From: Actinomycetospora corticicola
GTDB taxonomy: Bacteria; Actinomycetota; Actinomycetes; Mycobacteriales; Pseudonocardiaceae
NCBI RefSeq assembly: GCF_013409505.1
Contig: NZ_JACCBN010000001.1
Location: 6,076,001-6,140,000 of the forward strand
Length of the DNA stretch: 64,000 bases
Direction: 5' to 3'
The notes below the pieces were generated by a model, which saw only the letters and a list, made by a program, of their open reading frames with translations, made no database searches and was not told where the DNA came from. The translations under genes were made by a program, and so were the position numbers. Below are positions 1-64,000 of the stretch, piece by piece (position 1 is the first letter of the stretch; each line of letters starts with the position of its first letter).

Positions 1-489
1 GACACCACCCGCAGCACCTTCGCCGGCGGCATGCAGGCCCTCATCGAGAACCCCGACCAGCTCGACCTGCTGCGCCGTGAACCCCAGCGCATCCCCAACG
101 CGATCGAGGAGATCCTGCGTTGGGCCAGCCCGTTGAACTTCTTCGCCCGGACCGCCACCCGCGATACGACGATCGGCGGCGTCGACATCGCCGCCGGTGA
201 GCGGATCATCATGTGGTATACGGCCGGCAACCGCGACTCCGCGATGATCCCGAACGCCGAGGTCTTCGACATCACCCGCGACAAGCCCACCCACATCGCC
301 TTCGGTGGCGGCGGGCCGCACTTCTGCCTCGGCGCGCACCTCGCGCGACGTGAGCTCACCGTGCTGCTCGAGGAGGTACCGCCCCGGCTGCACGACCTCG
401 CGATCAACGGACCGGTCACCCACCTGCGCTCACACTGGGCCAACTCACTCACCTCGCTGCCGGTGAGCCATCGGCCCGTGAGCGGCTGA
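1..489 (+). CDS. Cytochrome P450, C-terminal part (5' end outside window)
   Basis: Haem-thiolate monooxygenase fragment of 162 residues, open to the left edge. The first residues (DTTRSTFAGG) fit the end of the oxygen-activating I-helix. The K-helix ExxR is EILR at visible residues 37-40, and the haem loop FGGGGPHFCLGAH puts the cysteine ligand near visible residue 109. These are three of the defining P450 landmarks in the right order, so the family is secure. The substrate cannot be read from this part. The GMC oxidoreductase follows on the same strand after about 135 bases, so the two may act on one substrate, which is an inference. Confidence 0.93.
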   Translation, partial: DTTRSTFAGGMQALIENPDQLDLLRREPQRIPNAIEEILRWASPLNFFARTATRDTTIGGVDIAAGERIIMWYTAGNRDSAMIPNAEVFDITRDKPTHIAFGGGGPHFCLGAHLARRELTVLLEEVPPRLHDLAINGPVTHLRSHWANSLTSLPVSHRPVSG

Positions 490-624
490 CACGGCCCGCT
501 GACTTCCCCGACCACCACGTGTGGTCCGGGCCGGGGTCGGCCACCGCACCACGAGCGGTGCGGTGGCCGACCCCGCTCGATGCCCGCCGAGCCCGACACG
601 GGCCGCCTCACCCTCGGAGACACG

Positions 625-2226
625 ATGACCAACGCTCAGTACTCGGACGAGTCCGCGGACTACGTCGTCGTTGGAGCGGGCGCGGCCGGCGCCGCTCTGT
701 CGGCGCGGTTGAGCGAGAACGGCCGCTACCAGGTCGTCCTGCTCGAAGCCGGTGGCACCGCCCGCGCCCAGGCAGTGAACGTGCCCGCAGCGTTCTCCCA
801 GCTGTTCAAGACCGACCGGGACTGGGACTACCAGACCGCTCCCCAGACGTCCTTGGACAACCGGTCGATCTACTGGCCGCGAGGGCGGATGCTCGGCGGG
901 AGTACGTCGATGAACGCCATGATGTGGGTGCGCGGGTTCGCCCAGGACTACGACCGGTGGGCCGAGCTCGCGGGTTCGGACTGGTCGTTCGAGGCGCTCC
1001 TGCCCTACTTCCGGCGCGTGGAGCACGTCGCGGGGTCCGCCGACCCCGATCACGGCACCTCGGGCGCGATCCAGGTCCAGGCCCAGCGTGACCCCCGGCC
1101 GCTCACCGGCGCATTCCTGGCCGCGGTCGAGGAGACCGGGCACGCCGTCGAGGCCGCCAACACCCGCACCCCGGCCGGATTCAGCCAGACGATGGTCACC
1201 CAGGCGCGCGGCGCCCGCTCCAGCACGGCCGTGGCCTATCTCAAGCCCGCGCAGTCGCGCCGTAACTTCACCGTGCACACCGGCGCGCACGCCACCCGGG
1301 TGCTGTTCGAGGGCACCCGCGCCGTCGGCGTCGAGTTCGAGCAGAACGGGCGCACCCGCACCTGCCGCGCGCGCCGGGAGGTGGTGCTCTGCGGCGGGAC
1401 GATCAACACCCCGCAGCTGCTGCAGCTCTCGGGCATCGGCGATCCGGCCCTGCTCCGGAGCCACGGGATCGACGTCGTCGTCGACGCCCCCGACGTGGGA
1501 CGGCACCTGCGCGATCACCTCGTGGGCTTCCTCGTCGCCGAGGTCGAGGGCGGCAGCCTGCTCGACGTCACCAAGCCCCGGGCCCTGGTCGACTACCTCC
1601 TGCGCCGCCGCGGCATGCTCACCTCGAACGTCGCCGAGGCCTACGGCTTCCTGCGTGTCGGTGACGGCCCCGGGTTGCCCGACGTGGAACTGATCTTCGC
1701 TCCGGCCGCCTACGTCGACGAGGGCCTCACCGGCATCCCCTCGCACGCGATCACCCTCGGGGCGATCCTGCTGCAGCCGGAGAGTTCCGGTGTCGTCGAG
1801 GTGACCAGCAGCGACCCGCACGCGAAGCCGACGATCGACCCGCGCTACCTCTCCGACCCCGACGGTCACGACATGCAGATCCTGACCGCCGGCCTCGAGG
1901 CCTGCGCGGACATCCTGGCCGCGCCGAGCCTGAAGGCGGTGACCACGGGCCGGTTCGTGCGCCCCTTCGGCGGCGAGACGATGAGTCCCGAGGACCGCAT
2001 CCGGGCGGCCATCACCCGCCACGCCCACACCCTCTACCACCCCGTCGGCACCGCTCGGATGGGCGACGACCCCGCCAGCGTCGTCGACCCGCAGCTGCGC
2101 GTGCGCGGTGTCGAGGGCCTACGGGTCGCCGACGCCTCGGTGATGCCGCAGATCATCCGCGGCCACACCAACGCCCCGTCCATCGTCATCGGCGAGAAGG
2201 CCGCCGATCTCCTCGCGGCCGGCTGA
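625..2226 (+). CDS. GMC-family FAD-dependent oxidoreductase
   Basis: A 533-residue flavoprotein that oxidises an alcohol, of the glucose-methanol-choline oxidoreductase type. The FAD-binding VVGAGAAGAALSARL lies at about residues 14-28, the first GMC signature GRMLGGSTSMNAMMWVRG near 90-107, and the second signature GGTINTPQLLQLSGIG near 256-271. The C-terminal YHPVGTARMG and GHTNAPS supply the catalytic His and Asn pair. I chose ATG 625 because GGAGA lies five bases upstream; an in-frame ATG at 580 lacks such a site. Length is normal for the family. It follows a P450 gene. Choline, polyethylene glycol or another alcohol are all possible substrates. Confidence 0.92.
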   Translation: MTNAQYSDESADYVVVGAGAAGAALSARLSENGRYQVVLLEAGGTARAQAVNVPAAFSQLFKTDRDWDYQTAPQTSLDNRSIYWPRGRMLGGSTSMNAMMWVRGFAQDYDRWAELAGSDWSFEALLPYFRRVEHVAGSADPDHGTSGAIQVQAQRDPRPLTGAFLAAVEETGHAVEAANTRTPAGFSQTMVTQARGARSSTAVAYLKPAQSRRNFTVHTGAHATRVLFEGTRAVGVEFEQNGRTRTCRARREVVLCGGTINTPQLLQLSGIGDPALLRSHGIDVVVDAPDVGRHLRDHLVGFLVAEVEGGSLLDVTKPRALVDYLLRRRGMLTSNVAEAYGFLRVGDGPGLPDVELIFAPAAYVDEGLTGIPSHAITLGAILLQPESSGVVEVTSSDPHAKPTIDPRYLSDPDGHDMQILTAGLEACADILAAPSLKAVTTGRFVRPFGGETMSPEDRIRAAITRHAHTLYHPVGTARMGDDPASVVDPQLRVRGVEGLRVADASVMPQIIRGHTNAPSIVIGEKAADLLAAG

Positions 2227-2312
2227 GTCCAGCGCGCCACCCCGCGGGTCTCCCGGGGGCCGGCGCTGGATGCCGCTTCGCCCGCTCCCGATCGACTTTC
2301 TCAGGAGAACCA

Positions 2313-2519
2313 ATGACCGTCCTATTCGTGCTCAGCGGCCTCGCTGTGCTGTCCATGATCCTTCTCGGTCTGTTCTCCGGAGGCTCTGGGGCGGGCGCGA
2401 AGCGATACCCCGTCGCACCCGCCCGCGCCATTCCGGTAGCCCCGGCCGTCCGAGACGCCAGCGCCAGGGAGGACACCGACACAGGGAGAGACGCCAACGC
2501 CGCTCGACACGCGGCGTAA
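2313..2519 (+). CDS. Small single-pass membrane protein, unknown function
   Basis: A 68-residue protein with one N-terminal hydrophobic segment (about residues 3-21, VLFVLSGLAVLSMILLGLF), then Gly/Ala/Pro-rich sequence and a charged tail. An AGGAG lies five bases before the ATG, which makes translation likely. It follows the GMC gene by 86 bases on the same strand. I do not recognise a family. Confidence 0.55.
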   Translation: MTVLFVLSGLAVLSMILLGLFSGGSGAGAKRYPVAPARAIPVAPAVRDASAREDTDTGRDANAARHAA

Positions 2520-2649
2520 GCGTCGGGCCCGACTCAGCGTCTCCGACGAAGAATCGCACGCGGCGGAGCATTGGTGTGTTCGACCAACAAGGGCAGAGCC
2601 TGGCAGCTACTTGAGCTGCGGACACGCGCGCCGCTGCCGAGGGCGCCTG

Positions 2650-2847
2650 ATGAGCGGCATCGGGCTGTTGATCCTCTTCGCGATCCTCGGAGCGTTCATC
2701 TGCGCCAAGACCCGCTCGCCCTCCGGCGCGGTGGTGTTCTCGCTGATCGCGTTAGTGCTGTTCATCGGCACGCCGGTCGGCCAGGCGGTGCCGGGAGCGG
2801 TCGGCACGGTCATGTCGACCGTCGACCAGGCGACGACCCGACCCTGA
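2650..2847 (+). CDS. Relic copy of the two-helix small membrane protein
   Basis: A 65-residue frame almost identical to the 71-residue protein at 19620-19835, with two predicted membrane helices (about residues 3-19 and 28-46). A change near the C-terminus creates an earlier stop, so it lacks the last residues of the intact copy. The upstream Xis-like gene, to which the intact copy is translationally coupled by ATGA, is missing here. Expression is therefore doubtful. I regard it as an intact-looking remnant in a decayed segment. Confidence 0.5.
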   Translation: MSGIGLLILFAILGAFICAKTRSPSGAVVFSLIALVLFIGTPVGQAVPGAVGTVMSTVDQATTRP

Positions 2848-2963
2848 ACGGCGGCGAGCAGTGACCGGCCGTGTGGCCGGTGCGCTCATGGCCGCGCGAG
2901 CCGGGGAACTGGAGGACGTCGCCTGCGGCGACTCGAGCGGGCAGCTCCGGGAGCTTGTCGCGG

Positions 2964-3090
2964 CCGCTCTCTCGGTCAAGGGCGCCTGCGGAGTCGCTGC
3001 GCGACCGGACGTCGTCCGGCCCTGGACCGCGAGCCTCGGCGGCCCCGCGGCGCCCACGGCGCGGTGGAGGCGGCACGGCACCTCCACCCA
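2964..3090 (+). repeat. Structured repeat, copy A
   Basis: First of four copies (others at 19938, 33712, 36821). A closing stem uses GTCAAGGGC at 2975-2983 and GCCCTGGAC downstream, with one mismatch. It encloses hairpins GTCGC-TGC-GCGAC and CCGGAC-GTC-GTCCGG. A third hairpin, GGTGGAGG...CCTCCACC, ends near 3088. It lies about 95 bases upstream of the broken wbl gene. Confidence 0.8.
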
Positions 3091-3186
3091 CGGTCCCGGG
3101 TCCGACCGGGGTCTTCCCGACGGCGGGTCCGGTCCGATGAGGCGTCCTGGACCGGTCCCGCCCACCACGAGCAGGAGGTGGCAGCC

Positions 3187-3312
3187 ATGACCAGCGACTA
3201 GCGTTCGAGCGCCGCGTGTCGAGACACCGACCCGGCGCTGTTCTTCCCGGCCGCGAACACCGGCCCGGCCCGGGCAGCGCAGATCTCCGCGGCGAAGGCC
3301 GCGTGTCGTCGC
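3187..3312 (+). pseudogene. Broken wbl (whiB-like) regulator gene
   Basis: The start region matches the intact Wbl gene at 20161 codon by codon (ATG ACC AGC GAC ...), with the same AGGAGGTGGCA upstream. Codon 5 is TAG where the intact gene has TGG (Trp). Similarity continues through Cys11 and Cys40 to codon 42. The next residue, the iron-sulfur cysteine Cys43 in the intact copy, is proline here, and the sequence then diverges. It is therefore inactivated both by the nonsense change and by loss of the 3' two thirds. Confidence 0.88.
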
Positions 3313-3566
3313 CCGCCTGCGTTGCGGCCGGGCGGGCGGGCGCGTACACCGGAGCCTGAGCGGCGTCCGGTTCGGCGGGCTCGCAGGTCACGGGTGTCGG
3401 TCATCCGCTCGGCGTGCCGCGGCGCGTGTCGACACCGGCTCGCGCCGACGTCAGTGGCGGGGAGTGCCGTCAGGGTGCCGCGCTGCCACTGAGGTCGGGG
3501 GGAGCGGCCAGGAGCCGGCCACCCGCGACGAAGGCCCCGACCGGTACCGGTCAGGGCCTTCATGTG

Positions 3567-3604
3567 AGGGTGCGCCGTCAGGGACTCGAACCCCGAACCC
3601 AGTG
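3567..3604. other. Distal attachment site (attL-like), copy of the tRNA-Lys 3' end
   Basis: These 38 bases are identical to 39262-39299, which contains the 3' part of tRNA-Lys (acceptor strand, T arm and beginning of the variable region). After base 3604 the sequences differ, so there is no complete tRNA here. A tRNA-fragment direct repeat with an integrase gene next to the intact tRNA is the expected product of site-specific integration at a tRNA 3' end. Confidence 0.88.
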
Positions 3605-4190
3605 GACAGGGTTCACATCGGCCGTGGTGCTTCACCGTCTGCATCTGTGCTGCTCAGCGACATGATCGACTCGTCGTGGTCTTCTGCTGTGGCGGGTCGT
3701 CGAGGGCTGTGGTGTGACATAAGCGGTACCGAAAGCGGGCCGTTGGACGAGCGTTCCCATCGTGGATCGTGGCGGACGCGCCCGTGTTTGTTGGTCTCGC
3801 CCCGGGGCGACCCGAGCAGGGTGAGTGACGAGGACGACGTTCACGGCAGGAGCGACCGGCCTGCCCCACCGCCAGACGCTGTTGAGGCTCCCAGTCAGCA
3901 GCATCCCCACACCAGGGCGGAGGCCAGGGCTGATCACGACATGGCAGAGGCCGAGGAAGCGGTGGCGCGTGGGAGCGGTTCATCTGACCAGCAGGACTCA
4001 GTGGCCGGCATGGCAGGCGAGCGCGGGCAGGAGGATCGGCGCACGGTGTGGATGGAGCGTCATCCGGATCGCGACAGATAGTCCTCCCGGGGCTCCTATC
4101 GGCGCGGCCGGCCTCGCAGCTTGTTGACCTCGGTGACCAGGCCCTCGGGCGACGAGTCCGAGATCGTGCCCATGGAGCTGGTAGCGGAGG
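3605..4190. other. No recognisable gene (586 bases inside the left att repeat)
   Basis: Open frames here lack the codon bias of the neighbours and resemble no family I know. A short minus-strand frame at about 4096-4190 has good third-position bias (GTISDSSPEGLVTEVNKLRG) but is only about 25 to 30 codons long, so it may be the tail of a lost gene. Confidence 0.5.
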
Positions 4191-4784
4191 TCAGTTCAGC
4201 CGAGGGTCCGTCCAGCACATGCGCACGGTGGTCCCGGATGCGGAGGTCGTAATCGTCGAACGGTCGGACATGAGTCCGATCAGTCGGACGCCGCGACCTC
4301 GGTAGCCGGGGTCGCCCGGCGGCTTCCACGTACCATCGTCGTGCACGACGACCGCGACACCGCTTCCGCATGGCGGCCGGTTTGCCAGCACGTCGACGAC
4401 GCAGGTGTCGCCGTCGGTCGTGGCGTGTTCGACGGCGTTGGTGACGGCTTCGTCGGTGAGTTGGACGACCGCGTCGGCGGTGTCCTCGTCGAGGTCTGCG
4501 GCGGCGACCCACTCGCGCAGCTGGAGTCGGACGGCGCGCACCGCATTGGGGCGAGCCGGCCCGTGGAAGGCGAAGCCGCCGGGGCAGGCCCCGGGCTCGG
4601 AGATCGACGGGATGCAGCCACAGGGGTGGAAGCTGGTCGCGACGACGGATGTGTTGGTGATCTGGTGCTCCTCAGAACGCCGATTCCTTCCGCGGAGTCC
4701 GCGGACGTGGCAGAACTCGGCTACCACATTCCGCGGCCCGGCACGCGCCGATGGGCCGCAATCAGATGGCGAGCGTCGCCACAT
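4191..4784 (-). CDS. Anti-sigma-factor-type serine kinase (GHKL ATPase domain)
   Basis: RsbW/SpoIIAB-like ATP-binding protein that would bind a sigma factor or phosphorylate a STAS antagonist. The N box is LTDEAVTNAVEHA, the G1 region is HDDGTWKPPGDPG, and the glycine-rich lid is GRGVRLIGLMSDRS, followed by the usual C-terminal strand GTTVRMCW. These fill the last 130 or so residues. The first 50 codons of this frame look non-coding, so the real start is probably well inside; a GAGGAG around base 4665 may mark it, but I see no clean start codon after it. No sigma or STAS gene is adjacent. Confidence 0.72.
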   Translation of the reverse strand: MWRRSPSDCGPSARAGPRNVVAEFCHVRGLRGRNRRSEEHQITNTSVVATSFHPCGCIPSISEPGACPGGFAFHGPARPNAVRAVRLQLREWVAAADLDEDTADAVVQLTDEAVTNAVEHATTDGDTCVVDVLANRPPCGSGVAVVVHDDGTWKPPGDPGYRGRGVRLIGLMSDRSTITTSASGTTVRMCWTDPRLN

Positions 4785-4814
4785 CGGAGAGCAGCCCAGT
4801 GTCGGATGTGAGGC

Positions 4815-5591
4815 TCAGCCGGTGCGCTCGCGGGTCAGCGGCACCAGGCGGTCGTCGGTGGTGAACAGCCGGCGGGTCAGTCCGAGCGCGACGACGCTGG
4901 TCGTGGTGGAGGCGGCGGCGAGGACGAGGAACATGACGACGGCCTGGACCAGGACGGCCTGGATCGGCTGCACTCCCGCGATGATCAGACCTGTCATGGC
5001 GCCGGGGAGGAAGACGAGGCCGGTGGCCTTCGTCGTCTCGATCTGCGGGGTGAGGGCCGAGCGCAGGACGCCGCGGAGGTAGGGGCGGGCGGCTTCGCGG
5101 GCGGACTGGCCGAGCGCGAGGCGGGCCTCGATCTCGGCGGTCTTGTCGGCGAACTCCTCCTGCAGCCGTCTCCCGGCGAGCACGGTCGAGGTCATGGCGT
5201 TACCGACGATCAACCCCGCCATCGGGACCAATGTTCGTGCGCTCAGGGGGAAGACGCCGAGCCCGAACAGCACGAGCAGGGTGACCGCGCCTGCGGCGCC
5301 GAACGCCAGGGCCGCGATCGGGATCAGCCCGGGGATCGAGGAGGCGCGGCGCTGGGCGGTCCACACGGCGTAGCCGATCATGGCCGCGACCCACAGCCAG
5401 GACCACCAGATCGAGACTCCGGGCTCGAGCAGGAGCACGAGCACGCCCCCGACGAGCAGGAGCTGGACGAGCGCCCGGACTGCGGCCCAGACGATGCTGC
5501 GTTCGAGGCCGAGTCGCCATGCCAGGGAGATGACGGCGGCGAGGGCGACCAGGACGAGGGAGGAGGCGGCTCCGGTCCAGCTGATGGTCAC
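4815..5591 (-). CDS. fetB: FetB-type ABC transporter permease (UPF0014)
   Basis: A 258-residue integral membrane protein of the FetB/YbbM family, the permease of a metal (iron) exporter in E. coli. About seven hydrophobic segments are visible. The family-typical stretch VPMAGLIVGNAMTSTVLAGR is followed by a cytoplasmic loop (FADKTAEIEARLALGQSARE) and LRGALTP-type sequence (LRSALTPQIETTKATGLVFL). Start GTG 5591 overlaps the stop of fetA in a GTGA, so the pair is translationally coupled. Iron as substrate is inferred from the family. Longer upstream frames overlap fetA and are shadows. Confidence 0.87.
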   Translation of the reverse strand: MTISWTGAASSLVLVALAAVISLAWRLGLERSIVWAAVRALVQLLLVGGVLVLLLEPGVSIWWSWLWVAAMIGYAVWTAQRRASSIPGLIPIAALAFGAAGAVTLLVLFGLGVFPLSARTLVPMAGLIVGNAMTSTVLAGRRLQEEFADKTAEIEARLALGQSAREAARPYLRGVLRSALTPQIETTKATGLVFLPGAMTGLIIAGVQPIQAVLVQAVVMFLVLAAASTTTSVVALGLTRRLFTTDDRLVPLTRERTG

Positions 5592-6238
5592 GCGGACTCC
5601 TCCCGCTGCGCGGTCACGGCACCGTCGCGGACGACGAGGACCCGGTCGGACACGCGCTCGACCTGGGCTTCGTCGTGGCCGACCCAGATCGCGGCCAGTC
5701 CGCGGCCGGTGAGCTCGAGGACGGTGTCCTCGAAGGCGCGGGCCGGTCGTTCGTCGAGGGCCGAGGTGGGTTCGTCGAGGAGCAGGGTCTCCGGCTCCGT
5801 GATGAGGGTGCGGGCCAGGCACACCCGCTGCAGCTCCCCGCCGGAGAGGGAGTCGGCGTCCCGGTCGAGCAGGTCCGGTTCGAGGGAGACGCGGCGCAGC
5901 GCGTCGGCCATGGCGTCCCGGTCGGAGTCCACGGCGGCGACCGCGAGGTTGTCGGCCACCGTGCCGGCGAAGGCCACCGGGCGTTGGAACACCATGCCGA
6001 CCCGACGGCGGTGCTGGTGGACGTCGAGTTCGGCGATGTCGGTGCCCTGGTAGGTGATCGTGCCGGAGTCGGGGACGTCGAGGCGGTTGAGCAGCCGGAG
6101 CATCGTGGTCTTCCCGGCTCCGGAGTCACCCCAGAGCGCGGTCACTCCATCGCCGGGGATGTCGACGTGCACCTCGTCGAGCACACGTCGATCGGCGCGG
6201 AGTACGGACACGTCCCGCAGCTCGAAGCCTCGGGTCAC
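5588..6238 (-). CDS. fetA: FetA-type ABC transporter ATP-binding protein
   Basis: ATPase partner of the downstream FetB-like permease; 216 residues, normal for a stand-alone ABC subunit. Walker A is GDSGAGKTT (about residues 37-45), the signature is LSGGELQR (about 131-138), Walker B is TLLLDEPTSALD (about 152-163) and the switch histidine is in WVGHDE. ATG 6238 opens the frame and the gene runs into fetB with a 4-base overlap. Together they probably export a metal ion, a plausible oxidative-stress function beside the other stress genes of this island. Confidence 0.87.
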   Translation of the reverse strand: MTRGFELRDVSVLRADRRVLDEVHVDIPGDGVTALWGDSGAGKTTMLRLLNRLDVPDSGTITYQGTDIAELDVHQHRRRVGMVFQRPVAFAGTVADNLAVAAVDSDRDAMADALRRVSLEPDLLDRDADSLSGGELQRVCLARTLITEPETLLLDEPTSALDERPARAFEDTVLELTGRGLAAIWVGHDEAQVERVSDRVLVVRDGAVTAQREESA

Positions 6239-6306
6239 GATCGACTACCTCCCGATGGTGCGGGGTGCCCGGCCGCTCCGGGACCACGATTGCGACGACT
6301 CTGCCC

Positions 6307-8004
6307 TCATCGGACGAGCAGCGCTGCATGTTCCAGGTCGAGTTCGCGCTGGATGCGGGTGAACGAGGTCTCGCTGAGCCGGCCGCTGTCGCGCAAGGCG
6401 AGCAGCCGCGCGCGCTCGGCGCTCAGCACCGCCTGCCCGTAGCGGCGGTAGGTGTCGCGGACCGATTCCTGTTCCGACTCGTCGCCCGGCCGGATGGGCT
6501 CGAGCTGGGCCTGACTGTCGGCCTCCTGCGGGCCGGGACCGTGGTCGACGGCGTCGAGCCGCTCGTCCGCACTGATCTGACGGTTGCGGACCCGCCGGCG
6601 GAGCTGCTCGACGATCTCGCTGCGCCCAGGGCGTTCGCGCTCGAGGTCGTCGAGGCACGCCGAGCCGGCGTCCGCGGCCTCCCGACGGGCCAGCGCCTCG
6701 TTGCGCGCGTCCTCGTTCAGCTCGTTGCGGGCGCCGGGCAGTCGACGAGCCAGTGCGGACAAGGTCGTCCCCTGGACGAGGAGCGTCACCGCGATCACGA
6801 CGAAGGTCACGAAGACGATGAGGTCGCGCTGGGGGAAGGGGCGACCGTCCGGGAGCGCGATCGGGATGGTCAGCACCGCGGCGAGCGAGACGGCTCCACG
6901 CATCCCGGCCCAGGCGGTCAGCGTGGATTCCGACCAGGTCGCCTGGCGCCGACGAACCACCGCCGGCAGGACCTGTTCGCTCAGCAGCAGCCACACGACA
7001 CGGGTGATCACGAGGGCCCCGACGACGGCGACGGTCACCGAGGCGATGAGCGTGGGGGAGTACCCGGCGATTCCTGCGACCACGTCGTGCAGTTGGAGGC
7101 CTACCACCAGGAAGACCAGCCCCTCGAGCAGCCAGGACAGGGCGGTCTGCACGGAGCCGGTCACCACCCGCGCCCCGGGCTCCATGATCGTGGTCGCCCG
7201 GTGGCCGAGGTAGAGCCCTGCCACGACGACGGCGACGAGCCCGGAGCCACCGACCGCATCGGCGGGTAGATACGCCGCGAACGGGGCGATGAGGAACACG
7301 ACGACATCGGTGTAGGGATTCAGGACGCGGTGGCGGACCCAGCCGACAGCGACAGCGGCGACCAATCCGGCGACCACGCCGCCGGCGCTGGTCAGGACGA
7401 ACTCGCCGGCTGCGCCCGCGAACGACGTCGAGCTGGTCGCGGCCGTGACGGCGACCGTGAGGGCGGTCAGAGCAGCGGCGTCGTTGAACAGGCTCTCGCC
7501 CTCGAGCAGCGTCACCACCCGACGCGGCATCCGCGTCCGGCGGGCCACCGACGTCGCGGCAACCGCATCCGGCGGTGCCACGACCGCGCCGAGCGCGCAC
7601 GCCGCGGCGAGGCCGAGGCCGGGCACCAGGGCCGCGGCCACGACGCCTACGGCCAGGGTCGAGAGAAGCGTCAGCACGACCGAGAGCAGCAGGATCGCCC
7701 GGAAGTGATGTCGGAAGGCAGGCAACGAGGCGGTGAACGCGGCGCCGTAGAGCAACAGCGGCAGCACGACCACCAGGACCAGCTCGGGGTCGATGTGCAC
7801 GCGCGGCACGAACGGCACCCACGACACTGCAGCTCCGATGAGCAGCAGGGCGATGGCATCCGGTACCCCGAGACGACGCGAGCCCGAGCGCACAAGTGCG
7901 GTCACCACGATCAGCCCGACGACTCCGCCCACGACTGCCACCACGCGCAGATCGTCGCAGACCCAGCGGCCGGACCGACCGGTCGTGGCCGTGGCCAGGG
8001 ACAC
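6307..8004 (-). CDS. Na+/H+ antiporter, CPA1 (NhaP) type
   Basis: A 565-residue monovalent cation/proton antiporter. Roughly twelve hydrophobic segments span residues 20-410. The ion-binding region reads APPDAVAATSV and LLEGESLFNDAAAL, the latter with the conserved Asn-Asp pair of electroneutral CPA1 exchangers. A hydrophilic C-terminal tail of about 140 residues is rich in Arg, Glu and Asp and probably regulatory. GTG 8004 is the furthest upstream start, and an internal start cannot be excluded. It would export Na+ or K+ and help pH and salt tolerance, consistent with the aquaporin and alkaline-shock genes nearby. Confidence 0.9.
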   Translation of the reverse strand: MSLATATTGRSGRWVCDDLRVVAVVGGVVGLIVVTALVRSGSRRLGVPDAIALLLIGAAVSWVPFVPRVHIDPELVLVVVLPLLLYGAAFTASLPAFRHHFRAILLLSVVLTLLSTLAVGVVAAALVPGLGLAAACALGAVVAPPDAVAATSVARRTRMPRRVVTLLEGESLFNDAAALTALTVAVTAATSSTSFAGAAGEFVLTSAGGVVAGLVAAVAVGWVRHRVLNPYTDVVVFLIAPFAAYLPADAVGGSGLVAVVVAGLYLGHRATTIMEPGARVVTGSVQTALSWLLEGLVFLVVGLQLHDVVAGIAGYSPTLIASVTVAVVGALVITRVVWLLLSEQVLPAVVRRRQATWSESTLTAWAGMRGAVSLAAVLTIPIALPDGRPFPQRDLIVFVTFVVIAVTLLVQGTTLSALARRLPGARNELNEDARNEALARREAADAGSACLDDLERERPGRSEIVEQLRRRVRNRQISADERLDAVDHGPGPQEADSQAQLEPIRPGDESEQESVRDTYRRYGQAVLSAERARLLALRDSGRLSETSFTRIQRELDLEHAALLVR

Positions 8005-8090
8005 GGCTCGCGCGGTATCCGCTTGTGCTCAACCGTTCCTTGAGTCGCGTCCGCGAACTAGGTTCGGAGGTCGAGGCGGAGGGGCGCGGA

Positions 8091-9401
8091 GTGCGGACAG
8101 AGGACTCAGGGGTGGGTACTGCGATGGGTGCGATCGAGGGGACCGGGGTGCGCGACCAGTCGCCCGATGCGGTGTTCGACCGCCTGACCGCCATGGTGGC
8201 CGCGATGTGCGGAGCGCCCGTGGTCATGTTCACCATCCGGGACGACCAATTGACGTCCTTCCGAGGCGCGATCGGGCTGCCGGAGGCGATCGAGTCCGGG
8301 CCTGCCGTGCCGATGCAGGACTCGATGTGTCAGTTCGTGATCACCGACGGCGTCGAGATGATCGTCCCGGACGTCCGGAACGACCCGGCGCTCGGCTGTC
8401 TTCCACCTGCTCACCTGCTGGGCGCCGGTTCCTACGCCGGCTTCCCCGTCCACGACCCCGACGGCAGTACCCTCGGCAGTCTCTGCGTGATCGATTACGA
8501 CGTGCGCGACTGGACCCCCGCAGAACTCGACATGTTCCGCAGCGTCGCGCTCGCCGCGAGCAGCGAGGTCGCCCTCCGCACTGCCCTGCGGACTTCCGAG
8601 ATCGCGGCGCGGCAGGCCGAGGAGGCGTCGCGCCGTGCCGAGGAGCACGCAAAGGAGGCGTCCGATCTGGCTCGGGTCCTGCAGGAGGCGCTCCTGCCCA
8701 CGGCGACGCCGCGCATCCCGGGGTTGGAGTTGGCGACGCGCTATCGCGCGGGAGCCGACGGTACGAAGGTGCTCGGAGACTTCTACGACGTGTTCCCGGT
8801 TCCGTCCGGCTGGGGCGTCGTCGTCGGCGACGTCTGCGGCAAGGGCATCCAGGCGGCTCGCACGACCGCGCTGGCGCGCTCGACGGTCCGTGCGGTCGGC
8901 CACGCCGAGGACGATCCGGAGGTCGTGCTCACCACGCTCAACGAGGTGCTCCACGTCTGGTTCGGCGACCAGCGCAGCTTTGCCACGGCGGTCTACGCCA
9001 CGCTGCACCAGGGGGCGCACGGCGTGGAGGTCACCGTGGCCAGCGCCGGCCATCCGGCCGGCTTCGTGGTGTGCTGCGACGGGCGGGTGCAGCGCCTCCA
9101 TGACGGCGGGCGTGTCCTCGGTATCTACGCCGAGTCCGATGTGGCTGTGGAGAAGGTCCGACTCGGCCCCGGCGACGGTCTCGTGCTCTTCACCGACGGC
9201 ATCACCGAAGCACGGAGACACGGAAACCCCGAGCAGTTCGACGAGGACGGCGTCGACCGGACGCTGCGTGCGCTGTCTCCGGGAACTTCGGCCGACGGCA
9301 TCGCGACCGCCGTCAGCAATGCGGCCCTCGCCCACGCCGGCGGTGAGGTCTCCGACGACACCGCTGTCCTCGTCCTGCGCAAGCCGCCCGAACAGCGCTG
9401 A
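8091..9401 (+). CDS. GAF-domain PP2C-type (SpoIIE/RsbU) serine phosphatase
   Basis: Signalling phosphatase of 436 residues. A GAF sensor domain occupies about residues 25-175 (VFDRLTAMVAAMCG ... GSLCVIDYDVRDW), a short coiled segment (about 175-205) links it, and a SpoIIE-type PP2C domain fills the rest. Metal-binding motifs are visible: LGDFYDVF, VVVGDVCGKGI, LFTDGITEAR and SDDTAVLVL. Such enzymes dephosphorylate STAS anti-anti-sigma factors. GTG 8091 follows GGAGGGG by six bases; ATG 8124 is an alternative. Its natural partners, a kinase and a STAS protein, are not adjacent, although a kinase-like gene lies at 4191. Confidence 0.9.
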   Translation: MRTEDSGVGTAMGAIEGTGVRDQSPDAVFDRLTAMVAAMCGAPVVMFTIRDDQLTSFRGAIGLPEAIESGPAVPMQDSMCQFVITDGVEMIVPDVRNDPALGCLPPAHLLGAGSYAGFPVHDPDGSTLGSLCVIDYDVRDWTPAELDMFRSVALAASSEVALRTALRTSEIAARQAEEASRRAEEHAKEASDLARVLQEALLPTATPRIPGLELATRYRAGADGTKVLGDFYDVFPVPSGWGVVVGDVCGKGIQAARTTALARSTVRAVGHAEDDPEVVLTTLNEVLHVWFGDQRSFATAVYATLHQGAHGVEVTVASAGHPAGFVVCCDGRVQRLHDGGRVLGIYAESDVAVEKVRLGPGDGLVLFTDGITEARRHGNPEQFDEDGVDRTLRALSPGTSADGIATAVSNAALAHAGGEVSDDTAVLVLRKPPEQR

Positions 9402-9443
9402 ACGGAGACCTCGGGCCGAGCACGCCCGGCCCCGCCGCCGCGG

Positions 9444-10256
9444 TCACCGAACGAGGACGTGCACCTCGACGTCGTCGGGCACGCCCTTGCGATTCAGGTC
9501 CGTGCGCGGCCGGAAGCGACCGTCGGACCCGGGACCGAGGACCCGGCATACCGCGTCGGAGACGCACACTTCGCCGCCCTCGGCGGCGTCCGCGATCCGC
9601 GCGGCGATGTTCACGTCGCGGCCGAAGTAGTCGCCGCCGTCGAACCTGGGCCGGCCGAGATGCACGCCGGCGCGCTGCCGTAGCCGGTGGCCACCCATCG
9701 CCTCTGGATCGAGCCCGTCGACCAGGTCGCGGGTCCACTCCGCGGCGGCGAGCGCGTCGGAAGGATCGGGGAAGACCACCATGAGGCCGTCCCCGAGTCG
9801 CTTCACGAGCGTCCCTCGGCGGGCCACGGCAGGTTCGACGACCTCCGCGATCCGGGTCAGAGCGGTCAGCGCGACCTCGTCGCCGACCTCCAGGGTCCAG
9901 TCGGAGAACCCAGCGATGTCGGTGAAGAGCACGGCGAGCTCGCCGGAATCGCCCCCGGCGCGCTCGCCTCCGTGCTGGGCCTGCCAGAGCTGGAGCGCCG
10001 TCGAGCCGAGCTCGCGCAGAACGCTGGGTCGGTGCGCCGCCACAGGCGCCAGGCGCAAGGCCAGGTCGGTGGCGAGCCCCGGACCGAGCGACAGCGGGTC
10101 GACGGCGACGTCCTGGCCGGGCAGGTGTCGCCGGGCCCACCTCACGAACCCCGCCACCAACGGGTCGCCGTCCAGTCGCTCGGCCACCCTCTCGACCCCG
10201 GCCGCCAGCGAGCACGACGCCCGAGACGCGTCGCCGTCAGACACCACGTGCCTCAC
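9444..10256 (-). CDS. Class III adenylate/guanylate cyclase
   Basis: Soluble nucleotide cyclase of 270 residues. The N-terminal 100 residues have no family I recognise; the catalytic CHD domain follows. Metal-binding aspartates are in VLFTDIAGFSD and KRLGDGLMVVF, whose Lys precedes the second metal site, and the transition-state Asn and Arg are in DVNIAARIADAAEGGE. All key residues appear present, so it should be active; the Lys and Asp suggest ATP as substrate. It lies convergent with the phosphatase gene, 42 bases away. Confidence 0.9.
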   Translation of the reverse strand: MRHVVSDGDASRASCSLAAGVERVAERLDGDPLVAGFVRWARRHLPGQDVAVDPLSLGPGLATDLALRLAPVAAHRPSVLRELGSTALQLWQAQHGGERAGGDSGELAVLFTDIAGFSDWTLEVGDEVALTALTRIAEVVEPAVARRGTLVKRLGDGLMVVFPDPSDALAAAEWTRDLVDGLDPEAMGGHRLRQRAGVHLGRPRFDGGDYFGRDVNIAARIADAAEGGEVCVSDAVCRVLGPGSDGRFRPRTDLNRKGVPDDVEVHVLVR

Positions 10257-10464
10257 CGGGTCCCGATGAACTCATGATGTCCATCCTCGCTGCCATCGCC
10301 GCCACGGGGCTGCAAAGGCGCTCACGGACACAGGACGGAGCCGACGTGACGCCGATCCGGTGCGCAACTCGGGCACGAGGGAACGATGGCAGCGCTCCGC
10401 GGTATGTCGCTGAGAGCCCCTGGAGGTGCGCCACCTGATCGCGCGTGGGGCAAACTCTCACTCC

Positions 10465-10791
10465 GTGACCGACGCTGCGGACGCCGCGATCTCTGCCCTG
10501 CGCGAAGCAACCCAGGCCCTGGGGATCGGCCAGCAGGCCGCCAGTCGTGCCGAGCCCACCGACGATGATGAGCCCGGGGTCGCTCTCGAGGTCGCCTACC
10601 TCCTCGATGCCACCGTCCACCTGTTGCGCAGCACGGACCTCGAGTCCGTCCCGGGCAGCAGCGAGTCCCACCGGCTGCACGCCGTCGTCCAGCACCTGAG
10701 CAACGGCGCCGAGCTCGCTCGCCGGGGCCAGGTCGCAGGCGGCCCTATTGCCGCGCATCCCGAACCTCGCACCGCGGGGCCACAACTCTGA
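10465..10791 (+). CDS. Hypothetical protein
   Basis: About 108 residues with normal codon bias from GTG 10465 onward; a start at GTG 10426 is also open, but its first codons look less biased. The sequence is acidic and helical with no motif I recognise (DAADAAISALREATQALG near the N-terminus, a Leu-rich middle). It stands alone upstream of the ANTAR gene. Confidence 0.5.
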   Translation: MTDAADAAISALREATQALGIGQQAASRAEPTDDDEPGVALEVAYLLDATVHLLRSTDLESVPGSSESHRLHAVVQHLSNGAELARRGQVAGGPIAAHPEPRTAGPQL

Positions 10792-11038
10792 TCGCGCCCC
10801 ACGGCGGGCCGCCACACCTCGCGCACGGCGATGGCAGCACAGGACGTGTCCGTCGTCGACGCTGCGCCGAGCTCCGACGGAGCTGCTTCGTTCGGTGAGC
10901 ATCCTGTGCGCTCGACGTGGTGCCGATTGCGCGCGATCCTGTCGATAAACTCGATCTCCAACCCGGAGCCTCACGCTCCCACCAGGCGTCGACCCCAAGC
11001 GCGCCTGAGACCGCACACGCGTACAGGGAGACTGCGCT

Positions 11039-11461
11039 GTGACCGAACCAGCCGAATGCTCGTTGTTGGACTTCCTCAACGGACCCGACGTCGAGCCCTC
11101 CGCCGAGTGGGTAGCAGCAGCGACGAGCCGGGAGCCGTCCGACCGGGCCGAGCAGGCTCTGATCGTGCAACGGCGCGCAGAGGACACCGAGCAGCGTCTC
11201 GCGGCGCTCCGCGCCCGCCGCGCCGTCGCCTCCCGCGACGACGAAGCCGTCGGCGTGCTGATGGCTGCATTCAACGTCGGCGCCGAACGGGCCTTCGAGT
11301 GCCTGATGTGGGTCAGCCAGCAGAGTGGCACGCCGTTACCCGACGTCACCCACCAGTTCATGGACCGCGCCGAGGCTCTCGGGTCCGACAGTCACGACCG
11401 CGAAGCCCTGCTCGGGTTGCTCTCCAAGCTCGCCGGCCGTGTGAACGCCTCGACGAGCTGA
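11039..11461 (+). CDS. ANTAR-domain protein, probable RNA-binding antiterminator
   Basis: A 140-residue protein whose C-terminal half fits the ANTAR fold: a coiled part (RAEDTEQRLAALRARRAVA), then DEAVGVLMAAFNVGAERAFECLMWVSQQSGTPL in two blocks with the conserved pattern of an alanine-rich helix followed by an aromatic residue. ANTAR proteins bind paired RNA hairpins and prevent termination. No GAF or receiver domain precedes it. GTG 11039 is preceded by GGGAG eight bases upstream. What RNA it binds is unknown; the four structured repeats of this window are an untested possibility. Confidence 0.68.
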   Translation: MTEPAECSLLDFLNGPDVEPSAEWVAAATSREPSDRAEQALIVQRRAEDTEQRLAALRARRAVASRDDEAVGVLMAAFNVGAERAFECLMWVSQQSGTPLPDVTHQFMDRAEALGSDSHDREALLGLLSKLAGRVNASTS

Positions 11462-11754
11462 TCTCGCCCCCGGCTCCAACAGAGCCTGCTCGCCGTCGAG
11501 CCCGCGACTGTTCGCAGAGCCCACGTCCGGCCGCGCAGACTGCGCAGGACGGGCGCGGTGGGCGGGGATGCCGGAGCCAGTCACGCCGGCGCCGACGAGC
11601 CGTGACCCGGGCCTCTACCGCCACGCCCAGGCCGCGATCGCGCGCACCGTCCCTCGCTCGGCAAGGAGGAGAAAGGATCGCGTGGAGGGCAGGCGTCGAC
11701 TCGCCGTGCGCACTCTCTGCGAGCGCCCTCGGCGCGAGCGGGCCCGTGAACCCC

Positions 11755-12510
11755 CTACTCGGGCTGCGGGTCGGGGTCGGGTGCGGATGCCTGGGCGAGG
11801 AAGCGGTCGTAGACGACTGCGGCGAGGACGGCGCCGACGATCGGGCCGACGAGGTAGGCCCAGAAGGCGGTGAAGGTGCCCGAGACGATCTCGGGCCCTA
11901 GCGCGCGGGCGGGGTTGACCGCGCCGCCGGACACGGGTCCGCCGATGAGGACCGCGGCCGCGAGGGCGAACCCGACCGCCGGACCGACCGCGGCGGGGGC
12001 GACGCGCTCGTCGGTGGCCACCGAGATGATCACCAACATCAGCAGGAAGGTGATCAGGACCTCGACCAGCAGGACCTGTCCGATTCCGGCGCCGGTGGCG
12101 GGGACGGTGGCGCCGAGCGCGGCCTGGTCCCGGGCGGCCGAGCCGAACACGCCCCACACCGCGAGCGAGGCCAGGACGGCGCCGACGATCTGGGCGACGA
12201 GGTAGGCGGGGGCGAAGCGCCACGGGAACTTGCGGGTCACGGCGAGGGCGAGGGTGACCGCGGGGTTGAGGTGGGCGCCGGACACGTGCCCGAGCGCGGA
12301 GACCAGGGCGACGAGGACGAGGCCGAAGGCGAGCCCGACGGCCAGGGAGTCGACGGGGGAGCCGGCGATCGAGCGACCGAGCGCTCCAGAGACTGCGACC
12401 GCGGTGCCGGTGAAGATCAGCGCGAAGGTGCCGATCAGTTCGGCGGTGGCGGCGCGGACCATGTTCGCGCCGATGTCGCTGCCGTAGAGCCCGGCGGTAG
12501 GGCTGCTCAT
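11755..12510 (-). CDS. MIP-family aquaporin / glycerol facilitator
   Basis: Water or small-solute channel of 251 residues with six membrane helices and both half-helix motifs: SGAHLNPAVTLAL in the first half and SGGAVNPARALGP in the second. Length and motif spacing are typical of aquaporins. ATG 12510 starts the frame, and the divergent sigma-factor gene begins about 230 bases away. The context (Na+/H+ antiporter, alkaline-shock cluster) suggests an osmotic-stress role, which is an inference. Confidence 0.93.
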   Translation of the reverse strand: MSSPTAGLYGSDIGANMVRAATAELIGTFALIFTGTAVAVSGALGRSIAGSPVDSLAVGLAFGLVLVALVSALGHVSGAHLNPAVTLALAVTRKFPWRFAPAYLVAQIVGAVLASLAVWGVFGSAARDQAALGATVPATGAGIGQVLLVEVLITFLLMLVIISVATDERVAPAAVGPAVGFALAAAVLIGGPVSGGAVNPARALGPEIVSGTFTAFWAYLVGPIVGAVLAAVVYDRFLAQASAPDPDPQPE

Positions 12511-12743
12511 GGTGGTTTGTTCCTCTCCGTCGTCCGCCCATGTGCTCGTGGCGGCTGCTGGGACCAGTTACGCCGGTTGGACCCACTCCGGAGGCCACCC
12601 TCTCCGCGCCCATGTGTGACATCTGGCATAGCCTGGCCGTGCCGTGAGTCGGGGTCGGCTGCGGCGTCGACATGTCGGGTAGGTCGGCTGCGGTGACAGG
12701 AGGTCCTGCGCGACGAGAGAGCGAGAGATCGGGGGTGGCGTCC

Positions 12744-13373
12744 GTGTCGAGCCCGGACCCGTCGTCGGGCGGCGACGGCGCGGCCGCCGCGTCGAAACCC
12801 GGTCGGGCGGGGCACGGCTGGGACGGTGCCGCCGACGAGTGGCTGATCGCGCAGGCGGTGTCGGGGTCGAAGTTCTCGGGGCAGGCGTTCGAGGTGCTGC
12901 TGCGAAGGCACCGGGACCGCATCTACAGGATCGCGCTGCGTCTGACGGGTGACCCCGTCGACGCCCAGGACGTCGCCCAGGACGTCGCGGTGCAGCTGTG
13001 GCGCGCGCTGGCCGGTTTCACCGGGTCGTCGACCTTCTCGACGTGGCTCTATCGCATCGTGGTGAACCGCAGCCTGAACCACCGCCGCGCGCAGCGGGTC
13101 CCCGGCCGCCGGACCGAGGTGCTCGGTGAGGCCGACCACCCCACGGTGCGCGGCCCCGAGCCCCGGGTTCTCGACGCGGCTCGGCTCGATGCCGCGGGCG
13201 CGGCCCTGTCCGCGCTGCCCGCCGAGCAGCGTGCCGCGGTCGTGCTGTGCCAGATCGAGGGGTTGTCCTACCGTGAGGCAGCGGCGATCGTCGGCGTCAG
13301 TGAAGCGGCTCTGCGCAGTCGTCTGGAACGTGGGCGCAGGAATCTCGTCGCGGCGATGCGGGAGTGGACATGA
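12744..13373 (+). CDS. ECF-type RNA polymerase sigma factor
   Basis: About 209 residues with sigma region 2 (FEVLLRRHRDRIYRIALRL ... DAQDVAQDVAVQLWRAL ... STWLYRIVVNRSLN) and region 4 (LSALPAEQRAAVVLCQIEG ... EAAAIVGVSEAALRSRLERG). GTG 12744 follows a GGGGG run by eight bases and is preferred; ATG 12672 in the same frame has no ribosome site. The stop overlaps the next start in ATGA. The next gene carries an anti-sigma zinc-binding motif, so the two are probably a sigma/anti-sigma pair controlling the downstream Asp23 cluster. Confidence 0.9.
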   Translation: MSSPDPSSGGDGAAAASKPGRAGHGWDGAADEWLIAQAVSGSKFSGQAFEVLLRRHRDRIYRIALRLTGDPVDAQDVAQDVAVQLWRALAGFTGSSTFSTWLYRIVVNRSLNHRRAQRVPGRRTEVLGEADHPTVRGPEPRVLDAARLDAAGAALSALPAEQRAAVVLCQIEGLSYREAAAIVGVSEAALRSRLERGRRNLVAAMREWT

Positions 13374-14002
13374 GTAGCGACGCGTCGCTGCCGTGCGGCC
13401 GCGACCCCGACGAGTTGCTCGCGCAGGTCGCCGACGGCTCGGGCGCCGCTCGCGACGACCACCAGCAGCAGTGCCCGCACTGCCGGGCGACGCTGGCGGA
13501 GTACACCCGGCTCTGGGCGCCCTTCGACGAGCTCGCCGCCGCCGAGGTGCAGGCACCGGCCGGCCTGTTCGACCAGGCCCTGGCCGCGATCCGCGAACAG
13601 GCCGCCCCGTCCGGATACGGGCGGGTGCCCGACCCCGAGAGTTCGATCCTGGTCTCCGCCCACGTCGTCGTCGCGGTGGCCGGGCACGCCGCCCGCGGCA
13701 CCGTCGGGGTTCGCGCCGCGCTCAGCGCGCTCGGAGCGAACCCCGAGGACGCCGAGGGCGCATCGACCGTGCCGGTGACGGCGGGGCTGAGCGGGCAGAG
13801 CGTGGCGCTCGAGCTGGCGGTGGCCGCGGAGTACGGCCACGACCTCCAGCGACTCGCGACGCATCTGCGCGAGCGGGTCGCCGCCGAGGTCCGGACCCAG
13901 ACCGGGCTCGAGGTCGTCGTCGTCGACATCACCGTCACCGACGTCTTCCCCCGACTCGACCCGCCTGACGACGGCCGGAGCGGCCCCGCGCGCCGAGAGT
14001 GA
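13370..14002 (+). CDS. Zinc-finger anti-sigma-like domain fused to an Asp23/Gls24-like domain
   Basis: A 210-residue protein directly coupled to the sigma gene. Near residue 40 it has HQQQCPHC, an H-x3-C-x2-C match to the zinc-binding core of ZAS anti-sigma factors. The C-terminal 120 residues resemble Asp23 (VVVAVAGHAARGTVGVRAAL ... VALELAVAAEYGHDL ... TGLEVVVVDITVTDVF). It contains no membrane helix. I infer that it restrains the sigma factor while interacting with the other Asp23 proteins of the operon. Both assignments are by eye. Confidence 0.75.
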   Translation: MSSDASLPCGRDPDELLAQVADGSGAARDDHQQQCPHCRATLAEYTRLWAPFDELAAAEVQAPAGLFDQALAAIREQAAPSGYGRVPDPESSILVSAHVVVAVAGHAARGTVGVRAALSALGANPEDAEGASTVPVTAGLSGQSVALELAVAAEYGHDLQRLATHLRERVAAEVRTQTGLEVVVVDITVTDVFPRLDPPDDGRSGPARRE

Positions 14003-14138
14003 CCGGAGTCACCCGTTGGTAGCGAGAGGATCCGTCGCGGCCCGGGTCCAACCACACGTGGACCGGGACGCCTGAGCGTTCCGGTCGCCGCTCCCTCGGG
14101 TTCGGGGGGTCGGCCCAGACGACGTGCGAGGAGCTCCC

Positions 14139-14633
14139 ATGACCGTCCCCACCACCGCCACCACGCCCGACCCCGCCGGTAGCGCGCTGTCGACCTCCCC
14201 GGCCGGCGCGGGCAGCGCGCTGGACACCCCCGAGGGCAAGACCACCATCTCGGACTCGGTGGTCTCCAAGGTCGCCGGGATCGCCGCCCGGGAGATCCCC
14301 GGGGTGTACGGCTTCGGCGGCGGAGCCGCGCGGGCCTTCGGCGCGATCAGCGAGCGCATCTCCGGCGGCCGCTCCTCCTCGACCCAGGGTGTGTCGGTGG
14401 AGGTCGGCGAGCGCCAGGCCGCGATCGACCTGACCGTCGTCGTGGAGTACGGCGTCGGGATCGCCGAGCTCGCCCGCGCGATCCGCCGCAACGTCATCGG
14501 CGCCGTCGAGCAGATGACGGGCCTGGACGTCGTCGAGGTCAACATCAACGTCGTCGACCTGCACCTGCCCAGCGACGACAACGACGACGACCGGGACGAG
14601 ACGACCTCGCGTCCGGCCAACCGCGTTCAGTGA
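14139..14633 (+). CDS. Asp23/Gls24 family envelope stress protein
   Basis: A 164-residue Asp23-domain protein. After a Thr/Pro/Ala-rich N-terminus, the domain reads ISDSVVSKVAGIAAREIPGV ... AIDLTVVVEYGVGIAELARAI ... EQMTGLDVVEVNINVVDLHL, the canonical pattern of the alkaline-shock family. ATG 14139 has GAGGAG about five bases upstream. The family in staphylococci is tethered to the membrane by AmaP, and an AmaP-like gene closes this cluster at 16573. The stop overlaps the next GTG in GTGA. Confidence 0.93.
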   Translation: MTVPTTATTPDPAGSALSTSPAGAGSALDTPEGKTTISDSVVSKVAGIAAREIPGVYGFGGGAARAFGAISERISGGRSSSTQGVSVEVGERQAAIDLTVVVEYGVGIAELARAIRRNVIGAVEQMTGLDVVEVNINVVDLHLPSDDNDDDRDETTSRPANRVQ

Positions 14634-15088
14634 CCGTCCCACCCACCTCACCGTCACCCGGTGACGGTGGGGACGCCCCGGCCTCGACCGGTCCGGGGCC
14701 CATGCCCCCGACCACGGCGGCACCTCCTGGACCGAGGCCCGGGCAGCCGCCGCGTTTCGACCCGGCCGGGCCCGTGACCGCGCCGCCGGCGCGCGACACC
14801 GACGCCCTGGTCGACCCGGTCGCGGCCGCGGTACTGGCCTGCCCCGCGGTCTCGCGGCTCTCGGCCGGTCCGTACGGCACCGTCGGGACCTACCTGCCCG
14901 GGCGGCGCGTGGCCGGCATCCAGATCACCGCGACCGAGGTCACGGTGCGCGTCGTCGCTTTCCCCGGCCCGCTGCGGACGCTGGAGACCCAGGTCCGGGC
15001 CGCAGTGTCGGCGCTGGTGCCCGGCCTGCCGGTGCACCTCGGGCTCGACGGCCTCGACGTCACCGGGCTCGACGCCGCCGGGCCGTAG
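14630..15088 (+). CDS. Proline-rich Asp23-cluster protein, function unknown
   Basis: A 152-residue protein translationally coupled to the preceding Asp23 gene. The first 60 residues are Pro/Gly/Ala-rich and probably disordered. The rest (AAAVLACPAVSRLSAGPYG ... TYLPGRRVAGIQITATEVTV ... LRTLETQVRAAVSALVPG) is predicted to form strands and helices in the order of a reduced Asp23-like domain, a weak resemblance only. Position and coupling argue for a role with the other envelope-stress proteins. Confidence 0.72.
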   Translation: MTVPPTSPSPGDGGDAPASTGPGPMPPTTAAPPGPRPGQPPRFDPAGPVTAPPARDTDALVDPVAAAVLACPAVSRLSAGPYGTVGTYLPGRRVAGIQITATEVTVRVVAFPGPLRTLETQVRAAVSALVPGLPVHLGLDGLDVTGLDAAGP

Positions 15089-15265
15089 CACCTCCGCACG
15101 ACCTGCCGTCCGAGCACGCAGGTCGCCCACCGGCGGCCCCGCGCGGATGCGGGGGCACCGGCCGTCTGTCGGGCCCGGCCCCTCGCCGGGCCCGACGCGC
15201 GTGCACCTCCGCCCCTCGACGGTGTCCTCCCGCACCCGTCCCCGCACTTCCTGGAGTTGATCGAC

Positions 15266-15460
15266 ATGCCTGTCTCGAACACCGTCCTCGGCCTGATCGT
15301 CGGACTGGTCCTCGGCGTCTCCGCCGCCTTCGGCGGCTTCGTGGCGTTCCTGATCGTGCTCGTCCTGGGCGCGCTGGGGCTGCTCATCGGCCGCGCCCTC
15401 GACGGACAGCTCGACCTCGACGGCCTCACCGGCCGCGGCCGCTCCTCCAGCAGGCTCTGA
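15266..15460 (+). CDS. DUF2273-like small membrane protein
   Basis: A 64-residue protein with two hydrophobic segments (NTVLGLIVGLVLGVSAAFGG and FVAFLIVLVLGALGLLIGRAL), then a short Asp/Gly/Arg tail. DUF2273 proteins of this size and layout accompany Asp23 and AmaP genes in many Gram-positive bacteria, and this one sits between two Asp23 genes. ATG 15266 follows CTGGAG by nine bases. Probably a membrane component of the alkaline-shock assembly. Confidence 0.8.
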   Translation: MPVSNTVLGLIVGLVLGVSAAFGGFVAFLIVLVLGALGLLIGRALDGQLDLDGLTGRGRSSSRL

Positions 15461-15470
15461 GGCACGCGTG

Positions 15471-16016
15471 ATGAGCAACCGCGACCACCGCCCCGAGCCG
15501 GAACCGGACGACAGCCCGACCGGCCAGGTCCCCGTCGTCCCACCTACGCCCGCGGAATTCGCACCAGTGACCGAGAAGGTCACCTCGACCGCCAACGGCC
15601 CCACCCCCGGCGCCGGCCGCCACGCGGGCCTCCCCGCCGACCCCGCTGAGGCCGCCGAACGCGGCAGCCTCTCGATCGAGGACGTCGTGGTGGAGAAGGT
15701 CGCGATCGCCGCCGCCGGCGAGATCGACGGTGTCGGTGGCGCCGCGCGGCGCGTGCTCGGTGTCCCCACCGGACGCGACGACGGCGACGGCCGCCCCCGC
15801 GCCTCCGCACGGGTCAGCGCCCAGACCGCCGCCCTCGAGGTTCGCCTCACCGTCGCCTACCCCGCCTCGGTCCGCGAGACCACAGAAGACGTCCGCGCGC
15901 ACGTCCGCGACCGGGTCGAAACCCTGACCGAGCTGACCGTCACCCGGGTCGACATCTCCGTCGCCGCCCTGACCGCGGCTTCGGCCCGCTCGAGCAGCAA
16001 GAGGGTGATCGTATGA
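15471..16016 (+). CDS. Asp23/Gls24 family protein (second full copy)
   Basis: A 181-residue Asp23-domain protein with a longer polar N-terminus (about 65 residues). The domain includes LSIEDVVVEKVAIAAAGEID, ALEVRLTVAYPASVRE and LTVTRVDISVAAL. GTG 15468 immediately upstream is an equally possible start. It differs clearly from the copy at 14139, so they are paralogues rather than a recent duplication. Its stop overlaps the next ATG in ATGA. Confidence 0.88.
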   Translation: MSNRDHRPEPEPDDSPTGQVPVVPPTPAEFAPVTEKVTSTANGPTPGAGRHAGLPADPAEAAERGSLSIEDVVVEKVAIAAAGEIDGVGGAARRVLGVPTGRDDGDGRPRASARVSAQTAALEVRLTVAYPASVRETTEDVRAHVRDRVETLTELTVTRVDISVAALTAASARSSSKRVIV

Positions 16017-16561
16017 TCCGCCGCCCCCGCCGTAGCCTGCCCGCCACCATCGTCGCCCTGGTCATCCTCGCGGTCTGCGTGCTCGTCGTCGTCGCCGTCG
16101 TCCAGTCCCTGCTCGGCCAGACCCCGTTCCTCACCCTCTCCGCGCTGCTCGGGATCACCTCCTCGCAGAGCTGGTCGAGCGCCGGCACCGTCGCCGTGGC
16201 GATCGTGCTCGCCGTCCTCGGACTGATCCTGCTGCTCGTCGCGATCCGCCCCGGGGCCCCGACAGTGCTGCCGCTGCGCGCCCTGGTCGACGACGACGGC
16301 AGCCGCGGCGCCGACGCCGGCGTCCGCCGCAACACCTTGACCAAGGACCTCGCCACCACCGCGGGCGCCGTTCCCGGGGTCACCTCCGCCAACGTCTCCG
16401 CCCGCGTGGGACGCATCACCGCCACCGTCACGGTCGCCGCCGCCGACCCCGCCTCCGTCCCCGGCGAGGTCCAGACCCGCCTCGAGACCCGTCTCGTCGA
16501 GATTGGCCCCGCCACCCGCCCGAAGGTGCGGGTCCGCGCCCGCGCCGACAAGAACACCTAG
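16013..16561 (+). CDS. DUF6286-like membrane protein of the Asp23 cluster
   Basis: A 182-residue protein with two N-terminal membrane helices (about residues 11-33 and 59-83) and a soluble C-terminal domain (TLTKDLATTAGAVPGVTSAN ... GRITATVTVAAADP ... VQTRLETRLVEIGPA). The layout resembles AmaP and fits the DUF6286 proteins found between Asp23 and AmaP genes in actinomycetes. It overlaps the preceding gene by four bases. Probable membrane anchor of the complex. Confidence 0.8.
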   Translation: MIRRPRRSLPATIVALVILAVCVLVVVAVVQSLLGQTPFLTLSALLGITSSQSWSSAGTVAVAIVLAVLGLILLLVAIRPGAPTVLPLRALVDDDGSRGADAGVRRNTLTKDLATTAGAVPGVTSANVSARVGRITATVTVAAADPASVPGEVQTRLETRLVEIGPATRPKVRVRARADKNT

Positions 16562-16572
16562 GAGAGCCCGTC

Positions 16573-17145
16573 ATGGCCAGCCCGAACCGGCCCGCCCGGC
16601 TCAACCGCACCCTGCTGCTGCTCGTGGCCGTCGTCCTGCTCGCCGCGGCGGCATTCACGCTACTCACCGCCTTCGGGGTGCTCGCCCTGGTCTCGGCCGA
16701 TCAGACGCTGACCCCGACCTCGCTGTCCCCGCCGACCTGGGTGTCCTACGTGACCATTCTGGTCGCGGTCGTGGTCGGGCTGCTCGCGCTGCGCTGGTTG
16801 CTCGCCCAGACCCAGCGCCGCGCCAAGACCGGCACCTGGCGTCTCGAGGCCGACCCCGCCTCGGGGGCGACCCGCATCGACGCCCAGGACGCCGTCGCCC
16901 CGCTGGTCGACGAGGTCGAGAACTACCCCGGCGTGCACCGCGCCTCCGCGCGCCTCGCCGGCACCGCCAGCCGTCCAATGCTCTACCTCACTGTCGGCAC
17001 CGAGGACGCCGCCGACATCACCGACGTCCGCCGCCGCATCGACACCGACGCCGTCCCCCGGCTCCGGCAGGCCCTCGACCTGTCCGCCCTGCCCGCCGAG
17101 GTCCTCTTCCGCCTCGACGATGCCCGCAGCGCCCGACTGTCCTAA
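16573..17145 (+). CDS. amaP: AmaP-like alkaline-shock membrane anchor
   Basis: A 190-residue protein with two N-terminal membrane helices (about residues 12-38 and 57-77) and a cytoplasmic domain with alternating strands (GTWRLEADPASGATRIDAQD ... VHRASARLAGTASRPMLYLT). AmaP proteins tether Asp23 to the membrane. ATG 16573 follows AGGAGAGCCC. It closes an eight-gene plus-strand run from 12744, mostly with overlaps, so all are probably one operon under the upstream sigma factor. Confidence 0.82.
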   Translation: MASPNRPARLNRTLLLLVAVVLLAAAAFTLLTAFGVLALVSADQTLTPTSLSPPTWVSYVTILVAVVVGLLALRWLLAQTQRRAKTGTWRLEADPASGATRIDAQDAVAPLVDEVENYPGVHRASARLAGTASRPMLYLTVGTEDAADITDVRRRIDTDAVPRLRQALDLSALPAEVLFRLDDARSARLS

Positions 17146-17279
17146 CCGCCCAGTTGCCACACTGATTCGGACCGCTCCCTGGGGTGGTCGCCCCGCCGAT
17201 CTGGCCTGCCCAAGCCTTTGCTCGGGTTGGCTGCCAGCACATCGAGCGAGCTGTCGATGCCGCTCACTAGCCTGAGCCG

Positions 17280-17831
17280 GTGGTCGAGTTCGACGAGGCG
17301 TTCGTGCTGTCCGAGTCGTTGCTCGCGGAGCCGTTGCCCGACCGTTGGCGTCACGTGCAGGCCGTCGCTAGCGAAGCCTCACGTCTTGGTGGCCTCGACG
17401 GTGTCGACGCCGAGGACCTGCGCGTCGCGGCGATCCTGCACGACATCGGCTACGCCCCGGCGATCGCGCACGAGCGCTTCCACCCGCTCGACGGCGCGCG
17501 CTTCCTCGCGCGCGAGGGCTGTTCGGACCGCGTGGTCGCACTCGTCGCCCGCCACTCCTGCGCCGTCGTCGAAGCGCAGCTCCGTCAGGTCGTTGGTGTC
17601 GAGTACTACGTCGACGAAGTCAGCCCGACACGTGATGCGCTCTGGTACTGCGACGCCACCACCGGTCCGCAGGGGCAACGGCTCACTGCTGACGAGCGCT
17701 GGGCCGAGATTCGTCACCGGTACGGCGCAGGCAACGTCGTCACGGCCTTTCTCGACCAGGCCGAACCCGAGCTGCGAGCAGCAGTCGACCGCACCCTGTC
17801 GAGGATGTCCACGGCCGGCATTCCGATCTAG
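17280..17831 (+). CDS. HD-domain phosphohydrolase-like protein
   Basis: A 183-residue protein with the HD metal motif: first His in RWRHVQAVA (about residue 24), the doublet in AILHDIGYAP (about residues 53-54), and a further His in ARHSCAVVEA. The fold hydrolyses nucleotides or phosphoesters; the substrate is unknown. It is convergent with the Nudix gene (4-base overlap of the ends) and sits beside the DUF5919 regulator. In my experience this trio recurs near actinomycete integrative elements, so the mobile core may start here. Confidence 0.85.
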   Translation: MVEFDEAFVLSESLLAEPLPDRWRHVQAVASEASRLGGLDGVDAEDLRVAAILHDIGYAPAIAHERFHPLDGARFLAREGCSDRVVALVARHSCAVVEAQLRQVVGVEYYVDEVSPTRDALWYCDATTGPQGQRLTADERWAEIRHRYGAGNVVTAFLDQAEPELRAAVDRTLSRMSTAGIPI

Positions 17832-18301
17832 TCGACGTGTGGGGCAGCGCCACGAACGCCGTCGTCGATCCGGCGTCGCATCCGCCCATCGATCGGCAGC
17901 TGCTCCAGCTCTGCCCGACTCACCCACCGCACGGTGCGGCTCTCGCCGCTCGAGCGCGGGCTGCCGCCGATCACACGAGCACGCAGGCAGATCGAGAACT
18001 CCTGCCGGACCTCGCCGTCGTCGTAAGCGATGACGTGGCGGGGATCGGAGTAGATGCCGACCACGCCCGCGACCTCGACCTCGATCCCCGTCTCCTCGCG
18101 GGTCTCGCGAACGGCAGCCTCGCGGACGGACTCGCCGAGCTCCTGCGCGCCACCAGGAAGCGCCCACTTGCCGTTATCCGTGCGCTCGATCAAGAGGACA
18201 CGGTCCTGGTCGTCGACGGCTACGACGGCGACGGCCACCACGAGGCTGTTCGGCGGAGGAGCGTCAGGGTCGTCGTAGTAGTCGGTCTTCGGCACGCTCA
18301 C
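17828..18301 (-). CDS. Nudix hydrolase
   Basis: A 157-residue Nudix enzyme. The catalytic box matches GX5EX7REUXEEXGU, reading GAQELGESVREAAVRETREE then TGI, at about residues 51-73, with all metal-binding glutamates present. It would cleave a nucleoside diphosphate linked to another group; the substrate is unknown. The pSAM2 entry-exclusion protein Pif carries a Nudix motif, so a role in element biology is possible but unproven. It lies four bases downstream of the DUF5919 gene, with which it probably forms an operon. Confidence 0.92.
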   Translation of the reverse strand: MSVPKTDYYDDPDAPPPNSLVVAVAVVAVDDQDRVLLIERTDNGKWALPGGAQELGESVREAAVRETREETGIEVEVAGVVGIYSDPRHVIAYDDGEVRQEFSICLRARVIGGSPRSSGESRTVRWVSRAELEQLPIDGRMRRRIDDGVRGAAPHVD

Positions 18302-18305
18302 AGGC

Positions 18306-19139
18306 CTACCACTTGGGAGGCGTGCCGCCCTCCCAGACGCGGTCGAAGCTGTCGGAGTAGGTGTCGAAGAGGTCGGTCGTTGCCGCGCGCATCAGGTGCA
18401 TCGCCGGCGCGTGCGGCGCAGGGGCTCCGAAGATGTGGGGATTGACGATCATCTGGTCGTCGTAGCGGTAGATCGAGTTGTAGAGCGTCGTCCCGTGGCA
18501 GCGAATCTCGATCCCCGGTTCACCTGCGAGCTTGCCGAAGAATGCGAGCGCATTCTTGATCTTCGCGCCGATCGCGCCCTTGCCGATGCCTTCGTCGAGG
18601 CTGCGGCGCGCGACCTCGCGGCTTGCGGGGTCTCCGAAGAGCAGCCGAATCTGCGCGCCGTCGGCTCCCTTGCGTCGGAGGGCAGGCAGGAGGCCCGGGT
18701 TCTCGGTCAGGAACATGCCGACGTAGACGAGGACGTCGATCCGCTCGCCGGCGTCGTCGAGCATCTGATCCCACAGCTCCCGCGGGATCGCGTTCCGGCT
18801 GGGGTAGATCGTGACCTGCACCGACCCGCCGTCGGGAACGCTCGTCCCCGGCGCGGCGGCCCGTTGAGCGGGGACCTGCATCAGCGTGCCGGCCGGCGCG
18901 AACATCTCCGCCACCGTGACCCCGGGGAACATCGCCTCGAGCACCTGGCAGTGGTGCGGGTAGGGGAGGCCCTTGAGTCCGCCCGCCTGCCAGCGGTGCA
19001 GTTGTGCGCGGCTCGGATAGGTACCGACGTACGACGAATCGATCTCGCGCGCCACGCGGTCGTACTGCAGGCAGAACGCGCGGTAGTTCTGCCAGTGCCG
19101 ATCCCGCAGGAGATCGCGCAGTTTCACGGCGGTGTCCAT
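18306..19139 (-). CDS. HTH / DUF5919-like regulator
   Basis: A 277-residue protein. The first 75 residues look like an XRE-type DNA-binding region (QNYRAFCLQYDRVAREID ... PSRAQLHRWQAGGLKGLPYP). The C-terminal part (IYPSRNAIPRELWDQMLDDA ... VYVGMFLTENPGLLPALRRK ... IRLLFGDP) matches what I know as DUF5919, a PLD-like sensor domain. ATG 19139 follows GAGGGG by eight bases; a longer frame upstream is out of character and rejected. It is divergent from the Xis-like gene across about 196 bases and probably controls that switch region. Confidence 0.8.
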   Translation of the reverse strand: MDTAVKLRDLLRDRHWQNYRAFCLQYDRVAREIDSSYVGTYPSRAQLHRWQAGGLKGLPYPHHCQVLEAMFPGVTVAEMFAPAGTLMQVPAQRAAAPGTSVPDGGSVQVTIYPSRNAIPRELWDQMLDDAGERIDVLVYVGMFLTENPGLLPALRRKGADGAQIRLLFGDPASREVARRSLDEGIGKGAIGAKIKNALAFFGKLAGEPGIEIRCHGTTLYNSIYRYDDQMIVNPHIFGAPAPHAPAMHLMRAATTDLFDTYSDSFDRVWEGGTPPKW

Positions 19140-19335
19140 CGCGCTGTTCCCCTCGCGCCGAAGATCCCGTTCGGAGCGTAGACGAGACGAAGACGCGACA
19201 GGGCGAAACAGACAAGTCCGAGGCGCGACATTCGCGCCGACGCGATGAGACGTGCCCTCCACCGACCGTCGTATCGCCCCGCTCAACTGGGGCGGACGAC
19301 GGCGCACCTCGCGCCATGGCGATCCAGGAGGAGCC

Positions 19336-19620
19336 ATGGGTGGCACTGCTCCCACACCCCGAACGACCACCGAGTCCACCGGACTCCTGATCACCGTCGA
19401 GGAGGTCGCTCGCCTCTGGTTCGGCGAGGTCGGAGACGGCGGCTCCGCAAGCACCAACTGCCAGCGCATCCGTCGGCTCATCCCCAGGACGCTGCCGGCG
19501 CGCCGCATCGGCAACCGCTGGTACGTCAGCCGCGCAGTCGCAGAAGCGTGGGCGGCCGGCTCCGACCCGGCGTCGGTCATGACCCACCCGGACACGCGCG
19601 CCGCAGCCGAGGGCGCCTGA
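19336..19620 (+). CDS. Excisionase-like small HTH protein
   Basis: A 94-residue protein with a MerR/Xis-type winged helix: GLLITVEEVARLWFGEVG, then QRIRRLIPRTLPARRIGNRW and YVSRAVAEAWAAG. Such proteins bend DNA to direct excision or act as small regulators. GGAGGAG directly precedes ATG 19336. The stop overlaps the next start in ATGA. Most excisionases of this type sit beside the integrase; here the integrase is 18 kb away, so a regulatory role is also possible. Confidence 0.7.
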   Translation: MGGTAPTPRTTTESTGLLITVEEVARLWFGEVGDGGSASTNCQRIRRLIPRTLPARRIGNRWYVSRAVAEAWAAGSDPASVMTHPDTRAAAEGA

Positions 19621-19835
19621 TGAGCGGCATCGGGCTGTTGATCCTCTTCGCGATCCTCGGCGCCTTCATCTGCGCGAAGACCCGCTCGCCGTCCGGTGCG
19701 GTGGTGTTCTCGCTGATCGCTCTCGTGCTGTTCATCGGCACGCCGGTCGGGCAGGCCGTGCCGGGAGCGGTCGGCAAGGTCATGTCGACCGTCGACCAGG
19801 CCACGACCCCGGCTCTCAACGGCGGCGAGCAGTGA
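19620..19835 (+). CDS. Two-helix small membrane protein (Spd-like candidate)
   Basis: A 71-residue protein with two hydrophobic segments (SGIGLLILFAILGAFICA and GAVVFSLIALVLFIG) separated by KTRSPS. It is coupled to the Xis-like gene by ATGA. Its twin, 65 residues, sits in the relic at 2650. Small hydrophobic Spd proteins help plasmid spread in streptomycetes; similarity here is only in size and hydrophobicity, so that role is a guess. Confidence 0.65.
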   Translation: MSGIGLLILFAILGAFICAKTRSPSGAVVFSLIALVLFIGTPVGQAVPGAVGKVMSTVDQATTPALNGGEQ

Positions 19836-20164
19836 CCGGCCGCCACGCGATCGTCGCGCTCAGGGCCGCGCGGGCCGTGCAGATGGAGGACGTCGCCTGC
19901 GGCGACGCGAGCGGTCGGCCCCTGGAGCTTGTCGCGGCCGCTCTCCCGGTCAAGGGCGCCTGCGGCGTCGCTGCGCGACCGGACGTCGTCCGGCCCTGGA
20001 CCGCGAGCCTCGGCGGCCCCGCGGCGCCCACGGCGCGGTGGAGGCGGCACGGCACCTCCACCCACGGCTCCGGGTCCGACCGGGGTCTTCCCGACGGCGG
20101 GTCCGGTCCGGTGGGGCGTCCTGGACCGGACCCGTCCACCACGAGCAGGAGGTGGCACCCATGA
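19832..20164 (+). CDS. Doubtful frame coupled to the membrane protein and cut by repeat B
   Basis: The GTG overlaps the preceding stop in GTGA. The first 36 or so codons show good bias and are conserved in the relic at 2861 (MTGR ... AARA ... EDVACGD.SG ... ELVAAAL). From codon 36 the frame runs into structured repeat B, and the remaining 74 codons are only the repeat read in one phase, ending beside the wbl start. I think the first part is the head of a gene truncated by the repeat, or a leader; the 110-residue product is unlikely to be real. Confidence 0.25.
   Translation: MTGRHAIVALRAARAVQMEDVACGDASGRPLELVAAALPVKGACGVAARPDVVRPWTASLGGPAAPTARWRRHGTSTHGSGSDRGLPDGGSGPVGRPGPDPSTTSRRWHP
19938..20064 (+). 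repeat. Structured repeat, copy B
   Basis: Same unit as copies A, C and D. GTCAAGGGC is at 19949-19957, followed by hairpins GTCGC-TGC-GCGAC and CCGGAC-GTC-GTCCGG, then GCCCTGGAC closing the stem, then GGTGGAGG...CCTCCACC ending near 20062. It lies about 97 bases upstream of the intact wbl gene and would be in its 5' untranslated region. Confidence 0.82.
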
Positions 20165-20592
20165 CCAGCGACTGGCGCACGAGCGCCGCGTGTCGAGACA
20201 CCGACCCCGAGCTGTTCTTCCCGGCCGCGAACACCGGCCCGGCCTGGGCAGCGCAGGTCGCCGCAGCGAAGGCCGTGTGCCGTCGCTGCCCCGTGATCGA
20301 GCAGTGCCGGACGTTCGCCGTGGACGGGCTGCGCTACGGCGTGGCCGGCGGACTGACCGAACAGGAGCGGGTCACGCACCGCCGCTCGCGCACGACCTCC
20401 GGCCGGAGAGGCACGCGGTCTCGACGGCTGGACCAGGTGCGCGACGACCGGCTCACGGGTCGGCGGCTGTTGGAGGAGGGCGTCCGCCCGCGCGACGTCG
20501 CGACCCGCTGCGGGGTGAGCGAACGGACCGCCCTGCGCTGGGCCGCGGCGCTGCGTCAGGAGCTGGATGCGCAGGCGGAGCGGGTGTCATGA
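20161..20592 (+). CDS. Wbl (WhiB-like) iron-sulfur regulator with C-terminal HTH
   Basis: A 143-residue Wbl protein. The four cluster cysteines are Cys11, Cys40, Cys43 and Cys49 (C-x2-C-x5-C in VCRRCPVIEQC). The usual G-V/I-W-G-G turn appears as GVAGG, so the Trp is replaced by Ala. The C-terminal extension holds a predicted helix-turn-helix (RPRDVATRCGVSERTALRW), not usual in short Wbl proteins. AGGAGG precedes the ATG. The stop overlaps the next start in ATGA. It probably regulates the transfer genes downstream; structured repeat B lies in its presumed leader. Confidence 0.9.
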   Translation: MTSDWRTSAACRDTDPELFFPAANTGPAWAAQVAAAKAVCRRCPVIEQCRTFAVDGLRYGVAGGLTEQERVTHRRSRTTSGRRGTRSRRLDQVRDDRLTGRRLLEEGVRPRDVATRCGVSERTALRWAAALRQELDAQAERVS

Positions 20593-20987
20593 GCTCGCGA
20601 GTGGCCGGCCTCATGACCGAGCAGTGGGGGTGGCAGCCGACCGCCTGGCTGGAGGACGGTCTGCCGACCTGGCGATGGCGGTTCGCCCCGCGTGGGCTGA
20701 TGACGCGCCGTCAGATGCGGAGCGCTGGACTCGCTCCAGGAGGCCGGCCACCGGTGGCGCGCGTCGTCTGCCGGCGGGGCCGTCGGTGGGCTGCGCTGTG
20801 GGACGGCAGCGAGCTCGTGGCAAAGCGGACTCCTTCGGCGGCGCAGCTCGACGCGGTGCGCCGTGCTCTGGCTGCTCGCCGCTGGTGCGGGAGATGTGAA
20901 CAGGACGTCGGCTATTGCATCCAGGTCTCGCTCGGGCTGTGCGTGGACTGCCATGCAGCTGGTCGCGGCGGTGGCGGCCGTGGGTGA
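20589..20987 (+). CDS. RRQRL-motif zinc-binding protein
   Basis: A 132-residue protein with RFAPRGLMTRRQMRSAGLAPGG near residues 32-52, the element from which the RRQRL family takes its name, and a C-terminal zinc ribbon CGRCEQDVGYC plus CVDC. The family is known from actinomycete mobile elements; its molecular role is not known to me. It is coupled to the wbl gene by ATGA and probably cotranscribed with the transfer operon. Confidence 0.8.
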   Translation: MSSRVAGLMTEQWGWQPTAWLEDGLPTWRWRFAPRGLMTRRQMRSAGLAPGGRPPVARVVCRRGRRWAALWDGSELVAKRTPSAAQLDAVRRALAARRWCGRCEQDVGYCIQVSLGLCVDCHAAGRGGGGRG

Positions 20988-21381
20988 GCCGAGGCAGGTG
21001 CGTCCGGCGGTCGCAGCGGCTGAGAACGCGACCCACTGGTGGCGCACTGCGGTCGCCGCACAACGGGCGCTCCGGGCGGAGGCGCTCGAGCACGCCGACT
21101 TCTACGACCTCACGGCTGAGGCGGTCGGGACGTTGCGCTCGATCGAGGAGCTCGCCGAGCTCCTCGCTCGTCAGGTCGGTGGCTACGGCAGCGGGCGGGT
21201 GCTGCGCGACGACGCCGGGTGCGACCCGGCCGCGCGACTCGTACGCGCGGTCGCCGACGTCGCCTCTCTGCGGATCGCGGTCACTTCTGCGCTGGCCGAG
21301 GGCGAGCGCTTCTGGTCGTCCATCGGCCACATCGGTCTCGAGATCGACCCCACTTCCGGTCCTGAGGAGGGACGGCCATGA
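20953..21381 (+). CDS. Hypothetical transfer-operon protein
   Basis: A helical protein of about 142 residues from ATG 20953, or 133 from GTG 20980, which would avoid most of the overlap with the RRQRL gene. It contains AENATHWWRTAVAAQRALRA and ARLVRAVADVASLRIAV but no motif I recognise. It overlaps the start of the VirD4-like gene in ATGA, so it belongs to the same operon. Confidence 0.65.
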   Translation: MQLVAAVAAVGEPRQVRPAVAAAENATHWWRTAVAAQRALRAEALEHADFYDLTAEAVGTLRSIEELAELLARQVGGYGSGRVLRDDAGCDPAARLVRAVADVASLRIAVTSALAEGERFWSSIGHIGLEIDPTSGPEEGRP

Positions 21382-23375
21382 ATACGGCAAGTCTGGTCCT
21401 GCTCGTCCCGCTGGCCCTCGCGGCCTGGGTCGCGTTCCGGCGCGGTGCCCGCCGGCCCGCCGCTCTGTTGGGCGCTGCCGCCGCGCTGCCCGGTTACGCG
21501 TTCCTGACTTCGCTGACCTGGCCTTTCGTGCTCCTGCTCATGGGCCTCGGTGGGCTGCTGGCGTGGCAGCGGCTCGCGCGGACGTCGTCGATCGTGTCGC
21601 GCTGGTCGGGTCGGAGCCGCCGCAAGGCTGGCGTCGCCTCGAGCGTGGACATCGCCCGCCGGGCGGGTGCGGTCGCGATGCTGGCGATGGCGGCGAAGGT
21701 CCGGCCGTCGCTGGCCGGGCTATCCCGGTGGGAGCGCTGCCGGGTCCCGGTCGCGCAGGTCGCGGTAGAGCTGGTTCGGGTCGGGGTGCAGCGGGTCTGG
21801 TCCTCGGTCGAGGACGTCGTGCTGATTTTCGGCGGGCCTCGGACCGGCAAGACGGGCTGGCTCGCTGGCCGGGTGATCGACGCGCCGGGTGCTGCGGTGG
21901 TGACCTCGACGCGTACCGACCTGCTCGAGTTGTGCGCGCCGCTGCGACCGGGCCCGGTCTACGTGTTCAACGCGGTTGGGCTCGGTGATCGAGAGACGAC
22001 GCTGCCGTTCGACCCGCTGGTTGGGTGCGAGGACCCAGTCACCGCGGTCGAGCGGGCGACCGACATGGTCGCCGCCACCAGCCGTGGCTCGGCGTCGGGT
22101 GATGCGGAGCGGTGGGATTCCCAGGCCCGCCGGGTGCTGGCGGCGCTGCTGCACGCCGCCGCGTTGGGTCAGGCGTCGATGTGGCAGGTGCTGGAGTGGG
22201 TCGCCGACAACGACCAGGCCGCTCACGAGGTCCCCGCCCTGCTGCGCCGTTCGCAGGTGCAGGCCTTCGAGCGGGACGCCTCGCAGTTCATCACCACCAA
22301 CGACCGCACCCGCACGTCGATCACCAACTCGATCATGCCCGCCCTCGGGTGGCTCAATCACCCGGCCGCCGCGGCCGCGGCGCAGCCGGGGGCGTCATTC
22401 GATGTCGCCGAGCTGCTCGATCAGAAGGCCACCGTCTTCTTGCTGGGGGCGGAGGAGGCGAACACCGGGGCGCTGGTGTGCGCGCTGACCGGGCACATCG
22501 CTCGTGAGGCCCGCCGGCTGGCGAAGGGCGGGCGGCTGGATCCGCCGCTGACGTTGGCGTTGGACGAGGCGGCGTTGATCTCGCCGGTGCCGCTGGAGAA
22601 CTGGTCGGCGGACATGGGCGGTCGCGGGGTCACGATCGTCGCGGCGTTCCAGTCTCGGGCCCAGTTGCTCGACCGGTACGGCCCGCACAAGACCGCGACG
22701 ATCCTGAACAACACCGCCTCGGTGATGCTCTTCGGCGGCACGCGAGATCGCGACGATCTGCAGTTCTGGTCGACCCTGGCTGGGGAGCGCGACGAGCGGA
22801 TCACCACCACCGACCTGCACGGTCGCGTCGCGTCCCGCACGGTGCGCAAGGTGCCGGTGTTCTCCCCGGCGCAGATCGCGAACCTCGCCCCGGCGCGGGC
22901 GATCGTGTTCCGCCGCGGCATCGACCCCGTCCTCGGCCGCGCGCGCATGGCGTGGCGGCGCCGAGACGTCCGTGCCACTTCGGCCGGCTACCCGGCCGCG
23001 GCCGCCGCGCGGGGTGTGCGGGCTCGGCTGCTGTACACGCGGCTGGTCACCGTCGGTCGAGCTGCGGCGGCGGCGAGCGCGGCGAAAGCCGGGTTCGCGA
23101 CGGCGGGTCGGGTCTTGTCGTCAGCGTCGGTTGCCCGTGAACGGCTGCGGTTCTGGTGGGGACGACTGCGGCCGACGGCGTGGACCCGTCGTCGAGAAGA
23201 GCGCACCCAGGCCCAGCGCCAGAAGCTCGGCCTCGACCGGTCCTGGCGGCGCCCGGAGGGTGAGCCGCGGGTCAGCGACGCGCTGCGTGTGCCCTCGCAG
23301 CGCCTGGTCGTCGAGCTCGATCCCGCACCTGACGACGCTCGCGACGACGAGCCGGTCGGCGGGGGCGAGCGATGA
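21378..23375 (+). CDS. VirD4/TraG-type coupling ATPase
   Basis: A 665-residue protein with two N-terminal membrane helices (about residues 5-20 and 35-62) and a RecA-like ATPase domain. Walker A is GGPRTGKTGW near residues 152-161 and Walker B is LTLALDEAALI near 390-400; the TraG-like region (VTIVAAFQSRAQLLDRYG ... ILNNTASVMLFGGTRD) follows. Coupling proteins deliver relaxase-bound single-stranded DNA to a secretion channel. Classical AICEs use an FtsK/TraB double-strand pump instead, so this points to a relaxase-dependent element. The partner relaxase is encoded at 26308. Confidence 0.88.
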   Translation: MNTASLVLLVPLALAAWVAFRRGARRPAALLGAAAALPGYAFLTSLTWPFVLLLMGLGGLLAWQRLARTSSIVSRWSGRSRRKAGVASSVDIARRAGAVAMLAMAAKVRPSLAGLSRWERCRVPVAQVAVELVRVGVQRVWSSVEDVVLIFGGPRTGKTGWLAGRVIDAPGAAVVTSTRTDLLELCAPLRPGPVYVFNAVGLGDRETTLPFDPLVGCEDPVTAVERATDMVAATSRGSASGDAERWDSQARRVLAALLHAAALGQASMWQVLEWVADNDQAAHEVPALLRRSQVQAFERDASQFITTNDRTRTSITNSIMPALGWLNHPAAAAAAQPGASFDVAELLDQKATVFLLGAEEANTGALVCALTGHIAREARRLAKGGRLDPPLTLALDEAALISPVPLENWSADMGGRGVTIVAAFQSRAQLLDRYGPHKTATILNNTASVMLFGGTRDRDDLQFWSTLAGERDERITTTDLHGRVASRTVRKVPVFSPAQIANLAPARAIVFRRGIDPVLGRARMAWRRRDVRATSAGYPAAAAARGVRARLLYTRLVTVGRAAAAASAAKAGFATAGRVLSSASVARERLRFWWGRLRPTAWTRRREERTQAQRQKLGLDRSWRRPEGEPRVSDALRVPSQRLVVELDPAPDDARDDEPVGGGER

Positions 23376-24442
23376 ACCTCGCCGAGGCGTTCGCGACCTG
23401 GCAGGCCTGGAACGAGCGCAACGTCCTCGAACAAGCGCTGCGCCGCGCCGAAGCGGTCGGCCGCAACGAGGACACCCAGCAACTGCGCGACAGCCTCGCC
23501 GACGACGCGGACGCGCCGTCGGCCCTCGAGGCGCTGGCCGCGCAGCACGAACTCGCCGAGCGATTGGGCAGGTGGCGGTGGCACACCATCACCGTCGCGC
23601 GGGAGCAGGGCGCCACCTGGCGAGATGTCGCAGCCGTCACCGGCTCCGACCCGGTCGCCGCGCAGCAGGCCTACCGCGACCGCGTGGCGCAGGCACAGCG
23701 CGCCGCGGCCGAGCTCGACATCCCTTTCCGCGACGCCGAGCGCTACCGCGCTGCTGGCCGCGAGGACACCGACTTGCGCGCCGACTCGCGCGCGGCGACC
23801 TCCGAGGAGAACCCCGCCATGACATACCCAGACGACCTGCGGGTCGAGCACATCAGCGGTCCCGACCAGCTCGACGACGGCCCCGTCGTCGGCGAGATCG
23901 CCCTGCCGGGCGGCCTGCCACTGGACGAGGACGACGACGACCAGAGGTGGGAAGAGGCCTTCGAGATCGCCGACCGCGACGGCTACGTCGTCTTCGACCC
24001 CACCGCCCCGGGCGGCTTCCGACCCCTCACTGCCGACGAGCGCAACGAACTCACCGCGGCCGCCGAGCCGACCCGCAGCCCCGAGGGACAGCCCGACCAT
24101 GCGGCGTACTGGAACTCGCCGGAGGGCCAGGCCCGCGTCCGGGACTGGGCCGTCGAGACAGAGGCCCCGGAGAAGGCACTCGAAGCCGGTCCGCGCGATG
24201 ACCCGGACGAGCTCGAGCAGCGACTCGACGACCTGCGGGTGCGGCTCAGCGGTTACACGTGGCGCGAGGGCATCGACCGCGACGAGGCCCTCGTCGACCG
24301 CCGGGAGCAGCTCGGCCGCTGGTACGCCGACGACCAGGCCGAGCAAGACACGGACACTGAGCTTGACGACGACGCATCGCAGGACGCCTTGCCGTCGGGT
24401 TGGCAGATCGAGTGCGGACCCGATGTCGGGAAGTCGTCGTGA
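23372..24442 (+). CDS. Hypothetical acidic transfer-operon protein
   Basis: A 356-residue, very acidic protein (runs such as DEDDDD and TDTELDDDAS). The N-terminal 110 residues are helical and include a possible helix-turn-helix (ATWRDVAAVTGSDPVAAQQA). A central part reads DRDGYVVFDPTAPGGFRPLT. It is coupled to the VirD4-like gene by ATGA and to the next by GTGA. The function is unknown; an accessory DNA-processing role is only suggested by position. Confidence 0.75.
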   Translation: MNLAEAFATWQAWNERNVLEQALRRAEAVGRNEDTQQLRDSLADDADAPSALEALAAQHELAERLGRWRWHTITVAREQGATWRDVAAVTGSDPVAAQQAYRDRVAQAQRAAAELDIPFRDAERYRAAGREDTDLRADSRAATSEENPAMTYPDDLRVEHISGPDQLDDGPVVGEIALPGGLPLDEDDDDQRWEEAFEIADRDGYVVFDPTAPGGFRPLTADERNELTAAAEPTRSPEGQPDHAAYWNSPEGQARVRDWAVETEAPEKALEAGPRDDPDELEQRLDDLRVRLSGYTWREGIDRDEALVDRREQLGRWYADDQAEQDTDTELDDDASQDALPSGWQIECGPDVGKSS

Positions 24443-25149
24443 CCCGCCGGCCGCCGGGCGCCACGCAGGGCGGGGAGGAGTTCGCCCGCGCGGAGGCGCT
24501 GGCCGGGCTGGCCCGGGAGGTCGACGGGCTGCGCCGCGCCGTGACCGCGGTGACCGGGGTCCCAGCCCGGGTCGATGACCTCGCTCGCACGCTCGCGCAG
24601 CTCGCGGACGCCGTGACCGCAACGCCGACGCGGCCGGGGCCAGTACCGGCTCCTTCGTGGCTCGCGGCGCCGCGGGAGGACCCGGAGCAGCTCGCTGCGC
24701 TGCTCGGGGCGCTGGGGGAGTGGCTGGGGATGGTGTTCCTACGCTACCCGGACGCGTCGTCGGTGCTGCCGGAGTGCTGGCTGTGGCACCCGGACGTGGT
24801 CGAGGAGCTGCTGTGGCTCTGGCAGGCCTGGATCGCCGCCTACGAGGCTAAGGGCGCGTCGGTACAGCTCGCGGGGGACTGGCACGACCGCCAGCGGCCC
24901 GGGGTGGTGCGTCGCCTCAAGGCTGCGGTCGGGTCCTGCTCGATCGAGCGGCACCAGACCCGCACCGGGTGGAACGAGCGCCCCCGCTCGACCGGCACCG
25001 TGCCCGGCCTTGATGCCATCGCCCAGATCGCCGACTGGTGGGGGACCGCCCGCGACCAGCCGGCCCCGGAACCGAGCGGTAGCTCGAGCTCGTCGATCCC
25101 CGGCTTCCTCGGCGCGGGACCGGGCACAGGGACTGGACGGCGGCGGTGA
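24439..25149 (+). CDS. DUF4913 domain protein
   Basis: A 236-residue protein. A helical N-terminal region with coiled-coil character (residues 10-65) is followed by a Trp-rich domain: CWLWHPDVVEELLWLWQAW then IAAYEAKGASVQLAGDWHD, which matches DUF4913 as I know it from actinomycete integrative elements. GTG 24439 overlaps the preceding stop. The function is unknown. The gene is in the middle of the coupled transfer operon. Confidence 0.8.
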   Translation: MTRRPPGATQGGEEFARAEALAGLAREVDGLRRAVTAVTGVPARVDDLARTLAQLADAVTATPTRPGPVPAPSWLAAPREDPEQLAALLGALGEWLGMVFLRYPDASSVLPECWLWHPDVVEELLWLWQAWIAAYEAKGASVQLAGDWHDRQRPGVVRRLKAAVGSCSIERHQTRTGWNERPRSTGTVPGLDAIAQIADWWGTARDQPAPEPSGSSSSSIPGFLGAGPGTGTGRRR

Positions 25150-25979
25150 CCGCGCCGACGACGGGCCGGTGGACCCGGGCGGCGATCTGGGGTCCGGGTT
25201 TGGCGGTCGCGGTCGGCGCGGCGGCGGCGACCGCCCATGGGCTCTATGAGGTCGCGGTCGCTGCACGGGTGCCGGCCGGGATCGCGTGGCTCTACCCGTT
25301 GATCACCGACGGGCTCGCGCTCGTCGCCTACGCCGCCACCGCGCGATTGTCGGGAAGGCCGGCGCGCTACGCCTGGGCGGTCGTCGTGATCGCCGCCGGT
25401 CTCTCCGGCCTCGCCCAGGCGGCCTACCTCGCCGGCGAAGGCGACGGGGTCGCGACGCCGAGCGCGCTGCGCTTCGGGGTCGGCGCGTGGCCCGCGATCG
25501 CCGCGGCCGTCGTCGCGCACCTGCTCTATCTCCTCGCGCACGACACCCCCGACGCCCCGCGTCCGGCCGACGCTCCGGTTCAGGGTTCGGCAGTCGACGG
25601 TGTTCAACCGCTGCTGTTCACGCCGCCGGACGTACAGCCGTCTGCGCTGTCCGAGGCTGTTCACCCCGCCCCGGCCGCTGATGGGGAGAGGGGGCGGTCG
25701 GACCCGGTTCGGGCGGCGGCGTCGCCGCTGCGTGACCGGGCGGAGGCGACTGCGAGGCGGCACGCCCGCCGCAACGGCCGTTGGCCCACGGTCAGCGAGC
25801 TCGAGGCTGCGGCCGAGGTCTCGCGCGGCACCGCTGCGGCGGCGCTCAAGGCCCTGCGGGCCGCGCCGCTGCCCGCACCGCGCCTGCTCGCCGATTCCTT
25901 GGCGACGACCCGACCGGCGACCGCGGTCGACGAGGCGAGCGAGTCCCGCGACGACAACAACGAGGCCCAGACACCGTGA
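25146..25979 (+). CDS. DUF2637-like membrane protein with C-terminal HTH
   Basis: A 277-residue protein. Four membrane helices lie in residues 10-130 and include the DUF2637-type sequence ATAHGLYEVAVAARV and WLYPLITDGLALVAYAA. The linker is Pro/Asp-rich. The C-terminal part (NGRWPTVSELEAAAEVSRGT) looks like a winged helix. DUF2637/SpdB2-like proteins are linked to spread of actinomycete plasmids between cells, so a transfer role is reasonable. It is coupled to the DUF4913 gene by GTGA. Confidence 0.82.
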   Translation: MTAPTTGRWTRAAIWGPGLAVAVGAAAATAHGLYEVAVAARVPAGIAWLYPLITDGLALVAYAATARLSGRPARYAWAVVVIAAGLSGLAQAAYLAGEGDGVATPSALRFGVGAWPAIAAAVVAHLLYLLAHDTPDAPRPADAPVQGSAVDGVQPLLFTPPDVQPSALSEAVHPAPAADGERGRSDPVRAAASPLRDRAEATARRHARRNGRWPTVSELEAAAEVSRGTAAAALKALRAAPLPAPRLLADSLATTRPATAVDEASESRDDNNEAQTP

Positions 25980-26307
25980 CCACCACCCCGAACCAGACGA
26001 CGAGCAGCAGCCAGACGAGGACCGATCAGCAGCCCAGCACCACGAGAAGAGCAGAAGAGAAGAACAGCGACGCGACGAGTGGGCTCCGAGCAAGCAGACC
26101 GACGAGCCACCAGCGAGGAACGACAAGATCAAAGGCAGCACACCTATGCATCACGATCCGTCGGTGCCGCCTGCGGCGGGCCCAGGGCGTTCCGCGCCCG
26201 GTCGTCACGATCGCACCGGTCATGGCTGTTGATCTCCAGGTCAAGACCGAGAAGGGCAGGCAGCGTCGCCTGGCGGATCTTGATTGCGAGTTCGGGCGGT
26301 GGGGCTC
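25980..26307 (+). other. Gap before the relaxase gene; candidate oriT region
   Basis: This 328-base stretch is visibly poorer in G+C in its first half. It holds two hairpins, CCGCC-TGC-GGCGG at 26167-26179 and GGGCG-TTCCG-CGCCC at 26185-26199, flanked by direct copies of TCACGATC at 26151 and 26205. A GTG-started frame 25976-26314 is open but loses coding bias after about 25 codons. MobF origins of transfer often lie next to the relaxase gene, so this is the best place to look; no nick site is identifiable by eye. Confidence 0.35.
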
Positions 26308-29300
26308 GTGCTGAGCGTCGCGTCGGGCTACTCACCGGACTACCTGCTCAAGGAGGTCGCGACCGGGCGGGAGAGCTACTACACCGGCGCGGTCACCGGT
26401 GGGGAGCCGCCGGGGCGCTGGTGGGGCGCCGGCGCGGAGAAGCTCGGCCTGACCGGATTGGTCGACCCGCAGGACATGCGCGCGGTCTACGAACGGTTCC
26501 TCGACCCGCGCGCCGACGGGTTCCGGAACCCCGAGCGGTGGGACGAGCTCGCCGAGACCGCCACTCTCGGGCACGCCGGTCGGCGGTATCCGAGCGAGGA
26601 CGAGCTGTACGCCACCGCGCTCGAACGGGAGCCGGACGCCTCGGCTGAACGCCGCGCCGAGCTCCGGGTCGAGGCGGGCAAGGCGACCCGGCACAACGTC
26701 GCCTTCCTCGACGTCACGTTCAGCGTTCAGAAGTCGGTCACCGTGCTGCATACAGCGTTCGAGGCCGAGGAAGTCGCGGCCCGCGCCGCGGGCGACAACG
26801 AGGCCGCGGCGGCGTGGGGCGAGTACCGCCAGGCCGTCGAGGACGCCATCTGGGCTGGCAACAACGCCGCGCTGGGATACCTGTCCGAGCGCGCTGGCTA
26901 CGCCCGGGTCGGGCATCACGGTGGCGCGGCTGGCCGCTACGTCGACGCCCACGACTGGATCGTCACGTCGTTCTTCCAGCACGACTCGCGCGACCACGAC
27001 CCGCAGCTGCACATCCACAACCCGGTCCTCAACCGCGTCGAGGGCCCCGATGGCGTCTGGCGCACCCTCGACGGGCGCAGCATCTACCGCTTCCGCCCGG
27101 CCGCGGCGGCGGTCGCCGAGCGCACCACCGAGGAACGGCTCGGCGCGACTCTCGGGGTGCGGCTGGCGATGCGCCCGGACGGCAAGGCCCGCGAGGTCGT
27201 CGGGGTCGACGAGGCCGCCACCGACCTCTTCTCGTCCCGACGCCGGGCCGTGTCGGGCAAGGCCGCGGAGCTGATCGCCGAGTTCGAGGCCCGGCAAGGT
27301 CGTGAGGCCAACGGCCTCGAGCGCGACCGGCTCTCGCGTCAGGCCACGATGGCCACCCGTCAGGCGAAGTCCCATGACGGCGAGACCCGCACCGAGTTCC
27401 TCGACCGCGTCGACACCAAGCTGCGAGCCGAGGTCGAGCACGGCCTCCGTGGTGTCGCGCAGCAGGTTCTCGACACTCGCACCGACACCCGTGTAGCCGA
27501 CCCCTGGACCCCGGGCGCGGTGCTCGAGACGGCCTTGGCCGACGTCCAGTCCAAAAGGGCCGGCTGGACCCGCGCCGACCTCACCCGCGCCATCAACGAC
27601 GCCCTGCCCGACACCCTCGGTCTCACCGACGGCACCGACGTCGCGGCGCTGCTCGACCAGCTCACCGAGGAGGGCCTCGCGCTGGCGACCCCGCTCGACA
27701 CCGCCCGCCCCGCTGCCGCGGACCTGCCCGACGAGTTCCGTCTCGCTGATGGCCGCTCGGCCTACGAGGCCTCCGGCGCTGCCCTGTTTGCGACCCCGAC
27801 GCACGTCCACACCGAACGCGCCATGCTCAGCGCCGTCGCCCGCCACGACCTCCCACCCGCGGCCCCGCTGCACGCGATCGACACGTTCCTGACAGACCTG
27901 CGCGACACCGGCTTCGACCTCGGTGCGGACCAGGCCGCCGCGGTGCGCGGGGTCCTGACCTCCGGCGCCCGGGTCGAGACGCTCGTCGGGCCCGCCGGGA
28001 CCGGCAAGAGCTTCGTCGTCGGCGCCATCGCCCGCGCCTGGTCACATCCCGAGCTCCGCGGTGCCGGAGCACGCCGCGTGTTCGGCGTCGCCACCAGCCA
28101 GATCGCGACCGACGTCCTCGCCGCCGAAGGCCTCAGTACCCGCAACGTCGCCCGCTGGCTAGCCACCCAGGACCGGCTCGCCGACTCGCCGGGCAACTCC
28201 CACGACGACGACCGCGGCTGGCGCCTGCACGCCGGTGACCTCGTGGTCGTCGACGAGTCCGCCATGACCGACACCGCCGCTCTGACCCGCATCCACGACC
28301 ACGTCGAGCGCGCCGGCGGGAAGCTGCTGCTCGTCGGTGACCACCGCCAGCTCGCCGCCGTCGGCGCCGGCGGCGCGATGGAACTACTCGCGAACGCAGG
28401 CGCCCGCTACGAACTCGCCGACACCCGCCGCTTCACCGCCGCCTGGGAAGGCCCCGCCTCACTGCGGCTGCGCGACGGCGACGACACCGTCCTGCGCGAC
28501 TACCACCGCGAAGGCCACATCCTCGACTGCGGCACCCTCGACGACGCCGAAGCCTCCGCCACCCGAGCCTGGCTCGCTGACACCCTCGCCGGCCGCCGCT
28601 CCGTCCTCGTCGTCGACACCAACGACCAAGCCGCGCGCCTCGCCGCCCGGCTACGCGCCGAACTCGTCAGACTCGGCCGCGTCGACGAGCACGGCGTCCC
28701 CCTCGGGCGGGACGGGACCATAGCCGGGGTCGGTGACCTCGTCGCGGCGCGCCGCAACGGCTGGGAACTGATCGGACATGCCGGCAACGGCAAGGCCCCG
28801 ATCAACCGCGAGGTCTACCGCGTCACCGCCGTCGGCGACGACGGCGCCCTAACCGTCGCCTCGACGCGAACCGAGGGCGCGCCCATCGTCTTGCCGGCCG
28901 AGTACGTCGACCGCGACCTCTCCCTGGCCTACGTCGGCACCGTGCACTCCGCCCAGAGCTTGACCGTCGACACCAGCCACCTCGTCGCCTCGCCGTCCTC
29001 CAGCCGCGCCGCGACCTACGTCGGGCTCACCCGCGGCCGCGAGCGCAACACCGCCCACACCGCCACCGTCTCCGCGCCGAACGACGCCGCGCGCGGTCTG
29101 ACAGCGGACCATGCCGTGCATCGCGACCCCGTCGCGGTCCTCGCCGGCGTCGTCGCCCGCGAGGACCGCACCGACGACGAGTCCGCCCTCGCCATCGCCA
29201 CCCGCTCCGCCGACGAAGCCGACAGTGCACGCACCGCGGGAGAGTTGTTCGCCGACGCCGCTGCACTCGCTGCCACCGAGCGGACCGGGCGCTGGCTCGA

Positions 29301-30672
29301 CGACCTTGCCGCCGACGGCACCATCACCACCCACGACCGACAACGCCTCGCCGCCGAAGACGGGGCGGCATCGCTGAGTCGCGTGCTGCGTCGCGCGGAG
29401 CTCGCCGGAAACGACCCAGAGACAGTGCTGCGCGAAGCCGTGACCGACAGACCTCTCGACGGAGCCCGCAACCTCACCAACGTCATCCACGCCCGCGTCC
29501 GCGACGCCCACGACTACGACCCCGCCGGCAGCACCTGGACCGACTGGGTCCCGACGACGGGCCGCGACGACTGGGACCGCTACCTCACCGGCCTGGCCGA
29601 AGCCGCTGACGACCGCGCCGCCGAACTGGCCGAACAGCTCGCCGCCGAACCACCGTCGTGGCTGACGGAGGCCCTCGGGCCGGTGCCTGAGCAGCTCGCG
29701 GATCGCGAGTTCTGGCTGGAGAAGGCGGCCGCCGTCGCTGGGTGGCGCGAGCTCAATGACCACGAGGATCCAAATGACGCCCTGGGACCGGCCCCCAGCC
29801 CGGGGCAAGTCGAGGCGTACGCCTCCTTCCGAGCCGCGTGGCGGGCCCTCGGCCGACCGGAGATCGACCGCGAGGAACTCGAGCTCTCCGACGGCCAACT
29901 CCGCGTTCGAGTCCGCGCCCACCAGCGCGAGGCCGCCTGGGCGCCGCGCTACGTCGGCAACGAACTCGCTGGCACCCGCCAGGCTGCTGATCGCGCTGAG
30001 CAGGACGCCCAGCTCCGTCGCGCTGAAGCCGAGACAAGAGCCGACGAGCAGGAGCGCGCCCAGGCGCTGCGCGAAGCCGAAGAGGCCCGCTCGCTCGCCG
30101 AGACCCTGCGGGCGCGAGCCGAGGAGCTCAGCGAGCTCGACGACGCCCGGTCGCAGTGGCTCGCGCACACCTCCGGCACGCGCGCTGCTGCGGATCGCGC
30201 CAAGGCCGAGCTGGCCGCCCGGCACGCCGACGACGTCGACCCCGAGCCTGCCGTGACCGCGGCCGAGTGGCTGGCCGCGCATCGCGAGTCGGTGGCCGAG
30301 GACGAGAAGGACAAGGTCGTCACTGACGAGGACGTCACCGACCGGCCAGACGAACTCGCGTCAGAAACGAGCGACGACAAGCCCGACGAATTGGCCGAGC
30401 CAGAGGGCTCAGAGCGTGACTTGCGCGAGGTCGCTGCGTACGAGCCGGGCCCGACGAACGAGGACGACGTGCGCGTCCCGACCGCTGACGAAACCAGCGC
30501 CGCAATCGGGCGGGCGAACCGTGCGCTCGTCGAGATGAAGGCACGGGACGAGATCGACGCCGCGGAGGAGGCCGATCACCGCAGCGAGCAGCTCGCCGAC
30601 TGGCAGGCGCGCGACGCCGACGTCGAGACGGAGGACGCGACCACGGAGGTGGACGAGCCGGTCGAGGTCTAG
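26308..30672 (+). CDS. MobF (TrwC/TraI-type) relaxase-helicase
   Basis: A 1454-residue conjugative relaxase. N-terminal tyrosines lie in GYSPDYLL and SYYTGAV (about residues 7-28). The HUH metal site is HDPQLHIHN near residues 229-237, preceded by AFLDVTFSVQKSVTVL. The helicase half has Walker A GPAGTGKSFVVG near 560 and Walker B DLVVVDESAMTD near 643, with LAYVGTVHSAQSLTVD further on. A long charged coiled coil (about 1210-1310) precedes an acidic tail. It would nick oriT, stay covalently bound and unwind the strand. GTG 26308 follows GGTGGGG and gives the family-like start VLSVASGYS. The annotated secretion partner is the VirD4-like protein at 21378. Confidence 0.93.
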   Translation: MLSVASGYSPDYLLKEVATGRESYYTGAVTGGEPPGRWWGAGAEKLGLTGLVDPQDMRAVYERFLDPRADGFRNPERWDELAETATLGHAGRRYPSEDELYATALEREPDASAERRAELRVEAGKATRHNVAFLDVTFSVQKSVTVLHTAFEAEEVAARAAGDNEAAAAWGEYRQAVEDAIWAGNNAALGYLSERAGYARVGHHGGAAGRYVDAHDWIVTSFFQHDSRDHDPQLHIHNPVLNRVEGPDGVWRTLDGRSIYRFRPAAAAVAERTTEERLGATLGVRLAMRPDGKAREVVGVDEAATDLFSSRRRAVSGKAAELIAEFEARQGREANGLERDRLSRQATMATRQAKSHDGETRTEFLDRVDTKLRAEVEHGLRGVAQQVLDTRTDTRVADPWTPGAVLETALADVQSKRAGWTRADLTRAINDALPDTLGLTDGTDVAALLDQLTEEGLALATPLDTARPAAADLPDEFRLADGRSAYEASGAALFATPTHVHTERAMLSAVARHDLPPAAPLHAIDTFLTDLRDTGFDLGADQAAAVRGVLTSGARVETLVGPAGTGKSFVVGAIARAWSHPELRGAGARRVFGVATSQIATDVLAAEGLSTRNVARWLATQDRLADSPGNSHDDDRGWRLHAGDLVVVDESAMTDTAALTRIHDHVERAGGKLLLVGDHRQLAAVGAGGAMELLANAGARYELADTRRFTAAWEGPASLRLRDGDDTVLRDYHREGHILDCGTLDDAEASATRAWLADTLAGRRSVLVVDTNDQAARLAARLRAELVRLGRVDEHGVPLGRDGTIAGVGDLVAARRNGWELIGHAGNGKAPINREVYRVTAVGDDGALTVASTRTEGAPIVLPAEYVDRDLSLAYVGTVHSAQSLTVDTSHLVASPSSSRAATYVGLTRGRERNTAHTATVSAPNDAARGLTADHAVHRDPVAVLAGVVAREDRTDDESALAIATRSADEADSARTAGELFADAAALAATERTGRWLDDLAADGTITTHDRQRLAAEDGAASLSRVLRRAELAGNDPETVLREAVTDRPLDGARNLTNVIHARVRDAHDYDPAGSTWTDWVPTTGRDDWDRYLTGLAEAADDRAAELAEQLAAEPPSWLTEALGPVPEQLADREFWLEKAAAVAGWRELNDHEDPNDALGPAPSPGQVEAYASFRAAWRALGRPEIDREELELSDGQLRVRVRAHQREAAWAPRYVGNELAGTRQAADRAEQDAQLRRAEAETRADEQERAQALREAEEARSLAETLRARAEELSELDDARSQWLAHTSGTRAAADRAKAELAARHADDVDPEPAVTAAEWLAAHRESVAEDEKDKVVTDEDVTDRPDELASETSDDKPDELAEPEGSERDLREVAAYEPGPTNEDDVRVPTADETSAAIGRANRALVEMKARDEIDAAEEADHRSEQLADWQARDADVETEDATTEVDEPVEV

Positions 30673-31076
30673 CGAGCTGACTGCTCTGCCAGAACCTCGT
30701 ACGGGGGCGGCCCTTCGCGCCGCCAGGCCCACCGCAGGGTGTCCCGCACGCCCTCGCACCAGCCCGGACGTGTCCGCGCCAGCCGCGGCCGTCGTTGCTC
30801 GAGGGTCAGCGCCTCGACGTACTCGGCCTCGATCAGCTCCTCGTACGGAACACCGCTCCGTCGGGAAGCAGGGGAGCGGAGGAGCCCAGCCGGCCCGCTC
30901 GACAACCTCACCGGTGCGGTCGCCAGCCAGCGACACGTCGTTGCGACCGCGCCCGCGTACCAGTCGTCGACACCGCGGTCGTCGTGCTCCGAGGCCGCCC
31001 GCCACACCGCGACGAACTCGTCGCGCTGCACGCGGACGTTTCCAGGCGGCAGCCCAGCAACGTCGGCTTCGGTCAC
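30669..31076 (-). CDS. Hypothetical protein of integrative elements
   Basis: About 135 residues from GTG 31076 (GTG 31082 is also possible). It contains LPPGNVRVQRDEFVAVWRA, DDWYAGAVATTCRWLATA and YEELIEAEYVEALTLEQ, then GWCEGVRDTLRWAWR. I have seen proteins of this pattern next to transfer genes in actinomycete elements, but the function is unknown. It is convergent with the relaxase gene, the two ends overlapping by four bases. Confidence 0.75.
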   Translation of the reverse strand: MTEADVAGLPPGNVRVQRDEFVAVWRAASEHDDRGVDDWYAGAVATTCRWLATAPVRLSSGPAGLLRSPASRRSGVPYEELIEAEYVEALTLEQRRPRLARTRPGWCEGVRDTLRWAWRREGPPPYEVLAEQSAR

Positions 31077-31126
31077 GTTCACCTGCTCAGAGTGACGCCA
31101 TAACCGGGGAAAAGCGACTTCGCGGC

Positions 31127-31336
31127 CTACACAGCGCCTGCGAGGCTGATGACCGCGAGTACCCCGACGAGGAGGACCAGTACGATCGCCCACGGGAGCG
31201 GGTCACGTCCGTCGTCGAGTCGGAAGAGGTGGACGGCTCGCCAAGCAGCCGTCGCCACCACCACCAGCAGCAGGAGCCCGCGCGTGGGCCCGATCGCGTT
31301 GACTACGTCGACCCCGCCCCCCGTCACGGGAGGCAA
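31127..31336 (-). CDS. Small two-helix membrane protein
   Basis: About 69 residues with two hydrophobic segments (GLLLLVVVATAAWRAVHLF and WAIVLVLLVGVLAVISLAGA) joined by a polar loop. It sits alone between the gene at 30669 and the TIGR04141-like gene on the same strand. Codon bias is normal. No family is recognised. Confidence 0.55.
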   Translation of the reverse strand: MPPVTGGGVDVVNAIGPTRGLLLLVVVATAAWRAVHLFRLDDGRDPLPWAIVLVLLVGVLAVISLAGAV

Positions 31337-31577
31337 CGCTACGAACTACTTGCCGACTTGTGTGGTCGATTGGTGAAATTGGCTCCCGCGGGGCCCTCCC
31401 TCCCGCGCGGAGCGAGCGAGCCCGTCCGCGCGAGCGGTGCTGTCGAGGGCTGGCTCGCTGGCGAGTGGCCATTGTGGTGTGGCTGGCCCACGCAGCGGGC
31501 GCTGAAGTGGACCGCATATGAGCCGCGCTTGTCGGGTTTCAGCGGGACCCCCGAAGCGCATATGTGACCGTTGGAAG

Positions 31578-33344
31578 TTAATCGGCTAATTCGACCCACA
31601 TCGTTCTGAGCTGGGTCCTCTGACTGGCGGCGATCTGACGAAACTGGTTACTTAGCGAGACTGTTTCCATGCGAGCAACTACTGATTGGAAGTCGTCGAC
31701 GGAATCTCTGGTAACCTTAGTCGCCGTTCCGTACGCCAAGACATAGGTTCGGTTCTTGCTAAATACGTCCAAGAAGTCTTTCTCGGACATCTGGGTTCTA
31801 CCTCGCTTGACAAGTCGAGCGTGGTGTCTCTTCAATCGATCAGGAGAGTCCGACCTCAGGTCGTTCTCGATCAGCGTGGCGGAATTGATTACCTGCGACC
31901 GCACGTCGCGCATCTTCACGTCAAACCCGTGCTTGAGGTGGATAATAAAAACGCCCTCGTTTGTCCATGCCAGGGTGTCGAAGAGCTCGACATTGTCAGT
32001 AAGCACGCGATCGCCATTGATGCCTGCAATCAAGCTCGCGGCAAGTTCGTTGTACTCTTTCTCGGCAAATTCTTCTTGCCATTGCGGGAGGCCGAGAGTT
32101 GAAGCGTCGAGATCGGTCTCTTCTAGAACGGTGGCAAGGTCCTCGGTCACCAGCCTTACGTAATCTCCGTCAACGCGATACCAGCGTCCCGCGAGGAGAA
32201 AGTAGGTCTGACCCTCGTGCTGCATCTCGCCATGAAGATGCTCGAACAATGTTCCATTTGTTCCCACATCCGCACCAAGCTCAGGACAGCGAGATGCAAT
32301 GGAAACGTCTCCGAGGAGAGGTTCTCCGCCTGCAAAGCCATCGAGGACTTCAACGACCTCACCGAGGCTCGGTCGATGGTCGCTCTCAAGGAGTGTCTCG
32401 GACCCTTTCGTCACAATGTACGTATCTGCATTGGCGTAAAGGGTTGCTTCTACATGCGTCAACGCAAAATTCGCCAGGTTCCTCTCGGTGAACAGCTTTG
32501 AGGAGAGCTCCTTCTTCAGAGTCTCTATGAGGCCCTTGCTTTTCCGAGGGTTGAGCAGTGCGATGGAATCGAGAACCCTCCACTCGTCATCTTCTGGAAG
32601 CTCGGCCTCGCTAGTCGCGAGCGTCCAGCGCATCAGCTTGATCAATTTTTCGAGACTCTCGACCCGCGGAGTAAATTTGATCGAGCTCGCCACTTCAACC
32701 CGCATCGATTTCTTGTGTCCATAGATCGAGACGAACTCCGACTCAGCAAGAGTGTCAGTGCGAACTTGTCCGCTGAGCGCCGTCCACACGTTCTCCAGGG
32801 ACTCAGTGTGAGTGATGCGCCTCGGGTCGCGAAAATTTACGTCAGTCGCAAGTGCGGCGCCCGTGAGTGGACTCGAACGCGCTCTCTTCACCTCTGGCTG
32901 CGCCACTCGCCGCGCCACTGCAATCGGAAAAGAGACATCGATAAAGCGTTCGAAGACGTGGGAAGCTTGGCCCCCCGTGTGCGCGAATAGTTCGTCCTCT
33001 ATCGCGACGAAACCGATGAATTGCTGATTTTGGCTCCGAGCCTCCCTTATCTCTACACCTGCTGGTTGGTAAAACTTCGACCACGGGCTTGCATAGCTCC
33101 TAGATGTAACATTGCGGTAGACCAGCAGATGGCAACCCTCGAACTCCCCGGAGTCCTCAAGAGCAAATGTGAGCGCCTTCTTGTTGCGATTATAGGCGTC
33201 AACGATCTTCTCGGGGAGGGCTGATACCGCAATATCGTCGCTTTGTAGGAATGCTCTGATCTCCACAACGTCGAGCCGAAAAATGGGCGGGGCGTTGAGC
33301 CCTGCCTGCGCTGCCGCCACTGATCCCCCCCACCGTGCACTCAT
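31578..33344 (-). CDS. TIGR04141 / DUF6119-like sporadically distributed protein
   Basis: A 588-residue protein. The pattern WSKFYQPAGVEI ... QFIGFVAIEDELFAHTGGQ ... FERFIDVSFPIAVARRV, then later DTLAWTNEGVFIIHLKHGFD and VRSQVINSATLIENDLR, matches my memory of the TIGR04141 (DUF6119) family, whose members occur patchily, often in defence islands. Biochemical function is unknown. Its base composition is clearly lower in GC than every neighbour, with AT-ending codons common, so it is a recent arrival. ATG 33344 is preferred; ATG 33377 adds 11 unconvincing residues. Confidence 0.72.
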   Translation of the reverse strand: MSARWGGSVAAAQAGLNAPPIFRLDVVEIRAFLQSDDIAVSALPEKIVDAYNRNKKALTFALEDSGEFEGCHLLVYRNVTSRSYASPWSKFYQPAGVEIREARSQNQQFIGFVAIEDELFAHTGGQASHVFERFIDVSFPIAVARRVAQPEVKRARSSPLTGAALATDVNFRDPRRITHTESLENVWTALSGQVRTDTLAESEFVSIYGHKKSMRVEVASSIKFTPRVESLEKLIKLMRWTLATSEAELPEDDEWRVLDSIALLNPRKSKGLIETLKKELSSKLFTERNLANFALTHVEATLYANADTYIVTKGSETLLESDHRPSLGEVVEVLDGFAGGEPLLGDVSIASRCPELGADVGTNGTLFEHLHGEMQHEGQTYFLLAGRWYRVDGDYVRLVTEDLATVLEETDLDASTLGLPQWQEEFAEKEYNELAASLIAGINGDRVLTDNVELFDTLAWTNEGVFIIHLKHGFDVKMRDVRSQVINSATLIENDLRSDSPDRLKRHHARLVKRGRTQMSEKDFLDVFSKNRTYVLAYGTATKVTRDSVDDFQSVVARMETVSLSNQFRQIAASQRTQLRTMWVELAD

Positions 33345-33453
33345 CGCTTGCCTTGGGTGTCGAGATCTTGGGAGCAACTGTTACCAGGATGAAGCCAGCT
33401 TCAGCTACGAACGTGGACGACCAGCGGCCGCTGGAAGGCACTGACCAGCATCG

Positions 33454-33711
33454 AGCTCGTGCCGCGTCGAGCCCGGCGTAGAAGCGCTGCAGGGGAACGG
33501 CGCCGGTCTGCGCGGCGGCTGAGCCGACGACGCTGCGGCTCAGGTCGGGCAGCTCGCTCCACTGCGGAGCTTCGTAGCCGAGCCAGGTCACCGCCGCCGT
33601 CGTCCCGGGGGTGGTGTCGGGGTCGTACTGGGCGCTGAGGAACTCGGACTGATCGCGCAGGTTGGCCATGTCGGCGTCGTAGCCCTTGAGGCTGCCCTGG
33701 ACGGTGGCTAG
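33454..33711 (-). pseudogene. Fragment of a DUF1023-type alpha/beta hydrolase gene
   Basis: About 86 codons read LATVQGSLKGYDADMANLRD ... TTAAVTWLGYEAPQWSELPD, the conserved block of DUF1023 proteins. The N-terminal half and the catalytic C-terminal part are missing. At its 5' side the match ends exactly where structured repeat C begins (33712), and at its 3' side it passes into unrelated sequence near 33454. The gene is therefore a remnant. Confidence 0.75.
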
Positions 33712-33836
33712 CCGCTCTCCCCGTCAGGGCGCCGTCGTCGTCGCTGCGCGACCGGACTTCGTCCGGCCCTTGACCGCGGGCCTCGGCGGCCCCCAAGCAC
33801 TCGAGGCGCGTTGGAGGCCAGGAGGCGCCTCCACTC
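33712..33836 (+). repeat. Structured repeat, copy C
   Basis: Same unit as copies A, B and D. The closing stem is GTCAGGGC (one base shorter) with GCCCTTGAC at 33766-33774. Inner hairpins are GTCGC-TGC-GCGAC and CCGGAC-TTC-GTCCGG. The last hairpin is imperfect (TTGGAGGC...GCCTCCA). It lies about 150 bases upstream of the AlbA_2-like gene at 33989 and abuts the DUF1023 fragment. Confidence 0.8.
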
Positions 33837-33988
33837 AGCACCCGCGCCCACCAGCCCGGCCTCCGACCGTGGGGTCCGTCTACTTCCGGGAAGGACCTCT
33901 CTAGGAGGTGCAGCCTCCGGAAGTCGACTGCAGACGGGAGCCTGCGTGGCGGCCCGGTCAGGCTCGGTTGCAGCGGCAGGATGAGCAG

Positions 33989-35299
33989 ATGGACACGGGT
34001 GGGCCGCCGCTGGGGGAGCGGGCACGTCGGGCGCTGCTGGACCACGTGCTCGAGGTCGGGGACGCGGCCGAGCGGTCGTATCTCGAGGTCAAGACAGAGG
34101 TTGACCTGAGCAAGCCGGCTGGGGTCGCCAAGGTGGCGAAGTTCTTGCTCGGCGCCGCTAATCGGGACCCGGCGGATGCGAGCCGCTACTTCGGGGGGTA
34201 TGCGGTCATGGTGCTCGGAGCCGGGAAGGGAGTCCGGCACGGTCTGCCGGCAGGGGTCGAGCCCCACGAGCTCGAGGATCGACTCCGTCCGTACCTGGGG
34301 ACCAATTTCCCGACCTTCGACCTCGAACGGCTCCCCGCCGACGAGCCGACCCGTGAGGTGCTGTTCGTGCTGGCTGCCCCTCCGTCCCGAGGCCAGCCTC
34401 CCTACCCCTGCCGCAAGAACTTCCAGGGCGAGAAGGGGCAGGAGAACCTGGCCGACGGCGCGATCTACGTTCGGGGCCACAGCAACACCCGACCCGCCCA
34501 CTCCGGTGAGATCGACGCACTGGTCGAGCGGGCCCGCGGTGAGCACGACCGGCGCGAGATCGATATCGCCGTCGACGCCCTCGGCCCCGTACAGCGCATC
34601 CTTAATGCCGACGAGCTGATGAGCGCCTTCTTTGACCAGACCGAACAGAAGTTCCGCGACGCGCTCGCAGGCCCAGAACCCGACCCGATCGCTTTCCCAG
34701 CAGCCACGCTGTCCGGCGCTCCCCGTCGGTTGTCCGTGGAGGAGCGCGAGGAGCACCTGGCGCGCTGGGTCGACGCCCGGCCCGCCCTTCTCGCGCAGGG
34801 CCGCGACCACCTGCTCGGCGTGCTCCTGCAGGGCATGCGCCTATCAGTGACCAGCAACGGTCGCTACATCGACCACCCCCGCCTGACGGTCGTGTTCCAC
34901 GATTGCACCTTCGTCGAGCACCTCGAACACGGCGATCTCGACCCGCAGACCCTGATCGAACCGGTGATGGGGCGCCACCACGATTTCTACGACGCGGTGT
35001 CACCGCCGATGCCGATGCTCGCGAACTACCCGGTCCGCTGGGAAACCGACGGTCGAGGCGTGCGCGTGACCCTGACCCCCGACTCGCTGTACCCCGACGA
35101 CCCGTGGATTACCGAAGGCGACGACTACTGCATCCTCGTCGACTCCGACCGCTCCACTGTGCGGGTCAGCTGGATGATGAGCGAGCGCGGGAACGACGAG
35201 GTCTACCGAGGCGAGTTCGATGTCCCAACTGCTGATCCCGAGGACCTCTTCGCTCTCTTCCGTGCTTTCCGCGACCAGGACCTGCGGGACACCACCTGA
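33989..35299 (+). CDS. Schlafen AlbA_2-like domain protein
   Basis: A 436-residue protein. The N-terminal 180 residues fit the AlbA_2/Schlafen fold: SYLEVKTEVDLSKPAGVAKV then AKFLLGAANRD, GGYAVMVLGA, and GAIYVRGHSNTRPAHSGEID. Members bind nucleic acid or nucleotides and some act in defence or regulation. The C-terminal 200 residues are unlike anything I recognise. ATG 33989 follows CAGGAT by eight bases; GTG 33908 is also open. Normal GC, unlike the divergent TIGR04141-like gene. Structured repeat C lies upstream. Confidence 0.68.
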   Translation: MDTGGPPLGERARRALLDHVLEVGDAAERSYLEVKTEVDLSKPAGVAKVAKFLLGAANRDPADASRYFGGYAVMVLGAGKGVRHGLPAGVEPHELEDRLRPYLGTNFPTFDLERLPADEPTREVLFVLAAPPSRGQPPYPCRKNFQGEKGQENLADGAIYVRGHSNTRPAHSGEIDALVERARGEHDRREIDIAVDALGPVQRILNADELMSAFFDQTEQKFRDALAGPEPDPIAFPAATLSGAPRRLSVEEREEHLARWVDARPALLAQGRDHLLGVLLQGMRLSVTSNGRYIDHPRLTVVFHDCTFVEHLEHGDLDPQTLIEPVMGRHHDFYDAVSPPMPMLANYPVRWETDGRGVRVTLTPDSLYPDDPWITEGDDYCILVDSDRSTVRVSWMMSERGNDEVYRGEFDVPTADPEDLFALFRAFRDQDLRDTT

Positions 35300-35391
35300 C
35301 CATGGCCCTTCGGCCACGACGGCGCCCCGGGGCGCCGTCAGCTCCGGAAAGGGGAGGACTGGTCACACTCAAATCGAGGACCTCCTCGCGC

Positions 35392-36303
35392 TCAGTGAGG
35401 CTGAGCGCGTGAGGTGAACAGGTTGAGCGCTCGCTCCAACAGCAGCACCGGTCCTGCGATCATGTTCGTCAAATCCGTGGTTGTGGTGACGACGCGAGCG
35501 TGGAAGCCTTCTGGCGTGTCCAACGCGTGCGTGGCGCCCATGAGCATGTGCCAGCGGCCGCTGTGCGCTGCGGAGTTCAGCTGCGCGAGTGTGAGGTTCA
35601 ACGCCGACCGCAAGGCCGTGTCGCACTCGTCGAGGCGTTCGTCGAGCGCGTAGCCCAGCATCTCCTTAAGGGTCGGATTCTTCTTCAGCTGCCCTCGGGG
35701 GAGGCCGATCTTATCGGATACCTCGAGGAGAGTCCTCTGTCGTTCCGCGACTGTGGTTTCGATCTGTTGCCACTGCTCGGGACTGCCGACGCCGATCGTG
35801 TCCCTTGCGTCTTTCAGCATGGTTTCGTAGGAATCGAGGTCGTCCTTGGCCAGGCGCAGCGCGTGCTTGGTACGGATGGTGCGGCTCGGCGGTGCGAGCA
35901 CGAAGACGGCGGCGGCGGCGCCGTTAAGTGCCGCCCGGGCCAGCGCGCGGTGACCGGTGCCGTACGCGGTGCGGTCGCCGGCGAGGGCGGCGAAGAACGT
36001 CGAAAGAGCGTCGATGCCGGCTGCGATGCCCGTCCAGGCGATGCTGCTCGTCGGGTACTCGGGATAGGCGCGGTCGTCGGCGGCGAGGCTGCTGCCGGGC
36101 TGTGCCTGCATCGGGTGCTCCAGCATGGGGCGCAGCGCGGCGACGACTGTGGACAGCTCCTCGAGACGCTTGAGCGCGAACTCGCGTGCCTCCTCGGTCT
36201 CGCCGGTCCCAATGGGGACCGCACCCTCAGGTAGACCATTCGTCACGCAGCCAGGATGACGGATGCCGTCCACCCAGTTTCGCCCCGTCTGATGCCGAGC
36301 CAC
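35392..36303 (-). CDS. Hypothetical protein
   Basis: Up to 303 residues from ATG 36303, or 284 from GTG 36246, which I cannot decide between. It is helical and contains WTGIAAGIDALSTFFAAL, YGTGHRALARAALNGAAAAV and a long amphipathic middle (KDDLDSYETMLKDARDTIG). No known motif. It is convergent with the AlbA_2-like gene. Its position between that gene and the integrase marks it as element cargo; a defence role is conceivable only by association. Confidence 0.7.
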   Translation of the reverse strand: MARHQTGRNWVDGIRHPGCVTNGLPEGAVPIGTGETEEAREFALKRLEELSTVVAALRPMLEHPMQAQPGSSLAADDRAYPEYPTSSIAWTGIAAGIDALSTFFAALAGDRTAYGTGHRALARAALNGAAAAVFVLAPPSRTIRTKHALRLAKDDLDSYETMLKDARDTIGVGSPEQWQQIETTVAERQRTLLEVSDKIGLPRGQLKKNPTLKEMLGYALDERLDECDTALRSALNLTLAQLNSAAHSGRWHMLMGATHALDTPEGFHARVVTTTTDLTNMIAGPVLLLERALNLFTSRAQPH

Positions 36304-36820
36304 CCCGCGTGGACGGTGCCGCTCTCACTAAGGCGCACTTCTCGCGCCTCGAAGGTCAGTGCCTATCGAACCGAGACAGGGGCGCCGTTGCAGTTCCGGA
36401 GCTCGGCGATCAGGTGGTGAGGGCGTGGTGTTGCCGCACGACCGCTGTGAGGATCTCGCTCGGCTCCGGATCTGGCGACACCTCCGGCGCCGCGAAATCA
36501 GCCTGCTCGGCATGATGCGCGGCTGGTCCTGAGGCCGCCAGCCTCGGCGCTCCGCCGGAGCTGCGTCGACACGATCGGCACGCCCGCGGGCTCATCGCCG
36601 AGCCGACTCGGACCTCTGTGCTCGCCGCCGCGATCTCAGCGACCCCGCGGTGAGCGGAGCGCGCCAGCGATTGGTGCGCGGTGCCGCGCTCGCGCCGGGT
36701 GGTGGGTCTGACCATCTGTCGGTGAGGACCGGACGTTCAAGCGTCGCGCCTAGCGGCGCTCCGGTGGTGCCGCCTGCGGCGGCGCTGTTCTTTCCGGGTG
36801 GGCCCGGGAGTTTGATCGGG
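36304..36820. other. No recognisable gene
   Basis: About 517 bases between the hypothetical gene and repeat D. Open frames have no consistent codon bias and match no family. The last 150 bases are rich in short inverted repeats (for example GTGCCGCCTGCGGCGGCGC) and run straight into repeat D. Confidence 0.5.
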
Positions 36821-36947
36821 CCGCTCTCCCCGTCAAGGGCGCCTGCGGCGTCGCTTCGCGACCGGACTTCGTCCGGCCCTTGACTGCGAGCCTCGGCGGC
36901 CCTCAGGCGCCCGAAGCGCGGTGGAGGCCAAGAGACGCCTCCACCCA
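36821..36947 (+). repeat. Structured repeat, copy D (best-paired copy)
   Basis: The closing stem is perfect: GTCAAGGGC at 36832-36840 with GCCCTTGAC at 36876-36884. Inside are GTCGC-TTC-GCGAC (36850-36862) and CGGAC-TTC-GTCCG (36863-36875). The third hairpin is also perfect: GGTGGAGGC at 36920-36928 with GCCTCCACC at 36937-36945. It ends about 42 bases before the sigma-factor start, so it would lie in the leader of that mRNA. Confidence 0.85.
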
Positions 36948-36988
36948 GCGCCCGGGCCCACCAGCCCGGCCCGGCAGGGGGAGGGCCG

Positions 36989-37555
36989 ATGAGCGGCACG
37001 CACCACGACAGCGGAAAGACCTACGAGGGCGCCACCGATGGCGAGCTGATTCAGGCATGGCTTGCAGGTGACAACAACGGACTGAGCGAGCTCGTGGCCA
37101 GGCACCATGCATGGCTGACCGCCAGCGTCCGGTACCTGTCCTTCGGTGAGCGAGATGTTGAGGCCGTGGTGCAGGACGTCTGGGTGGACGTGATGCGAGG
37201 CGCGGGCGGCTACCGGGGGACCGGGTCTGTGCGGGCATGGCTGGAGACGATCGTCCGTCGACGCATTAGGAGCACCTGGCGAGGACGGAGGGTCCGCCCC
37301 CAGGTCCTCACCGAGACGATGGACGAGACCGCGAGGGTGGAGGTCGGGCTGGCGGAGCGGGTCGAGCAGCGCCTCGCTCTGCACGATCTCCTTGCAGCCC
37401 TGCCGGAAGGGCAACGAGAGGCGATCTGGTGTGTCGACGTACTGGGACTGTCGGTCAGCGAGGCGGCGGAGGCGCTCGGTGTGCCTGCGGGGACGATCAA
37501 GTCGCGGTGCAACCGAGGGCGTGAGTACATGCGGGTGAGGCTCAGCGCCGAGTAG
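36989..37555 (+). CDS. ECF-type sigma factor of the element
   Basis: A 188-residue sigma factor. Region 2 reads ELVARHHAWLTASVRYLSFG ... VEAVVQDVWVDVMRGAGGY ... VRAWLETIVRRRIRSTWRGR, and region 4 reads LAALPEGQREAIWCVDVLG ... EAAEALGVPAGTIKSRCNRG. GGGGGAGG lies a few bases before ATG 36989. The small protein at 37592 follows on the same strand and could be its regulator. Targets are unknown; repeat D in its leader suggests post-transcriptional control. Confidence 0.9.
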   Translation: MSGTHHDSGKTYEGATDGELIQAWLAGDNNGLSELVARHHAWLTASVRYLSFGERDVEAVVQDVWVDVMRGAGGYRGTGSVRAWLETIVRRRIRSTWRGRRVRPQVLTETMDETARVEVGLAERVEQRLALHDLLAALPEGQREAIWCVDVLGLSVSEAAEALGVPAGTIKSRCNRGREYMRVRLSAE

Positions 37556-37591
37556 TCCGCGCGGCATCCCCGACGGCTGGCGCCGTCGAGG

Positions 37592-37897
37592 ATGGAACCG
37601 ACGGACCGGTCCTGGCCTCTACGGGGCATGGACCAGCTTCACGACCACCGTCGCGTCGATGTCGCCCCCATCGGCGAGGAGTTTCGTCGTGCGCTCGAGG
37701 GCGACGAGTACGCGACCAGGGCGCTGCACGCCCTGGCCTACCTCTCCGACGATGGCCGGCTCAGCGAGGTCGCCTGTCGGGCGCTGCGTGCGCTTGGTGG
37801 TCCCCGGCAAGACGGTCGCCGGCCTTGGGAGGCAGACCGAGTGGACCAGCCTTGGGTCTGCGCCGTCGTCGACCAGTTGCTGAAGCACTACCGCTAG
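37592..37897 (+). CDS. Hypothetical protein downstream of the sigma factor
   Basis: About 101 residues (ATG 37592; ATG 37628 would give 89). It is soluble and mostly helical: PIGEEFRRALEGDEYATRAL, then YLSDDGRLSEVACRALRAL. There is no zinc motif or membrane segment of a classical anti-sigma factor. The gap to the sigma gene is 36 bases, so they are probably cotranscribed. Confidence 0.65.
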   Translation: MEPTDRSWPLRGMDQLHDHRRVDVAPIGEEFRRALEGDEYATRALHALAYLSDDGRLSEVACRALRALGGPRQDGRRPWEADRVDQPWVCAVVDQLLKHYR

Positions 37898-37944
37898 ACG
37901 ACGGCCCCCGCGAGCACCCGCTCTGCCGGAAGACTGGTGCCGGC

Positions 37945-39171
37945 TCAGCTCAGAGCCGAGTCGAGGAAGATCGCTGCGTCGGCGTGGAGCTCGCCGCGGC
38001 TGACATACGCGTCCTTCAAGAACCGCGCCTGGCCCATCAGGTCGGCCTTCATCCGGTCAGTGAGGGTGCCCTCGTCGTCGAGGATCGTCGCGTAGGTGCG
38101 CCGCCAGGTGTGCGGGGTCATCCAGTCGAGCCCGACGTCCTCGCGCACCGAGCGAAGAGTGCGGCGGACGTTCGACGGCCAGCGATAGGTCGGTCGGCCG
38201 TCGCGGCCGGCAGCCGGGAAGACCGGCCATTCCGGTTCGCCGGGCTCCTCGAGCCGGCGCCGCAGCATGTCGGCGGCGAGCTGAGGGAGAGGGACGACGC
38301 GGAGGGCGGCCTCTGTTTTGCCGTCGTGGCGCACGAGGCCCTTGCCCTTCACCCATGTCACGTTGCCGGCGATCGTGACCACCGGGACCAGTCGCTCGCC
38401 GGCGGCTGTGCGGACCGGCACGCCGTCAAGGTTGAGGTCGAGCCGACGGGTCGCCAGCGCCTCGCCGACGCGGAGGCCGGTACCGAGGAAGAAGCGGACG
38501 AGGTCGGGAAGCTCCGCGGCGCGCGCGACCTTCTGTCGACGTAGGACGGCCGGGTCGTCTGATGAGCCGTCGAGCCACGCGAGGAAGTCGCGCCGCTCGT
38601 CCGCGGTAAGTTCGCGTGGTCGGCTCGCGCGCTGGCCCTTCGGCTGCTCGATGCGGTCGAGCTCGCGGACGGGGTTGCTCGCGACGGCTTCGTTGAGCAC
38701 CGCGACCTGGAGCACGCCGCTGACAATCGACCGGAGCTTGCGGCGCGTGTTGGCGGCATAGCGAGGCTCCAACGCCTCGAGGAAGGCGTCGAGGCGGGCC
38801 ACCGTGCACTCGCGAAGCCTGAGGGCGCCGAGCGCCGGCAGGATTGTGCTCCCGAGGTGGAAGGCGTAGAGAGCGTGCGTCGAGTCCTCACGGCGCCGCT
38901 CGACCTTGGTGAGGTAGAGCGTCGCAGCCTCGGCGAACGTCGAGGCCGGCGTGAGCTCGCCGGTCCGCGCCACCCCGCTGCCGCGCTGGCGGTCCCGAAT
39001 GGTGGCGTGGAGCGCTGTGGTCGCCGCCGTCTTGGTCGGCCCGTGGGCCTTCAGCTGGCGGGTGACGCCGTCGTGATCACGGAATCGGCACCGCGCGACC
39101 CACACCCTGGGGCGGTCCTCGATGACTCTGATCTGCCCTGGCGTGCCGAGAGGGAGAGGAGGTCGAGCCAC
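37945..39171 (-). CDS. int: Tyrosine-type site-specific integrase
   Basis: A 408-residue tyrosine recombinase. The N-terminal arm-binding region is basic, a SAM-like core-binding domain covers about residues 75-180, and the catalytic domain follows. The first Arg is in LGTGLRVGEAL, the His-x-x-Arg box is TPHTWRRTYATILDDEG, and the nucleophilic Tyr is probably in FLKDAYVSRG near residue 390. The usual Gly-His before it reads Gly-Gln. The gene lies 95 bases from the tRNA-Lys att site and reads away from it. It would integrate and excise the element at that site. Confidence 0.93.
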   Translation of the reverse strand: MARPPLPLGTPGQIRVIEDRPRVWVARCRFRDHDGVTRQLKAHGPTKTAATTALHATIRDRQRGSGVARTGELTPASTFAEAATLYLTKVERRREDSTHALYAFHLGSTILPALGALRLRECTVARLDAFLEALEPRYAANTRRKLRSIVSGVLQVAVLNEAVASNPVRELDRIEQPKGQRASRPRELTADERRDFLAWLDGSSDDPAVLRRQKVARAAELPDLVRFFLGTGLRVGEALATRRLDLNLDGVPVRTAAGERLVPVVTIAGNVTWVKGKGLVRHDGKTEAALRVVPLPQLAADMLRRRLEEPGEPEWPVFPAAGRDGRPTYRWPSNVRRTLRSVREDVGLDWMTPHTWRRTYATILDDEGTLTDRMKADLMGQARFLKDAYVSRGELHADAAIFLDSALS

Positions 39172-39261
39172 GCCGTGCCTCCCGAAGGTTGGAGTAAGCG
39201 CGCCGTAGACGCGCCGCTACTCCCTGGGAGAAAACCACGGCAGACTGCTGACCTGCAACGA

Positions 39262-39299
39262 AGGGTGCGCCGTCAGGGACTCGAACCCCGAACCCAGTG
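39262..39299. other. tRNA-proximal attachment site (attR-like)
   Basis: These 38 bases are identical to 3567-3604 and overlap the 3' part of tRNA-Lys. The matching sequence ends just inside the variable region/anticodon-arm boundary, so integration preserves the tRNA. The integrase gene begins 91 bases away, the usual arrangement. Confidence 0.88.
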
Positions 39300-39338
39300 A
39301 TTAAGAGTCACTTGCTCTGCCCATTGAGCTAACGGCGC
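39266..39338 (-). tRNA. tRNA-Lys (anticodon CUU)
   Basis: The minus strand folds as a complete cloverleaf: acceptor GCGCCGU/ACGGCGC, D-arm GCUC/GAGC, anticodon loop CUCUUAA with anticodon CUU, and T-arm around UUCGAGU. Discriminator base is A; CCA is not encoded (CCC follows). It serves as the integration site of the 35.7-kb island. Confidence 0.95.
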
Positions 39339-39400
39339 GTGACCAGAAGACTAGCACTGCTGATCTTCCGGTCCGGCAGCAGGGGTACCGCTGCCGTCCG

Positions 39401-39474
39401 GGTGAGTGACGGGACTTGAACCCGCGACACCTGGGATCACAACCCAGTGCTCTGCCAACTGAGCTACACCCACC
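39401..39474 (-). tRNA. tRNA-His (anticodon GUG)
   Basis: Cloverleaf with acceptor GUGGGUG/CACUCAC, the extra G at position -1 facing discriminator C73 that marks tRNA-His, anticodon loop UUGUGAU, and T-loop UUCAAGU. CCA is not encoded. It lies upstream of orn on the same strand, a neighbourhood common in actinomycetes. Confidence 0.95.
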
Positions 39475-39543
39475 ATTGGCTGCCCCCGGCGTCCCGGCGA
39501 CCGCATCAGACTACAAGCCGCCGTCGAGCCGGTTCCCACCGGG

Positions 39544-39930
39544 TCAGGCCGTCGGATCGTCGCGGAAGCGGTAGACGACGTCCGCGAAGGCCGTCGTCGG
39601 GAAGGAGAACAACACGCGTGCCGGACCGTCGCCGGCGGACAGGCCGTGCTCGATGCCGCCGGGCAGACGGACGTGCGTCCCGGCGTGCACCGTCGTCTCC
39701 TCGCCCGCCAGCGCGACGTGCGCGGTGCCGGACACCACGAAGTACAGCTCCGTCGCGGCGTGGCGGTGGCGGCCGAGCCAGTCGCCGAGCTCGAGGTCGA
39801 TCACACCGGTGGTGATGGCGTGCGGGGCCGGGTCGGTCCCGTCGTCGAGCAGGCACCAGCGCAGGCGGCCGCGGACGGGGTCGTCCCAGGTCTCCCACGA
39901 CTGGTCGACGGCGGCGGTGAGGAGCGACAT
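39544..39930 (-). CDS. Cupin-domain protein
   Basis: A single-domain cupin of 128 residues. Motif 1 is GRHRHAATELYFVVSGTAHV with His and Glu metal ligands; motif 2 is LPGGIEHGLSAG with the last His. No second domain. It could be a small metal-dependent enzyme or a sensor; the substrate is unknown. It lies between tRNA-His and orn on the same strand. Confidence 0.88.
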   Translation of the reverse strand: MSLLTAAVDQSWETWDDPVRGRLRWCLLDDGTDPAPHAITTGVIDLELGDWLGRHRHAATELYFVVSGTAHVALAGEETTVHAGTHVRLPGGIEHGLSAGDGPARVLFSFPTTAFADVVYRFRDDPTA

Positions 39931-40030
39931 CGGGCCTCCCGGGGTAGGAGGGGACCCCAGGACTCGAGGCGGACCTTCACGGGTCGACCGAGGGACGGAG
40001 GCCGGAAACCCCGCCGTGGCGCGCTGCTGA

Positions 40031-40060
40031 CGACCAGGGTCAGCCGTGTGCCACCGCTGA
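40031..40060. repeat. Short dispersed repeat, related to 48181-48236
   Basis: The sequence CAGCCGTGTGCCACCGCTGA occurs here in the gap between orn and the cupin gene and again near 48190. It shares the core of a short palindromic repeat type (CAGC...GCCAC) also seen at 40785 and 62805. Confidence 0.6.
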
Positions 40061-40084
40061 CACCGGAGCGGGAGCGACCCGTCG

Positions 40085-40693
40085 TCAGGAACGCTCGGCG
40101 TCGACCACGTCGGCGGCGGCGGCGCGGGCCTCGTCCGTCGTCGGGCCCGGGAGGGGCACGAACGCGGTGCGGCGGTAGTACTCGAGCTCGCGGATCGACT
40201 CGCGGGCGTCGGCGAGCGCGCGGTGGGCGAGCCCCTTCTCGGGCTGCGCGTAGTAGATGCGCGGGTACCAGCGCCGGCACAGCTCCTTGATCGAGCTGAC
40301 GTCGATCATGCGGTAGTGCAGGTAGCCGTCGAGGTCCGGCATGTCGCGCGCGATGAAGCCGCGGTCGGTGGCGATCGAGTTGCCGCACAGGGGCGCGGAG
40401 CGGGCGTCGGGGACGTGCTCGCGGATGTAGTCGAGGACCAGCTTCTCGGCCTCCTCGAGCGTCACCGACGACGCCCGGACCTCCTCGGTCAGCCCCGACT
40501 TCGCGTGCATCTCGACGACGACCTCGGGCATGTTCTCGAGATCGTCGTCGGAGGCGTGGATGACCACGTCGACGCCGTCACCGAGGGGGACGAGGTCCTG
40601 GTCGGTCACGAGCGCCGCGATCTCGATCAGCTTGTCCTTGCCGAGATCGAGCCCGGTCATCTCGCAATCGATCCACACCAGCCGTCCGTTCAC
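40085..40693 (-). CDS. orn: Oligoribonuclease
   Basis: A 202-residue 3'-5' exoribonuclease that degrades di- to pentanucleotides, including pGpG. DEDDh residues are visible: [10 protein letters not shown] at the N-terminus (Asp and Glu), [16 protein letters not shown] in the middle, and [12 protein letters not shown] at the end (His and Asp). Length matches the family plus a short tail. ATG 40693 gives [16 protein letters not shown], exactly the expected N-terminus. Confidence 0.96.
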
Positions 40694-40784
40694 GCCCGCG
40701 ACCCTACTGATCTCGGCGGATCCCGGCGCGCGGACGGCGAGCGACGGCGCCCGACGGTGATCGACGATGTGGCGGAACTGCCAC

Positions 40785-40816
40785 TGGATGACAGCAACGA
40801 CGCTTTCCTGCCACGG
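40785..40816. repeat. Short palindromic-type repeat, half copy
   Basis: The stretch TGACAGC.ACGACGCT.TCCTGCCACGG (about 27 bases, two differences) is shared with 62835-62861, where it is one arm of a long hairpin. Here only that arm is intact, preceded by a separate small hairpin GTGGC-GGAACT-GCCAC. It lies just after the stop of the acyl-CoA dehydrogenase-like gene, so it may help termination. Confidence 0.6.
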
Positions 40817-40819
40817 GGA

Positions 40820-41908
40820 TCAGTGCGAGAACGCCGCCAACTGCGCCGAGCGGACGTCGTCGGTCTGGGCCTGCACGAGGTGGAACATCGCCTCGCGGGA
40901 CCACCGCTGCTCGTGCGACGACGAGTACATCGCCGACCCGCCCCGGGCGGCGACCAGCCCCGCCGCGGCGCGGACGGTCAGCTCGGCGATCCGGCCCCGC
41001 AGTTCCAGGCGCTCGGAGACGAAGCGGTCCTTGTCGGGGGCGAAGCGCAGCTCGTAGGCCCGCTCGCGCAGCGGCCACGCCGTCGACGCCAGGGCCTGCG
41101 CCTCCTCGACGGCGGCCGGGCGGTCGCGCTCGTGCCCGGTGCGCAGCGTCTCGTCGATGACGCGTCGGAGCAGGCCCAGGGTCGCGGGCTTGGTGTCGAT
41201 GACGGTCCCGGCGTCGCGGCGGCGCCAGTCCTCCACCGGCACGATCGCCGCGACCTCGTCGGCGGCGACCGCCACGTCGTCGAGCCGCAGCCCCACCGTG
41301 CGGGTCCCGCCCATGACGGCGAGCGCGTACGGCTCGGTCGCCACCAGGCCCGGCCGCTCGTGCGCCGGCAGCAGAGCGAACACCACCTCGCCGGAGTCGG
41401 CGACCGCCGCCACCAGGACGAGGTCGACCAGTCCCCAGCCGGTGCACCACTCGGTCCGACCGGTGAACCGCCACCCCGACCTGCCGTCGGGAACGGCCCG
41501 GATGGCCGGCGGCCCCGGCCGCCGCAGGTGGGCCACCGCGATCCCGCCGAGCTCGTCGCCGCGGCAGAGGGCCTCGCGGTACTGCTCGGCCGCCGGGTAC
41601 GACGAGTCGAGCGAGAGCTTCTGCGGCGTGCGGTGCTGGGTGAGCACGAACCACGTCGCGGCGTCCGCCCCCGCGAGGATCTCCTCGACCTCGGCGAGCG
41701 TCCGGTCGTCCCGGCCGAGCCCGCCGAGCTCCGTCGGCGCGGCGACGCCGTAGAGCCCCTGCGCGGCGAGCCAGCGCAACATGCAGCGCTGGACGCCGAG
41801 CGCGGGGTCGTCCGAGTCCGCGGCGTTCTCGAGCAACATCTCGGCGGCCCCCCGCGCGAGCGCGAGGGGATCGGACCCGATGGCCAGGTCGGGTGGGTGG
41901 ACGGTCAT
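40820..41908 (-). CDS. Acyl-CoA dehydrogenase-like flavoprotein
   Basis: A 362-residue protein with the acyl-CoA dehydrogenase layout: helical N-terminal domain (MLRWLAAQGLYGVAAPTELG), a beta domain (WRFTGRTEWCTGWGLVDLVL) and a C-terminal helical domain. The second half is less typical, and the usual catalytic glutamate is not obvious, so it may be one of the dehydrogenase-fold proteins with another role. ATG? The frame opens at 41908 with MTVHPPDLAIG. It lies downstream of the acyl-CoA synthetase gene, 69 bases away, same strand. Confidence 0.85.
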   Translation of the reverse strand: MTVHPPDLAIGSDPLALARGAAEMLLENAADSDDPALGVQRCMLRWLAAQGLYGVAAPTELGGLGRDDRTLAEVEEILAGADAATWFVLTQHRTPQKLSLDSSYPAAEQYREALCRGDELGGIAVAHLRRPGPPAIRAVPDGRSGWRFTGRTEWCTGWGLVDLVLVAAVADSGEVVFALLPAHERPGLVATEPYALAVMGGTRTVGLRLDDVAVAADEVAAIVPVEDWRRRDAGTVIDTKPATLGLLRRVIDETLRTGHERDRPAAVEEAQALASTAWPLRERAYELRFAPDKDRFVSERLELRGRIAELTVRAAAGLVAARGGSAMYSSSHEQRWSREAMFHLVQAQTDDVRSAQLAAFSH

Positions 41909-41977
41909 GTCCGCAGGTTCTCCTGGGGGGAGGGGGAGTCGAGAACCGTTGTACCAAATCGAATTGTCACGCCGAGG

Positions 41978-43606
41978 TCACGACGAGGACTGACCGAGCT
42001 CCTTCTTGACGACCTTGCCGGTCTGGTTGCGCGGCAGTTCGTCGAGGAATTCCACGTCGCGCGGGGTCGCGAAGCGGGCGAGGTTGTTCTTGACGTGGTC
42101 GCGGACGTCGTCGGCCGAGACCTTCGCGCCGTCCTCGAGCACGAGGTAGGCCGCGAGACGCTGGCCGTACTCCTCGTCGTCGACGCCGACGACCGCGGCC
42201 TCCTTGACGCCGTCCATGTCGCCGAGCAGGCCCTCGACCTCACCGGCGTGGATGTTCTCGCCGCCGGAGACGATCATGTCGTCGGCGCGGCCGGAGATGA
42301 AGAGCAGGCCCTTGTCGTCGTAGTGGCCGAGGTCGCCGGTGCCGAGCATCCCGTCGACGACCTCGGTCTCCCCGCGGCCGCCGGTGTAGCCGGTGAAGAG
42401 CATGTCGTTGCCGACGAAGATGCGGCCGGTCTCGCCCGCGGGGAGCTCCTGGTCGTCGTCGCCGAGGATCTTGACGTCGGTGCCGGCCGGGGGCTTGCCC
42501 GCCGTCCCCGGCTCCTGGCGCAGCTCCTCGGGCTTCGCGATCGAGGCCCACGAGACCTCGGTCGAGCCGTAGAGCATGTAGAGCTTCTCGCCGAAGGTGT
42601 CGAGGAACTCGGTGACCTTGTGCGGCGGCATCGCCGAGCCGGTCGCGGTGACCGTCTTCAGCGCGGAGGTGTCGTAGCGGGCGATCGCGTCGTCGCCGAG
42701 CTCCAGGATGCGCTGCAGCATCACGGGCACGGCGAACATCGACGTGCACCGGTGGATGGCGAGCTGGCGCAGCGCGTCCTCGGGGTCGAACTTGCGGCGC
42801 AGCACGAGCGTCGAGCCCATGAGCGAGCCGATCTGGAACGCCGCGAAGCCCCACGTGTGGAACAGCGGCGCCGAGACCAGCGCCGGCTCACGGGCGGTCA
42901 GCGGGATGCGCGAGAGGATCGCGTTGACCGGCCCGATGCCGCCGGGGGTCGGCCGCTCGGCGCCCTTGGGGGTGCCGGTGGTGCCCGACGTCAGGACGAT
43001 GGTCTTGCCCGTCGGCGGCTTGGTCGGCAGGTCCTTCGACCCGTCCACCGCGATGAGGCCCTCGAGGGTGTCGTCGCCCCAGCAGGCCGCGCCCTCGTCC
43101 TGCCACGCGCCGATGCGCGTGACCGACTCCGGCACCTCGTCGAGGCGGTCGACGAGGTCGGAGTCGACGACGATGCTCGTCAGCTCCTGCTCCTCGGCGA
43201 CGGCCTTCATCTGGCCGGTGGAGAGTCCGGTGTTCATCAGGACGACGTCGGCGCCGATCTTCGACGCGGCGATGATCGTCTCGATGGGGCCGCGGTGGTT
43301 GCGGCAGAGCACGGCGATCTTGCTGCCGGGCCCGACGTTGCGGTCGGCCAGGGCCCGCGCGAGGCGGTCGGTCCGCTCGTGCAGCTCGCCGTAGGTGACG
43401 GTGCCGCGGTCGTCGATGATCGCGACCTGCTTCGGGTGCCGCCACGCGCCGATCGTGTAGGCGGTGGTCGGCGTGAAGCCGTAGCGGTAGAGCGCGACCG
43501 GGAACTTCACCACCCGGTGCGGCGCGATCGGGGCGACGACCCCGGCTCCGATCAGGAGGCGGACCCCCGTCGCGAGCTCGGTCGGGGTTCCGAACGGCGT
43601 CCTCAC
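41978..43606 (-). CDS. Acyl-CoA synthetase (AMP-forming)
   Basis: A 542-residue ANL-superfamily ligase that activates a carboxylic acid to acyl-AMP and then acyl-CoA. The P-loop-like motif is LTSGTTGTPKGAERP, followed by LYGSTEVSW, TGDLGHYDDKGLLFISGR with the adenine/ribose Asp, and the C-terminal catalytic Lys in LPRNQTGKVVKKEL. All core motifs are intact. Start GTG 43606 overlaps the stop of the two-domain reductase gene in GTGA, so the pair act together, probably on fatty acids. Confidence 0.94.
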   Translation of the reverse strand: MRTPFGTPTELATGVRLLIGAGVVAPIAPHRVVKFPVALYRYGFTPTTAYTIGAWRHPKQVAIIDDRGTVTYGELHERTDRLARALADRNVGPGSKIAVLCRNHRGPIETIIAASKIGADVVLMNTGLSTGQMKAVAEEQELTSIVVDSDLVDRLDEVPESVTRIGAWQDEGAACWGDDTLEGLIAVDGSKDLPTKPPTGKTIVLTSGTTGTPKGAERPTPGGIGPVNAILSRIPLTAREPALVSAPLFHTWGFAAFQIGSLMGSTLVLRRKFDPEDALRQLAIHRCTSMFAVPVMLQRILELGDDAIARYDTSALKTVTATGSAMPPHKVTEFLDTFGEKLYMLYGSTEVSWASIAKPEELRQEPGTAGKPPAGTDVKILGDDDQELPAGETGRIFVGNDMLFTGYTGGRGETEVVDGMLGTGDLGHYDDKGLLFISGRADDMIVSGGENIHAGEVEGLLGDMDGVKEAAVVGVDDEEYGQRLAAYLVLEDGAKVSADDVRDHVKNNLARFATPRDVEFLDELPRNQTGKVVKKELGQSSS

Positions 43607-45618
43607 CAGTGCACTCCAGGGAGAAGTCGGGCAAAGGCCTGTGCCCCGCGCGAGAGCGGACCGGCCTGCAGGGCACGGTCCTCGCCGGGGGTCAACTCAT
43701 CACTACCCTCACGCGCCGCCCGCGATTCGGGGAACACGCGATAGGCGACGTGCATGACGACGTCCACGATCCGCGGCGTCAGCGACGCCGAGACGGCGCC
43801 GAGCGTGCCGAGCGCGGTGCCGACGTGCTTGGGGCGGTGGATGAGCGCGTTCACCACCATGTCCGCCGCCTCCTCGGGCGACAGCGTGGGGAAGGCGTCG
43901 TAGATCTTCGTCGGGGCGATCATGTCCGTGCGGACCAGCGGCATGTGGACCGTCGTGAACGTGACGCCGTCGCCGATCACCTCGGTGGCGACGATGCGGG
44001 CCCACGCGTCCAGCGCGGCCTTCGACGCGACGTAGGCGGAGAACCGCGGCGGACCGGTCTGCACGCCGATCGAGGAGATGTCCACGACGTGGCCGAAACG
44101 CCGCTCGATCATGTGCGGCAGCAGGGCCATCGTCAGGCGGATCGCCCCGAAGTAGTTGATCGCCATCGTGCGCTCGAAGTCGTGGAACCGGTCGAGCTCC
44201 AGCTTCACCGAGCGCCGGATCGAGCGGCCGGCGTTGTTCACCAGCATGTCGATGCCGGTGTCCGGGCCCGCGTGGTCGGCGAGCATCGACTTGACCGTCG
44301 CGTCGACCGACTCGGCGTCGGTGATGTCGCAGGTGTAGGTGTGCGCCTGGCCGCCCTCGCGCTCGATCTCGAGGCGCACCTCGTCGAGCTCCTCCTGACG
44401 CCGGGCCACGAGCAGCGGCACCCCGCCGTTCCGGGCGACGCGGATCGCGGTCTCCCGCCCGATCCCGCTCGACGCGCCGGTGATGACGACGCGTCGGCCG
44501 AGCAGGGGCGGTCCGGGGCGCTTGCGCCGGGCGCGGTTCGGGTCGAGGTGCTCGCGCCAGTACCGGACCAGCACGGGTGCGTAGTCGCCGAACTCCGGCG
44601 GCGTCATCCCGTCCAGGGCCTGGACGGTCTGCTCGGCGGTGTAGACGCACGGGAACGTCAGGTGCGGCAGGACCTCCGGCGGGATGTCGAACTCCGCCAG
44701 CGCGATGTCCCGGGCCGACCCGCCCGCATCGGTGTCCGCCGCCGCGCCGGCCGCCCGCGTCAGGGCCTTCCCGACGGCGGGTGGCAGCACCGGCACGAGC
44801 TTCGGTGCGCCCAGGGGGCCGGCCAGCCCGTTGTAGATCTCGGAGAGCGGCTGCGGACGCGGGTTGACCAGGTGGAACGCGCGCCCGTCGAGATCGGGGG
44901 TGTGCACCAGCGCGACCATGGCGTCGGCCACGTAGTCCACCGGCACGATGTTCGTGGCGCCCAGCTCCGGCGCGGGCAGGCGCAGGAACCCCGGCAGGCG
45001 GCCGAGCGCGCCGATCGCACCCATGAGGTAGTACGGGCCGTCGATCTTGTCGATCTCGCCGGTGCGCGAGTCGCCCACCACGATCGCGGGCCGGTACACC
45101 CGCCACGGGATCGTGGACTCCTCGCGGACGATCTTCTCCGCTGCGAACTTCGTCTCGTGGTACGGGTTGCCGAACCGCTGGCCGAGGTCGAAGTCGTCCT
45201 CGGTGAACACACCCTCGTGCTCCCCGGCGACCGCGACGCTCGAGACGTGGTGGAAGCAGCGCGCGCCGATCTCGGCGGCCAGCGCCACGACGTTCCGCGT
45301 GCCGTCGACGTTCGCCGAGCGGTTGGCCTCCTCGTCGGCGGTGACGTCGTAGATCGCGCCGAGGTGCAGCACCTCGTCGACCTGGCCGGCGAGGTCGTTC
45401 ACGGCGTCGTCGTCGAGCCCGAGCCGGTCCTTCGTCAGGTCACCCGTGACGGGGACGAGCCTGTCCACGCCGGGGAGGTCCCGGGTGCGGCGGCGTAGCT
45501 TCTGCACCGAGCCGCGCCGGACCAGGGCGTGGACCGCCTCGCAGTCCTCGCGCTCCAGCAGCCGGGCGAGGACCGCGCGTCCGAGGAACCCGGTACCGCC
45601 GGTAACGAGGTAGCGCAT
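43603..45618 (-). CDS. Two-domain fatty acyl-CoA reductase-like SDR protein
   Basis: About 671 residues with two NAD(P)-binding domains. The N-terminal extended-SDR domain begins MRYLVTGGTGFLGRAVLARL and has YHETKFAAEK as YxxxK. The C-terminal classical SDR domain begins VVITGASSGIGRETAIRV and has YVASKAALDAW. This arrangement is known from mycobacterial AcrA1-type proteins that reduce acyl-CoA to aldehyde or alcohol. ATG 45618 fits the domain start; GTG 45636 is also open. Coupled to the acyl-CoA synthetase, it suggests a fatty acid to acyl-CoA to aldehyde route. Confidence 0.9.
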   Translation of the reverse strand: MRYLVTGGTGFLGRAVLARLLEREDCEAVHALVRRGSVQKLRRRTRDLPGVDRLVPVTGDLTKDRLGLDDDAVNDLAGQVDEVLHLGAIYDVTADEEANRSANVDGTRNVVALAAEIGARCFHHVSSVAVAGEHEGVFTEDDFDLGQRFGNPYHETKFAAEKIVREESTIPWRVYRPAIVVGDSRTGEIDKIDGPYYLMGAIGALGRLPGFLRLPAPELGATNIVPVDYVADAMVALVHTPDLDGRAFHLVNPRPQPLSEIYNGLAGPLGAPKLVPVLPPAVGKALTRAAGAAADTDAGGSARDIALAEFDIPPEVLPHLTFPCVYTAEQTVQALDGMTPPEFGDYAPVLVRYWREHLDPNRARRKRPGPPLLGRRVVITGASSGIGRETAIRVARNGGVPLLVARRQEELDEVRLEIEREGGQAHTYTCDITDAESVDATVKSMLADHAGPDTGIDMLVNNAGRSIRRSVKLELDRFHDFERTMAINYFGAIRLTMALLPHMIERRFGHVVDISSIGVQTGPPRFSAYVASKAALDAWARIVATEVIGDGVTFTTVHMPLVRTDMIAPTKIYDAFPTLSPEEAADMVVNALIHRPKHVGTALGTLGAVSASLTPRIVDVVMHVAYRVFPESRAAREGSDELTPGEDRALQAGPLSRGAQAFARLLPGVHW

Positions 45619-45763
45619 GGCGGAGGATGTTGGCACGAGACACCCGTCGGCGCTACGCCGAGTGCACCGTTCGTCGTCCTTTAGCTACCGGCCGTGCGAC
45701 CGGTGGTCGGAACGGGGCAACCTCGCCGGTCGGGTCGTGCGCGATCCGTGTGCGCGCGACGGA

Positions 45764-46675
45764 TCACCCGAGCATCGCCCGCCGGTAGGCGGTGGGCGTC
45801 CGCCCGGTCCGGGCGCGCACGAGCTGCCCGAAACGGGTGGCGTTGGGGAACCCCCAGCGGCGCGCGACCGCCGAGACCGGGGTGCTCGCGGCGGCCGGGT
45901 CGGCGAGGTCGGCCAAGCACCGGTCCAGCCGGCGGGTGCGGATCGTCCCGGCCGGGGTGCGGCCGTCCTCGGCGAGCACGGCGTGCAGCAGGCGCGGGGA
46001 GACGAACAGGGCGGCCGCCGCGGAACGGGGCGTGAGGTCGGGGTCGGCGAGGTGGGCGTCCACGTGCTCGTCGAAGGCGGCACGCAGCGCGTCGTGGGGC
46101 TCGTCCGCGGTGAGCAGGCCGCGGCGGGCGAGCTCGTCGTCGAACAGGGTGCGGGCCAGCTCCGCGGCCTGCTGCGCCGACGCCGCGAGCGCGGCCGTCC
46201 CGCCGGTGGAGGACTGCAGGCCGGTGAGGAGCCCCGCCACGGCCGGCGCGAGGCCGTGCGCGCCGCGCAGGGTGGTCGCCGTGAGCGGCTCGGGGCGGCG
46301 GTGGCCGCCCGGACCCGACGTCGGGAAGCGGAAGCAGAGACTGCGGTAGCCCTCGCGGGCGACGATCTCGACCGGCCGGGCCGAGTCGTAGAACACCAGG
46401 TCGCCGGGGGAGACCGTCGCGGTGCGGCCGTCCTGCCGGAACTCCGCGTGGCCCTCGAGCTGCAGCGACAGCAGCGTCTCGGACGGGGCGCCGGACGCGA
46501 TGTGCTCGGCCTCGCGCACCGCGACGTGCGGGTGGGCGACCATCGCGATGAGCGAGGCGGGACCCAGGCGGCGCTGCGTGACGCGCCCGCGGAAGCGCTC
46601 GGGGCGGGCGAAGGAGAAGTCGGCGGCGACGAGGGCGTCGGCGACCACGTCGGACCACTCGGTCGCGTCGGCCAT
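45764..46675 (-). CDS. AraC-family transcriptional regulator
   Basis: A 303-residue regulator with an N-terminal cupin-like sensor domain of the AraC-binding-like type (SLQLEGHAEFRQDGRTATVS ... FYDSARPVEIVAREGYRSLC) and a C-terminal double HTH (AAALFVSPRLLHAVLAEDG ... VSAVARRWGFPNATRFGQLV). ATG 46675 has GAGGTGG seven bases upstream. It is divergent from the flavin monooxygenase gene with only 83 bases between, so it most likely controls that gene. Confidence 0.93.
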   Translation of the reverse strand: MADATEWSDVVADALVAADFSFARPERFRGRVTQRRLGPASLIAMVAHPHVAVREAEHIASGAPSETLLSLQLEGHAEFRQDGRTATVSPGDLVFYDSARPVEIVAREGYRSLCFRFPTSGPGGHRRPEPLTATTLRGAHGLAPAVAGLLTGLQSSTGGTAALAASAQQAAELARTLFDDELARRGLLTADEPHDALRAAFDEHVDAHLADPDLTPRSAAAALFVSPRLLHAVLAEDGRTPAGTIRTRRLDRCLADLADPAAASTPVSAVARRWGFPNATRFGQLVRARTGRTPTAYRRAMLG

Positions 46676-46758
46676 GCGCCCACCTCGTGCGCCCGTCGGA
46701 GAGGTCCCTGCACTGTAGCGAGAGCGATGAGACCCCGGCCACATCTAGCGTCGGGCGC

Positions 46759-47940
46759 ATGACCGAGCAGCTGACCCGCCCCGGCCTGCACGTCGGCGAC
46801 GAGTTCGACGGGATCGTCGCCCGCCTGGAGGCCCTCGACCCGCTCCTGCGGGCCGAGGCCGACGCCGTGGAGGCCGCCGGCCGCCTCACCCCGCGCGTGG
46901 TGGAGGCCCTCGAGGACGCCCGCGCCTTCGACATCGGCATGCCCGCCGAGCTGGGCGGCCCGGAGTTCACGCCGCGTCAGGTGATCCGGGCGGTCGAGAC
47001 ACTGTCGCGGGCCGACGCCTCGACCGGCTGGGTCGTCATGGCCCTGCAGATGGTCGCGGGCACCACCGTCGCCTACCTGGGCGCGGACACCGTGGCCGAC
47101 ATGCTCGACGGGTCGCACCGGATGCTGGCCGCCGGGCAGGGGACGCGGCCGGGCCGTGCCCGCGTGGCGCCCGGCGGCTACCGGGTGTCCGGCTCCTGGC
47201 AGTTCGCCTCCGGCCTGCTGCACTGCAGCCACGTCCACACCGCGGCGATCGTCGAGGAGACCGGCGAGGCGCTCGTGTTCACGCTGCCCCGCGAGCAGGC
47301 GACCCTGGTCGAGAACTGGGACGTCATGGGCCTGCGCGGCACCGGCAGCATCGACTACACGCTCGACGACGTGTTCGTCCCCGCCGAGCGCACCTATGTC
47401 GCGACCACCACGGAGCCACTGGTCGGCGGCGCGGTCTACCGGTGCGGCCTCGCGAACATGGCCGGCATCTGCCACGCCGGGTGGGCGCTCGGCGTGGGCC
47501 GACGGCTGCTCGACGAGATGTCGGCGCTCGCCGTGGCGAAGAGCGGCACGTTCGGGGCGGGCGTCGACACCACCGAGTTCCACGCCGCCTACGCCCGCGC
47601 CGAGGCGACGCTGCGGGCGGCGCGCGCGTGGACGTCCGAGGTCTGGGCGGACAACGAGGCCACGCTCGCCAGCGGGTCGGCGCTCTCGACCGACCAGGAG
47701 ACGCTGACCCGTCTCGCGCTGGCCACGACGACGGAGGCGGCGCTCGAGGTGGGGCAGACGGTCTACCGCTGGGCCGGCACCGCCGCGCTGCGCTCCGGTC
47801 CGCTGAACCGGGTGTTCCGCGATCTGCACGGCGGCACCCAGCACGTCACCTCGTCGCCGGCCGTCGTCCAGGGCACCGGCAAGCGGCTCGCCGGGCTCGC
47901 CCCGGACGCGCGGTGGGTGTTCCTGAACCTCGTGGGGTAG
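46759..47940 (+). CDS. HsaA-type flavin-dependent monooxygenase (acyl-CoA dehydrogenase fold)
   Basis: A 393-residue protein with acyl-CoA dehydrogenase fold and the C-terminal domain of the group that uses reduced flavin from a partner reductase (HsaA, HpaH-like). Visible landmarks are MPAELGGPEFTPRQVIRAVE, ADASTGWVVMAL, WQFASGLLHCSHVHTAAIV and LHGGTQHVTSSPAVVQGTGK. The catalytic glutamate of true dehydrogenases is absent from the expected position. No flavin reductase gene is adjacent. The substrate is unknown, probably an aromatic or sterol intermediate. Confidence 0.85.
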   Translation: MTEQLTRPGLHVGDEFDGIVARLEALDPLLRAEADAVEAAGRLTPRVVEALEDARAFDIGMPAELGGPEFTPRQVIRAVETLSRADASTGWVVMALQMVAGTTVAYLGADTVADMLDGSHRMLAAGQGTRPGRARVAPGGYRVSGSWQFASGLLHCSHVHTAAIVEETGEALVFTLPREQATLVENWDVMGLRGTGSIDYTLDDVFVPAERTYVATTTEPLVGGAVYRCGLANMAGICHAGWALGVGRRLLDEMSALAVAKSGTFGAGVDTTEFHAAYARAEATLRAARAWTSEVWADNEATLASGSALSTDQETLTRLALATTTEAALEVGQTVYRWAGTAALRSGPLNRVFRDLHGGTQHVTSSPAVVQGTGKRLAGLAPDARWVFLNLVG

Positions 47941-48135
47941 TCAGCGGTCCCCGTCGGCCATCTTCTCGACGTGGTCCTCGGCCTGCTCGTCCTTCGCGAC
48001 CGCCTCGATCCGGTCCTTGGTCTGGTTCTCCTCGTCCTTCTCGGGGTCGAGGCCGGTGAGCGCCTGTTCGGTGCCCTCGTACTCGTTCACGTACTGCTGC
48101 TCGAGGTTCGCGGCGCGCTGCGAGGGGTCGGTCAT
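47941..48135 (-). CDS. Small acidic hydrophilic protein
   Basis: A 64-residue protein, mostly charged (NLEQQYVNEYEGTEQALTGL, then DPEKDEENQTKDRIEAVAKD). No cysteine and no hydrophobic segment, so probably disordered or helical. ATG 48135 opens the conserved-looking part; the longer upstream frame is out of character. It is convergent with the monooxygenase gene, immediately abutting. The function is unknown. Confidence 0.65.
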   Translation of the reverse strand: MTDPSQRAANLEQQYVNEYEGTEQALTGLDPEKDEENQTKDRIEAVAKDEQAEDHVEKMADGDR

Positions 48136-48180
48136 GCGCGGAGATTCGGCGTTTCGGGTCGGGCTCAAACAGCGGGGCCT

Positions 48181-48236
48181 CCGGCGGTGACAGCCGTGTG
48201 CCACCGCTGACGTCGGGTGACAGCGGGTCGCCACGG
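48181..48236. repeat. Two short direct copies of a palindromic-type repeat
   Basis: GGTGACAGCCGTGTGCCACCG is followed after about 17 bases by the similar GGTGACAGCGGGTCGCCACGG. The first also matches 40031-40060. The set lies in the gap upstream of the DNA ligase gene. Confidence 0.6.
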
Positions 48237-48245
48237 TCGACGGCG

Positions 48246-48295
48246 GGCCGGTCGGTGGCCGATCCGTGTCACCGGACGCGTCGGAGGAGCCATCG
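48246..48295. repeat. Intergenic copy of the repeat found inside the GT9 gene
   Basis: The core GGCCGATCCGTGTCACCGGA followed by CGCGTC is shared with both tandem units at 51146-51295. Flanks are similar for about 45 to 50 bases. Here it is between genes; there it is inside a reading frame. Confidence 0.7.
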
Positions 48296-48377
48296 ACGCA
48301 CGGGCCGATGCACCTCTCGTCGGGAATGCACCCGACGGGGATCGCGGGCGCGGGCCCGGACGGGGTAGGCAGACACC

Positions 48378-49394
48378 GTGGTCGACCTCGCCAACCTCCC
48401 GCCGGAGCAGGTCCGGGCGCTGCGGCGTGCCCCGGACGCGGGATTCCGCGCGCCGATGCTCGCGTCCCTGTCGAAGCCGACGGACCCGCCGCCGCCGCGG
48501 GCGGGCTGGTCGTTCGAGCGGAAGCTCGACGGGGTGCGGGTGATCGCGACCCGCGAGCGGGGGGAGCGGCCGCGGCTGTGGAGCCGGAACCGGAAGCCGG
48601 CCGACGCCAGCTACCCGGAGGTGGTCGAGGCCCTCGACGCGGCGGGGCCGGACCGGTTCGTGCTCGACGGGGAGATCATCGCGGCGGACGGCCGGTTCGG
48701 CTCGTTGCAGGCGCGGATGCACCTGTCGGACCCGCGGCGGGCCCGGGCGACCGGGGTGGCGATCGAGTGCCATCTGTTCGACCTGCTGGTGCTCGACGAC
48801 CTCGACGTGACCCGCCTGCCGTTGGTGACGCGCAAGGCGTTGCTGGGGACGGTGGTGCGGCCGGAGCCGCCGGTGCTCGTGCTCTCCCCGGCCCTCGACG
48901 GCGACCCGCTCGAGCTGCGGGACGCCGCGTGCGCCGACGGATGGGAGGGCCTCATCGCCAAGCGCCTGGACGCGCCGTACGTCGAGGGCCGCAGCCACGA
49001 CTGGCGCAAGCTCAAGTGCGTCCGCGACCAGGAGTTCGTGATCGGCGGGTGGACCGACCCGGCGGGGTCGCGCAGCGTGCTCGGGGCCCTGCTCGTCGGC
49101 TATCACGAGGACGGGGTGCTGCGGTACGCCGGGAAGGTCGGGACCGGGTTCGACGACGCCGCCCTCCAGCTGCTCCGCGCCACGCTCGACCCGCTCACGA
49201 CCGACGTCGACCCGTTCTCCGACGCGCCCCGTGAGCGTGGCCGGCACTGGGTGCGCCCGGAGCTGGTGTGCCAGGTCGGGTTCGGGGAGTGGACCTCCGA
49301 CGGCCGCCTGCGCCACCCCCGCTACCAGGGCCTGCGCGACGACAAGGACCCGCGCGAGGTGGTGCGGGAGGTGCCTCCGGCCCGTGAGCACTAA
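48378..49394 (+). CDS. ATP-dependent DNA ligase
   Basis: A 338-residue stand-alone ligase like the ligase domain of LigD or LigC. Motif I is WSFERKLDGVRVIA with the adenylated Lys near residue 49 (KxDGxR). Further motifs are VLDGEIIAADG, FDLLVLDDLDV, WEGLIAKRLDAPY and WRKLKCVRDQEFVIGGW, followed by an OB domain. It joins DNA nicks, probably in repair or end joining. Start GTG 48378; no Ku or polymerase gene adjoins. The stop codon lies in the arm of a terminator hairpin. Confidence 0.94.
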   Translation: MVDLANLPPEQVRALRRAPDAGFRAPMLASLSKPTDPPPPRAGWSFERKLDGVRVIATRERGERPRLWSRNRKPADASYPEVVEALDAAGPDRFVLDGEIIAADGRFGSLQARMHLSDPRRARATGVAIECHLFDLLVLDDLDVTRLPLVTRKALLGTVVRPEPPVLVLSPALDGDPLELRDAACADGWEGLIAKRLDAPYVEGRSHDWRKLKCVRDQEFVIGGWTDPAGSRSVLGALLVGYHEDGVLRYAGKVGTGFDDAALQLLRATLDPLTTDVDPFSDAPRERGRHWVRPELVCQVGFGEWTSDGRLRHPRYQGLRDDKDPREVVREVPPAREH

Positions 49395-49421
49395 GTGGGG
49401 CTATAACACCCCTTAGTGCTC
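49386..49421. terminator. Bidirectional terminator overlapping a stop codon
   Basis: GAGCACTAAGTGGGG pairs with CCCCTTAGTGCTC (one bulged base) around loop CTATAACA. The left arm contains the last codons and TAA stop of the ligase gene. The convergent DUF1206 gene ends 18 bases further on, so the hairpin can serve both. Confidence 0.82.
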
Positions 49422-49438
49422 ACCTGCGCGAAGCGCAC

Positions 49439-50311
49439 CTACGGGTGCCGCGCGTACGCGTCCATGCAGCAGTAGACGAAGTAGGCGGCGAACCCCAGGC
49501 CGGCGACGACGAACATCGTGGCGCCGATGGTGTACGTGGCCATCGTCCGCAGGGCCACGTCGACCCCGCCGATGGCGTCCGGGGCGTCGTCGATCGCCGC
49601 ACCCGTCGTCAGGACCCCGACCACGCCGAAGGTGATCGCACGGGTCAGGTTGCCGATCGAGCCGGTGACCAGCGTGAGCGTCCAGCGGCGGCCGGGCAGC
49701 TTGGCGGCGACGAGGTCGCCCATGAACGTGGCGCGGACCCCGGTGTAGGTCATCGAGACGAACATCCCGACCGCCACGAGCCCGATGATCCCCACCGCCC
49801 ACCGGCCGACGGGGTAGGTGAACACCTCGCGGACCGTGTCCTGGAAGGCGTTGCGGCGGCCCTGGAGGCGGGTCGCGAACTCGGCGGCCAGGTAGGCGAC
49901 CGACAGGACGCCGAGGGCCTTCGCGGCCGCGCCGAGGCGCTTGCGCCACCGCTCCTCGGGGCTGGCCCAGCAGAAGCCGACGGCGGCCGCGCGCAGCTGC
50001 CAGAACGCGAACGCGACGAGGGCGACGGCCGCCGCGGCGAGCAGCCACCGACCGAAGAACCCGCCCCCGGCGGCGACGAGGGCGACCGCACCGCGCGGGT
50101 CGGCGTGCCCGTCGTCGCCGTGCCCGGAACGCGGCCCGAGCGCGGCGATCCGGATGGCCAGCACCGCGATCCCGAGGTGGACCAGGCCGTAGGCCACGAG
50201 GCCGACCCGTCCGATCGCCTCGATCCACGCGGGTGCGTCGCGCAACTCGTCCGACTCCGATCGACCGAGCAGTGGCCCGTCGTCCACGACGGAAGCGGGC
50301 ACGATGCTCAT
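49439..50311 (-). CDS. DUF1206 membrane protein
   Basis: A 290-residue protein with six predicted membrane helices arranged as three two-helix repeats (IGRVGLVAYGLVHLGIAVLA; LGVLSVAYLAAEFATRLQG; LVTGSIGNLTRAITFGVVGV), the DUF1206 pattern. ATG 50311 overlaps the stop of the GT9 gene in ATGA, so it is the last gene of the coupled anti-sigma/SigF/GT9 operon. The function is unknown. Confidence 0.88.
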   Translation of the reverse strand: MSIVPASVVDDGPLLGRSESDELRDAPAWIEAIGRVGLVAYGLVHLGIAVLAIRIAALGPRSGHGDDGHADPRGAVALVAAGGGFFGRWLLAAAAVALVAFAFWQLRAAAVGFCWASPEERWRKRLGAAAKALGVLSVAYLAAEFATRLQGRRNAFQDTVREVFTYPVGRWAVGIIGLVAVGMFVSMTYTGVRATFMGDLVAAKLPGRRWTLTLVTGSIGNLTRAITFGVVGVLTTGAAIDDAPDAIGGVDVALRTMATYTIGATMFVVAGLGFAAYFVYCCMDAYARHP

Positions 50312-51462
50312 GGACCCAGTGGTACCCCTGGATCCGGTCGCCGTCGCTGTGACGTGTCTGTGAGCTGTGGCATGACCACCCGAAGGACGTCCTCGATCCC
50401 GACGGCGAGCAGGGCCGGGTCGGGATCGTCGGCGAACCGCTCGCCGCGTCGCACGGTCGGGTCGGTCAGCGTCACGTGCCGCTCCTCGCCCGCGGGCGGG
50501 CCCCACTGCGCGGGGCCGACCGGGCCGAACAGGGTCACCGACGGCGTGCCATAGGCCGTCGCGACGTGCGCGATGCCGGTGTCGCCGGCGACCACCACCC
50601 GGGCGTGCGCCACGAGGCGGCAGAGCTCGCCGACCGAGGTCCGCCCCGCAAGGTCACGGCCTCCGACGGCGCCGGTCAGGGCCGCCTCGTCCGGCCCGCC
50701 GGTCACCACCACCTCGTGGCCCGCGGCCGCCACCGCCTCCGCCACGGCGGCGAACCGCTCCACCGGCCACCGTTTCGCGCCGAAGGCCGCGCCGGGGTGG
50801 ATCACCACCGCGCCCGTCCCGACGGCGGGTGGGGGCGGCTCGGGCAGGCGCAGGTCATCTGCGGCGGCGGCCGCCTCGTCGGCGGTGACCAGCCCGCAGG
50901 CGGCGAGCAGGTCGCACCAGCGGCGGCGTTCGGGGCGCGTCGGGTCGTCGGTCCACGGCGGGCCGTCCCAGCCCGGGGCGGCGTGCCCGATCCGGACGGC
51001 GGGCCGGTCCCCGGCCAGCGCGTCGAGCCGCGCGTGGCTCTGCGGGCCGGCGCCGTGGAGGTTCACGAGCGTGAGTGACGATGGCGCGCTGCTCCCACTG
51101 GACGGGTGCAGCGGGACATCGTCGGTCGGGCATTCCGCGTCGGGCCCGCCCGTCGATGGCCGATCCGTGTCACTGGACGCGTCAACGGGGCCACTCACGC
51201 GCGCGGCCGGCGCCGACCCGCCGCCCGTCGATGGCCGATCCGTGTCACCGGACGCGTCAACGGAGCCACTCGCGCGGGCGGCCGGCGCCGACCCGCCGTC
51301 GGGAAGAGCAGGAAGGACCGGGAAGCCGGGCACGTCCCGCACCCACGCCGGCCCGTGGAGCACGAACCGGTGCCCGGGCAGGGCCCGGCGCAGCAGTCGT
51401 AGGGCGGGCACGGCAACCAGGAGGTCACCGAGCCCGAGGTCCCGCAGGACGTGAACCGTCAG
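50308..51462 (-). CDS. GT9-type glycosyltransferase with a CTG start and an internal tandem repeat
   Basis: About 384 residues, heptosyltransferase-like (ADP-heptose/LPS GT9). The N-terminus LTVHVLRDLGLGDLLVAVPA belongs to the family but has no ATG, GTG or TTG before it; the only candidate is CTG 51462, which overlaps the SigF stop in CTGA, like the other overlaps of this operon. GTG 51411 would remove the N-terminal strand. The donor domain reads VVIHPGAAFGAKRWP and VVAGDTGIAHVATAYGTPSV. Residues near 56-105 contain two copies of a 25-residue unit not expected in the family. Confidence 0.82.
   Translation of the reverse strand: MTVHVLRDLGLGDLLVAVPALRLLRRALPGHRFVLHGPAWVRDVPGFPVLPALPDGGSAPAARASGSVDASGDTDRPSTGGGSAPAARVSGPVDASSDTDRPSTGGPDAECPTDDVPLHPSSGSSAPSSLTLVNLHGAGPQSHARLDALAGDRPAVRIGHAAPGWDGPPWTDDPTRPERRRWCDLLAACGLVTADEAAAAADDLRLPEPPPPAVGTGAVVIHPGAAFGAKRWPVERFAAVAEAVAAAGHEVVVTGGPDEAALTGAVGGRDLAGRTSVGELCRLVAHARVVVAGDTGIAHVATAYGTPSVTLFGPVGPAQWGPPAGEERHVTLTDPTVRRGERFADDPDPALLAVGIEDVLRVVMPQLTDTSQRRRPDPGVPLGP
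51146..51295 (-). repeat. Two tandem 75-bp units inside the GT9 gene
   Basis: Units 51146-51220 and 51221-51295 differ at only a few bases. 75 bases is 25 codons, so the frame is kept; the peptide unit reads GSAPAARxSGxVDASxDTDR then PSTG. A third partial copy lies in the gap at 48246. The insertion sits between the N-terminal strand and the rest of the GT9 domain, where a loop can tolerate it. Confidence 0.88.
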
Positions 51463-52334
51463 CGGGCGTTCTCCCCGAGCCCCTCGCGCAGCTGCATGAG
51501 GGTGCGCGCCAGCAGGCGGGACACGTGCATCTGGGAGATCCCGACCTCGGTCGCGATCTGCGACTGGGTCATGTTCTTGAAGAACCGCAGCATGATGATC
51601 GTGCGCTCACGCTGGGGGAGCGCGGCCAGCAGCGGGGCGAGCGACTGCTGGTACTCGACCTTCTCCAGCGCCCGGTCGGCCTCGCCGAGGAGGTCGGAGA
51701 CGGTGCCCGAGTCGGGGTCGTCGACGAGCATCTCGTCCAGCGAACCCGACCGGTAGGCGTTGGACGCCTCGAGCGCCTCGAGCACGTCCTCCTTCGGCAG
51801 GCTCAGGTGCTCGGCGAGCTCCGCCGCCGTCGGCGCCCGGCCGAGCGACTGGGACATCTGGCCCATCGCCGCCGAGAGCGTGACGTTGAGGTCCTTGAGC
51901 CGGCGCGGAACGCGCATCGACCAGGCCTGGTCGCGGAAGTGCCGCCGCACCTCGCCGGTGATCGTGGGCACCGCGTAGGAGAGGAAGTCGGTGCCGCGCT
52001 CCGGGTCGTACCGGTCGACGGCGTTGATGAGCCCGAGCGTGGCGACCTGCTCGAGGTCCTCCTCGGGCTCCCCGCGGCGGGAGAAGCGGCGGGCGATGTG
52101 CTGGGCCACGGGCAGGTGGCCGCGCACCAGTTCGTCGCGCAGCCGCAGCCGGGCGGGCGAGCCCTTCTCCAGCGCGGCGTGCTCGGCGAGCTTCGGCATC
52201 AGGTGGTCGTACTCGCCGCGGGAACCCTTGCGTCGCTCCGGGCGCTCGGACGGCCCGGTCGCGGTGTCGGTCGCGGTGTCGGTCGCCGCGGCGGTGTCGG
52301 CCGCCGGGGCCGTCCCGGTCTCGCTCGCCGTCAC
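51459..52334 (-). CDS. sigF: SigF/SigB-family general stress sigma factor
   Basis: A 291-residue group 3 sigma factor. Region 2 includes EPEEDLEQVATLGLINAVDR and DFLSYAVPTITGEVRRHFRD, then WSMRVPRRLKDLN. Region 3 follows (APTAAELAEHLSLPKEDVLE), and region 4 ends with QSQIATEVGISQMHVSRLLA. This is the SigF pattern. GTG 52334 overlaps the stop of the anti-sigma gene in GTGA. It is probably released from that protein by STAS antagonists. A consensus SigF promoter lies upstream of the operon, so it likely activates itself. Confidence 0.94.
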   Translation of the reverse strand: MTASETGTAPAADTAAATDTATDTATGPSERPERRKGSRGEYDHLMPKLAEHAALEKGSPARLRLRDELVRGHLPVAQHIARRFSRRGEPEEDLEQVATLGLINAVDRYDPERGTDFLSYAVPTITGEVRRHFRDQAWSMRVPRRLKDLNVTLSAAMGQMSQSLGRAPTAAELAEHLSLPKEDVLEALEASNAYRSGSLDEMLVDDPDSGTVSDLLGEADRALEKVEYQQSLAPLLAALPQRERTIIMLRFFKNMTQSQIATEVGISQMHVSRLLARTLMQLREGLGENAR

Positions 52335-52798
52335 GAAAGCACGGTCCCGAGGCTGGGGACGGAGAGACGCAGCGTGAGGCGGAACGGATCGGAGTCCCGG
52401 TCGCCGGTCGCGGAGAGCATCCGGACATCGTCGGCCAGCGTGGTGAGGACCCGCCAGCCGAAGGAGTCGGTGGGCAGCCGCTCCGGGCCGAACGTCGAGA
52501 CCGAGGCGGTCACCGTGATGCGCTCCTCGTGGAGGATGAACGTGCAGGTCAACTTCGTGTCCGGCCGGGCCAGGGAGACCAGGCTGGAACAGGCCTCGTC
52601 GACGGCCATCCGGAGGTCCGCCACAGCATCGAGCGTGAACTCGGCGCGCGCCGCCAGATCGGCCGCAACCGTGCGCAGCGTCACCACCGCCCGCGGCGTG
52701 GCGGGTACGCGCACCTCGACGTCCTCGGGGGGCTCGCTCCCGTCGAGCGGGTACGGATCGGGCCGCGCCACGAGCACCTCCTCGTCCCTGACCGGCAC
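52331..52798 (-). CDS. Anti-sigma factor of SigF, RsbW/UsfX type
   Basis: A 155-residue GHKL-fold protein. The N-box-like segment is LRMAVDEACSSLVSLA; the rest (FILHEERITVTASVS ... SFGWRVLTTLADDVRML) keeps the fold but the ATP-lid glycines are reduced, as in UsfX of mycobacteria. Gene order anti-sigma then SigF with a 4-base overlap is the classical arrangement. It would hold SigF inactive in unstressed cells. Confidence 0.88.
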   Translation of the reverse strand: MPVRDEEVLVARPDPYPLDGSEPPEDVEVRVPATPRAVVTLRTVAADLAARAEFTLDAVADLRMAVDEACSSLVSLARPDTKLTCTFILHEERITVTASVSTFGPERLPTDSFGWRVLTTLADDVRMLSATGDRDSDPFRLTLRLSVPSLGTVLS

Positions 52799-52886
52799 GT
52801 CGGTCCCCGGTGCTCCGCGGGGGTCCGGCGGAGCTCACGGCCCCGCGGCGTGGGCCACACACCCCGCCATCTCGGTCGCGGGTCGT

Positions 52887-52912
52887 GTACCCGGGGCCTC
52901 CTCCCACAAACC
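52887..52912 (-). promoter_or_regulatory. Consensus SigF-type promoter
   Basis: On the minus strand GGTTT (52912-52908) is followed after exactly 15 bases by GGGTAC (52892-52887). This equals the mycobacterial SigF consensus GGTTT-N15-17-GGGTA. Transcription would start near 52880 and run into the anti-sigma gene at 52798, so the operon is probably autoregulated. Confidence 0.78.
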
Positions 52913-52958
52913 GGGCGACGCCCTGCACGGTCGTGTCCGGCGTGGTCTGCTCCCGGAC

Positions 52959-53477
52959 GTGGCAGAGGTCCGAGCCGTCCTGTTCGACCGCGACGGCACC
53001 CTCGTGCACGACGTGCCCTACAACGGCGATCCGGCGCTCGTCGCCCCCGTCGACACCGCCCGCCCCGCCCTCGACCGGCTGCGCGCCGCGGGGCTCGGGA
53101 CCGGCGTGGTCAGCAACCAGTCGGGCATCGCCCGGGGCGTGCTCACCCCCGCGCAGGTCGACGCGGTGAACGCCCGCGTGGAGGAGCTGCTCGGGCCGAT
53201 CGGCGTCTGGGCCTGGTGCCCGCACGGTCCCGACGACGGGTGCGCCTGCCGCAAGCCCGCGCCCGGGCTCGTCCTCGACGCCGCCCACCGGCTCGGGGTC
53301 GCGCCCGAGGAGTGCGCGGTGATCGGCGACATCGCCGCGGACGTCGGGGCGGCGGCCGCGGCCGGCGCCCGGTCGGTGCTGGTCCCGACCCCCGTCACCC
53401 GGCGCGAGGAGGTCGAGGCCGCCCCGCTCGTGGCCCGCGACCTGCTGCACGCTCTCGACCTGCTCGGGTGCCCGTGA
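52959..53477 (+). CDS. gmhB: D,D-heptose 1,7-bisphosphate 7-phosphatase (GmhB-like HAD)
   Basis: A 172-residue HAD-IIIA phosphatase. The catalytic DxD is FDRDGTLV near residue 12, motif II is VVSNQSGIARG, and motif IV is VIGDIAADVGAAAAAG. The zinc-binding loop typical of GmhB is CPHGPDDGCACRKPAPG. It would remove phosphate from heptose 1,7-bisphosphate in ADP-heptose synthesis. GTG 52959 is the only start close to the domain. It is divergent from the SigF operon and coupled by GTGA to the following GT9 gene. Confidence 0.88.
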   Translation: MAEVRAVLFDRDGTLVHDVPYNGDPALVAPVDTARPALDRLRAAGLGTGVVSNQSGIARGVLTPAQVDAVNARVEELLGPIGVWAWCPHGPDDGCACRKPAPGLVLDAAHRLGVAPEECAVIGDIAADVGAAAAAGARSVLVPTPVTRREEVEAAPLVARDLLHALDLLGCP

Positions 53478-54520
53478 GGGTCCTCGTCGTGCGGCTCGAC
53501 TCCGACGGCGACGTCCTGCTCACCGGTCCTGCGATCCGGGCCGTCGCCGCGAGGGCCGACTCCGTCGTGGCCGTCGTCGGGCCCAAGGGACGGCAGGCGG
53601 CGGAGCTGCTCCCCGGCGTCGACGAGGTGGTGGTCTGGCACTGCGGCTGGGTCGACGGCGACGCCCCGCCGGTGACGCCGGAGTCGGTCGCGGAGACGGT
53701 CGCGCGGCTGGCCGCCCTGCAGGCCGACGAGGCGGTCGTCTTCACGTCGTTCCACCAGTCGCCGCTGCCCACCGCGCTCGTGCTGCGGATGGCCGGCGTG
53801 CCGCGGATCGCCGCCGCCTCGGTCGACTACCCGGGCGGCCTGCTCGACGTCCGCCTGCGCCCGGGCGACCCCGCGCTCGACCCGACCACCGACCTCGATG
53901 ACGACCTCCCCGAGCCCGAACGGGCCCTCGCCATCGCGGCGCGCGCCGGCTTCCCCGTTCCGGACGACGGATCGATGCGGGTCCGCGAGCCGGGCGTGTC
54001 CCCGGTGACGGGGCGCTACGTCGTGCTGCACCCGGGCGCGTCCGTGCCCGCCCGCGCGTGGCCGGCCTCCCGGTGCGCCGAGGCCGTGACGGCGTTGACG
54101 GCGGCCGGGTGGCGGGTGGTGGTCACCGGCTCGCCGGGGGAGTCCGCACTCACGGCCGAGGTCGCGGGGACCGACGGGACCGACCTCGGCGGGGCGACCA
54201 CGTTCACCCAACTGGCTGCCGTCCTGCGCGACGCCGCGGCCGTCGTCGTCGGGAACACCGGGCCCGCCCACCTGGCCGCCGCGGTCGGGACGCCGGTGGT
54301 GTCGCTGTTCGCCCCCGTGGTCCCGGCGCGCCGGTGGGCGCCCTACGGCGTGTCGCACGTCCTGCTGGGCGACCAGGACGCCTCGTGCCGGGGCACCCGG
54401 GCCCGGATCTGCCCCGTCCCGGGGCACCCCTGCCTGGCCTCGGTGGGCGCCGATGACGTGGTGCGAGCGGTGAACTCGCTGGTCAGGGGTAGTTGCCCTG
54501 CCAGCGGTCACGGGGAGTAG
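53474..54520 (+). CDS. GT9-family glycosyltransferase (heptosyltransferase-like)
   Basis: A 348-residue GT9 protein. The N-terminal strand-helix is VRVLVVRLDSDGDVLLTGPA, and the donor domain has YVVLHPGASVPARAWP and VVVGNTGPAHLAAAVGTPVV, the family's nucleotide-sugar site, followed by a Cys-rich tail (CRGTRARICPVPGHPC). GTG 53474 overlaps the stop of gmhB. It probably transfers heptose made by this cluster to a surface glycan. Confidence 0.9.
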   Translation: MRVLVVRLDSDGDVLLTGPAIRAVAARADSVVAVVGPKGRQAAELLPGVDEVVVWHCGWVDGDAPPVTPESVAETVARLAALQADEAVVFTSFHQSPLPTALVLRMAGVPRIAAASVDYPGGLLDVRLRPGDPALDPTTDLDDDLPEPERALAIAARAGFPVPDDGSMRVREPGVSPVTGRYVVLHPGASVPARAWPASRCAEAVTALTAAGWRVVVTGSPGESALTAEVAGTDGTDLGGATTFTQLAAVLRDAAAVVVGNTGPAHLAAAVGTPVVSLFAPVVPARRWAPYGVSHVLLGDQDASCRGTRARICPVPGHPCLASVGADDVVRAVNSLVRGSCPASGHGE

Positions 54521-54571
54521 TAGTTTCCGGCTCGGCGTTTACCACGTCGAAGCCGAAGGGATTCCTCGCCA

Positions 54572-55612
54572 GTGACCTCCACCCCGACCACGCCGCCGTC
54601 GCTGACGGTCCTGCACTGGCACGTGCACGGCTCGTGGTCCACCGCCTTCGTCCAGGGACGGCACCGCTACCTGGTGCCGACCCTGCCCGAGCGCGGACCC
54701 TGGGGTGGAGGCCGTCCGGCCGCGTGGACCTGGCCCGATGCCGCCGTCGAGTGCTCCCCGGCCGAGCTGGCCGCCCGCGCCGACGAGATCGACGTGGTCG
54801 TGCTGCAGCGTCCCGAGGAGATCGACCTGGTCGCGCGGTGGACCGGTCGGACGCCGGGTGTCGATCTCCCGGCGGTGTGGCTGGAGCACAACACGCCGCG
54901 CGGCGACGCCCCGGCCACCCGGCACATCGTCGCGGAGCGTGACGACATCCCGGTGGTCCACGTGACGCACTTCAACGCGCTCATGTGGGACTGCGGGCGG
55001 GCCCCGACCCGGGTCGTCGAGCACGGGGTCATCGATCCCGGCCACCACTACACCGGCGAGCTCGACCGGGCCGCCGTGGTGGTCAACGAGCCGGTGCGCC
55101 GGCACCGGGTGACCGGCACGGACCTCCTCGCGGGGTTCGCCGACACCGTCGGCCTGGACGTCTTCGGCATCAACTCCGAGCGGCTGCCCGAGGCGGTGCA
55201 CCACCCGGACATCGCGGTGATCGGGGACCTGCCCCAGCACCGGATGCACGCCGAGCTGGCCCGCCGCCGCGTCTACCTCCACCCCATCCGGTGGACCTCC
55301 CTCGGCCTCGCCCTCATCGAGGCCATGATGCTGGGGCTGCCCGTCGTCGGGCTGGCCACCGCCGAAGCCGCCGTGTCCGTCCCGTCCGACGCCGGTGTCG
55401 TGGCGACCGACCTCTCCGTCCTGCACGACGCCCTGCGCGCCTACCGCGCCGACCCCGATCTCGCCCGCGCCCACGGCACGCGGGCCCGCGAGATCGCGAC
55501 CACACGGTTCTCCGTGGACCGGTTCCTCGCCGACTGGGACGACGTGCTCCGTGACGCCGTCGCCCTGGCGCACCCCACCCGTAGCGGACTCGACGCCGCG
55601 GTCCCGCTGTAA
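54572..55612 (+). CDS. Glycosyltransferase, GT4-like
   Basis: A 346-residue protein of GT-B type. The C-terminal half has the GT4 donor-site layout: YLHPIRWTSLGLALIEAMML then GLPVVGLATAEA. The N-terminal half (VLHWHVHGSWSTAFVQGRHR, EIDVVVLQRPEEIDLVARWT) resembles transferases that act on polysaccharide chains. GTG 54572 starts the frame. Acceptor and donor unknown. Confidence 0.87.
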   Translation: MTSTPTTPPSLTVLHWHVHGSWSTAFVQGRHRYLVPTLPERGPWGGGRPAAWTWPDAAVECSPAELAARADEIDVVVLQRPEEIDLVARWTGRTPGVDLPAVWLEHNTPRGDAPATRHIVAERDDIPVVHVTHFNALMWDCGRAPTRVVEHGVIDPGHHYTGELDRAAVVVNEPVRRHRVTGTDLLAGFADTVGLDVFGINSERLPEAVHHPDIAVIGDLPQHRMHAELARRRVYLHPIRWTSLGLALIEAMMLGLPVVGLATAEAAVSVPSDAGVVATDLSVLHDALRAYRADPDLARAHGTRAREIATTRFSVDRFLADWDDVLRDAVALAHPTRSGLDAAVPL

Positions 55613-55787
55613 CCCGACGGTCGGGCCGACGCCGGTCCGACCCCGACCCGGCACCACCTCCACGCGGTCACCGACCTGAGCCCACGGTCGCGGACCGACC
55701 TCCCTCGATCGTCGTGCGCGCCTGCGCCCACCCCGCCCGGGACCGGGCGGTGTCGTGCCGTCCCCGCGCACCCAGGAGGACTTCGCC

Positions 55788-57059
55788 ATGCGGATCGCCA
55801 TGGTCTCCGAGCACGCGAGCCCGCTCGCCGTGCGCCCCGACGGACCCGGGACCGGCCACGGCCGGCTCGGCAGCGTCGACGCCGGCGGACAGAACGTCCA
55901 CGTGCACGCCCTCGCCGAGGCGCTGGCGCGCGTCGGCCACGAGGTCGTCGTGCACACCAGACGCACCGACCCCCACACCCCGGACCAGGTGCGCCTGCCG
56001 TCCGGGGTGGTGGTCGACCACGTGTCGGCCGGTCCCGCGGTCGAGCTGCGCAAGGACGACCTGCTCGAGCACATGGACGCCTTCGCCGCGGTCCTCCGAC
56101 GACGGTGGAGCCGGTGGCGGCCCGACGTCGCGCACGCGCACTTCTGGATGTCCGGTCTGGCCGCCCTCGACGCCGGCCGCGCCCTCGGGGTGCCGGTGCT
56201 GCAGACCTTCCACGCCCTCGGGTCGGTGAAGCGCCGCCACCAGGGCGCCGCCGACACCAGCCCGCCGTCGCGGGTCGCGCTCGAGTCCGACCTCGGCGCC
56301 CAGGTCGACCGCGTGATCGCCACGTGCGCCGACGAGGTCCGGGAGCTCGCCGCCCTGGGGATCCCGGTCACGAACGTCGACGTCGTCCCCTGCGGGGTCG
56401 ACGTCCGGCGCTTCGATCCCGACGACACGGCCCGGCGCCCCGGGCCGCCGCGGGTGCTCACGGTGTCCCGCCTCGTGCCCCGCAAGGGCGTGGACACCGC
56501 GATCCGGGCGCTGGCCCGGGTCGGCGGGGACGCCGAGCTCGTCGTCGCCGGCGGCCCCGAGGGCGCGGAGCTCGCCGGTGACCCCGAGGTCGTGCGGCTG
56601 CAGACGCTCGCCGCCGCCGAGGGGGTCGCCGACCGGGTCCGCTTCGTCGGCAGGGTCGGCCCCGCCGACGTGCCCGCGCTGATGCGGGACGCCGACGTCG
56701 TCGTCCAGCTGCCCACCTACGAGCCGTTCGGGCTCGTGCCGCTCGAGGCGATGGCCAGCGGCCGGCCCGTGGTGGCGGCCCAGGTCGGAGGCCTCGCGGA
56801 CACGGTCGTCGACGGCGTCACCGGCCTGCACGTGCCGCCCGGGGACCCGGACGCCGCCGCGCGGGCGATCACCTCGCTGCTCGCCGACCCCGCCGCGCGG
56901 GCCCGTCTCGGGCGTGCCGGCCGGTCGCGGGTGCTGGAGCACTACGCCTGGGACCGCGTGGCCGCCGCCACCGTCGCCGTGTACCGCGACGTGCTCGACG
57001 CCCTCGCGCCGGGAGTCGCCGAGCCCGCCGTCGCCGACCTGACGGGAGTGCGCTCGTGA
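55788..57059 (+). CDS. Glycosyltransferase family 4
   Basis: A 423-residue GT4 enzyme. N-terminal MRIAMVSEHASPLA and GGQNVHVHALAEALARVGHE form the acceptor domain start, and the donor domain reads VLTVSRLVPRKGVDTAIRAL, with the EX7E motif in YEPFGLVPLEAMASGRPVVA. AGGAGG lies eight bases before ATG 55788. The stop overlaps gmhA. Related enzymes make mannosyl or GlcNAc-inositol linkages; the substrate here is not readable. Confidence 0.92.
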   Translation: MRIAMVSEHASPLAVRPDGPGTGHGRLGSVDAGGQNVHVHALAEALARVGHEVVVHTRRTDPHTPDQVRLPSGVVVDHVSAGPAVELRKDDLLEHMDAFAAVLRRRWSRWRPDVAHAHFWMSGLAALDAGRALGVPVLQTFHALGSVKRRHQGAADTSPPSRVALESDLGAQVDRVIATCADEVRELAALGIPVTNVDVVPCGVDVRRFDPDDTARRPGPPRVLTVSRLVPRKGVDTAIRALARVGGDAELVVAGGPEGAELAGDPEVVRLQTLAAAEGVADRVRFVGRVGPADVPALMRDADVVVQLPTYEPFGLVPLEAMASGRPVVAAQVGGLADTVVDGVTGLHVPPGDPDAAARAITSLLADPAARARLGRAGRSRVLEHYAWDRVAAATVAVYRDVLDALAPGVAEPAVADLTGVRS

Positions 57060-57679
57060 GCACCGTCCCCGCGATCCCACCCACCCGCACCACCGCCACG
57101 CCCGACCCGGAGCTCGTCGTCGGGAAGCACCTCGACGGCCTCGCCGCGACGCTGACCGCGGTCCGGTCCCACGCCCCCGTCTTCGCGGCGTGGGGCGCCG
57201 AGCTGGCCGCGCGGCTGTCCGCGGGCCGCCGGCTGCTCGCCGCCGGCAACGGGGGCAGCGCCGCCGAGGCGCAGCACCTCACCGCCGAGCTCGTCGGGCG
57301 CTACCGCGGCGAGCGCGAGCCCCTGTCGGCGCTCGCGCTGCACGCGGACACCTCGACGATCACCGCGCTCGGGAACGACTACGGGTTCGTGGAGATCTAC
57401 GCCCGCCAGGTCCGGGCCCACGGCCGCCCTGGCGACGTGCTGATCCTGCTGTCCACCAGCGGCCGCAGCGAGAACCTGCTCGCGGCCGCCGAGGTGGCGC
57501 GCGCGCTCGGCGTCACCGTCTGGTCGATCACGGGACCCGCCCCCAACCCGCTCGCGCAGGCCAGCGACGAGGCCATCTGCCTGCCCGGCGTCACGCCGTC
57601 GGTGCAGGAGGCGCACCTCGTCGCCGTGCACCTGCTCTGCGAGATGGTCGACTCGACGCTGGGGAGGTCGGTCGCATGA
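57056..57679 (+). CDS. gmhA: Phosphoheptose isomerase (GmhA-like SIS protein)
   Basis: A 207-residue SIS-domain protein. LLAAGNGGSAAEAQHLTAEL near residue 61 is the GmhA signature with the substrate-binding Asn and catalytic Glu/His positions, followed by LSTSGRSENLLAAAEVARAL and PSVQEAHLVAVHLLCEMVD. It converts sedoheptulose 7-phosphate to heptose 7-phosphate, the first step to ADP-heptose. GTG 57056 overlaps the preceding gene and the stop overlaps the first HldE-like gene. Confidence 0.92.
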   Translation: MSTVPAIPPTRTTATPDPELVVGKHLDGLAATLTAVRSHAPVFAAWGAELAARLSAGRRLLAAGNGGSAAEAQHLTAELVGRYRGEREPLSALALHADTSTITALGNDYGFVEIYARQVRAHGRPGDVLILLSTSGRSENLLAAAEVARALGVTVWSITGPAPNPLAQASDEAICLPGVTPSVQEAHLVAVHLLCEMVDSTLGRSVA

Positions 57680-59196
57680 GCCTCCCGCCCCTGGTCGTGC
57701 TCGGCGACGCGCTGCTCGACGTGGACGTCGACGGTGCCGCCACCCGTCTCTGCCCGGACGCCCCCGTGCCGGTCCTCGACGCCGACGCCGAACGTCCCCG
57801 CCCGGGTGGCGCCGCGCTCGCCGCGCTGCTCGCGGCCCTCGCCTCGCACCGGCCGGTCCGGCTCGTCGCCCCGCTGGGGGACGACGAGGGGTCGGCCCGG
57901 CTCCGCGAGCTGCTCGCGGGCACGGTGGAGGTGATCGGGCTCCCGACGACGGGCGAGGTGCCCCGCAAGACCCGCATGCTCGCCGGGGACCGGCCGCTGC
58001 TCCGACTCGACACCGGGGGCCTCGGGACGGGTCCCTGGGACCTCGACCCGGTCGCCGACGCCCTCGCCGACGCCGGGGCGGTGCTGGTCGCCGACTACGG
58101 GCGCGGCGTCACCGCCGACCCGGCCCTGCGGGAGCTGCTCACCGCGACCGCCCGTCGCCTGCCGCTCGTGTGGGACCCGCACCCGAAGGGCTCCGACCCC
58201 GTCCCGGGGGCGACGCTGGTCTCCCCGAACCTCGCCGAGGCGACCGGCCGTGCGCCGAGCCGTCACGGGTCGGGCGCCGCGGGGGCCGCCGAGACCGATG
58301 GAGGACGTCTCGACTGGCTCGGCCAGGCATCCCGCGCGGCTGCGGCCCTGCGCGAGGACTGGGCGGTCGAGGCCGTCGTCGTGACCGCCGGGGCGCACGG
58401 CGCCCTGCTGCGGTGCGCGGCCGGCAACGCCGTCGTCCCCGCGACCGCCGTCGCCGGCGGCGACCCCTGCGGTGCCGGCGACCGGTTCGCCGCCGCGGCC
58501 GCCCTGGCGCTGGCCGGCGGGGCCGCCCCCGACGAGGCCGTGTCCGCCGCCGTCACGGCCGCGGGCGCCTTCGTCGGCGGCGGGGGAGCGGGCGCCGTCC
58601 GGCTCACGGACGGCACGTGGACCCACCCCGCCTTCTCGCACGAGGGGAACCCCGGTGCCACGAGAGCGCTCGGATCCTCCCCTCACGACTCCCACCGTGA
58701 CGAGTTCCCGCTCGTCCCCGGCGACGCCGAGGCGGCCGTCGCCCTGGCCGACGCGACCCGTCGTCGGGGTGGCCGGGTGATCGCCACCGGCGGCTGCTTC
58801 GACCTCCTGCACGCCGGTCACGCGCGCACCCTCGCCGCGGCCCGGGCGCTCGGTGACGTGCTGATCGTCTGCCTGAACTCGGACGCGTCGGTGAGCCGGC
58901 TCAAGGGCCCGGCGCGCCCGATCGTCGGCCAGTCCGACCGCGCCGAACTGCTCGCGGCCCTGGCCTGCGTCGACGCCGTCGCGGTGTTCGACGAGGACGA
59001 CCCGCAGGCCCTCATCGCCCGCCTGCGACCCGACGTCTGGGTCAAGGGCGGCGACTACGCGGCGGACGACCTCCCCGAGGCACCGCTGGTCCGTTCCTGG
59101 GGCGGCGAGGTCGTGGCCGTCCCGTACCACGCCGGACGCTCGTCGACCCGACTCGTGTCCGCAGCTGCACTCTCGATCGAAGGAGCATCCCGATGA
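57676..59196 (+). CDS. hldE: HldE-type heptose kinase / adenylyltransferase, first copy
   Basis: A 506-residue bifunctional protein. Residues about 5-320 are a PfkB kinase with GGAALAALLAAL, NLAEATGRAPS and the catalytic GAGDRFAAAAALAL. Residues about 365-500 are a nucleotidyltransferase with GGCFDLLHAGHARTLA and SRLKGPARPIVGQSDRAELL. It would phosphorylate heptose 7-phosphate at C1 and later add AMP. ATG 57676 overlaps gmhA in ATGA. A second, less similar protein of the same architecture is encoded at 60478. Confidence 0.9.
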   Translation: MSLPPLVVLGDALLDVDVDGAATRLCPDAPVPVLDADAERPRPGGAALAALLAALASHRPVRLVAPLGDDEGSARLRELLAGTVEVIGLPTTGEVPRKTRMLAGDRPLLRLDTGGLGTGPWDLDPVADALADAGAVLVADYGRGVTADPALRELLTATARRLPLVWDPHPKGSDPVPGATLVSPNLAEATGRAPSRHGSGAAGAAETDGGRLDWLGQASRAAAALREDWAVEAVVVTAGAHGALLRCAAGNAVVPATAVAGGDPCGAGDRFAAAAALALAGGAAPDEAVSAAVTAAGAFVGGGGAGAVRLTDGTWTHPAFSHEGNPGATRALGSSPHDSHRDEFPLVPGDAEAAVALADATRRRGGRVIATGGCFDLLHAGHARTLAAARALGDVLIVCLNSDASVSRLKGPARPIVGQSDRAELLAALACVDAVAVFDEDDPQALIARLRPDVWVKGGDYAADDLPEAPLVRSWGGEVVAVPYHAGRSSTRLVSAAALSIEGASR

Positions 59197-59879
59197 CCGA
59201 CCCCGGCACCGTCCTGATCACCGGCGGCTCGTCCGGTCTCGGCGCCGCCGTGGCCGAGGCCGTCGCGAACGCCGGCGGCACCCCCGTCGTCCTCGACCTC
59301 AAGGCCCCTGACGCCGGGCACGCCTTCGTCGAGGTCGACCTCGCCGATCCGGTCGCCGCGCAGTCCGCCGTCGCCCGCGCGATCGACGAGCACGGCGCGC
59401 TCGACGGCGTCGTCACCGCCGCCGGCATCGACCGCTGCGGACGCATCGTCGACGTCGAGTGGGCGGAGTGGGAGCGCGTCGTCGCGGTCAACCTGCTCGG
59501 CACCGCCGCCGTCGTCCGCGCCGCCCTCCCGAGCCTGGAGGAGCGTCACGGCACCGTCGTCACGGTCTCCTCGACCCTCGGGGTCAAGGCCGTCTCCGAC
59601 GCGAGCGCCTACTGCGCCTCGAAGTTCGGCGTCGTCGGGTTCACCCGCGCGATCGCCGCGGAGTGGGCGGGCAAGGTCGGCGTGACGCTGCTCGTGCCCG
59701 GCGGGATGTGGACGCACTTCTTCGACGACCGCCCCGAGCAGTACAAGCCCGGCCCGGACGCCCAGCTCAACGACCCGGCGCAGACGGCGGAGGCGGTGCT
59801 GTTCGCGCTGACCCGGCCCCCGGGCAGCGAGGTGCGCGAGCTGCTGGTCGCGGCGTCCGGGGAGTCGTCCTACCCGTGA
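59193..59879 (+). CDS. Short-chain dehydrogenase/reductase
   Basis: A 228-residue classical SDR. The cofactor motif is TGGSSGLG near residues 10-17, the active-site Ser is in TVSSTLG, and YCASK supplies Tyr and Lys. It overlaps the first HldE gene by four bases. Known heptose clusters use an extended SDR (HldD) as epimerase; this is the short type, so it is more likely a ketose or alcohol reductase that makes a modified heptose. That is an inference. Confidence 0.88.
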   Translation: MTDPGTVLITGGSSGLGAAVAEAVANAGGTPVVLDLKAPDAGHAFVEVDLADPVAAQSAVARAIDEHGALDGVVTAAGIDRCGRIVDVEWAEWERVVAVNLLGTAAVVRAALPSLEERHGTVVTVSSTLGVKAVSDASAYCASKFGVVGFTRAIAAEWAGKVGVTLLVPGGMWTHFFDDRPEQYKPGPDAQLNDPAQTAEAVLFALTRPPGSEVRELLVAASGESSYP

Positions 59880-59914
59880 TCCGTCCCGAGTCCCACCCCG
59901 ACGCCGCCCGGGCG

Positions 59915-60295
59915 TCAGCCGTCGATGGCGGCCCGGGCGCTCGCCACGTCGTCGTGCAGCGTGAGCACCCGGTCCAGGCCGGTGATCCGCAGCGGGCGAC
60001 GCACCGTGCGGGCCTGCGCGACGAGCAGCAGGGGGACGCCGCGGCCCCGCAGGTCCTCGGTGACCTCGAGCAGCAGCGTCATGCCGGCCGAGGCGAGCAG
60101 GGCGACCTCCTCGAGGTCGAGCACCACCGCCCGCGCCCCGGCCGCGGCCTCGTCGACGCCCGCGCGCACGGCGCTCGTCGCGGCGGCGTCCACGTCGCCG
60201 ACGACCGCGACCACGGCGACACCGTCGCTCGCGTCGCGCAGGGCCACCTCGACGGTGCCCGGGTCCGGCGCCGGACGGTCCGCCCCGTCGTGCAC
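59915..60295 (-). CDS. STAS-domain anti-anti-sigma factor
   Basis: A 126-residue STAS protein. The fold is visible from VAVVAVVGDVDAAATSAVRA onward, and the conserved serine that is phosphorylated by the kinase partner is in VALLASAGMTLLLEV. GTG 60295 is preceded by AGGAGGTCGA, an excellent ribosome site. It lies opposite to the surrounding heptose genes. A partner may be the SigF anti-sigma factor (52331) or another; nothing in the sequence decides. Confidence 0.88.
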   Translation of the reverse strand: MHDGADRPAPDPGTVEVALRDASDGVAVVAVVGDVDAAATSAVRAGVDEAAAGARAVVLDLEEVALLASAGMTLLLEVTEDLRGRGVPLLLVAQARTVRRPLRITGLDRVLTLHDDVASARAAIDG

Positions 60296-60477
60296 TCGAC
60301 CTCCTGGGGCACGGACGATCGGCGCCCGGCCGGGGACGGCCGGGTGGCGCACGGAACTCGTCGGTGGGGACCGGGGGCAGGCTGCTCGACCCCGCGGTTG
60401 CGGTGGCCGAACTTTAGCGAGGACCCCGGGTACCGGCCACGCACCCGGTCCGTCACCCCGTCCGGAGGGAGGGGCCG

Positions 60478-61950
60478 GTGTCAGTGACGCCACTCGACCG
60501 CGCTCCGCTGGCCGCCGACCTGCCCCGTCGGCTCGCCGAGGCGGCGCCCCGCGTCGTCGTCGTGGGCGACGCCGTCCTCGACTGCTGGATGACCGGGCCC
60601 AGCCACCGGCTCTCCCGCGAGGCTCCCGTCCCCGTCGTCGAGATCGACCGGACCCGCTGTGCCGCGGGCGGCGCCGCCAACACCGCGGTCAACCTCGCGG
60701 CGCTCGGCGCGCGCGTCGCGCTCGTGTCGGTGGTGGGGGACGACGACGACGGGCGCACGCTGCAGCGGCTGCTCCGCGAGGCCGGGGTGGACACCACGGG
60801 CGTGGTCGTCGCACCGGGTCGGCCCACCGCGGCCAAGCGGCGCATCGTCGCCGACGACGCGATGGTCGCCCGCTACGACACCGTGCCGCCCGCCGACCCG
60901 GTCGCCGGGTTCGTGCCCGCCCTCGACGCGGCGCTGGCCCACCGCCCGGACGCGACCGTGGTGTGCGACTACGCCGCGGGCGCGCTCGACGACGACGCGG
61001 TGGCCGCGGTCGCCGCCCGCCGGGACCGGCTCGGGGTGCTCGTCGTCGACGCCCACGCCGTCGCGCGCTGGGAGCCGGCCGCCCCCGACGTCGTGACCCC
61101 GAACGCCGGGGAGGTGGCCCTCCTGCTCGGCCGCCCCCTGCGCGGCCCCGACCGGGCCGCGGCCGCCGAGGCCGCGGCCGGCGAGCTGCGACGGCGCTCC
61201 GGCGCGGCCGCCGTCGTGGCCACCCTCGACCGCGACGGCGCCGTGCTGCTGTCCCCGGACCAGCCCGCGCACCGCACCTGGGCGCGCCCCGCGCCGGAGA
61301 GCCGGGCCTGCGGGGCCGGCGACTCCTTCACCGCGGGCCTCACCCTCGCCCTCGCCGCGGGCACCCCCGCGCCGACGGCCGTCGAACTCGCCCAGGCCGC
61401 GGCCGACGTCGTGGTGGGCCGGGTGCGCACCGCGGTCTGCTCCACGGCCGACCTCGTCGCGCGCGTCGGCGCGTCCGGCGGCTCGCTGTCGACCTTCGAG
61501 GAGATCGCGGCGCTCGTCGACGGGCACCGCGCCGAGGGACGACGGATCGTGTTCACCAACGGCTGCTTCGACGTGGTCCACCGCGGTCACGTCGCCTACC
61601 TCAACCAGGCCAAGCGGCTCGGCGACGTGCTCGTCGTCGCGCTCAACGCCGACGAGGGCGTGACCCGGCTGAAGGGCCCGGAGCGCCCGGTGAACCCGCT
61701 CGCCGACCGCGCGGCGGTGATCGGGGCGCTCTCCTGCGTCGACCACGTCGTCGGGTTCGCCGAGGACACCCCGGTCGCGCTGCTCGAGGCGCTGCGCCCC
61801 GACGTCTACGCCAAGGGCGGGGACTACACGCCGGACATGCTCCCCGAGACCCCGACGGTGCAGGCCTACGGCGGGCAGGTCGCGATCCTCGACTACCTGC
61901 CCGACCGGTCGACCTCGCTCATCGTGGAACGGATCAAGGCCCGTGGCTGA
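60478..61950 (+). CDS. hldE: HldE-type heptose kinase / adenylyltransferase, second copy
   Basis: A 490-residue bifunctional protein of the same layout as the one at 57676. The kinase half has GGAANTAVNLAALG and CGAGDSFTAGLTLALA; the transferase half has TNGCFDVVHRGHVAYLNQAK and RLKGPERPVNPLADRAAV. It looks closer to typical bacterial HldE than the first copy. GGAGGGG precedes GTG 60478. Catalytic residues are intact in both, so both may be active, perhaps on different heptose anomers or sugars. Confidence 0.92.
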   Translation: MSVTPLDRAPLAADLPRRLAEAAPRVVVVGDAVLDCWMTGPSHRLSREAPVPVVEIDRTRCAAGGAANTAVNLAALGARVALVSVVGDDDDGRTLQRLLREAGVDTTGVVVAPGRPTAAKRRIVADDAMVARYDTVPPADPVAGFVPALDAALAHRPDATVVCDYAAGALDDDAVAAVAARRDRLGVLVVDAHAVARWEPAAPDVVTPNAGEVALLLGRPLRGPDRAAAAEAAAGELRRRSGAAAVVATLDRDGAVLLSPDQPAHRTWARPAPESRACGAGDSFTAGLTLALAAGTPAPTAVELAQAAADVVVGRVRTAVCSTADLVARVGASGGSLSTFEEIAALVDGHRAEGRRIVFTNGCFDVVHRGHVAYLNQAKRLGDVLVVALNADEGVTRLKGPERPVNPLADRAAVIGALSCVDHVVGFAEDTPVALLEALRPDVYAKGGDYTPDMLPETPTVQAYGGQVAILDYLPDRSTSLIVERIKARG

Positions 61951-62803
61951 CTCGACGGTCGAGCTCCGCTCCGCTTCGTCTCCGGTCCTGGACGTCCTCA
62001 TCCCGACGAAGGACCGCCCGGTCGAGTTCGCCGCGACGCTGGCGGGACTCGCCGCCCAGGCCGGCCCGTCGTTCCGGGTGGTCGTCTCCGACCAGTCCGA
62101 CGACGAGGCGTCGTTCGACACCGCGGCCGCGTCCACCCTCGTGCGGGCGCTCCGCCTGCGCGGCGTCGAGGTGGAGCTGCTCCGCCACCTCCCGCGTCGC
62201 GGGATCGCCGAGCAGCGGGCGTTCCTGCTGTCCCGGTCGACGGCGCCGGCGGTGCTGTTCCTCGACGACGACGTCTGGCTCGAGCCGGGGGTGCTCGCGC
62301 GGCTGCACACCGCGCTGCGGTCGTTGGGCTGCGGGATGGTCGCCGCGGCCATGCAGGGGCTCTCCCACCTCGACGACGACCGGCCGCACGAGCGGGTCAC
62401 CTACGAACGGTGGGAGCCCGGCCCCGAGCGGATCGAGAAGGAGTCGGCCGCGTGGCAGCGCTGGCGGCTCGGCAACGCCGCGAACGGGATGCACCTCGCG
62501 TTCGCCGAGGGACTGGACGCGCCCGGCGCGGCCGTGCCCGACCCGTCGTCGTGGTCGGCCTACCGCATCGCCTGGGCGGCGGGCTGCGTGCTGTTCGACC
62601 GCGCGGCCCTGCTCGACGCCGGGGGGTTCGACTTCTGGCGCGAGGTGCCCGAGAACGCCCACGGCGAGGACGTGCTCGTGCAGCAGCGCGTGATGGCCCG
62701 CTCGGGCGCCGCGGGCATCCTGCCGAGCGGTGCGTACCACCAGGAGTCGGCCACCACCCTGCCCGACCGGGGCTCGTCGGCGGTGGATCTGCTCCCGCTC
62801 TGA
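61943..62803 (+). CDS. Glycosyltransferase family 2
   Basis: A 286-residue GT-A protein. The nucleotide-sugar site includes VLIPTKDRPVEFAATLAGL, VVVSDQSDDEASF and the metal-binding LFLDDDVWLEPGVL. AGCVLFDRAALLDAGGFD and NAHGEDVLVQQRVMARSG follow, the latter with the catalytic Glu-Asp. GTG 61943 overlaps the second HldE gene by eight bases. It is the last gene of the cluster before a strong hairpin. Confidence 0.9.
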   Translation: MADSTVELRSASSPVLDVLIPTKDRPVEFAATLAGLAAQAGPSFRVVVSDQSDDEASFDTAAASTLVRALRLRGVEVELLRHLPRRGIAEQRAFLLSRSTAPAVLFLDDDVWLEPGVLARLHTALRSLGCGMVAAAMQGLSHLDDDRPHERVTYERWEPGPERIEKESAAWQRWRLGNAANGMHLAFAEGLDAPGAAVPDPSSWSAYRIAWAAGCVLFDRAALLDAGGFDFWREVPENAHGEDVLVQQRVMARSGAAGILPSGAYHQESATTLPDRGSSAVDLLPL

Positions 62804-62804
62804 G

Positions 62805-62859
62805 TGGCGGGAGAGCGTCGTTGCTGTCACCAGGTGACAGCGACGACGCTGTCCTGCCA
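62805..62859. terminator. Long inverted repeat between convergent genes
   Basis: AGCGTCGTTGCTGTCAC (62814-62830) pairs with GTGACAGCGACGACGCT (62834-62850) around CAG, with one wobble, and the stem extends outwards through TGGCGGGA/TCCTGCCA. It separates the GT2 gene from malQ, so it should terminate both. One arm is repeated at 40785-40816, suggesting that it belongs to a dispersed palindromic family. Confidence 0.78.
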
Positions 62860-62867
62860 CGGAGGGC

Positions 62868-64000
62868 CTACCGCCCCCGCAACGCCTCGACCGTCGTCTG
62901 CACCCGCGGGTCGCGCAGCAGCTCGTCGAGCGCGAGCGGCAGCGGGATCCGCCAGTTCGGGTAGGCGTCGGTGGTGCCGGGCAGGTTCGGCTGGCGGACC
63001 TCGTCGAGGACGTCGGTGAACGACGCCAGCACGATCCGCGACCGAGCCCCCGCGAGCAGCCGGTGCATCGCCGCGACGACCGCCGCCTCCGACCGGTCCT
63101 CGCCCAGCACCCCCTGCGACACCAGCAGCGCGAGCAGCTCCTCGCGTTCCCGGGCGGCCTGCTCCCGGGCCGCGTCGACGTCGGTCAGCAGGCCCGCCTC
63201 GTCGCGGATGCGCACGTGCTCGTCGCGCAGGAACCCCACGGCGGTCGGGAGATCGTGGGTGGAGATCGTCCCGAGCGTCATCTCCTCCCACTGCGACGGC
63301 GGGAGCAGGTCACCGTCGGCGTCGCGCTGGAACCACAGCACCGCACAGCCGAGCATGCCGTTCTCGGCCAGCCCCTCGGTGACCTCGGGCTCCACCGTCC
63401 CCAGGTCCTCCCCGACGACGACGGCCCCGGCCCGGGAGGCCTCGATCGCGAGGACCGCGAGCATCGCCTCGGCGTCGTAGTGGACGTAGGTGCCCTCGGT
63501 GGCGGGGCGGCCCGGCGGGATCCACCAGAGCCGCCAGAGCCCGGCGACGTGGTCGATCCGCACCCCGTCGGCGTGCCGCAGGACGGCGCCGAGCATGTCC
63601 CGCAGCGGGCCGTAGCCGGCGGCGGCCAGCCGGTCGGGACGCCACGGGGGCAGCGACCAGTCCTGGCCGCGCTGGTTGAAGTCGTCCGGCGGCGCGCCCA
63701 CGTGCACGCCGGGTGCGAGGAAGGACTGCAGCGCCCAGGCGTCGGCGCCGTCGGGCGCGCAGCCCACGGCGAGGTCGGCGACGAGCCCGACCGGCATCCC
63801 GAACGTCGCCGCGTGCGCCTCGGCGAGCTGGTGGTCGAGCAGGTACTGGCACCAGCCGTGGAAGGAGACGCGGTCGACGAGCTCCTCGCGGGCCGCCTCG
63901 ATCCCAGGCCCGTCGGGGGAGCGGACGTCCTCGGGCCAGGTCCGCCACTCCGGCCCGTGCTTCTCGGCCAGGGCGTACCAGGTGGCCACGTCGCGCAGGG
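62868..64000 (-). CDS. malQ: 4-alpha-glucanotransferase (GH77), C-terminal part
   Basis: The visible 377 residues are the C-terminal part; the frame is open to the right edge. GH77 landmarks: GLVADLAVGCAPDG, APPDDFNQRGQDWSLPPW, the nucleophile region DGVRIDHVAGLWRLWWIP, the acid/base VVGEDLGTVEPEV and STHDLPTAVGF. The end is complete. It transfers alpha-1,4-glucan segments in maltodextrin or glycogen metabolism. The start lies beyond the window. Confidence 0.96.
   Translation of the reverse strand, partial: LRDVATWYALAEKHGPEWRTWPEDVRSPDGPGIEAAREELVDRVSFHGWCQYLLDHQLAEAHAATFGMPVGLVADLAVGCAPDGADAWALQSFLAPGVHVGAPPDDFNQRGQDWSLPPWRPDRLAAAGYGPLRDMLGAVLRHADGVRIDHVAGLWRLWWIPPGRPATEGTYVHYDAEAMLAVLAIEASRAGAVVVGEDLGTVEPEVTEGLAENGMLGCAVLWFQRDADGDLLPPSQWEEMTLGTISTHDLPTAVGFLRDEHVRIRDEAGLLTDVDAAREQAAREREELLALLVSQGVLGEDRSEAAVVAAMHRLLAGARSRIVLASFTDVLDEVRQPNLPGTTDAYPNWRIPLPLALDELLRDPRVQTTVEALRGR

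Follow-up and report, generated by a model that had tools for sequence, protein, structure and literature searches.

A repeated hairpin unit as a probable single-stranded-DNA promoter of actinobacterial mobile elements

The stretch of DNA analysed here (the window) comprises 64,000 nt of the soil bacterium Actinomycetospora corticicola (assembly GCF_013409505.1, contig NZ_JACCBN010000001.1, positions 6,076,001–6,140,000), and all coordinates refer to it. It holds an integrative element of MOBF type, delimited at tRNA-Lys by a 38-bp repeat, with copies B, C and D of a hairpin unit inside the element and copy A just outside:

2951–3091, plus strand: hairpin unit, copy A, outside attL, with a broken wbl downstream
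3567–3604: attL, exact 38-bp repeat of 39262–39299
19925–20065, plus strand: hairpin unit, copy B
20161–20592, plus strand: WhiB-like gene, starting 96 nt downstream of copy B
21378–23375, plus strand: TraG/TraD-type coupling protein
26299–30672, plus strand: MOBF (TrwC) relaxase, on the strand of the copies
33700–33838, plus strand: hairpin unit, copy C
33989–35299, plus strand: 436-aa ORF, 151 nt downstream of copy C
36808–36948, plus strand: hairpin unit, copy D, with the top model score
36989–37555, plus strand: ECF sigma factor gene, 41 nt downstream of copy D
37945–39171, minus strand: phage-type integrase
39262–39299: attR, 3′ part of tRNA-Lys
39264–39338, minus strand: tRNA-Lys, the insertion site

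At the DNA level only four matches to the unit were found in the 6.17 Mb genome, all in the window and all on the plus strand, copies A, B and C being 84–88% identical to copy D. A genus-built model recovered the four at E-values of 3.6e-25 to 2.1e-17 (next-best window match 0.077) and gave a weak fifth match at 463459 of the genome (E 5e-4). The four plus-strand copies reported in the preliminary description were thereby confirmed, while its unit of about 125 bp becomes one of about 141 nt in the model. Copies A and B are not independent, since both lie within one duplicated stretch (2619–3312 and 19589–20286, 92% identical); the wbl start after copy A runs into a stop codon four codons in. 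Among the downstream genes named earlier, the WhiB-like gene, the ECF sigma factor and the broken wbl were recovered, but the ORF after copy C, then called AlbA_2-like, matched nothing in Pfam at E 0.001. Copy B opens a stretch running into the transfer genes. An oriT between wbl and traG (20592–21378) was considered and rejected, as the region appears coding on inspection by eye. No Rfam covariance model reached its threshold at any of the four copies, in agreement with the earlier remark that no RNA family fits, and copy D had zero matches among 50,697 phage records.

All the stems previously described for copy D are present in its minimum-energy fold. Three of them are used below:

36818–36824, partner arm 36896–36902: outer stem P1, 5′ arm GGGCCGC
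36833–36840, partner arm 36876–36883: stem P3, TCAAGGGC
36920–36945: terminal hairpin, GGTGGAGGC/GCCTCCACC, from fold prediction

In 69 of the 78 arm pairs, six or all seven positions of the outer stem form Watson-Crick pairs, against a mean of 32.5 and a maximum of 42 when the arms were re-paired (300 re-pairings), and the covarying arm pairs comprised 37 distinct outer stems. This covariation argues that selection maintains a nucleic-acid stem in the unit. The selection on RNA structure suggested earlier is thus sustained as regards a nucleic-acid structure, but less well for an RNA leader. In RNA folding energy copy D alone stands out (z −3.5, compared with −1.0 for A, −0.8 for B and +0.3 for C). 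Two other candidate signals were discarded. Wobble pairs, taken as a sign of minus-strand folding, gave 22 A.C against 9 G.U contexts (collapsed, p 0.03; 19 against 6 in stem P1 before collapsing), but for P2 the excess can be put down to the composition of the arms, random re-pairing of which yields about as many A.C as observed. A strongly unequal conservation of the P3 arms (0.59 versus 3.71 bits) resulted from picking sequences by their left arm: on the model alignment, free of this selection, the difference was mild (0.65 versus 0.80 bits summed, 6 pairs), with the whole arms TCAAGGG and CCCTTGA present in 83/98 and 57/98, respectively.

Read on the minus strand, the gene-distal arm shows the pattern of a sigma70-type promoter, TTGACn-16-[TC]AnnnT. 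Its −35 lies within the conserved stem and its −10 at the stem base, and the spacer between them is formed by the covarying outer stem:

36831–36836, minus strand: copy D, −35-like TTGACG, overlapping stem P3
36809–36814, minus strand: copy D, −10-like CAAACT, spacer 16, left unpaired by the DNA fold
19948–19953, minus strand: copy B, −35-like TTGACC
19926–19931, minus strand: copy B, −10-like CAAGCT, spacer 16
2974–2979, minus strand: copy A, −35-like TTGACC
2952–2957, minus strand: copy A, −10-like CAAGCT, spacer 16

No promoter match was found in the decayed copy C, which is one base short in TCAAGGG. With a pattern picked after inspecting these very copies, [TC]AnnnT was present 15–18 nt from TTGA on the minus strand in 67 of 110 unique copies and 22 of 41 cluster representatives; the same test gave 1.4 ± 1.2 for shuffled representatives and 2/70 for the mirrored right arm. 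With the pattern preset, 8 of 12 plasmid copies matched, every one at exactly 16 nt, compared with a mean of 0.58 and a maximum of 4 in 2000 shuffles; most of these 12 sequences were already known when tested, and two are near relatives. As a duplex, the modelled promoter is directed away from the gene, while folded on the minus strand it is directed into it. By sequence and predicted fold, one-strand folding would bring the −35 and −10 into place in the window copies except copy C. The −10 was unpaired in 5 of 6 minus-strand DNA folds; the fold of copy B was no better than shuffles (z −0.5), and at locus L083 another hairpin takes the place of P1 in the minimum-energy DNA fold.

Across genomes, an ORF was called downstream of 83 of 99 copies, with a median distance of 60 nt to its start codon; for 73 copies the start lies within 250 nt. 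The fixed place upstream of genes claimed earlier accordingly holds for most copies, but not for the 16/99 lacking a called downstream ORF, nor for three plasmids in which the core lies between convergent genes and not before a start (pTZC1, pARLON1 and pRE117-1). A part of the copies stands before ssb, anti-restriction or establishment genes: the 81 downstream proteins scanned (of 83; L157:19552-19800 and L181 were omitted) included SSB (12 by Pfam, 13 by NCBIfam), ECF sigma factors (9), WhiB (3), Prim-Pol (3) and ArdC (1), but also IS110 transposases (2).

In MOBF elements the orientation of the unit follows the relaxase. Among the matches listed, 67 of 68 copies and 49 of 50 elements have the unit on the strand of the nearby MOBF relaxase gene, whereas 109 of 143 called genes lie on that strand in 20 such stretches (Fisher p 7e-6 by copies, 2e-4 by elements). 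This count drew on 101 listed places, with one from G259 skipped; for 32 of the remaining 100, the contig showed no relaxase within 80 kb. Places from G023, G025, G224, G245, G072, G043, G024, G283, G227, G251, G173, G093, G236 and G258 and the remaining ones from G259 were left out, either as genomes whose relaxases were not searched or for their dispersed-type look. A plasmid of M. branderi adds one more copy on the mobF strand. This rule would be the one predicted by the geometry of plasmid F. In plasmids with mobC and a relaxase, the core was opposite to mobC/relaxase in 5/5 examined (pTZC1, pVMKU, pARLON1, pRE117-1 and Leifsonia; three typed MOBP). In RP4, traI is read from the transferred strand (PMC7314908); applied to the mobC-type plasmids, this geometry would put the core on the wrong strand, supposing an RP4-like nick strand. 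In P. ureafaciens unnamed6 the core is likewise opposite to traM-domain, ardC-like and ssb genes.

Small plasmids also carry the unit: Curtobacterium D03b (1579 bp, weak Rep_trans match), P. autotrophica pPA43082 (8047 bp, Rep_1), Rothia pSD9660b (3459 bp, Replicase family) and Rothia terrae p4 (2520 bp, PriCT_1). It is opposite to rep in the first three, including 2/2 with a rolling-circle-type Rep (Rep_trans/Rep_1), and on the same strand as rep in p4. In a class-wide search with R1, 47 of 394 genomes matched at E 0.001, a soft count since the core was found in only 14 of the 29 loci tested; 7 of these 14 have the promoter.

Several readings share part of this evidence. The regular start-codon distance, the gene on the same strand and the compensatory changes would suit a cis-regulatory RNA leader, with the plus strand transcribed from farther upstream and a folded 5′ UTR controlling translation or attenuation of mobile-element genes; GCCTCC of the unit could then pair with a ribosome site. 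Such a leader has no need of promoter hexamers on the other strand at its gene-distal side; against it also stand the cores between convergent genes and the copies' adherence to the strand of the MOBF relaxase, which is tighter than that of the called genes. Besides, TTG[AC]-N16-21-[TC]AnnnT was found in the 300 nt before the start in 2/83 regions forward (a promoter farther up would escape) and in 34/83 in reverse. The shared regulatory leader proposed at the outset, mostly upstream of genes as the unit is, appears quite improbable to us. The good match of the promoter as a duplex would suit an ordinary promoter facing away from the hairpin-side gene, with the inverted repeat tuning or insulating it. 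It faces a parA/ATPase start 107–109 nt off, like an ordinary promoter, in P. ureafaciens unnamed6 and pZXY25, is directed toward mobC in all five mobC-type plasmids, and has a divergent upstream gene in 35 of the 77 copies for which one was called. However, in the other 42/77 the upstream gene is codirectional, so that a duplex transcript would be antisense; the spacer covaries with the other arm, which a duplex promoter would not need, and it is the gene on the opposite side that starts at a regular distance. We judge this reading improbable.

Presence in D03b, pPA43082, pSD9660b and p4, the position opposite to rep in the first three and the three mobC-type plasmids where the unit is not before a gene would fit a single-strand initiation site or origin only, at which polymerase primes the second strand on the fold, any gene expression being incidental. 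This overlaps with the promoter reading below; taken alone it seems rather unlikely, as MOBF elements have the unit shortly before start codons, several times in some, and p4 has rep on the same strand. A mobile or dispersed repeat (REP/MITE-like), spread in some genera with DUF222-HNH genes and functionless for its host element, was the main alternative in the preliminary description. It is borne out in part by related genera, where the fold is dispersed, as inverted pairs (0.66–1.57 kb apart in G259 and G023) or before DUF222 genes: in G025, 10/10 copies among the matches listed lie 96–142 nt before a same-strand DUF222 match, and 6 of the 8 DUF222 loci examined have a copy. The window genome, on the other hand, has four strong copies, none near its listed DUF222 matches by coordinates, and no dispersed or inverted-pair copies of REP/MITE type; orientation and start-codon distances are also unlike random insertion. 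We judge this account highly improbable.

We consider that the unit is probably a single-stranded-DNA promoter, possibly also a second-strand primer site, of actinobacterial mobile elements. It would resemble the Frpo/ssi promoters of plasmids F and ColIb-P9, for which Masai and Arai 1997 is reportedly the cited source. The transferred strand would arrive in the recipient cell as single-stranded DNA and the unit copy would fold back on itself. Its gene-distal arm would act as the non-template strand, with the TTGAC −35 in P3, P2 and P1 as spacer and the unpaired [TC]AnnnT −10 at the base; the gene-proximal side would be the template, and RNA polymerase would initiate toward the gene, which begins a few tens of nucleotides onward. 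Synthesis of the complementary strand would turn the hairpin into duplex, leaving the promoter facing away from the gene and ending early expression. The covarying structure, the promoter-like elements with their strand and spacing, the MOBF orientation rule, the position and the downstream genes are observations; the identity of the transferred strand and the use of the fold by polymerase are what we infer. Upstream of ssb in F, a strict scan gave no promoter of this kind, leaving the fold-back geometry without a positive control in this analysis. In F, ssb, psiB and the tra genes traM to traK all lie on one strand.

If this reading is right, an element could switch on its first genes while entering a new cell, and Actinomycetota, including antibiotic producers, could express genes ahead of second-strand synthesis, with ssb, primase, ardC, WhiB and sigma genes following the hairpin. 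The hairpin would also flag establishment genes of as yet unassigned function, many directly downstream, and make the transferred strand predictable. More tentatively, and with rather more doubt than belief, one fold-back module (stem TTGACn, bare basal [TC]AnnnT) might serve both single-stranded transcription and second-strand priming across Actinomycetota, including MOBF and mobC-type conjugative elements, plasmids down to 1.6 kb, alphaproteobacterial (Acidiphilium) plasmids and DUF222-HNH selfish elements expressed wherever their DNA is single-stranded.

Among known systems, the DUF222-HNH genes are presumably of the 13E12 type and their repeats REP13E12. In G023 and G025, related hairpins are found flanking DUF222 genes or ahead of them, unlike the window copies, which by coordinates have no DUF222 gene nearby. 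Like the EGeRS of pLS20-family plasmids, as presented in the sections cited, the unit is a repeat, EGeRS regulating establishment genes of Gram-positive conjugative plasmids; there the authors deem single-stranded promoters highly unlikely, given that it is the non-template strand that is transferred (PMC8708921). Rolling-circle single-strand origins and ICEBs1 sso1, compared by description in the passages cited, are similarly folded, orientation-specific and found on mobile elements and small plasmids, but the unit differs in being repeated and placed before start codons (PMC4595007). From Frpo/ssi it differs by its GC-rich sequence with several inner hairpins, its 16-nt spacer, a −10 of [TC]AnnnT at the base of the stem and its occurrence mostly in Actinomycetota; no enterobacterial record was among the matches listed in the plasmid searches, an indirect test in which no sequence similarity to Frpo was seen. 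A wide survey, in the parts cited, relied on resemblance to five known Frpo/ssi sequences and on the −35/−10/UP consensus, and its Extended Data Fig. 5a includes one Streptomyces island (PMC11541004). As far as the cited parts of these sources go, Frpo/ssi promoters were shown for the enterobacterial plasmids F and ColIb-P9, and the unit shares with them a hairpin before ssb among other early genes, the presence of multiple copies in an element and a −35/−10 that folding of the transferred single-stranded DNA would rebuild (PMC9849209, PMC11541004).

Four copies of the hairpin unit are present in the window, all in the plus orientation as the preliminary description had it, and a DNA-level search of the 6.17 Mb genome at E 0.001 finds them and nothing else. 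With a model built from the genus, they score between E 3.6e-25 and 2.1e-17; a fifth, weak match (E 5e-4) lies elsewhere in the genome. The copies and accompanying features are:

2951-3091, plus, hairpin copy A
3567-3604 and 39262-39299, exact 38-bp repeat of the tRNA-Lys end
19925-20065, plus, hairpin copy B
21378-23375, plus, TraG-type coupling protein
26299-30672, plus, MOBF (TrwC) relaxase
33700-33838, plus, hairpin copy C
36808-36948, plus, hairpin copy D
37945-39171, minus, integrase, adjoining tRNA-Lys

The relaxase, the coupling protein, the integrase by tRNA-Lys and the 38-bp repeat together are suggestive of an integrative element some 35.7 kb long. Copies B, C and D are inside it and A is outside attL. 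Since the stretch carrying A duplicates the region of B (92% identity over 698 bp), these two count as one case. This second, 0.7-kb copy of the wbl stretch of the element (2619-3312 versus 19589-20286) may be what is left of an element that occupied this site before. The element also encodes a DUF6119 protein of 599 aa (31578-33377, minus), a family of unknown function.

From the outside inward, the unit is composed of a 5′ flank (GAGCTT, TGGCTT etc.), stem P1, CTC facing GAG, where the 3′ side has a CCTC bulge, stem P2, stem P3 (TCAAGGGC/GCCCTTGA) and inner hairpins, followed by a terminal hairpin. P1 was found in 37 distinct 7-bp forms (e.g. GGGCCGC/GCGGCCC, CACGGCC/GGCCGTG and TTGCGCC/GGCGCAA). 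In the best register, at least 6 of its 7 pairs were Watson-Crick in 69 of 78 unique arm pairs, against a mean of 32.5 and a maximum of 42 when arms were re-paired with equal freedom (300 trials). Two-sided changes were observed at 7 of 30 predicted pairs in the genus alignment. Rfam gave no match at the copies, in agreement with the initial impression that no known RNA family fits, and by RNA folding energy D alone was unusual among them. A wobble test of the folding strand failed its composition control and was dropped. An apparently unequal conservation of the P3 arms proved to be a selection artefact, the real difference shrinking to 83/98 versus 57/98.

Read as its reverse complement, the gene-distal arm (the side away from the downstream gene) gives TTGACn and, after 16 nt (15-18), [TC]AnnnT: TTGACC-16-CAAGCT in A and B, TTGACG-16-CAAACT in D, with TATCAT, TACAAT, CACAAT or TACACT as the −10 in other copies. 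In actinobacterial −10 elements, the A of position 2 and the T of position 6 are important. The pattern, picked after viewing these same copies, is carried by 67 of the 110 unique copies and by 22 of the 41 cluster representatives, compared with 1.4 ± 1.2 in shuffled representatives and 2/70 in the mirrored arm. Plasmid copies read later carried it in 8 of 12 cases, each with 16 nt (shuffled mean 0.58, maximum 4, 2000 shuffles). A single, looser pattern (TTG[AC]-N16-21-[TC]AnnnT), scanned on both strands over the 300 nt before the start, matched forward in 2/83 cases and in reverse in 34/83. Predicted minus-strand DNA folds left the −10 unpaired in five of six copies; in locus L083 it is predicted to lie mostly in the loop of another hairpin. 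About 10 bases upstream of the unit, just past the −10 on the minus strand, a CGGCCC-like stretch recurs in many family copies, possibly a discriminator-like element. No positive control for the promoter geometry was obtained from the F plasmid.

DNA-level copies occur in 13 of the 18 genus genomes, this one included. A covariance model built from 28 copies matched 63 of 297 family genomes at E 1e-4, in 18 of 46 genera; the class-wide tally is a soft count. Plasmid matches listed include Streptomyces, Pseudonocardia, Kocuria, Nocardia, Rhodococcus, Mycobacterium, Cutibacterium, Micromonospora, Arthrobacter, Glutamicibacter, Rothia, Curtobacterium and others; among them, the core of about 50 nt is also found on plasmids of the alphaproteobacteria Acidiphilium and Lichenicola. 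On Acidiphilium cryptum pACRY01 (L224 6001-6051) the core, with TTGACG-16-CAGTCT, stands before a winged-helix gene. Copy D, the only query, had no match in 50,697 phage records. Small plasmids also carry the core:

Core and replication gene on small plasmids (strand of the core relative to that gene)
Curtobacterium D03b, 1579 bp, rep ORF weakly matching Rep_trans (22.4 bits, cut-off 29.6), opposite strand
pPA43082, 8047 bp, Rep_1, opposite strand
pSD9660b, 3459 bp, Replicase family, opposite strand, TTGACC-16-TAAACT
Rothia terrae p4, 2520 bp, rep-like ORF with PriCT_1, same strand, TTGACG-16-TAGATT

A dispersed form is found in the relatives' genomes G259, G023, G025 and others, where the core lies between chromosomal genes, in inverted pairs 0.66-1.57 kb apart, and before DUF222 genes. 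In G025, a DUF222 gene follows 10/10 listed copies, and 6 of 8 fetched DUF222 loci have a copy. In this form the promoter may be put to another use, or the core may be a mobile repeat. In the G023 units of about 1.57 kb (L081 1447-3011, L083 1566-3135), two inverted hairpin copies with the outer stem TTTGCGCC/GGCGCAAA enclose a DUF222 gene; for the 382-aa DUF222 form, 14 entries are listed in this genome.

A simple ORF caller placed a same-strand ORF after 83 of 99 copies, with 73/83 starts within 250 nt of the model end. Among the 81 proteins scanned were 12 (Pfam) or 13 (NCBIfam) SSB, 9 ECF sigma factors, 3 WhiB, 3 Prim-Pol, 2 IS110 transposases and one ArdC; many others had no family, likewise three scanned singly. 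Leading regions are known to carry ssb and anti-restriction genes, as described in PMC11541004; the Streptomyces leading-region island pictured there may have a promoter marked. In several family genomes the hairpin is followed by a candidate establishment gene, whose product has about 175 aa (MPARTDRSR...VRAAGLVPARLDLAHVGTAEQQLGLTLGTVL; L161:9607-10134) and look-alikes after the L163, L180, L182 and L183 copies. The first gene after several copies encodes a short protein (DLVCPGCAGPVVDAPPSGWPARAG...DGSVLCPD; L098:3288-3590) that has two CxxC-like pairs, with look-alikes after the copies of L087, L097 and L102. The one member scanned of each (L161 and L098) had no Pfam match.

We consider the unit to be probably a single-stranded promoter, in a new actinobacterial variant. 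In duplex form, this putative promoter would be directed away from the downstream gene. Were the lone minus strand to fold, the gene-distal arm would serve as non-template strand and the gene-proximal side as template. Where the transferred strand is the template, a promoter formed by fold-back needs to have its non-template elements gene-distal, and they are found there. A shared regulatory leader had earlier been suggested as a possibility, partly from a fixed position; in most copies the unit does stand regularly before a gene, whose start follows the model end by a median of 60 nt. A cis-regulatory RNA leader is nevertheless improbable, as the promoter elements sit gene-distal on the other strand and such a leader would have no need of them. 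Judged by title or the start of the abstract, no paper on an actinobacterial ssDNA promoter was found in a literature search whose coverage mostly excluded subscription titles.

Orientation relative to transfer genes was counted for 100 copies from the family listing, 68 of them with a TrwC relaxase within 80 kb on the same contig. The relaxase strand was shared by 67 of these 68, at distances up to 58 kb, and 49 of 50 elements were uniform in this respect; for the copy that is the sole exception (G019:C34, L105), no ORF was called downstream. Of 143 genes called by a simple script in 20 of these stretches, 109 lay on the relaxase strand (Fisher p 7e-6 counted by copies, 2e-4 by elements). One further copy, on the M. 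branderi plasmid, is on the mobF strand, and in Kocuria pCE7 the core is on the transfer-gene strand, 226 nt before ardC. In five plasmids that have mobC together with a relaxase (typed MOBP in three) the core is opposite to both, in 3/5 between convergent genes; in RP4, by comparison, traI is read from the transferred strand (PMC7314908). The core of P. ureafaciens unnamed6 runs against the traM-domain, ardC-like and ssb genes. In unnamed6 and pZXY25 the duplex promoter is directed at a parA/ATPase start 107-109 nt off. Their cores (L228 6191-6240 and L223 20472-20524) belong to two related Micrococcaceae plasmids. Either the nick strand is not the same in all these groups, then, or the module is used in more than one way.

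In the F plasmid, ssb and psiB share the strand of traM to traK, and R388 is like F in its strand geometry. Worked out from the transfer order in PMC9849209, the transferred strand of F would be the template of ssb, psiB and traM-traK.
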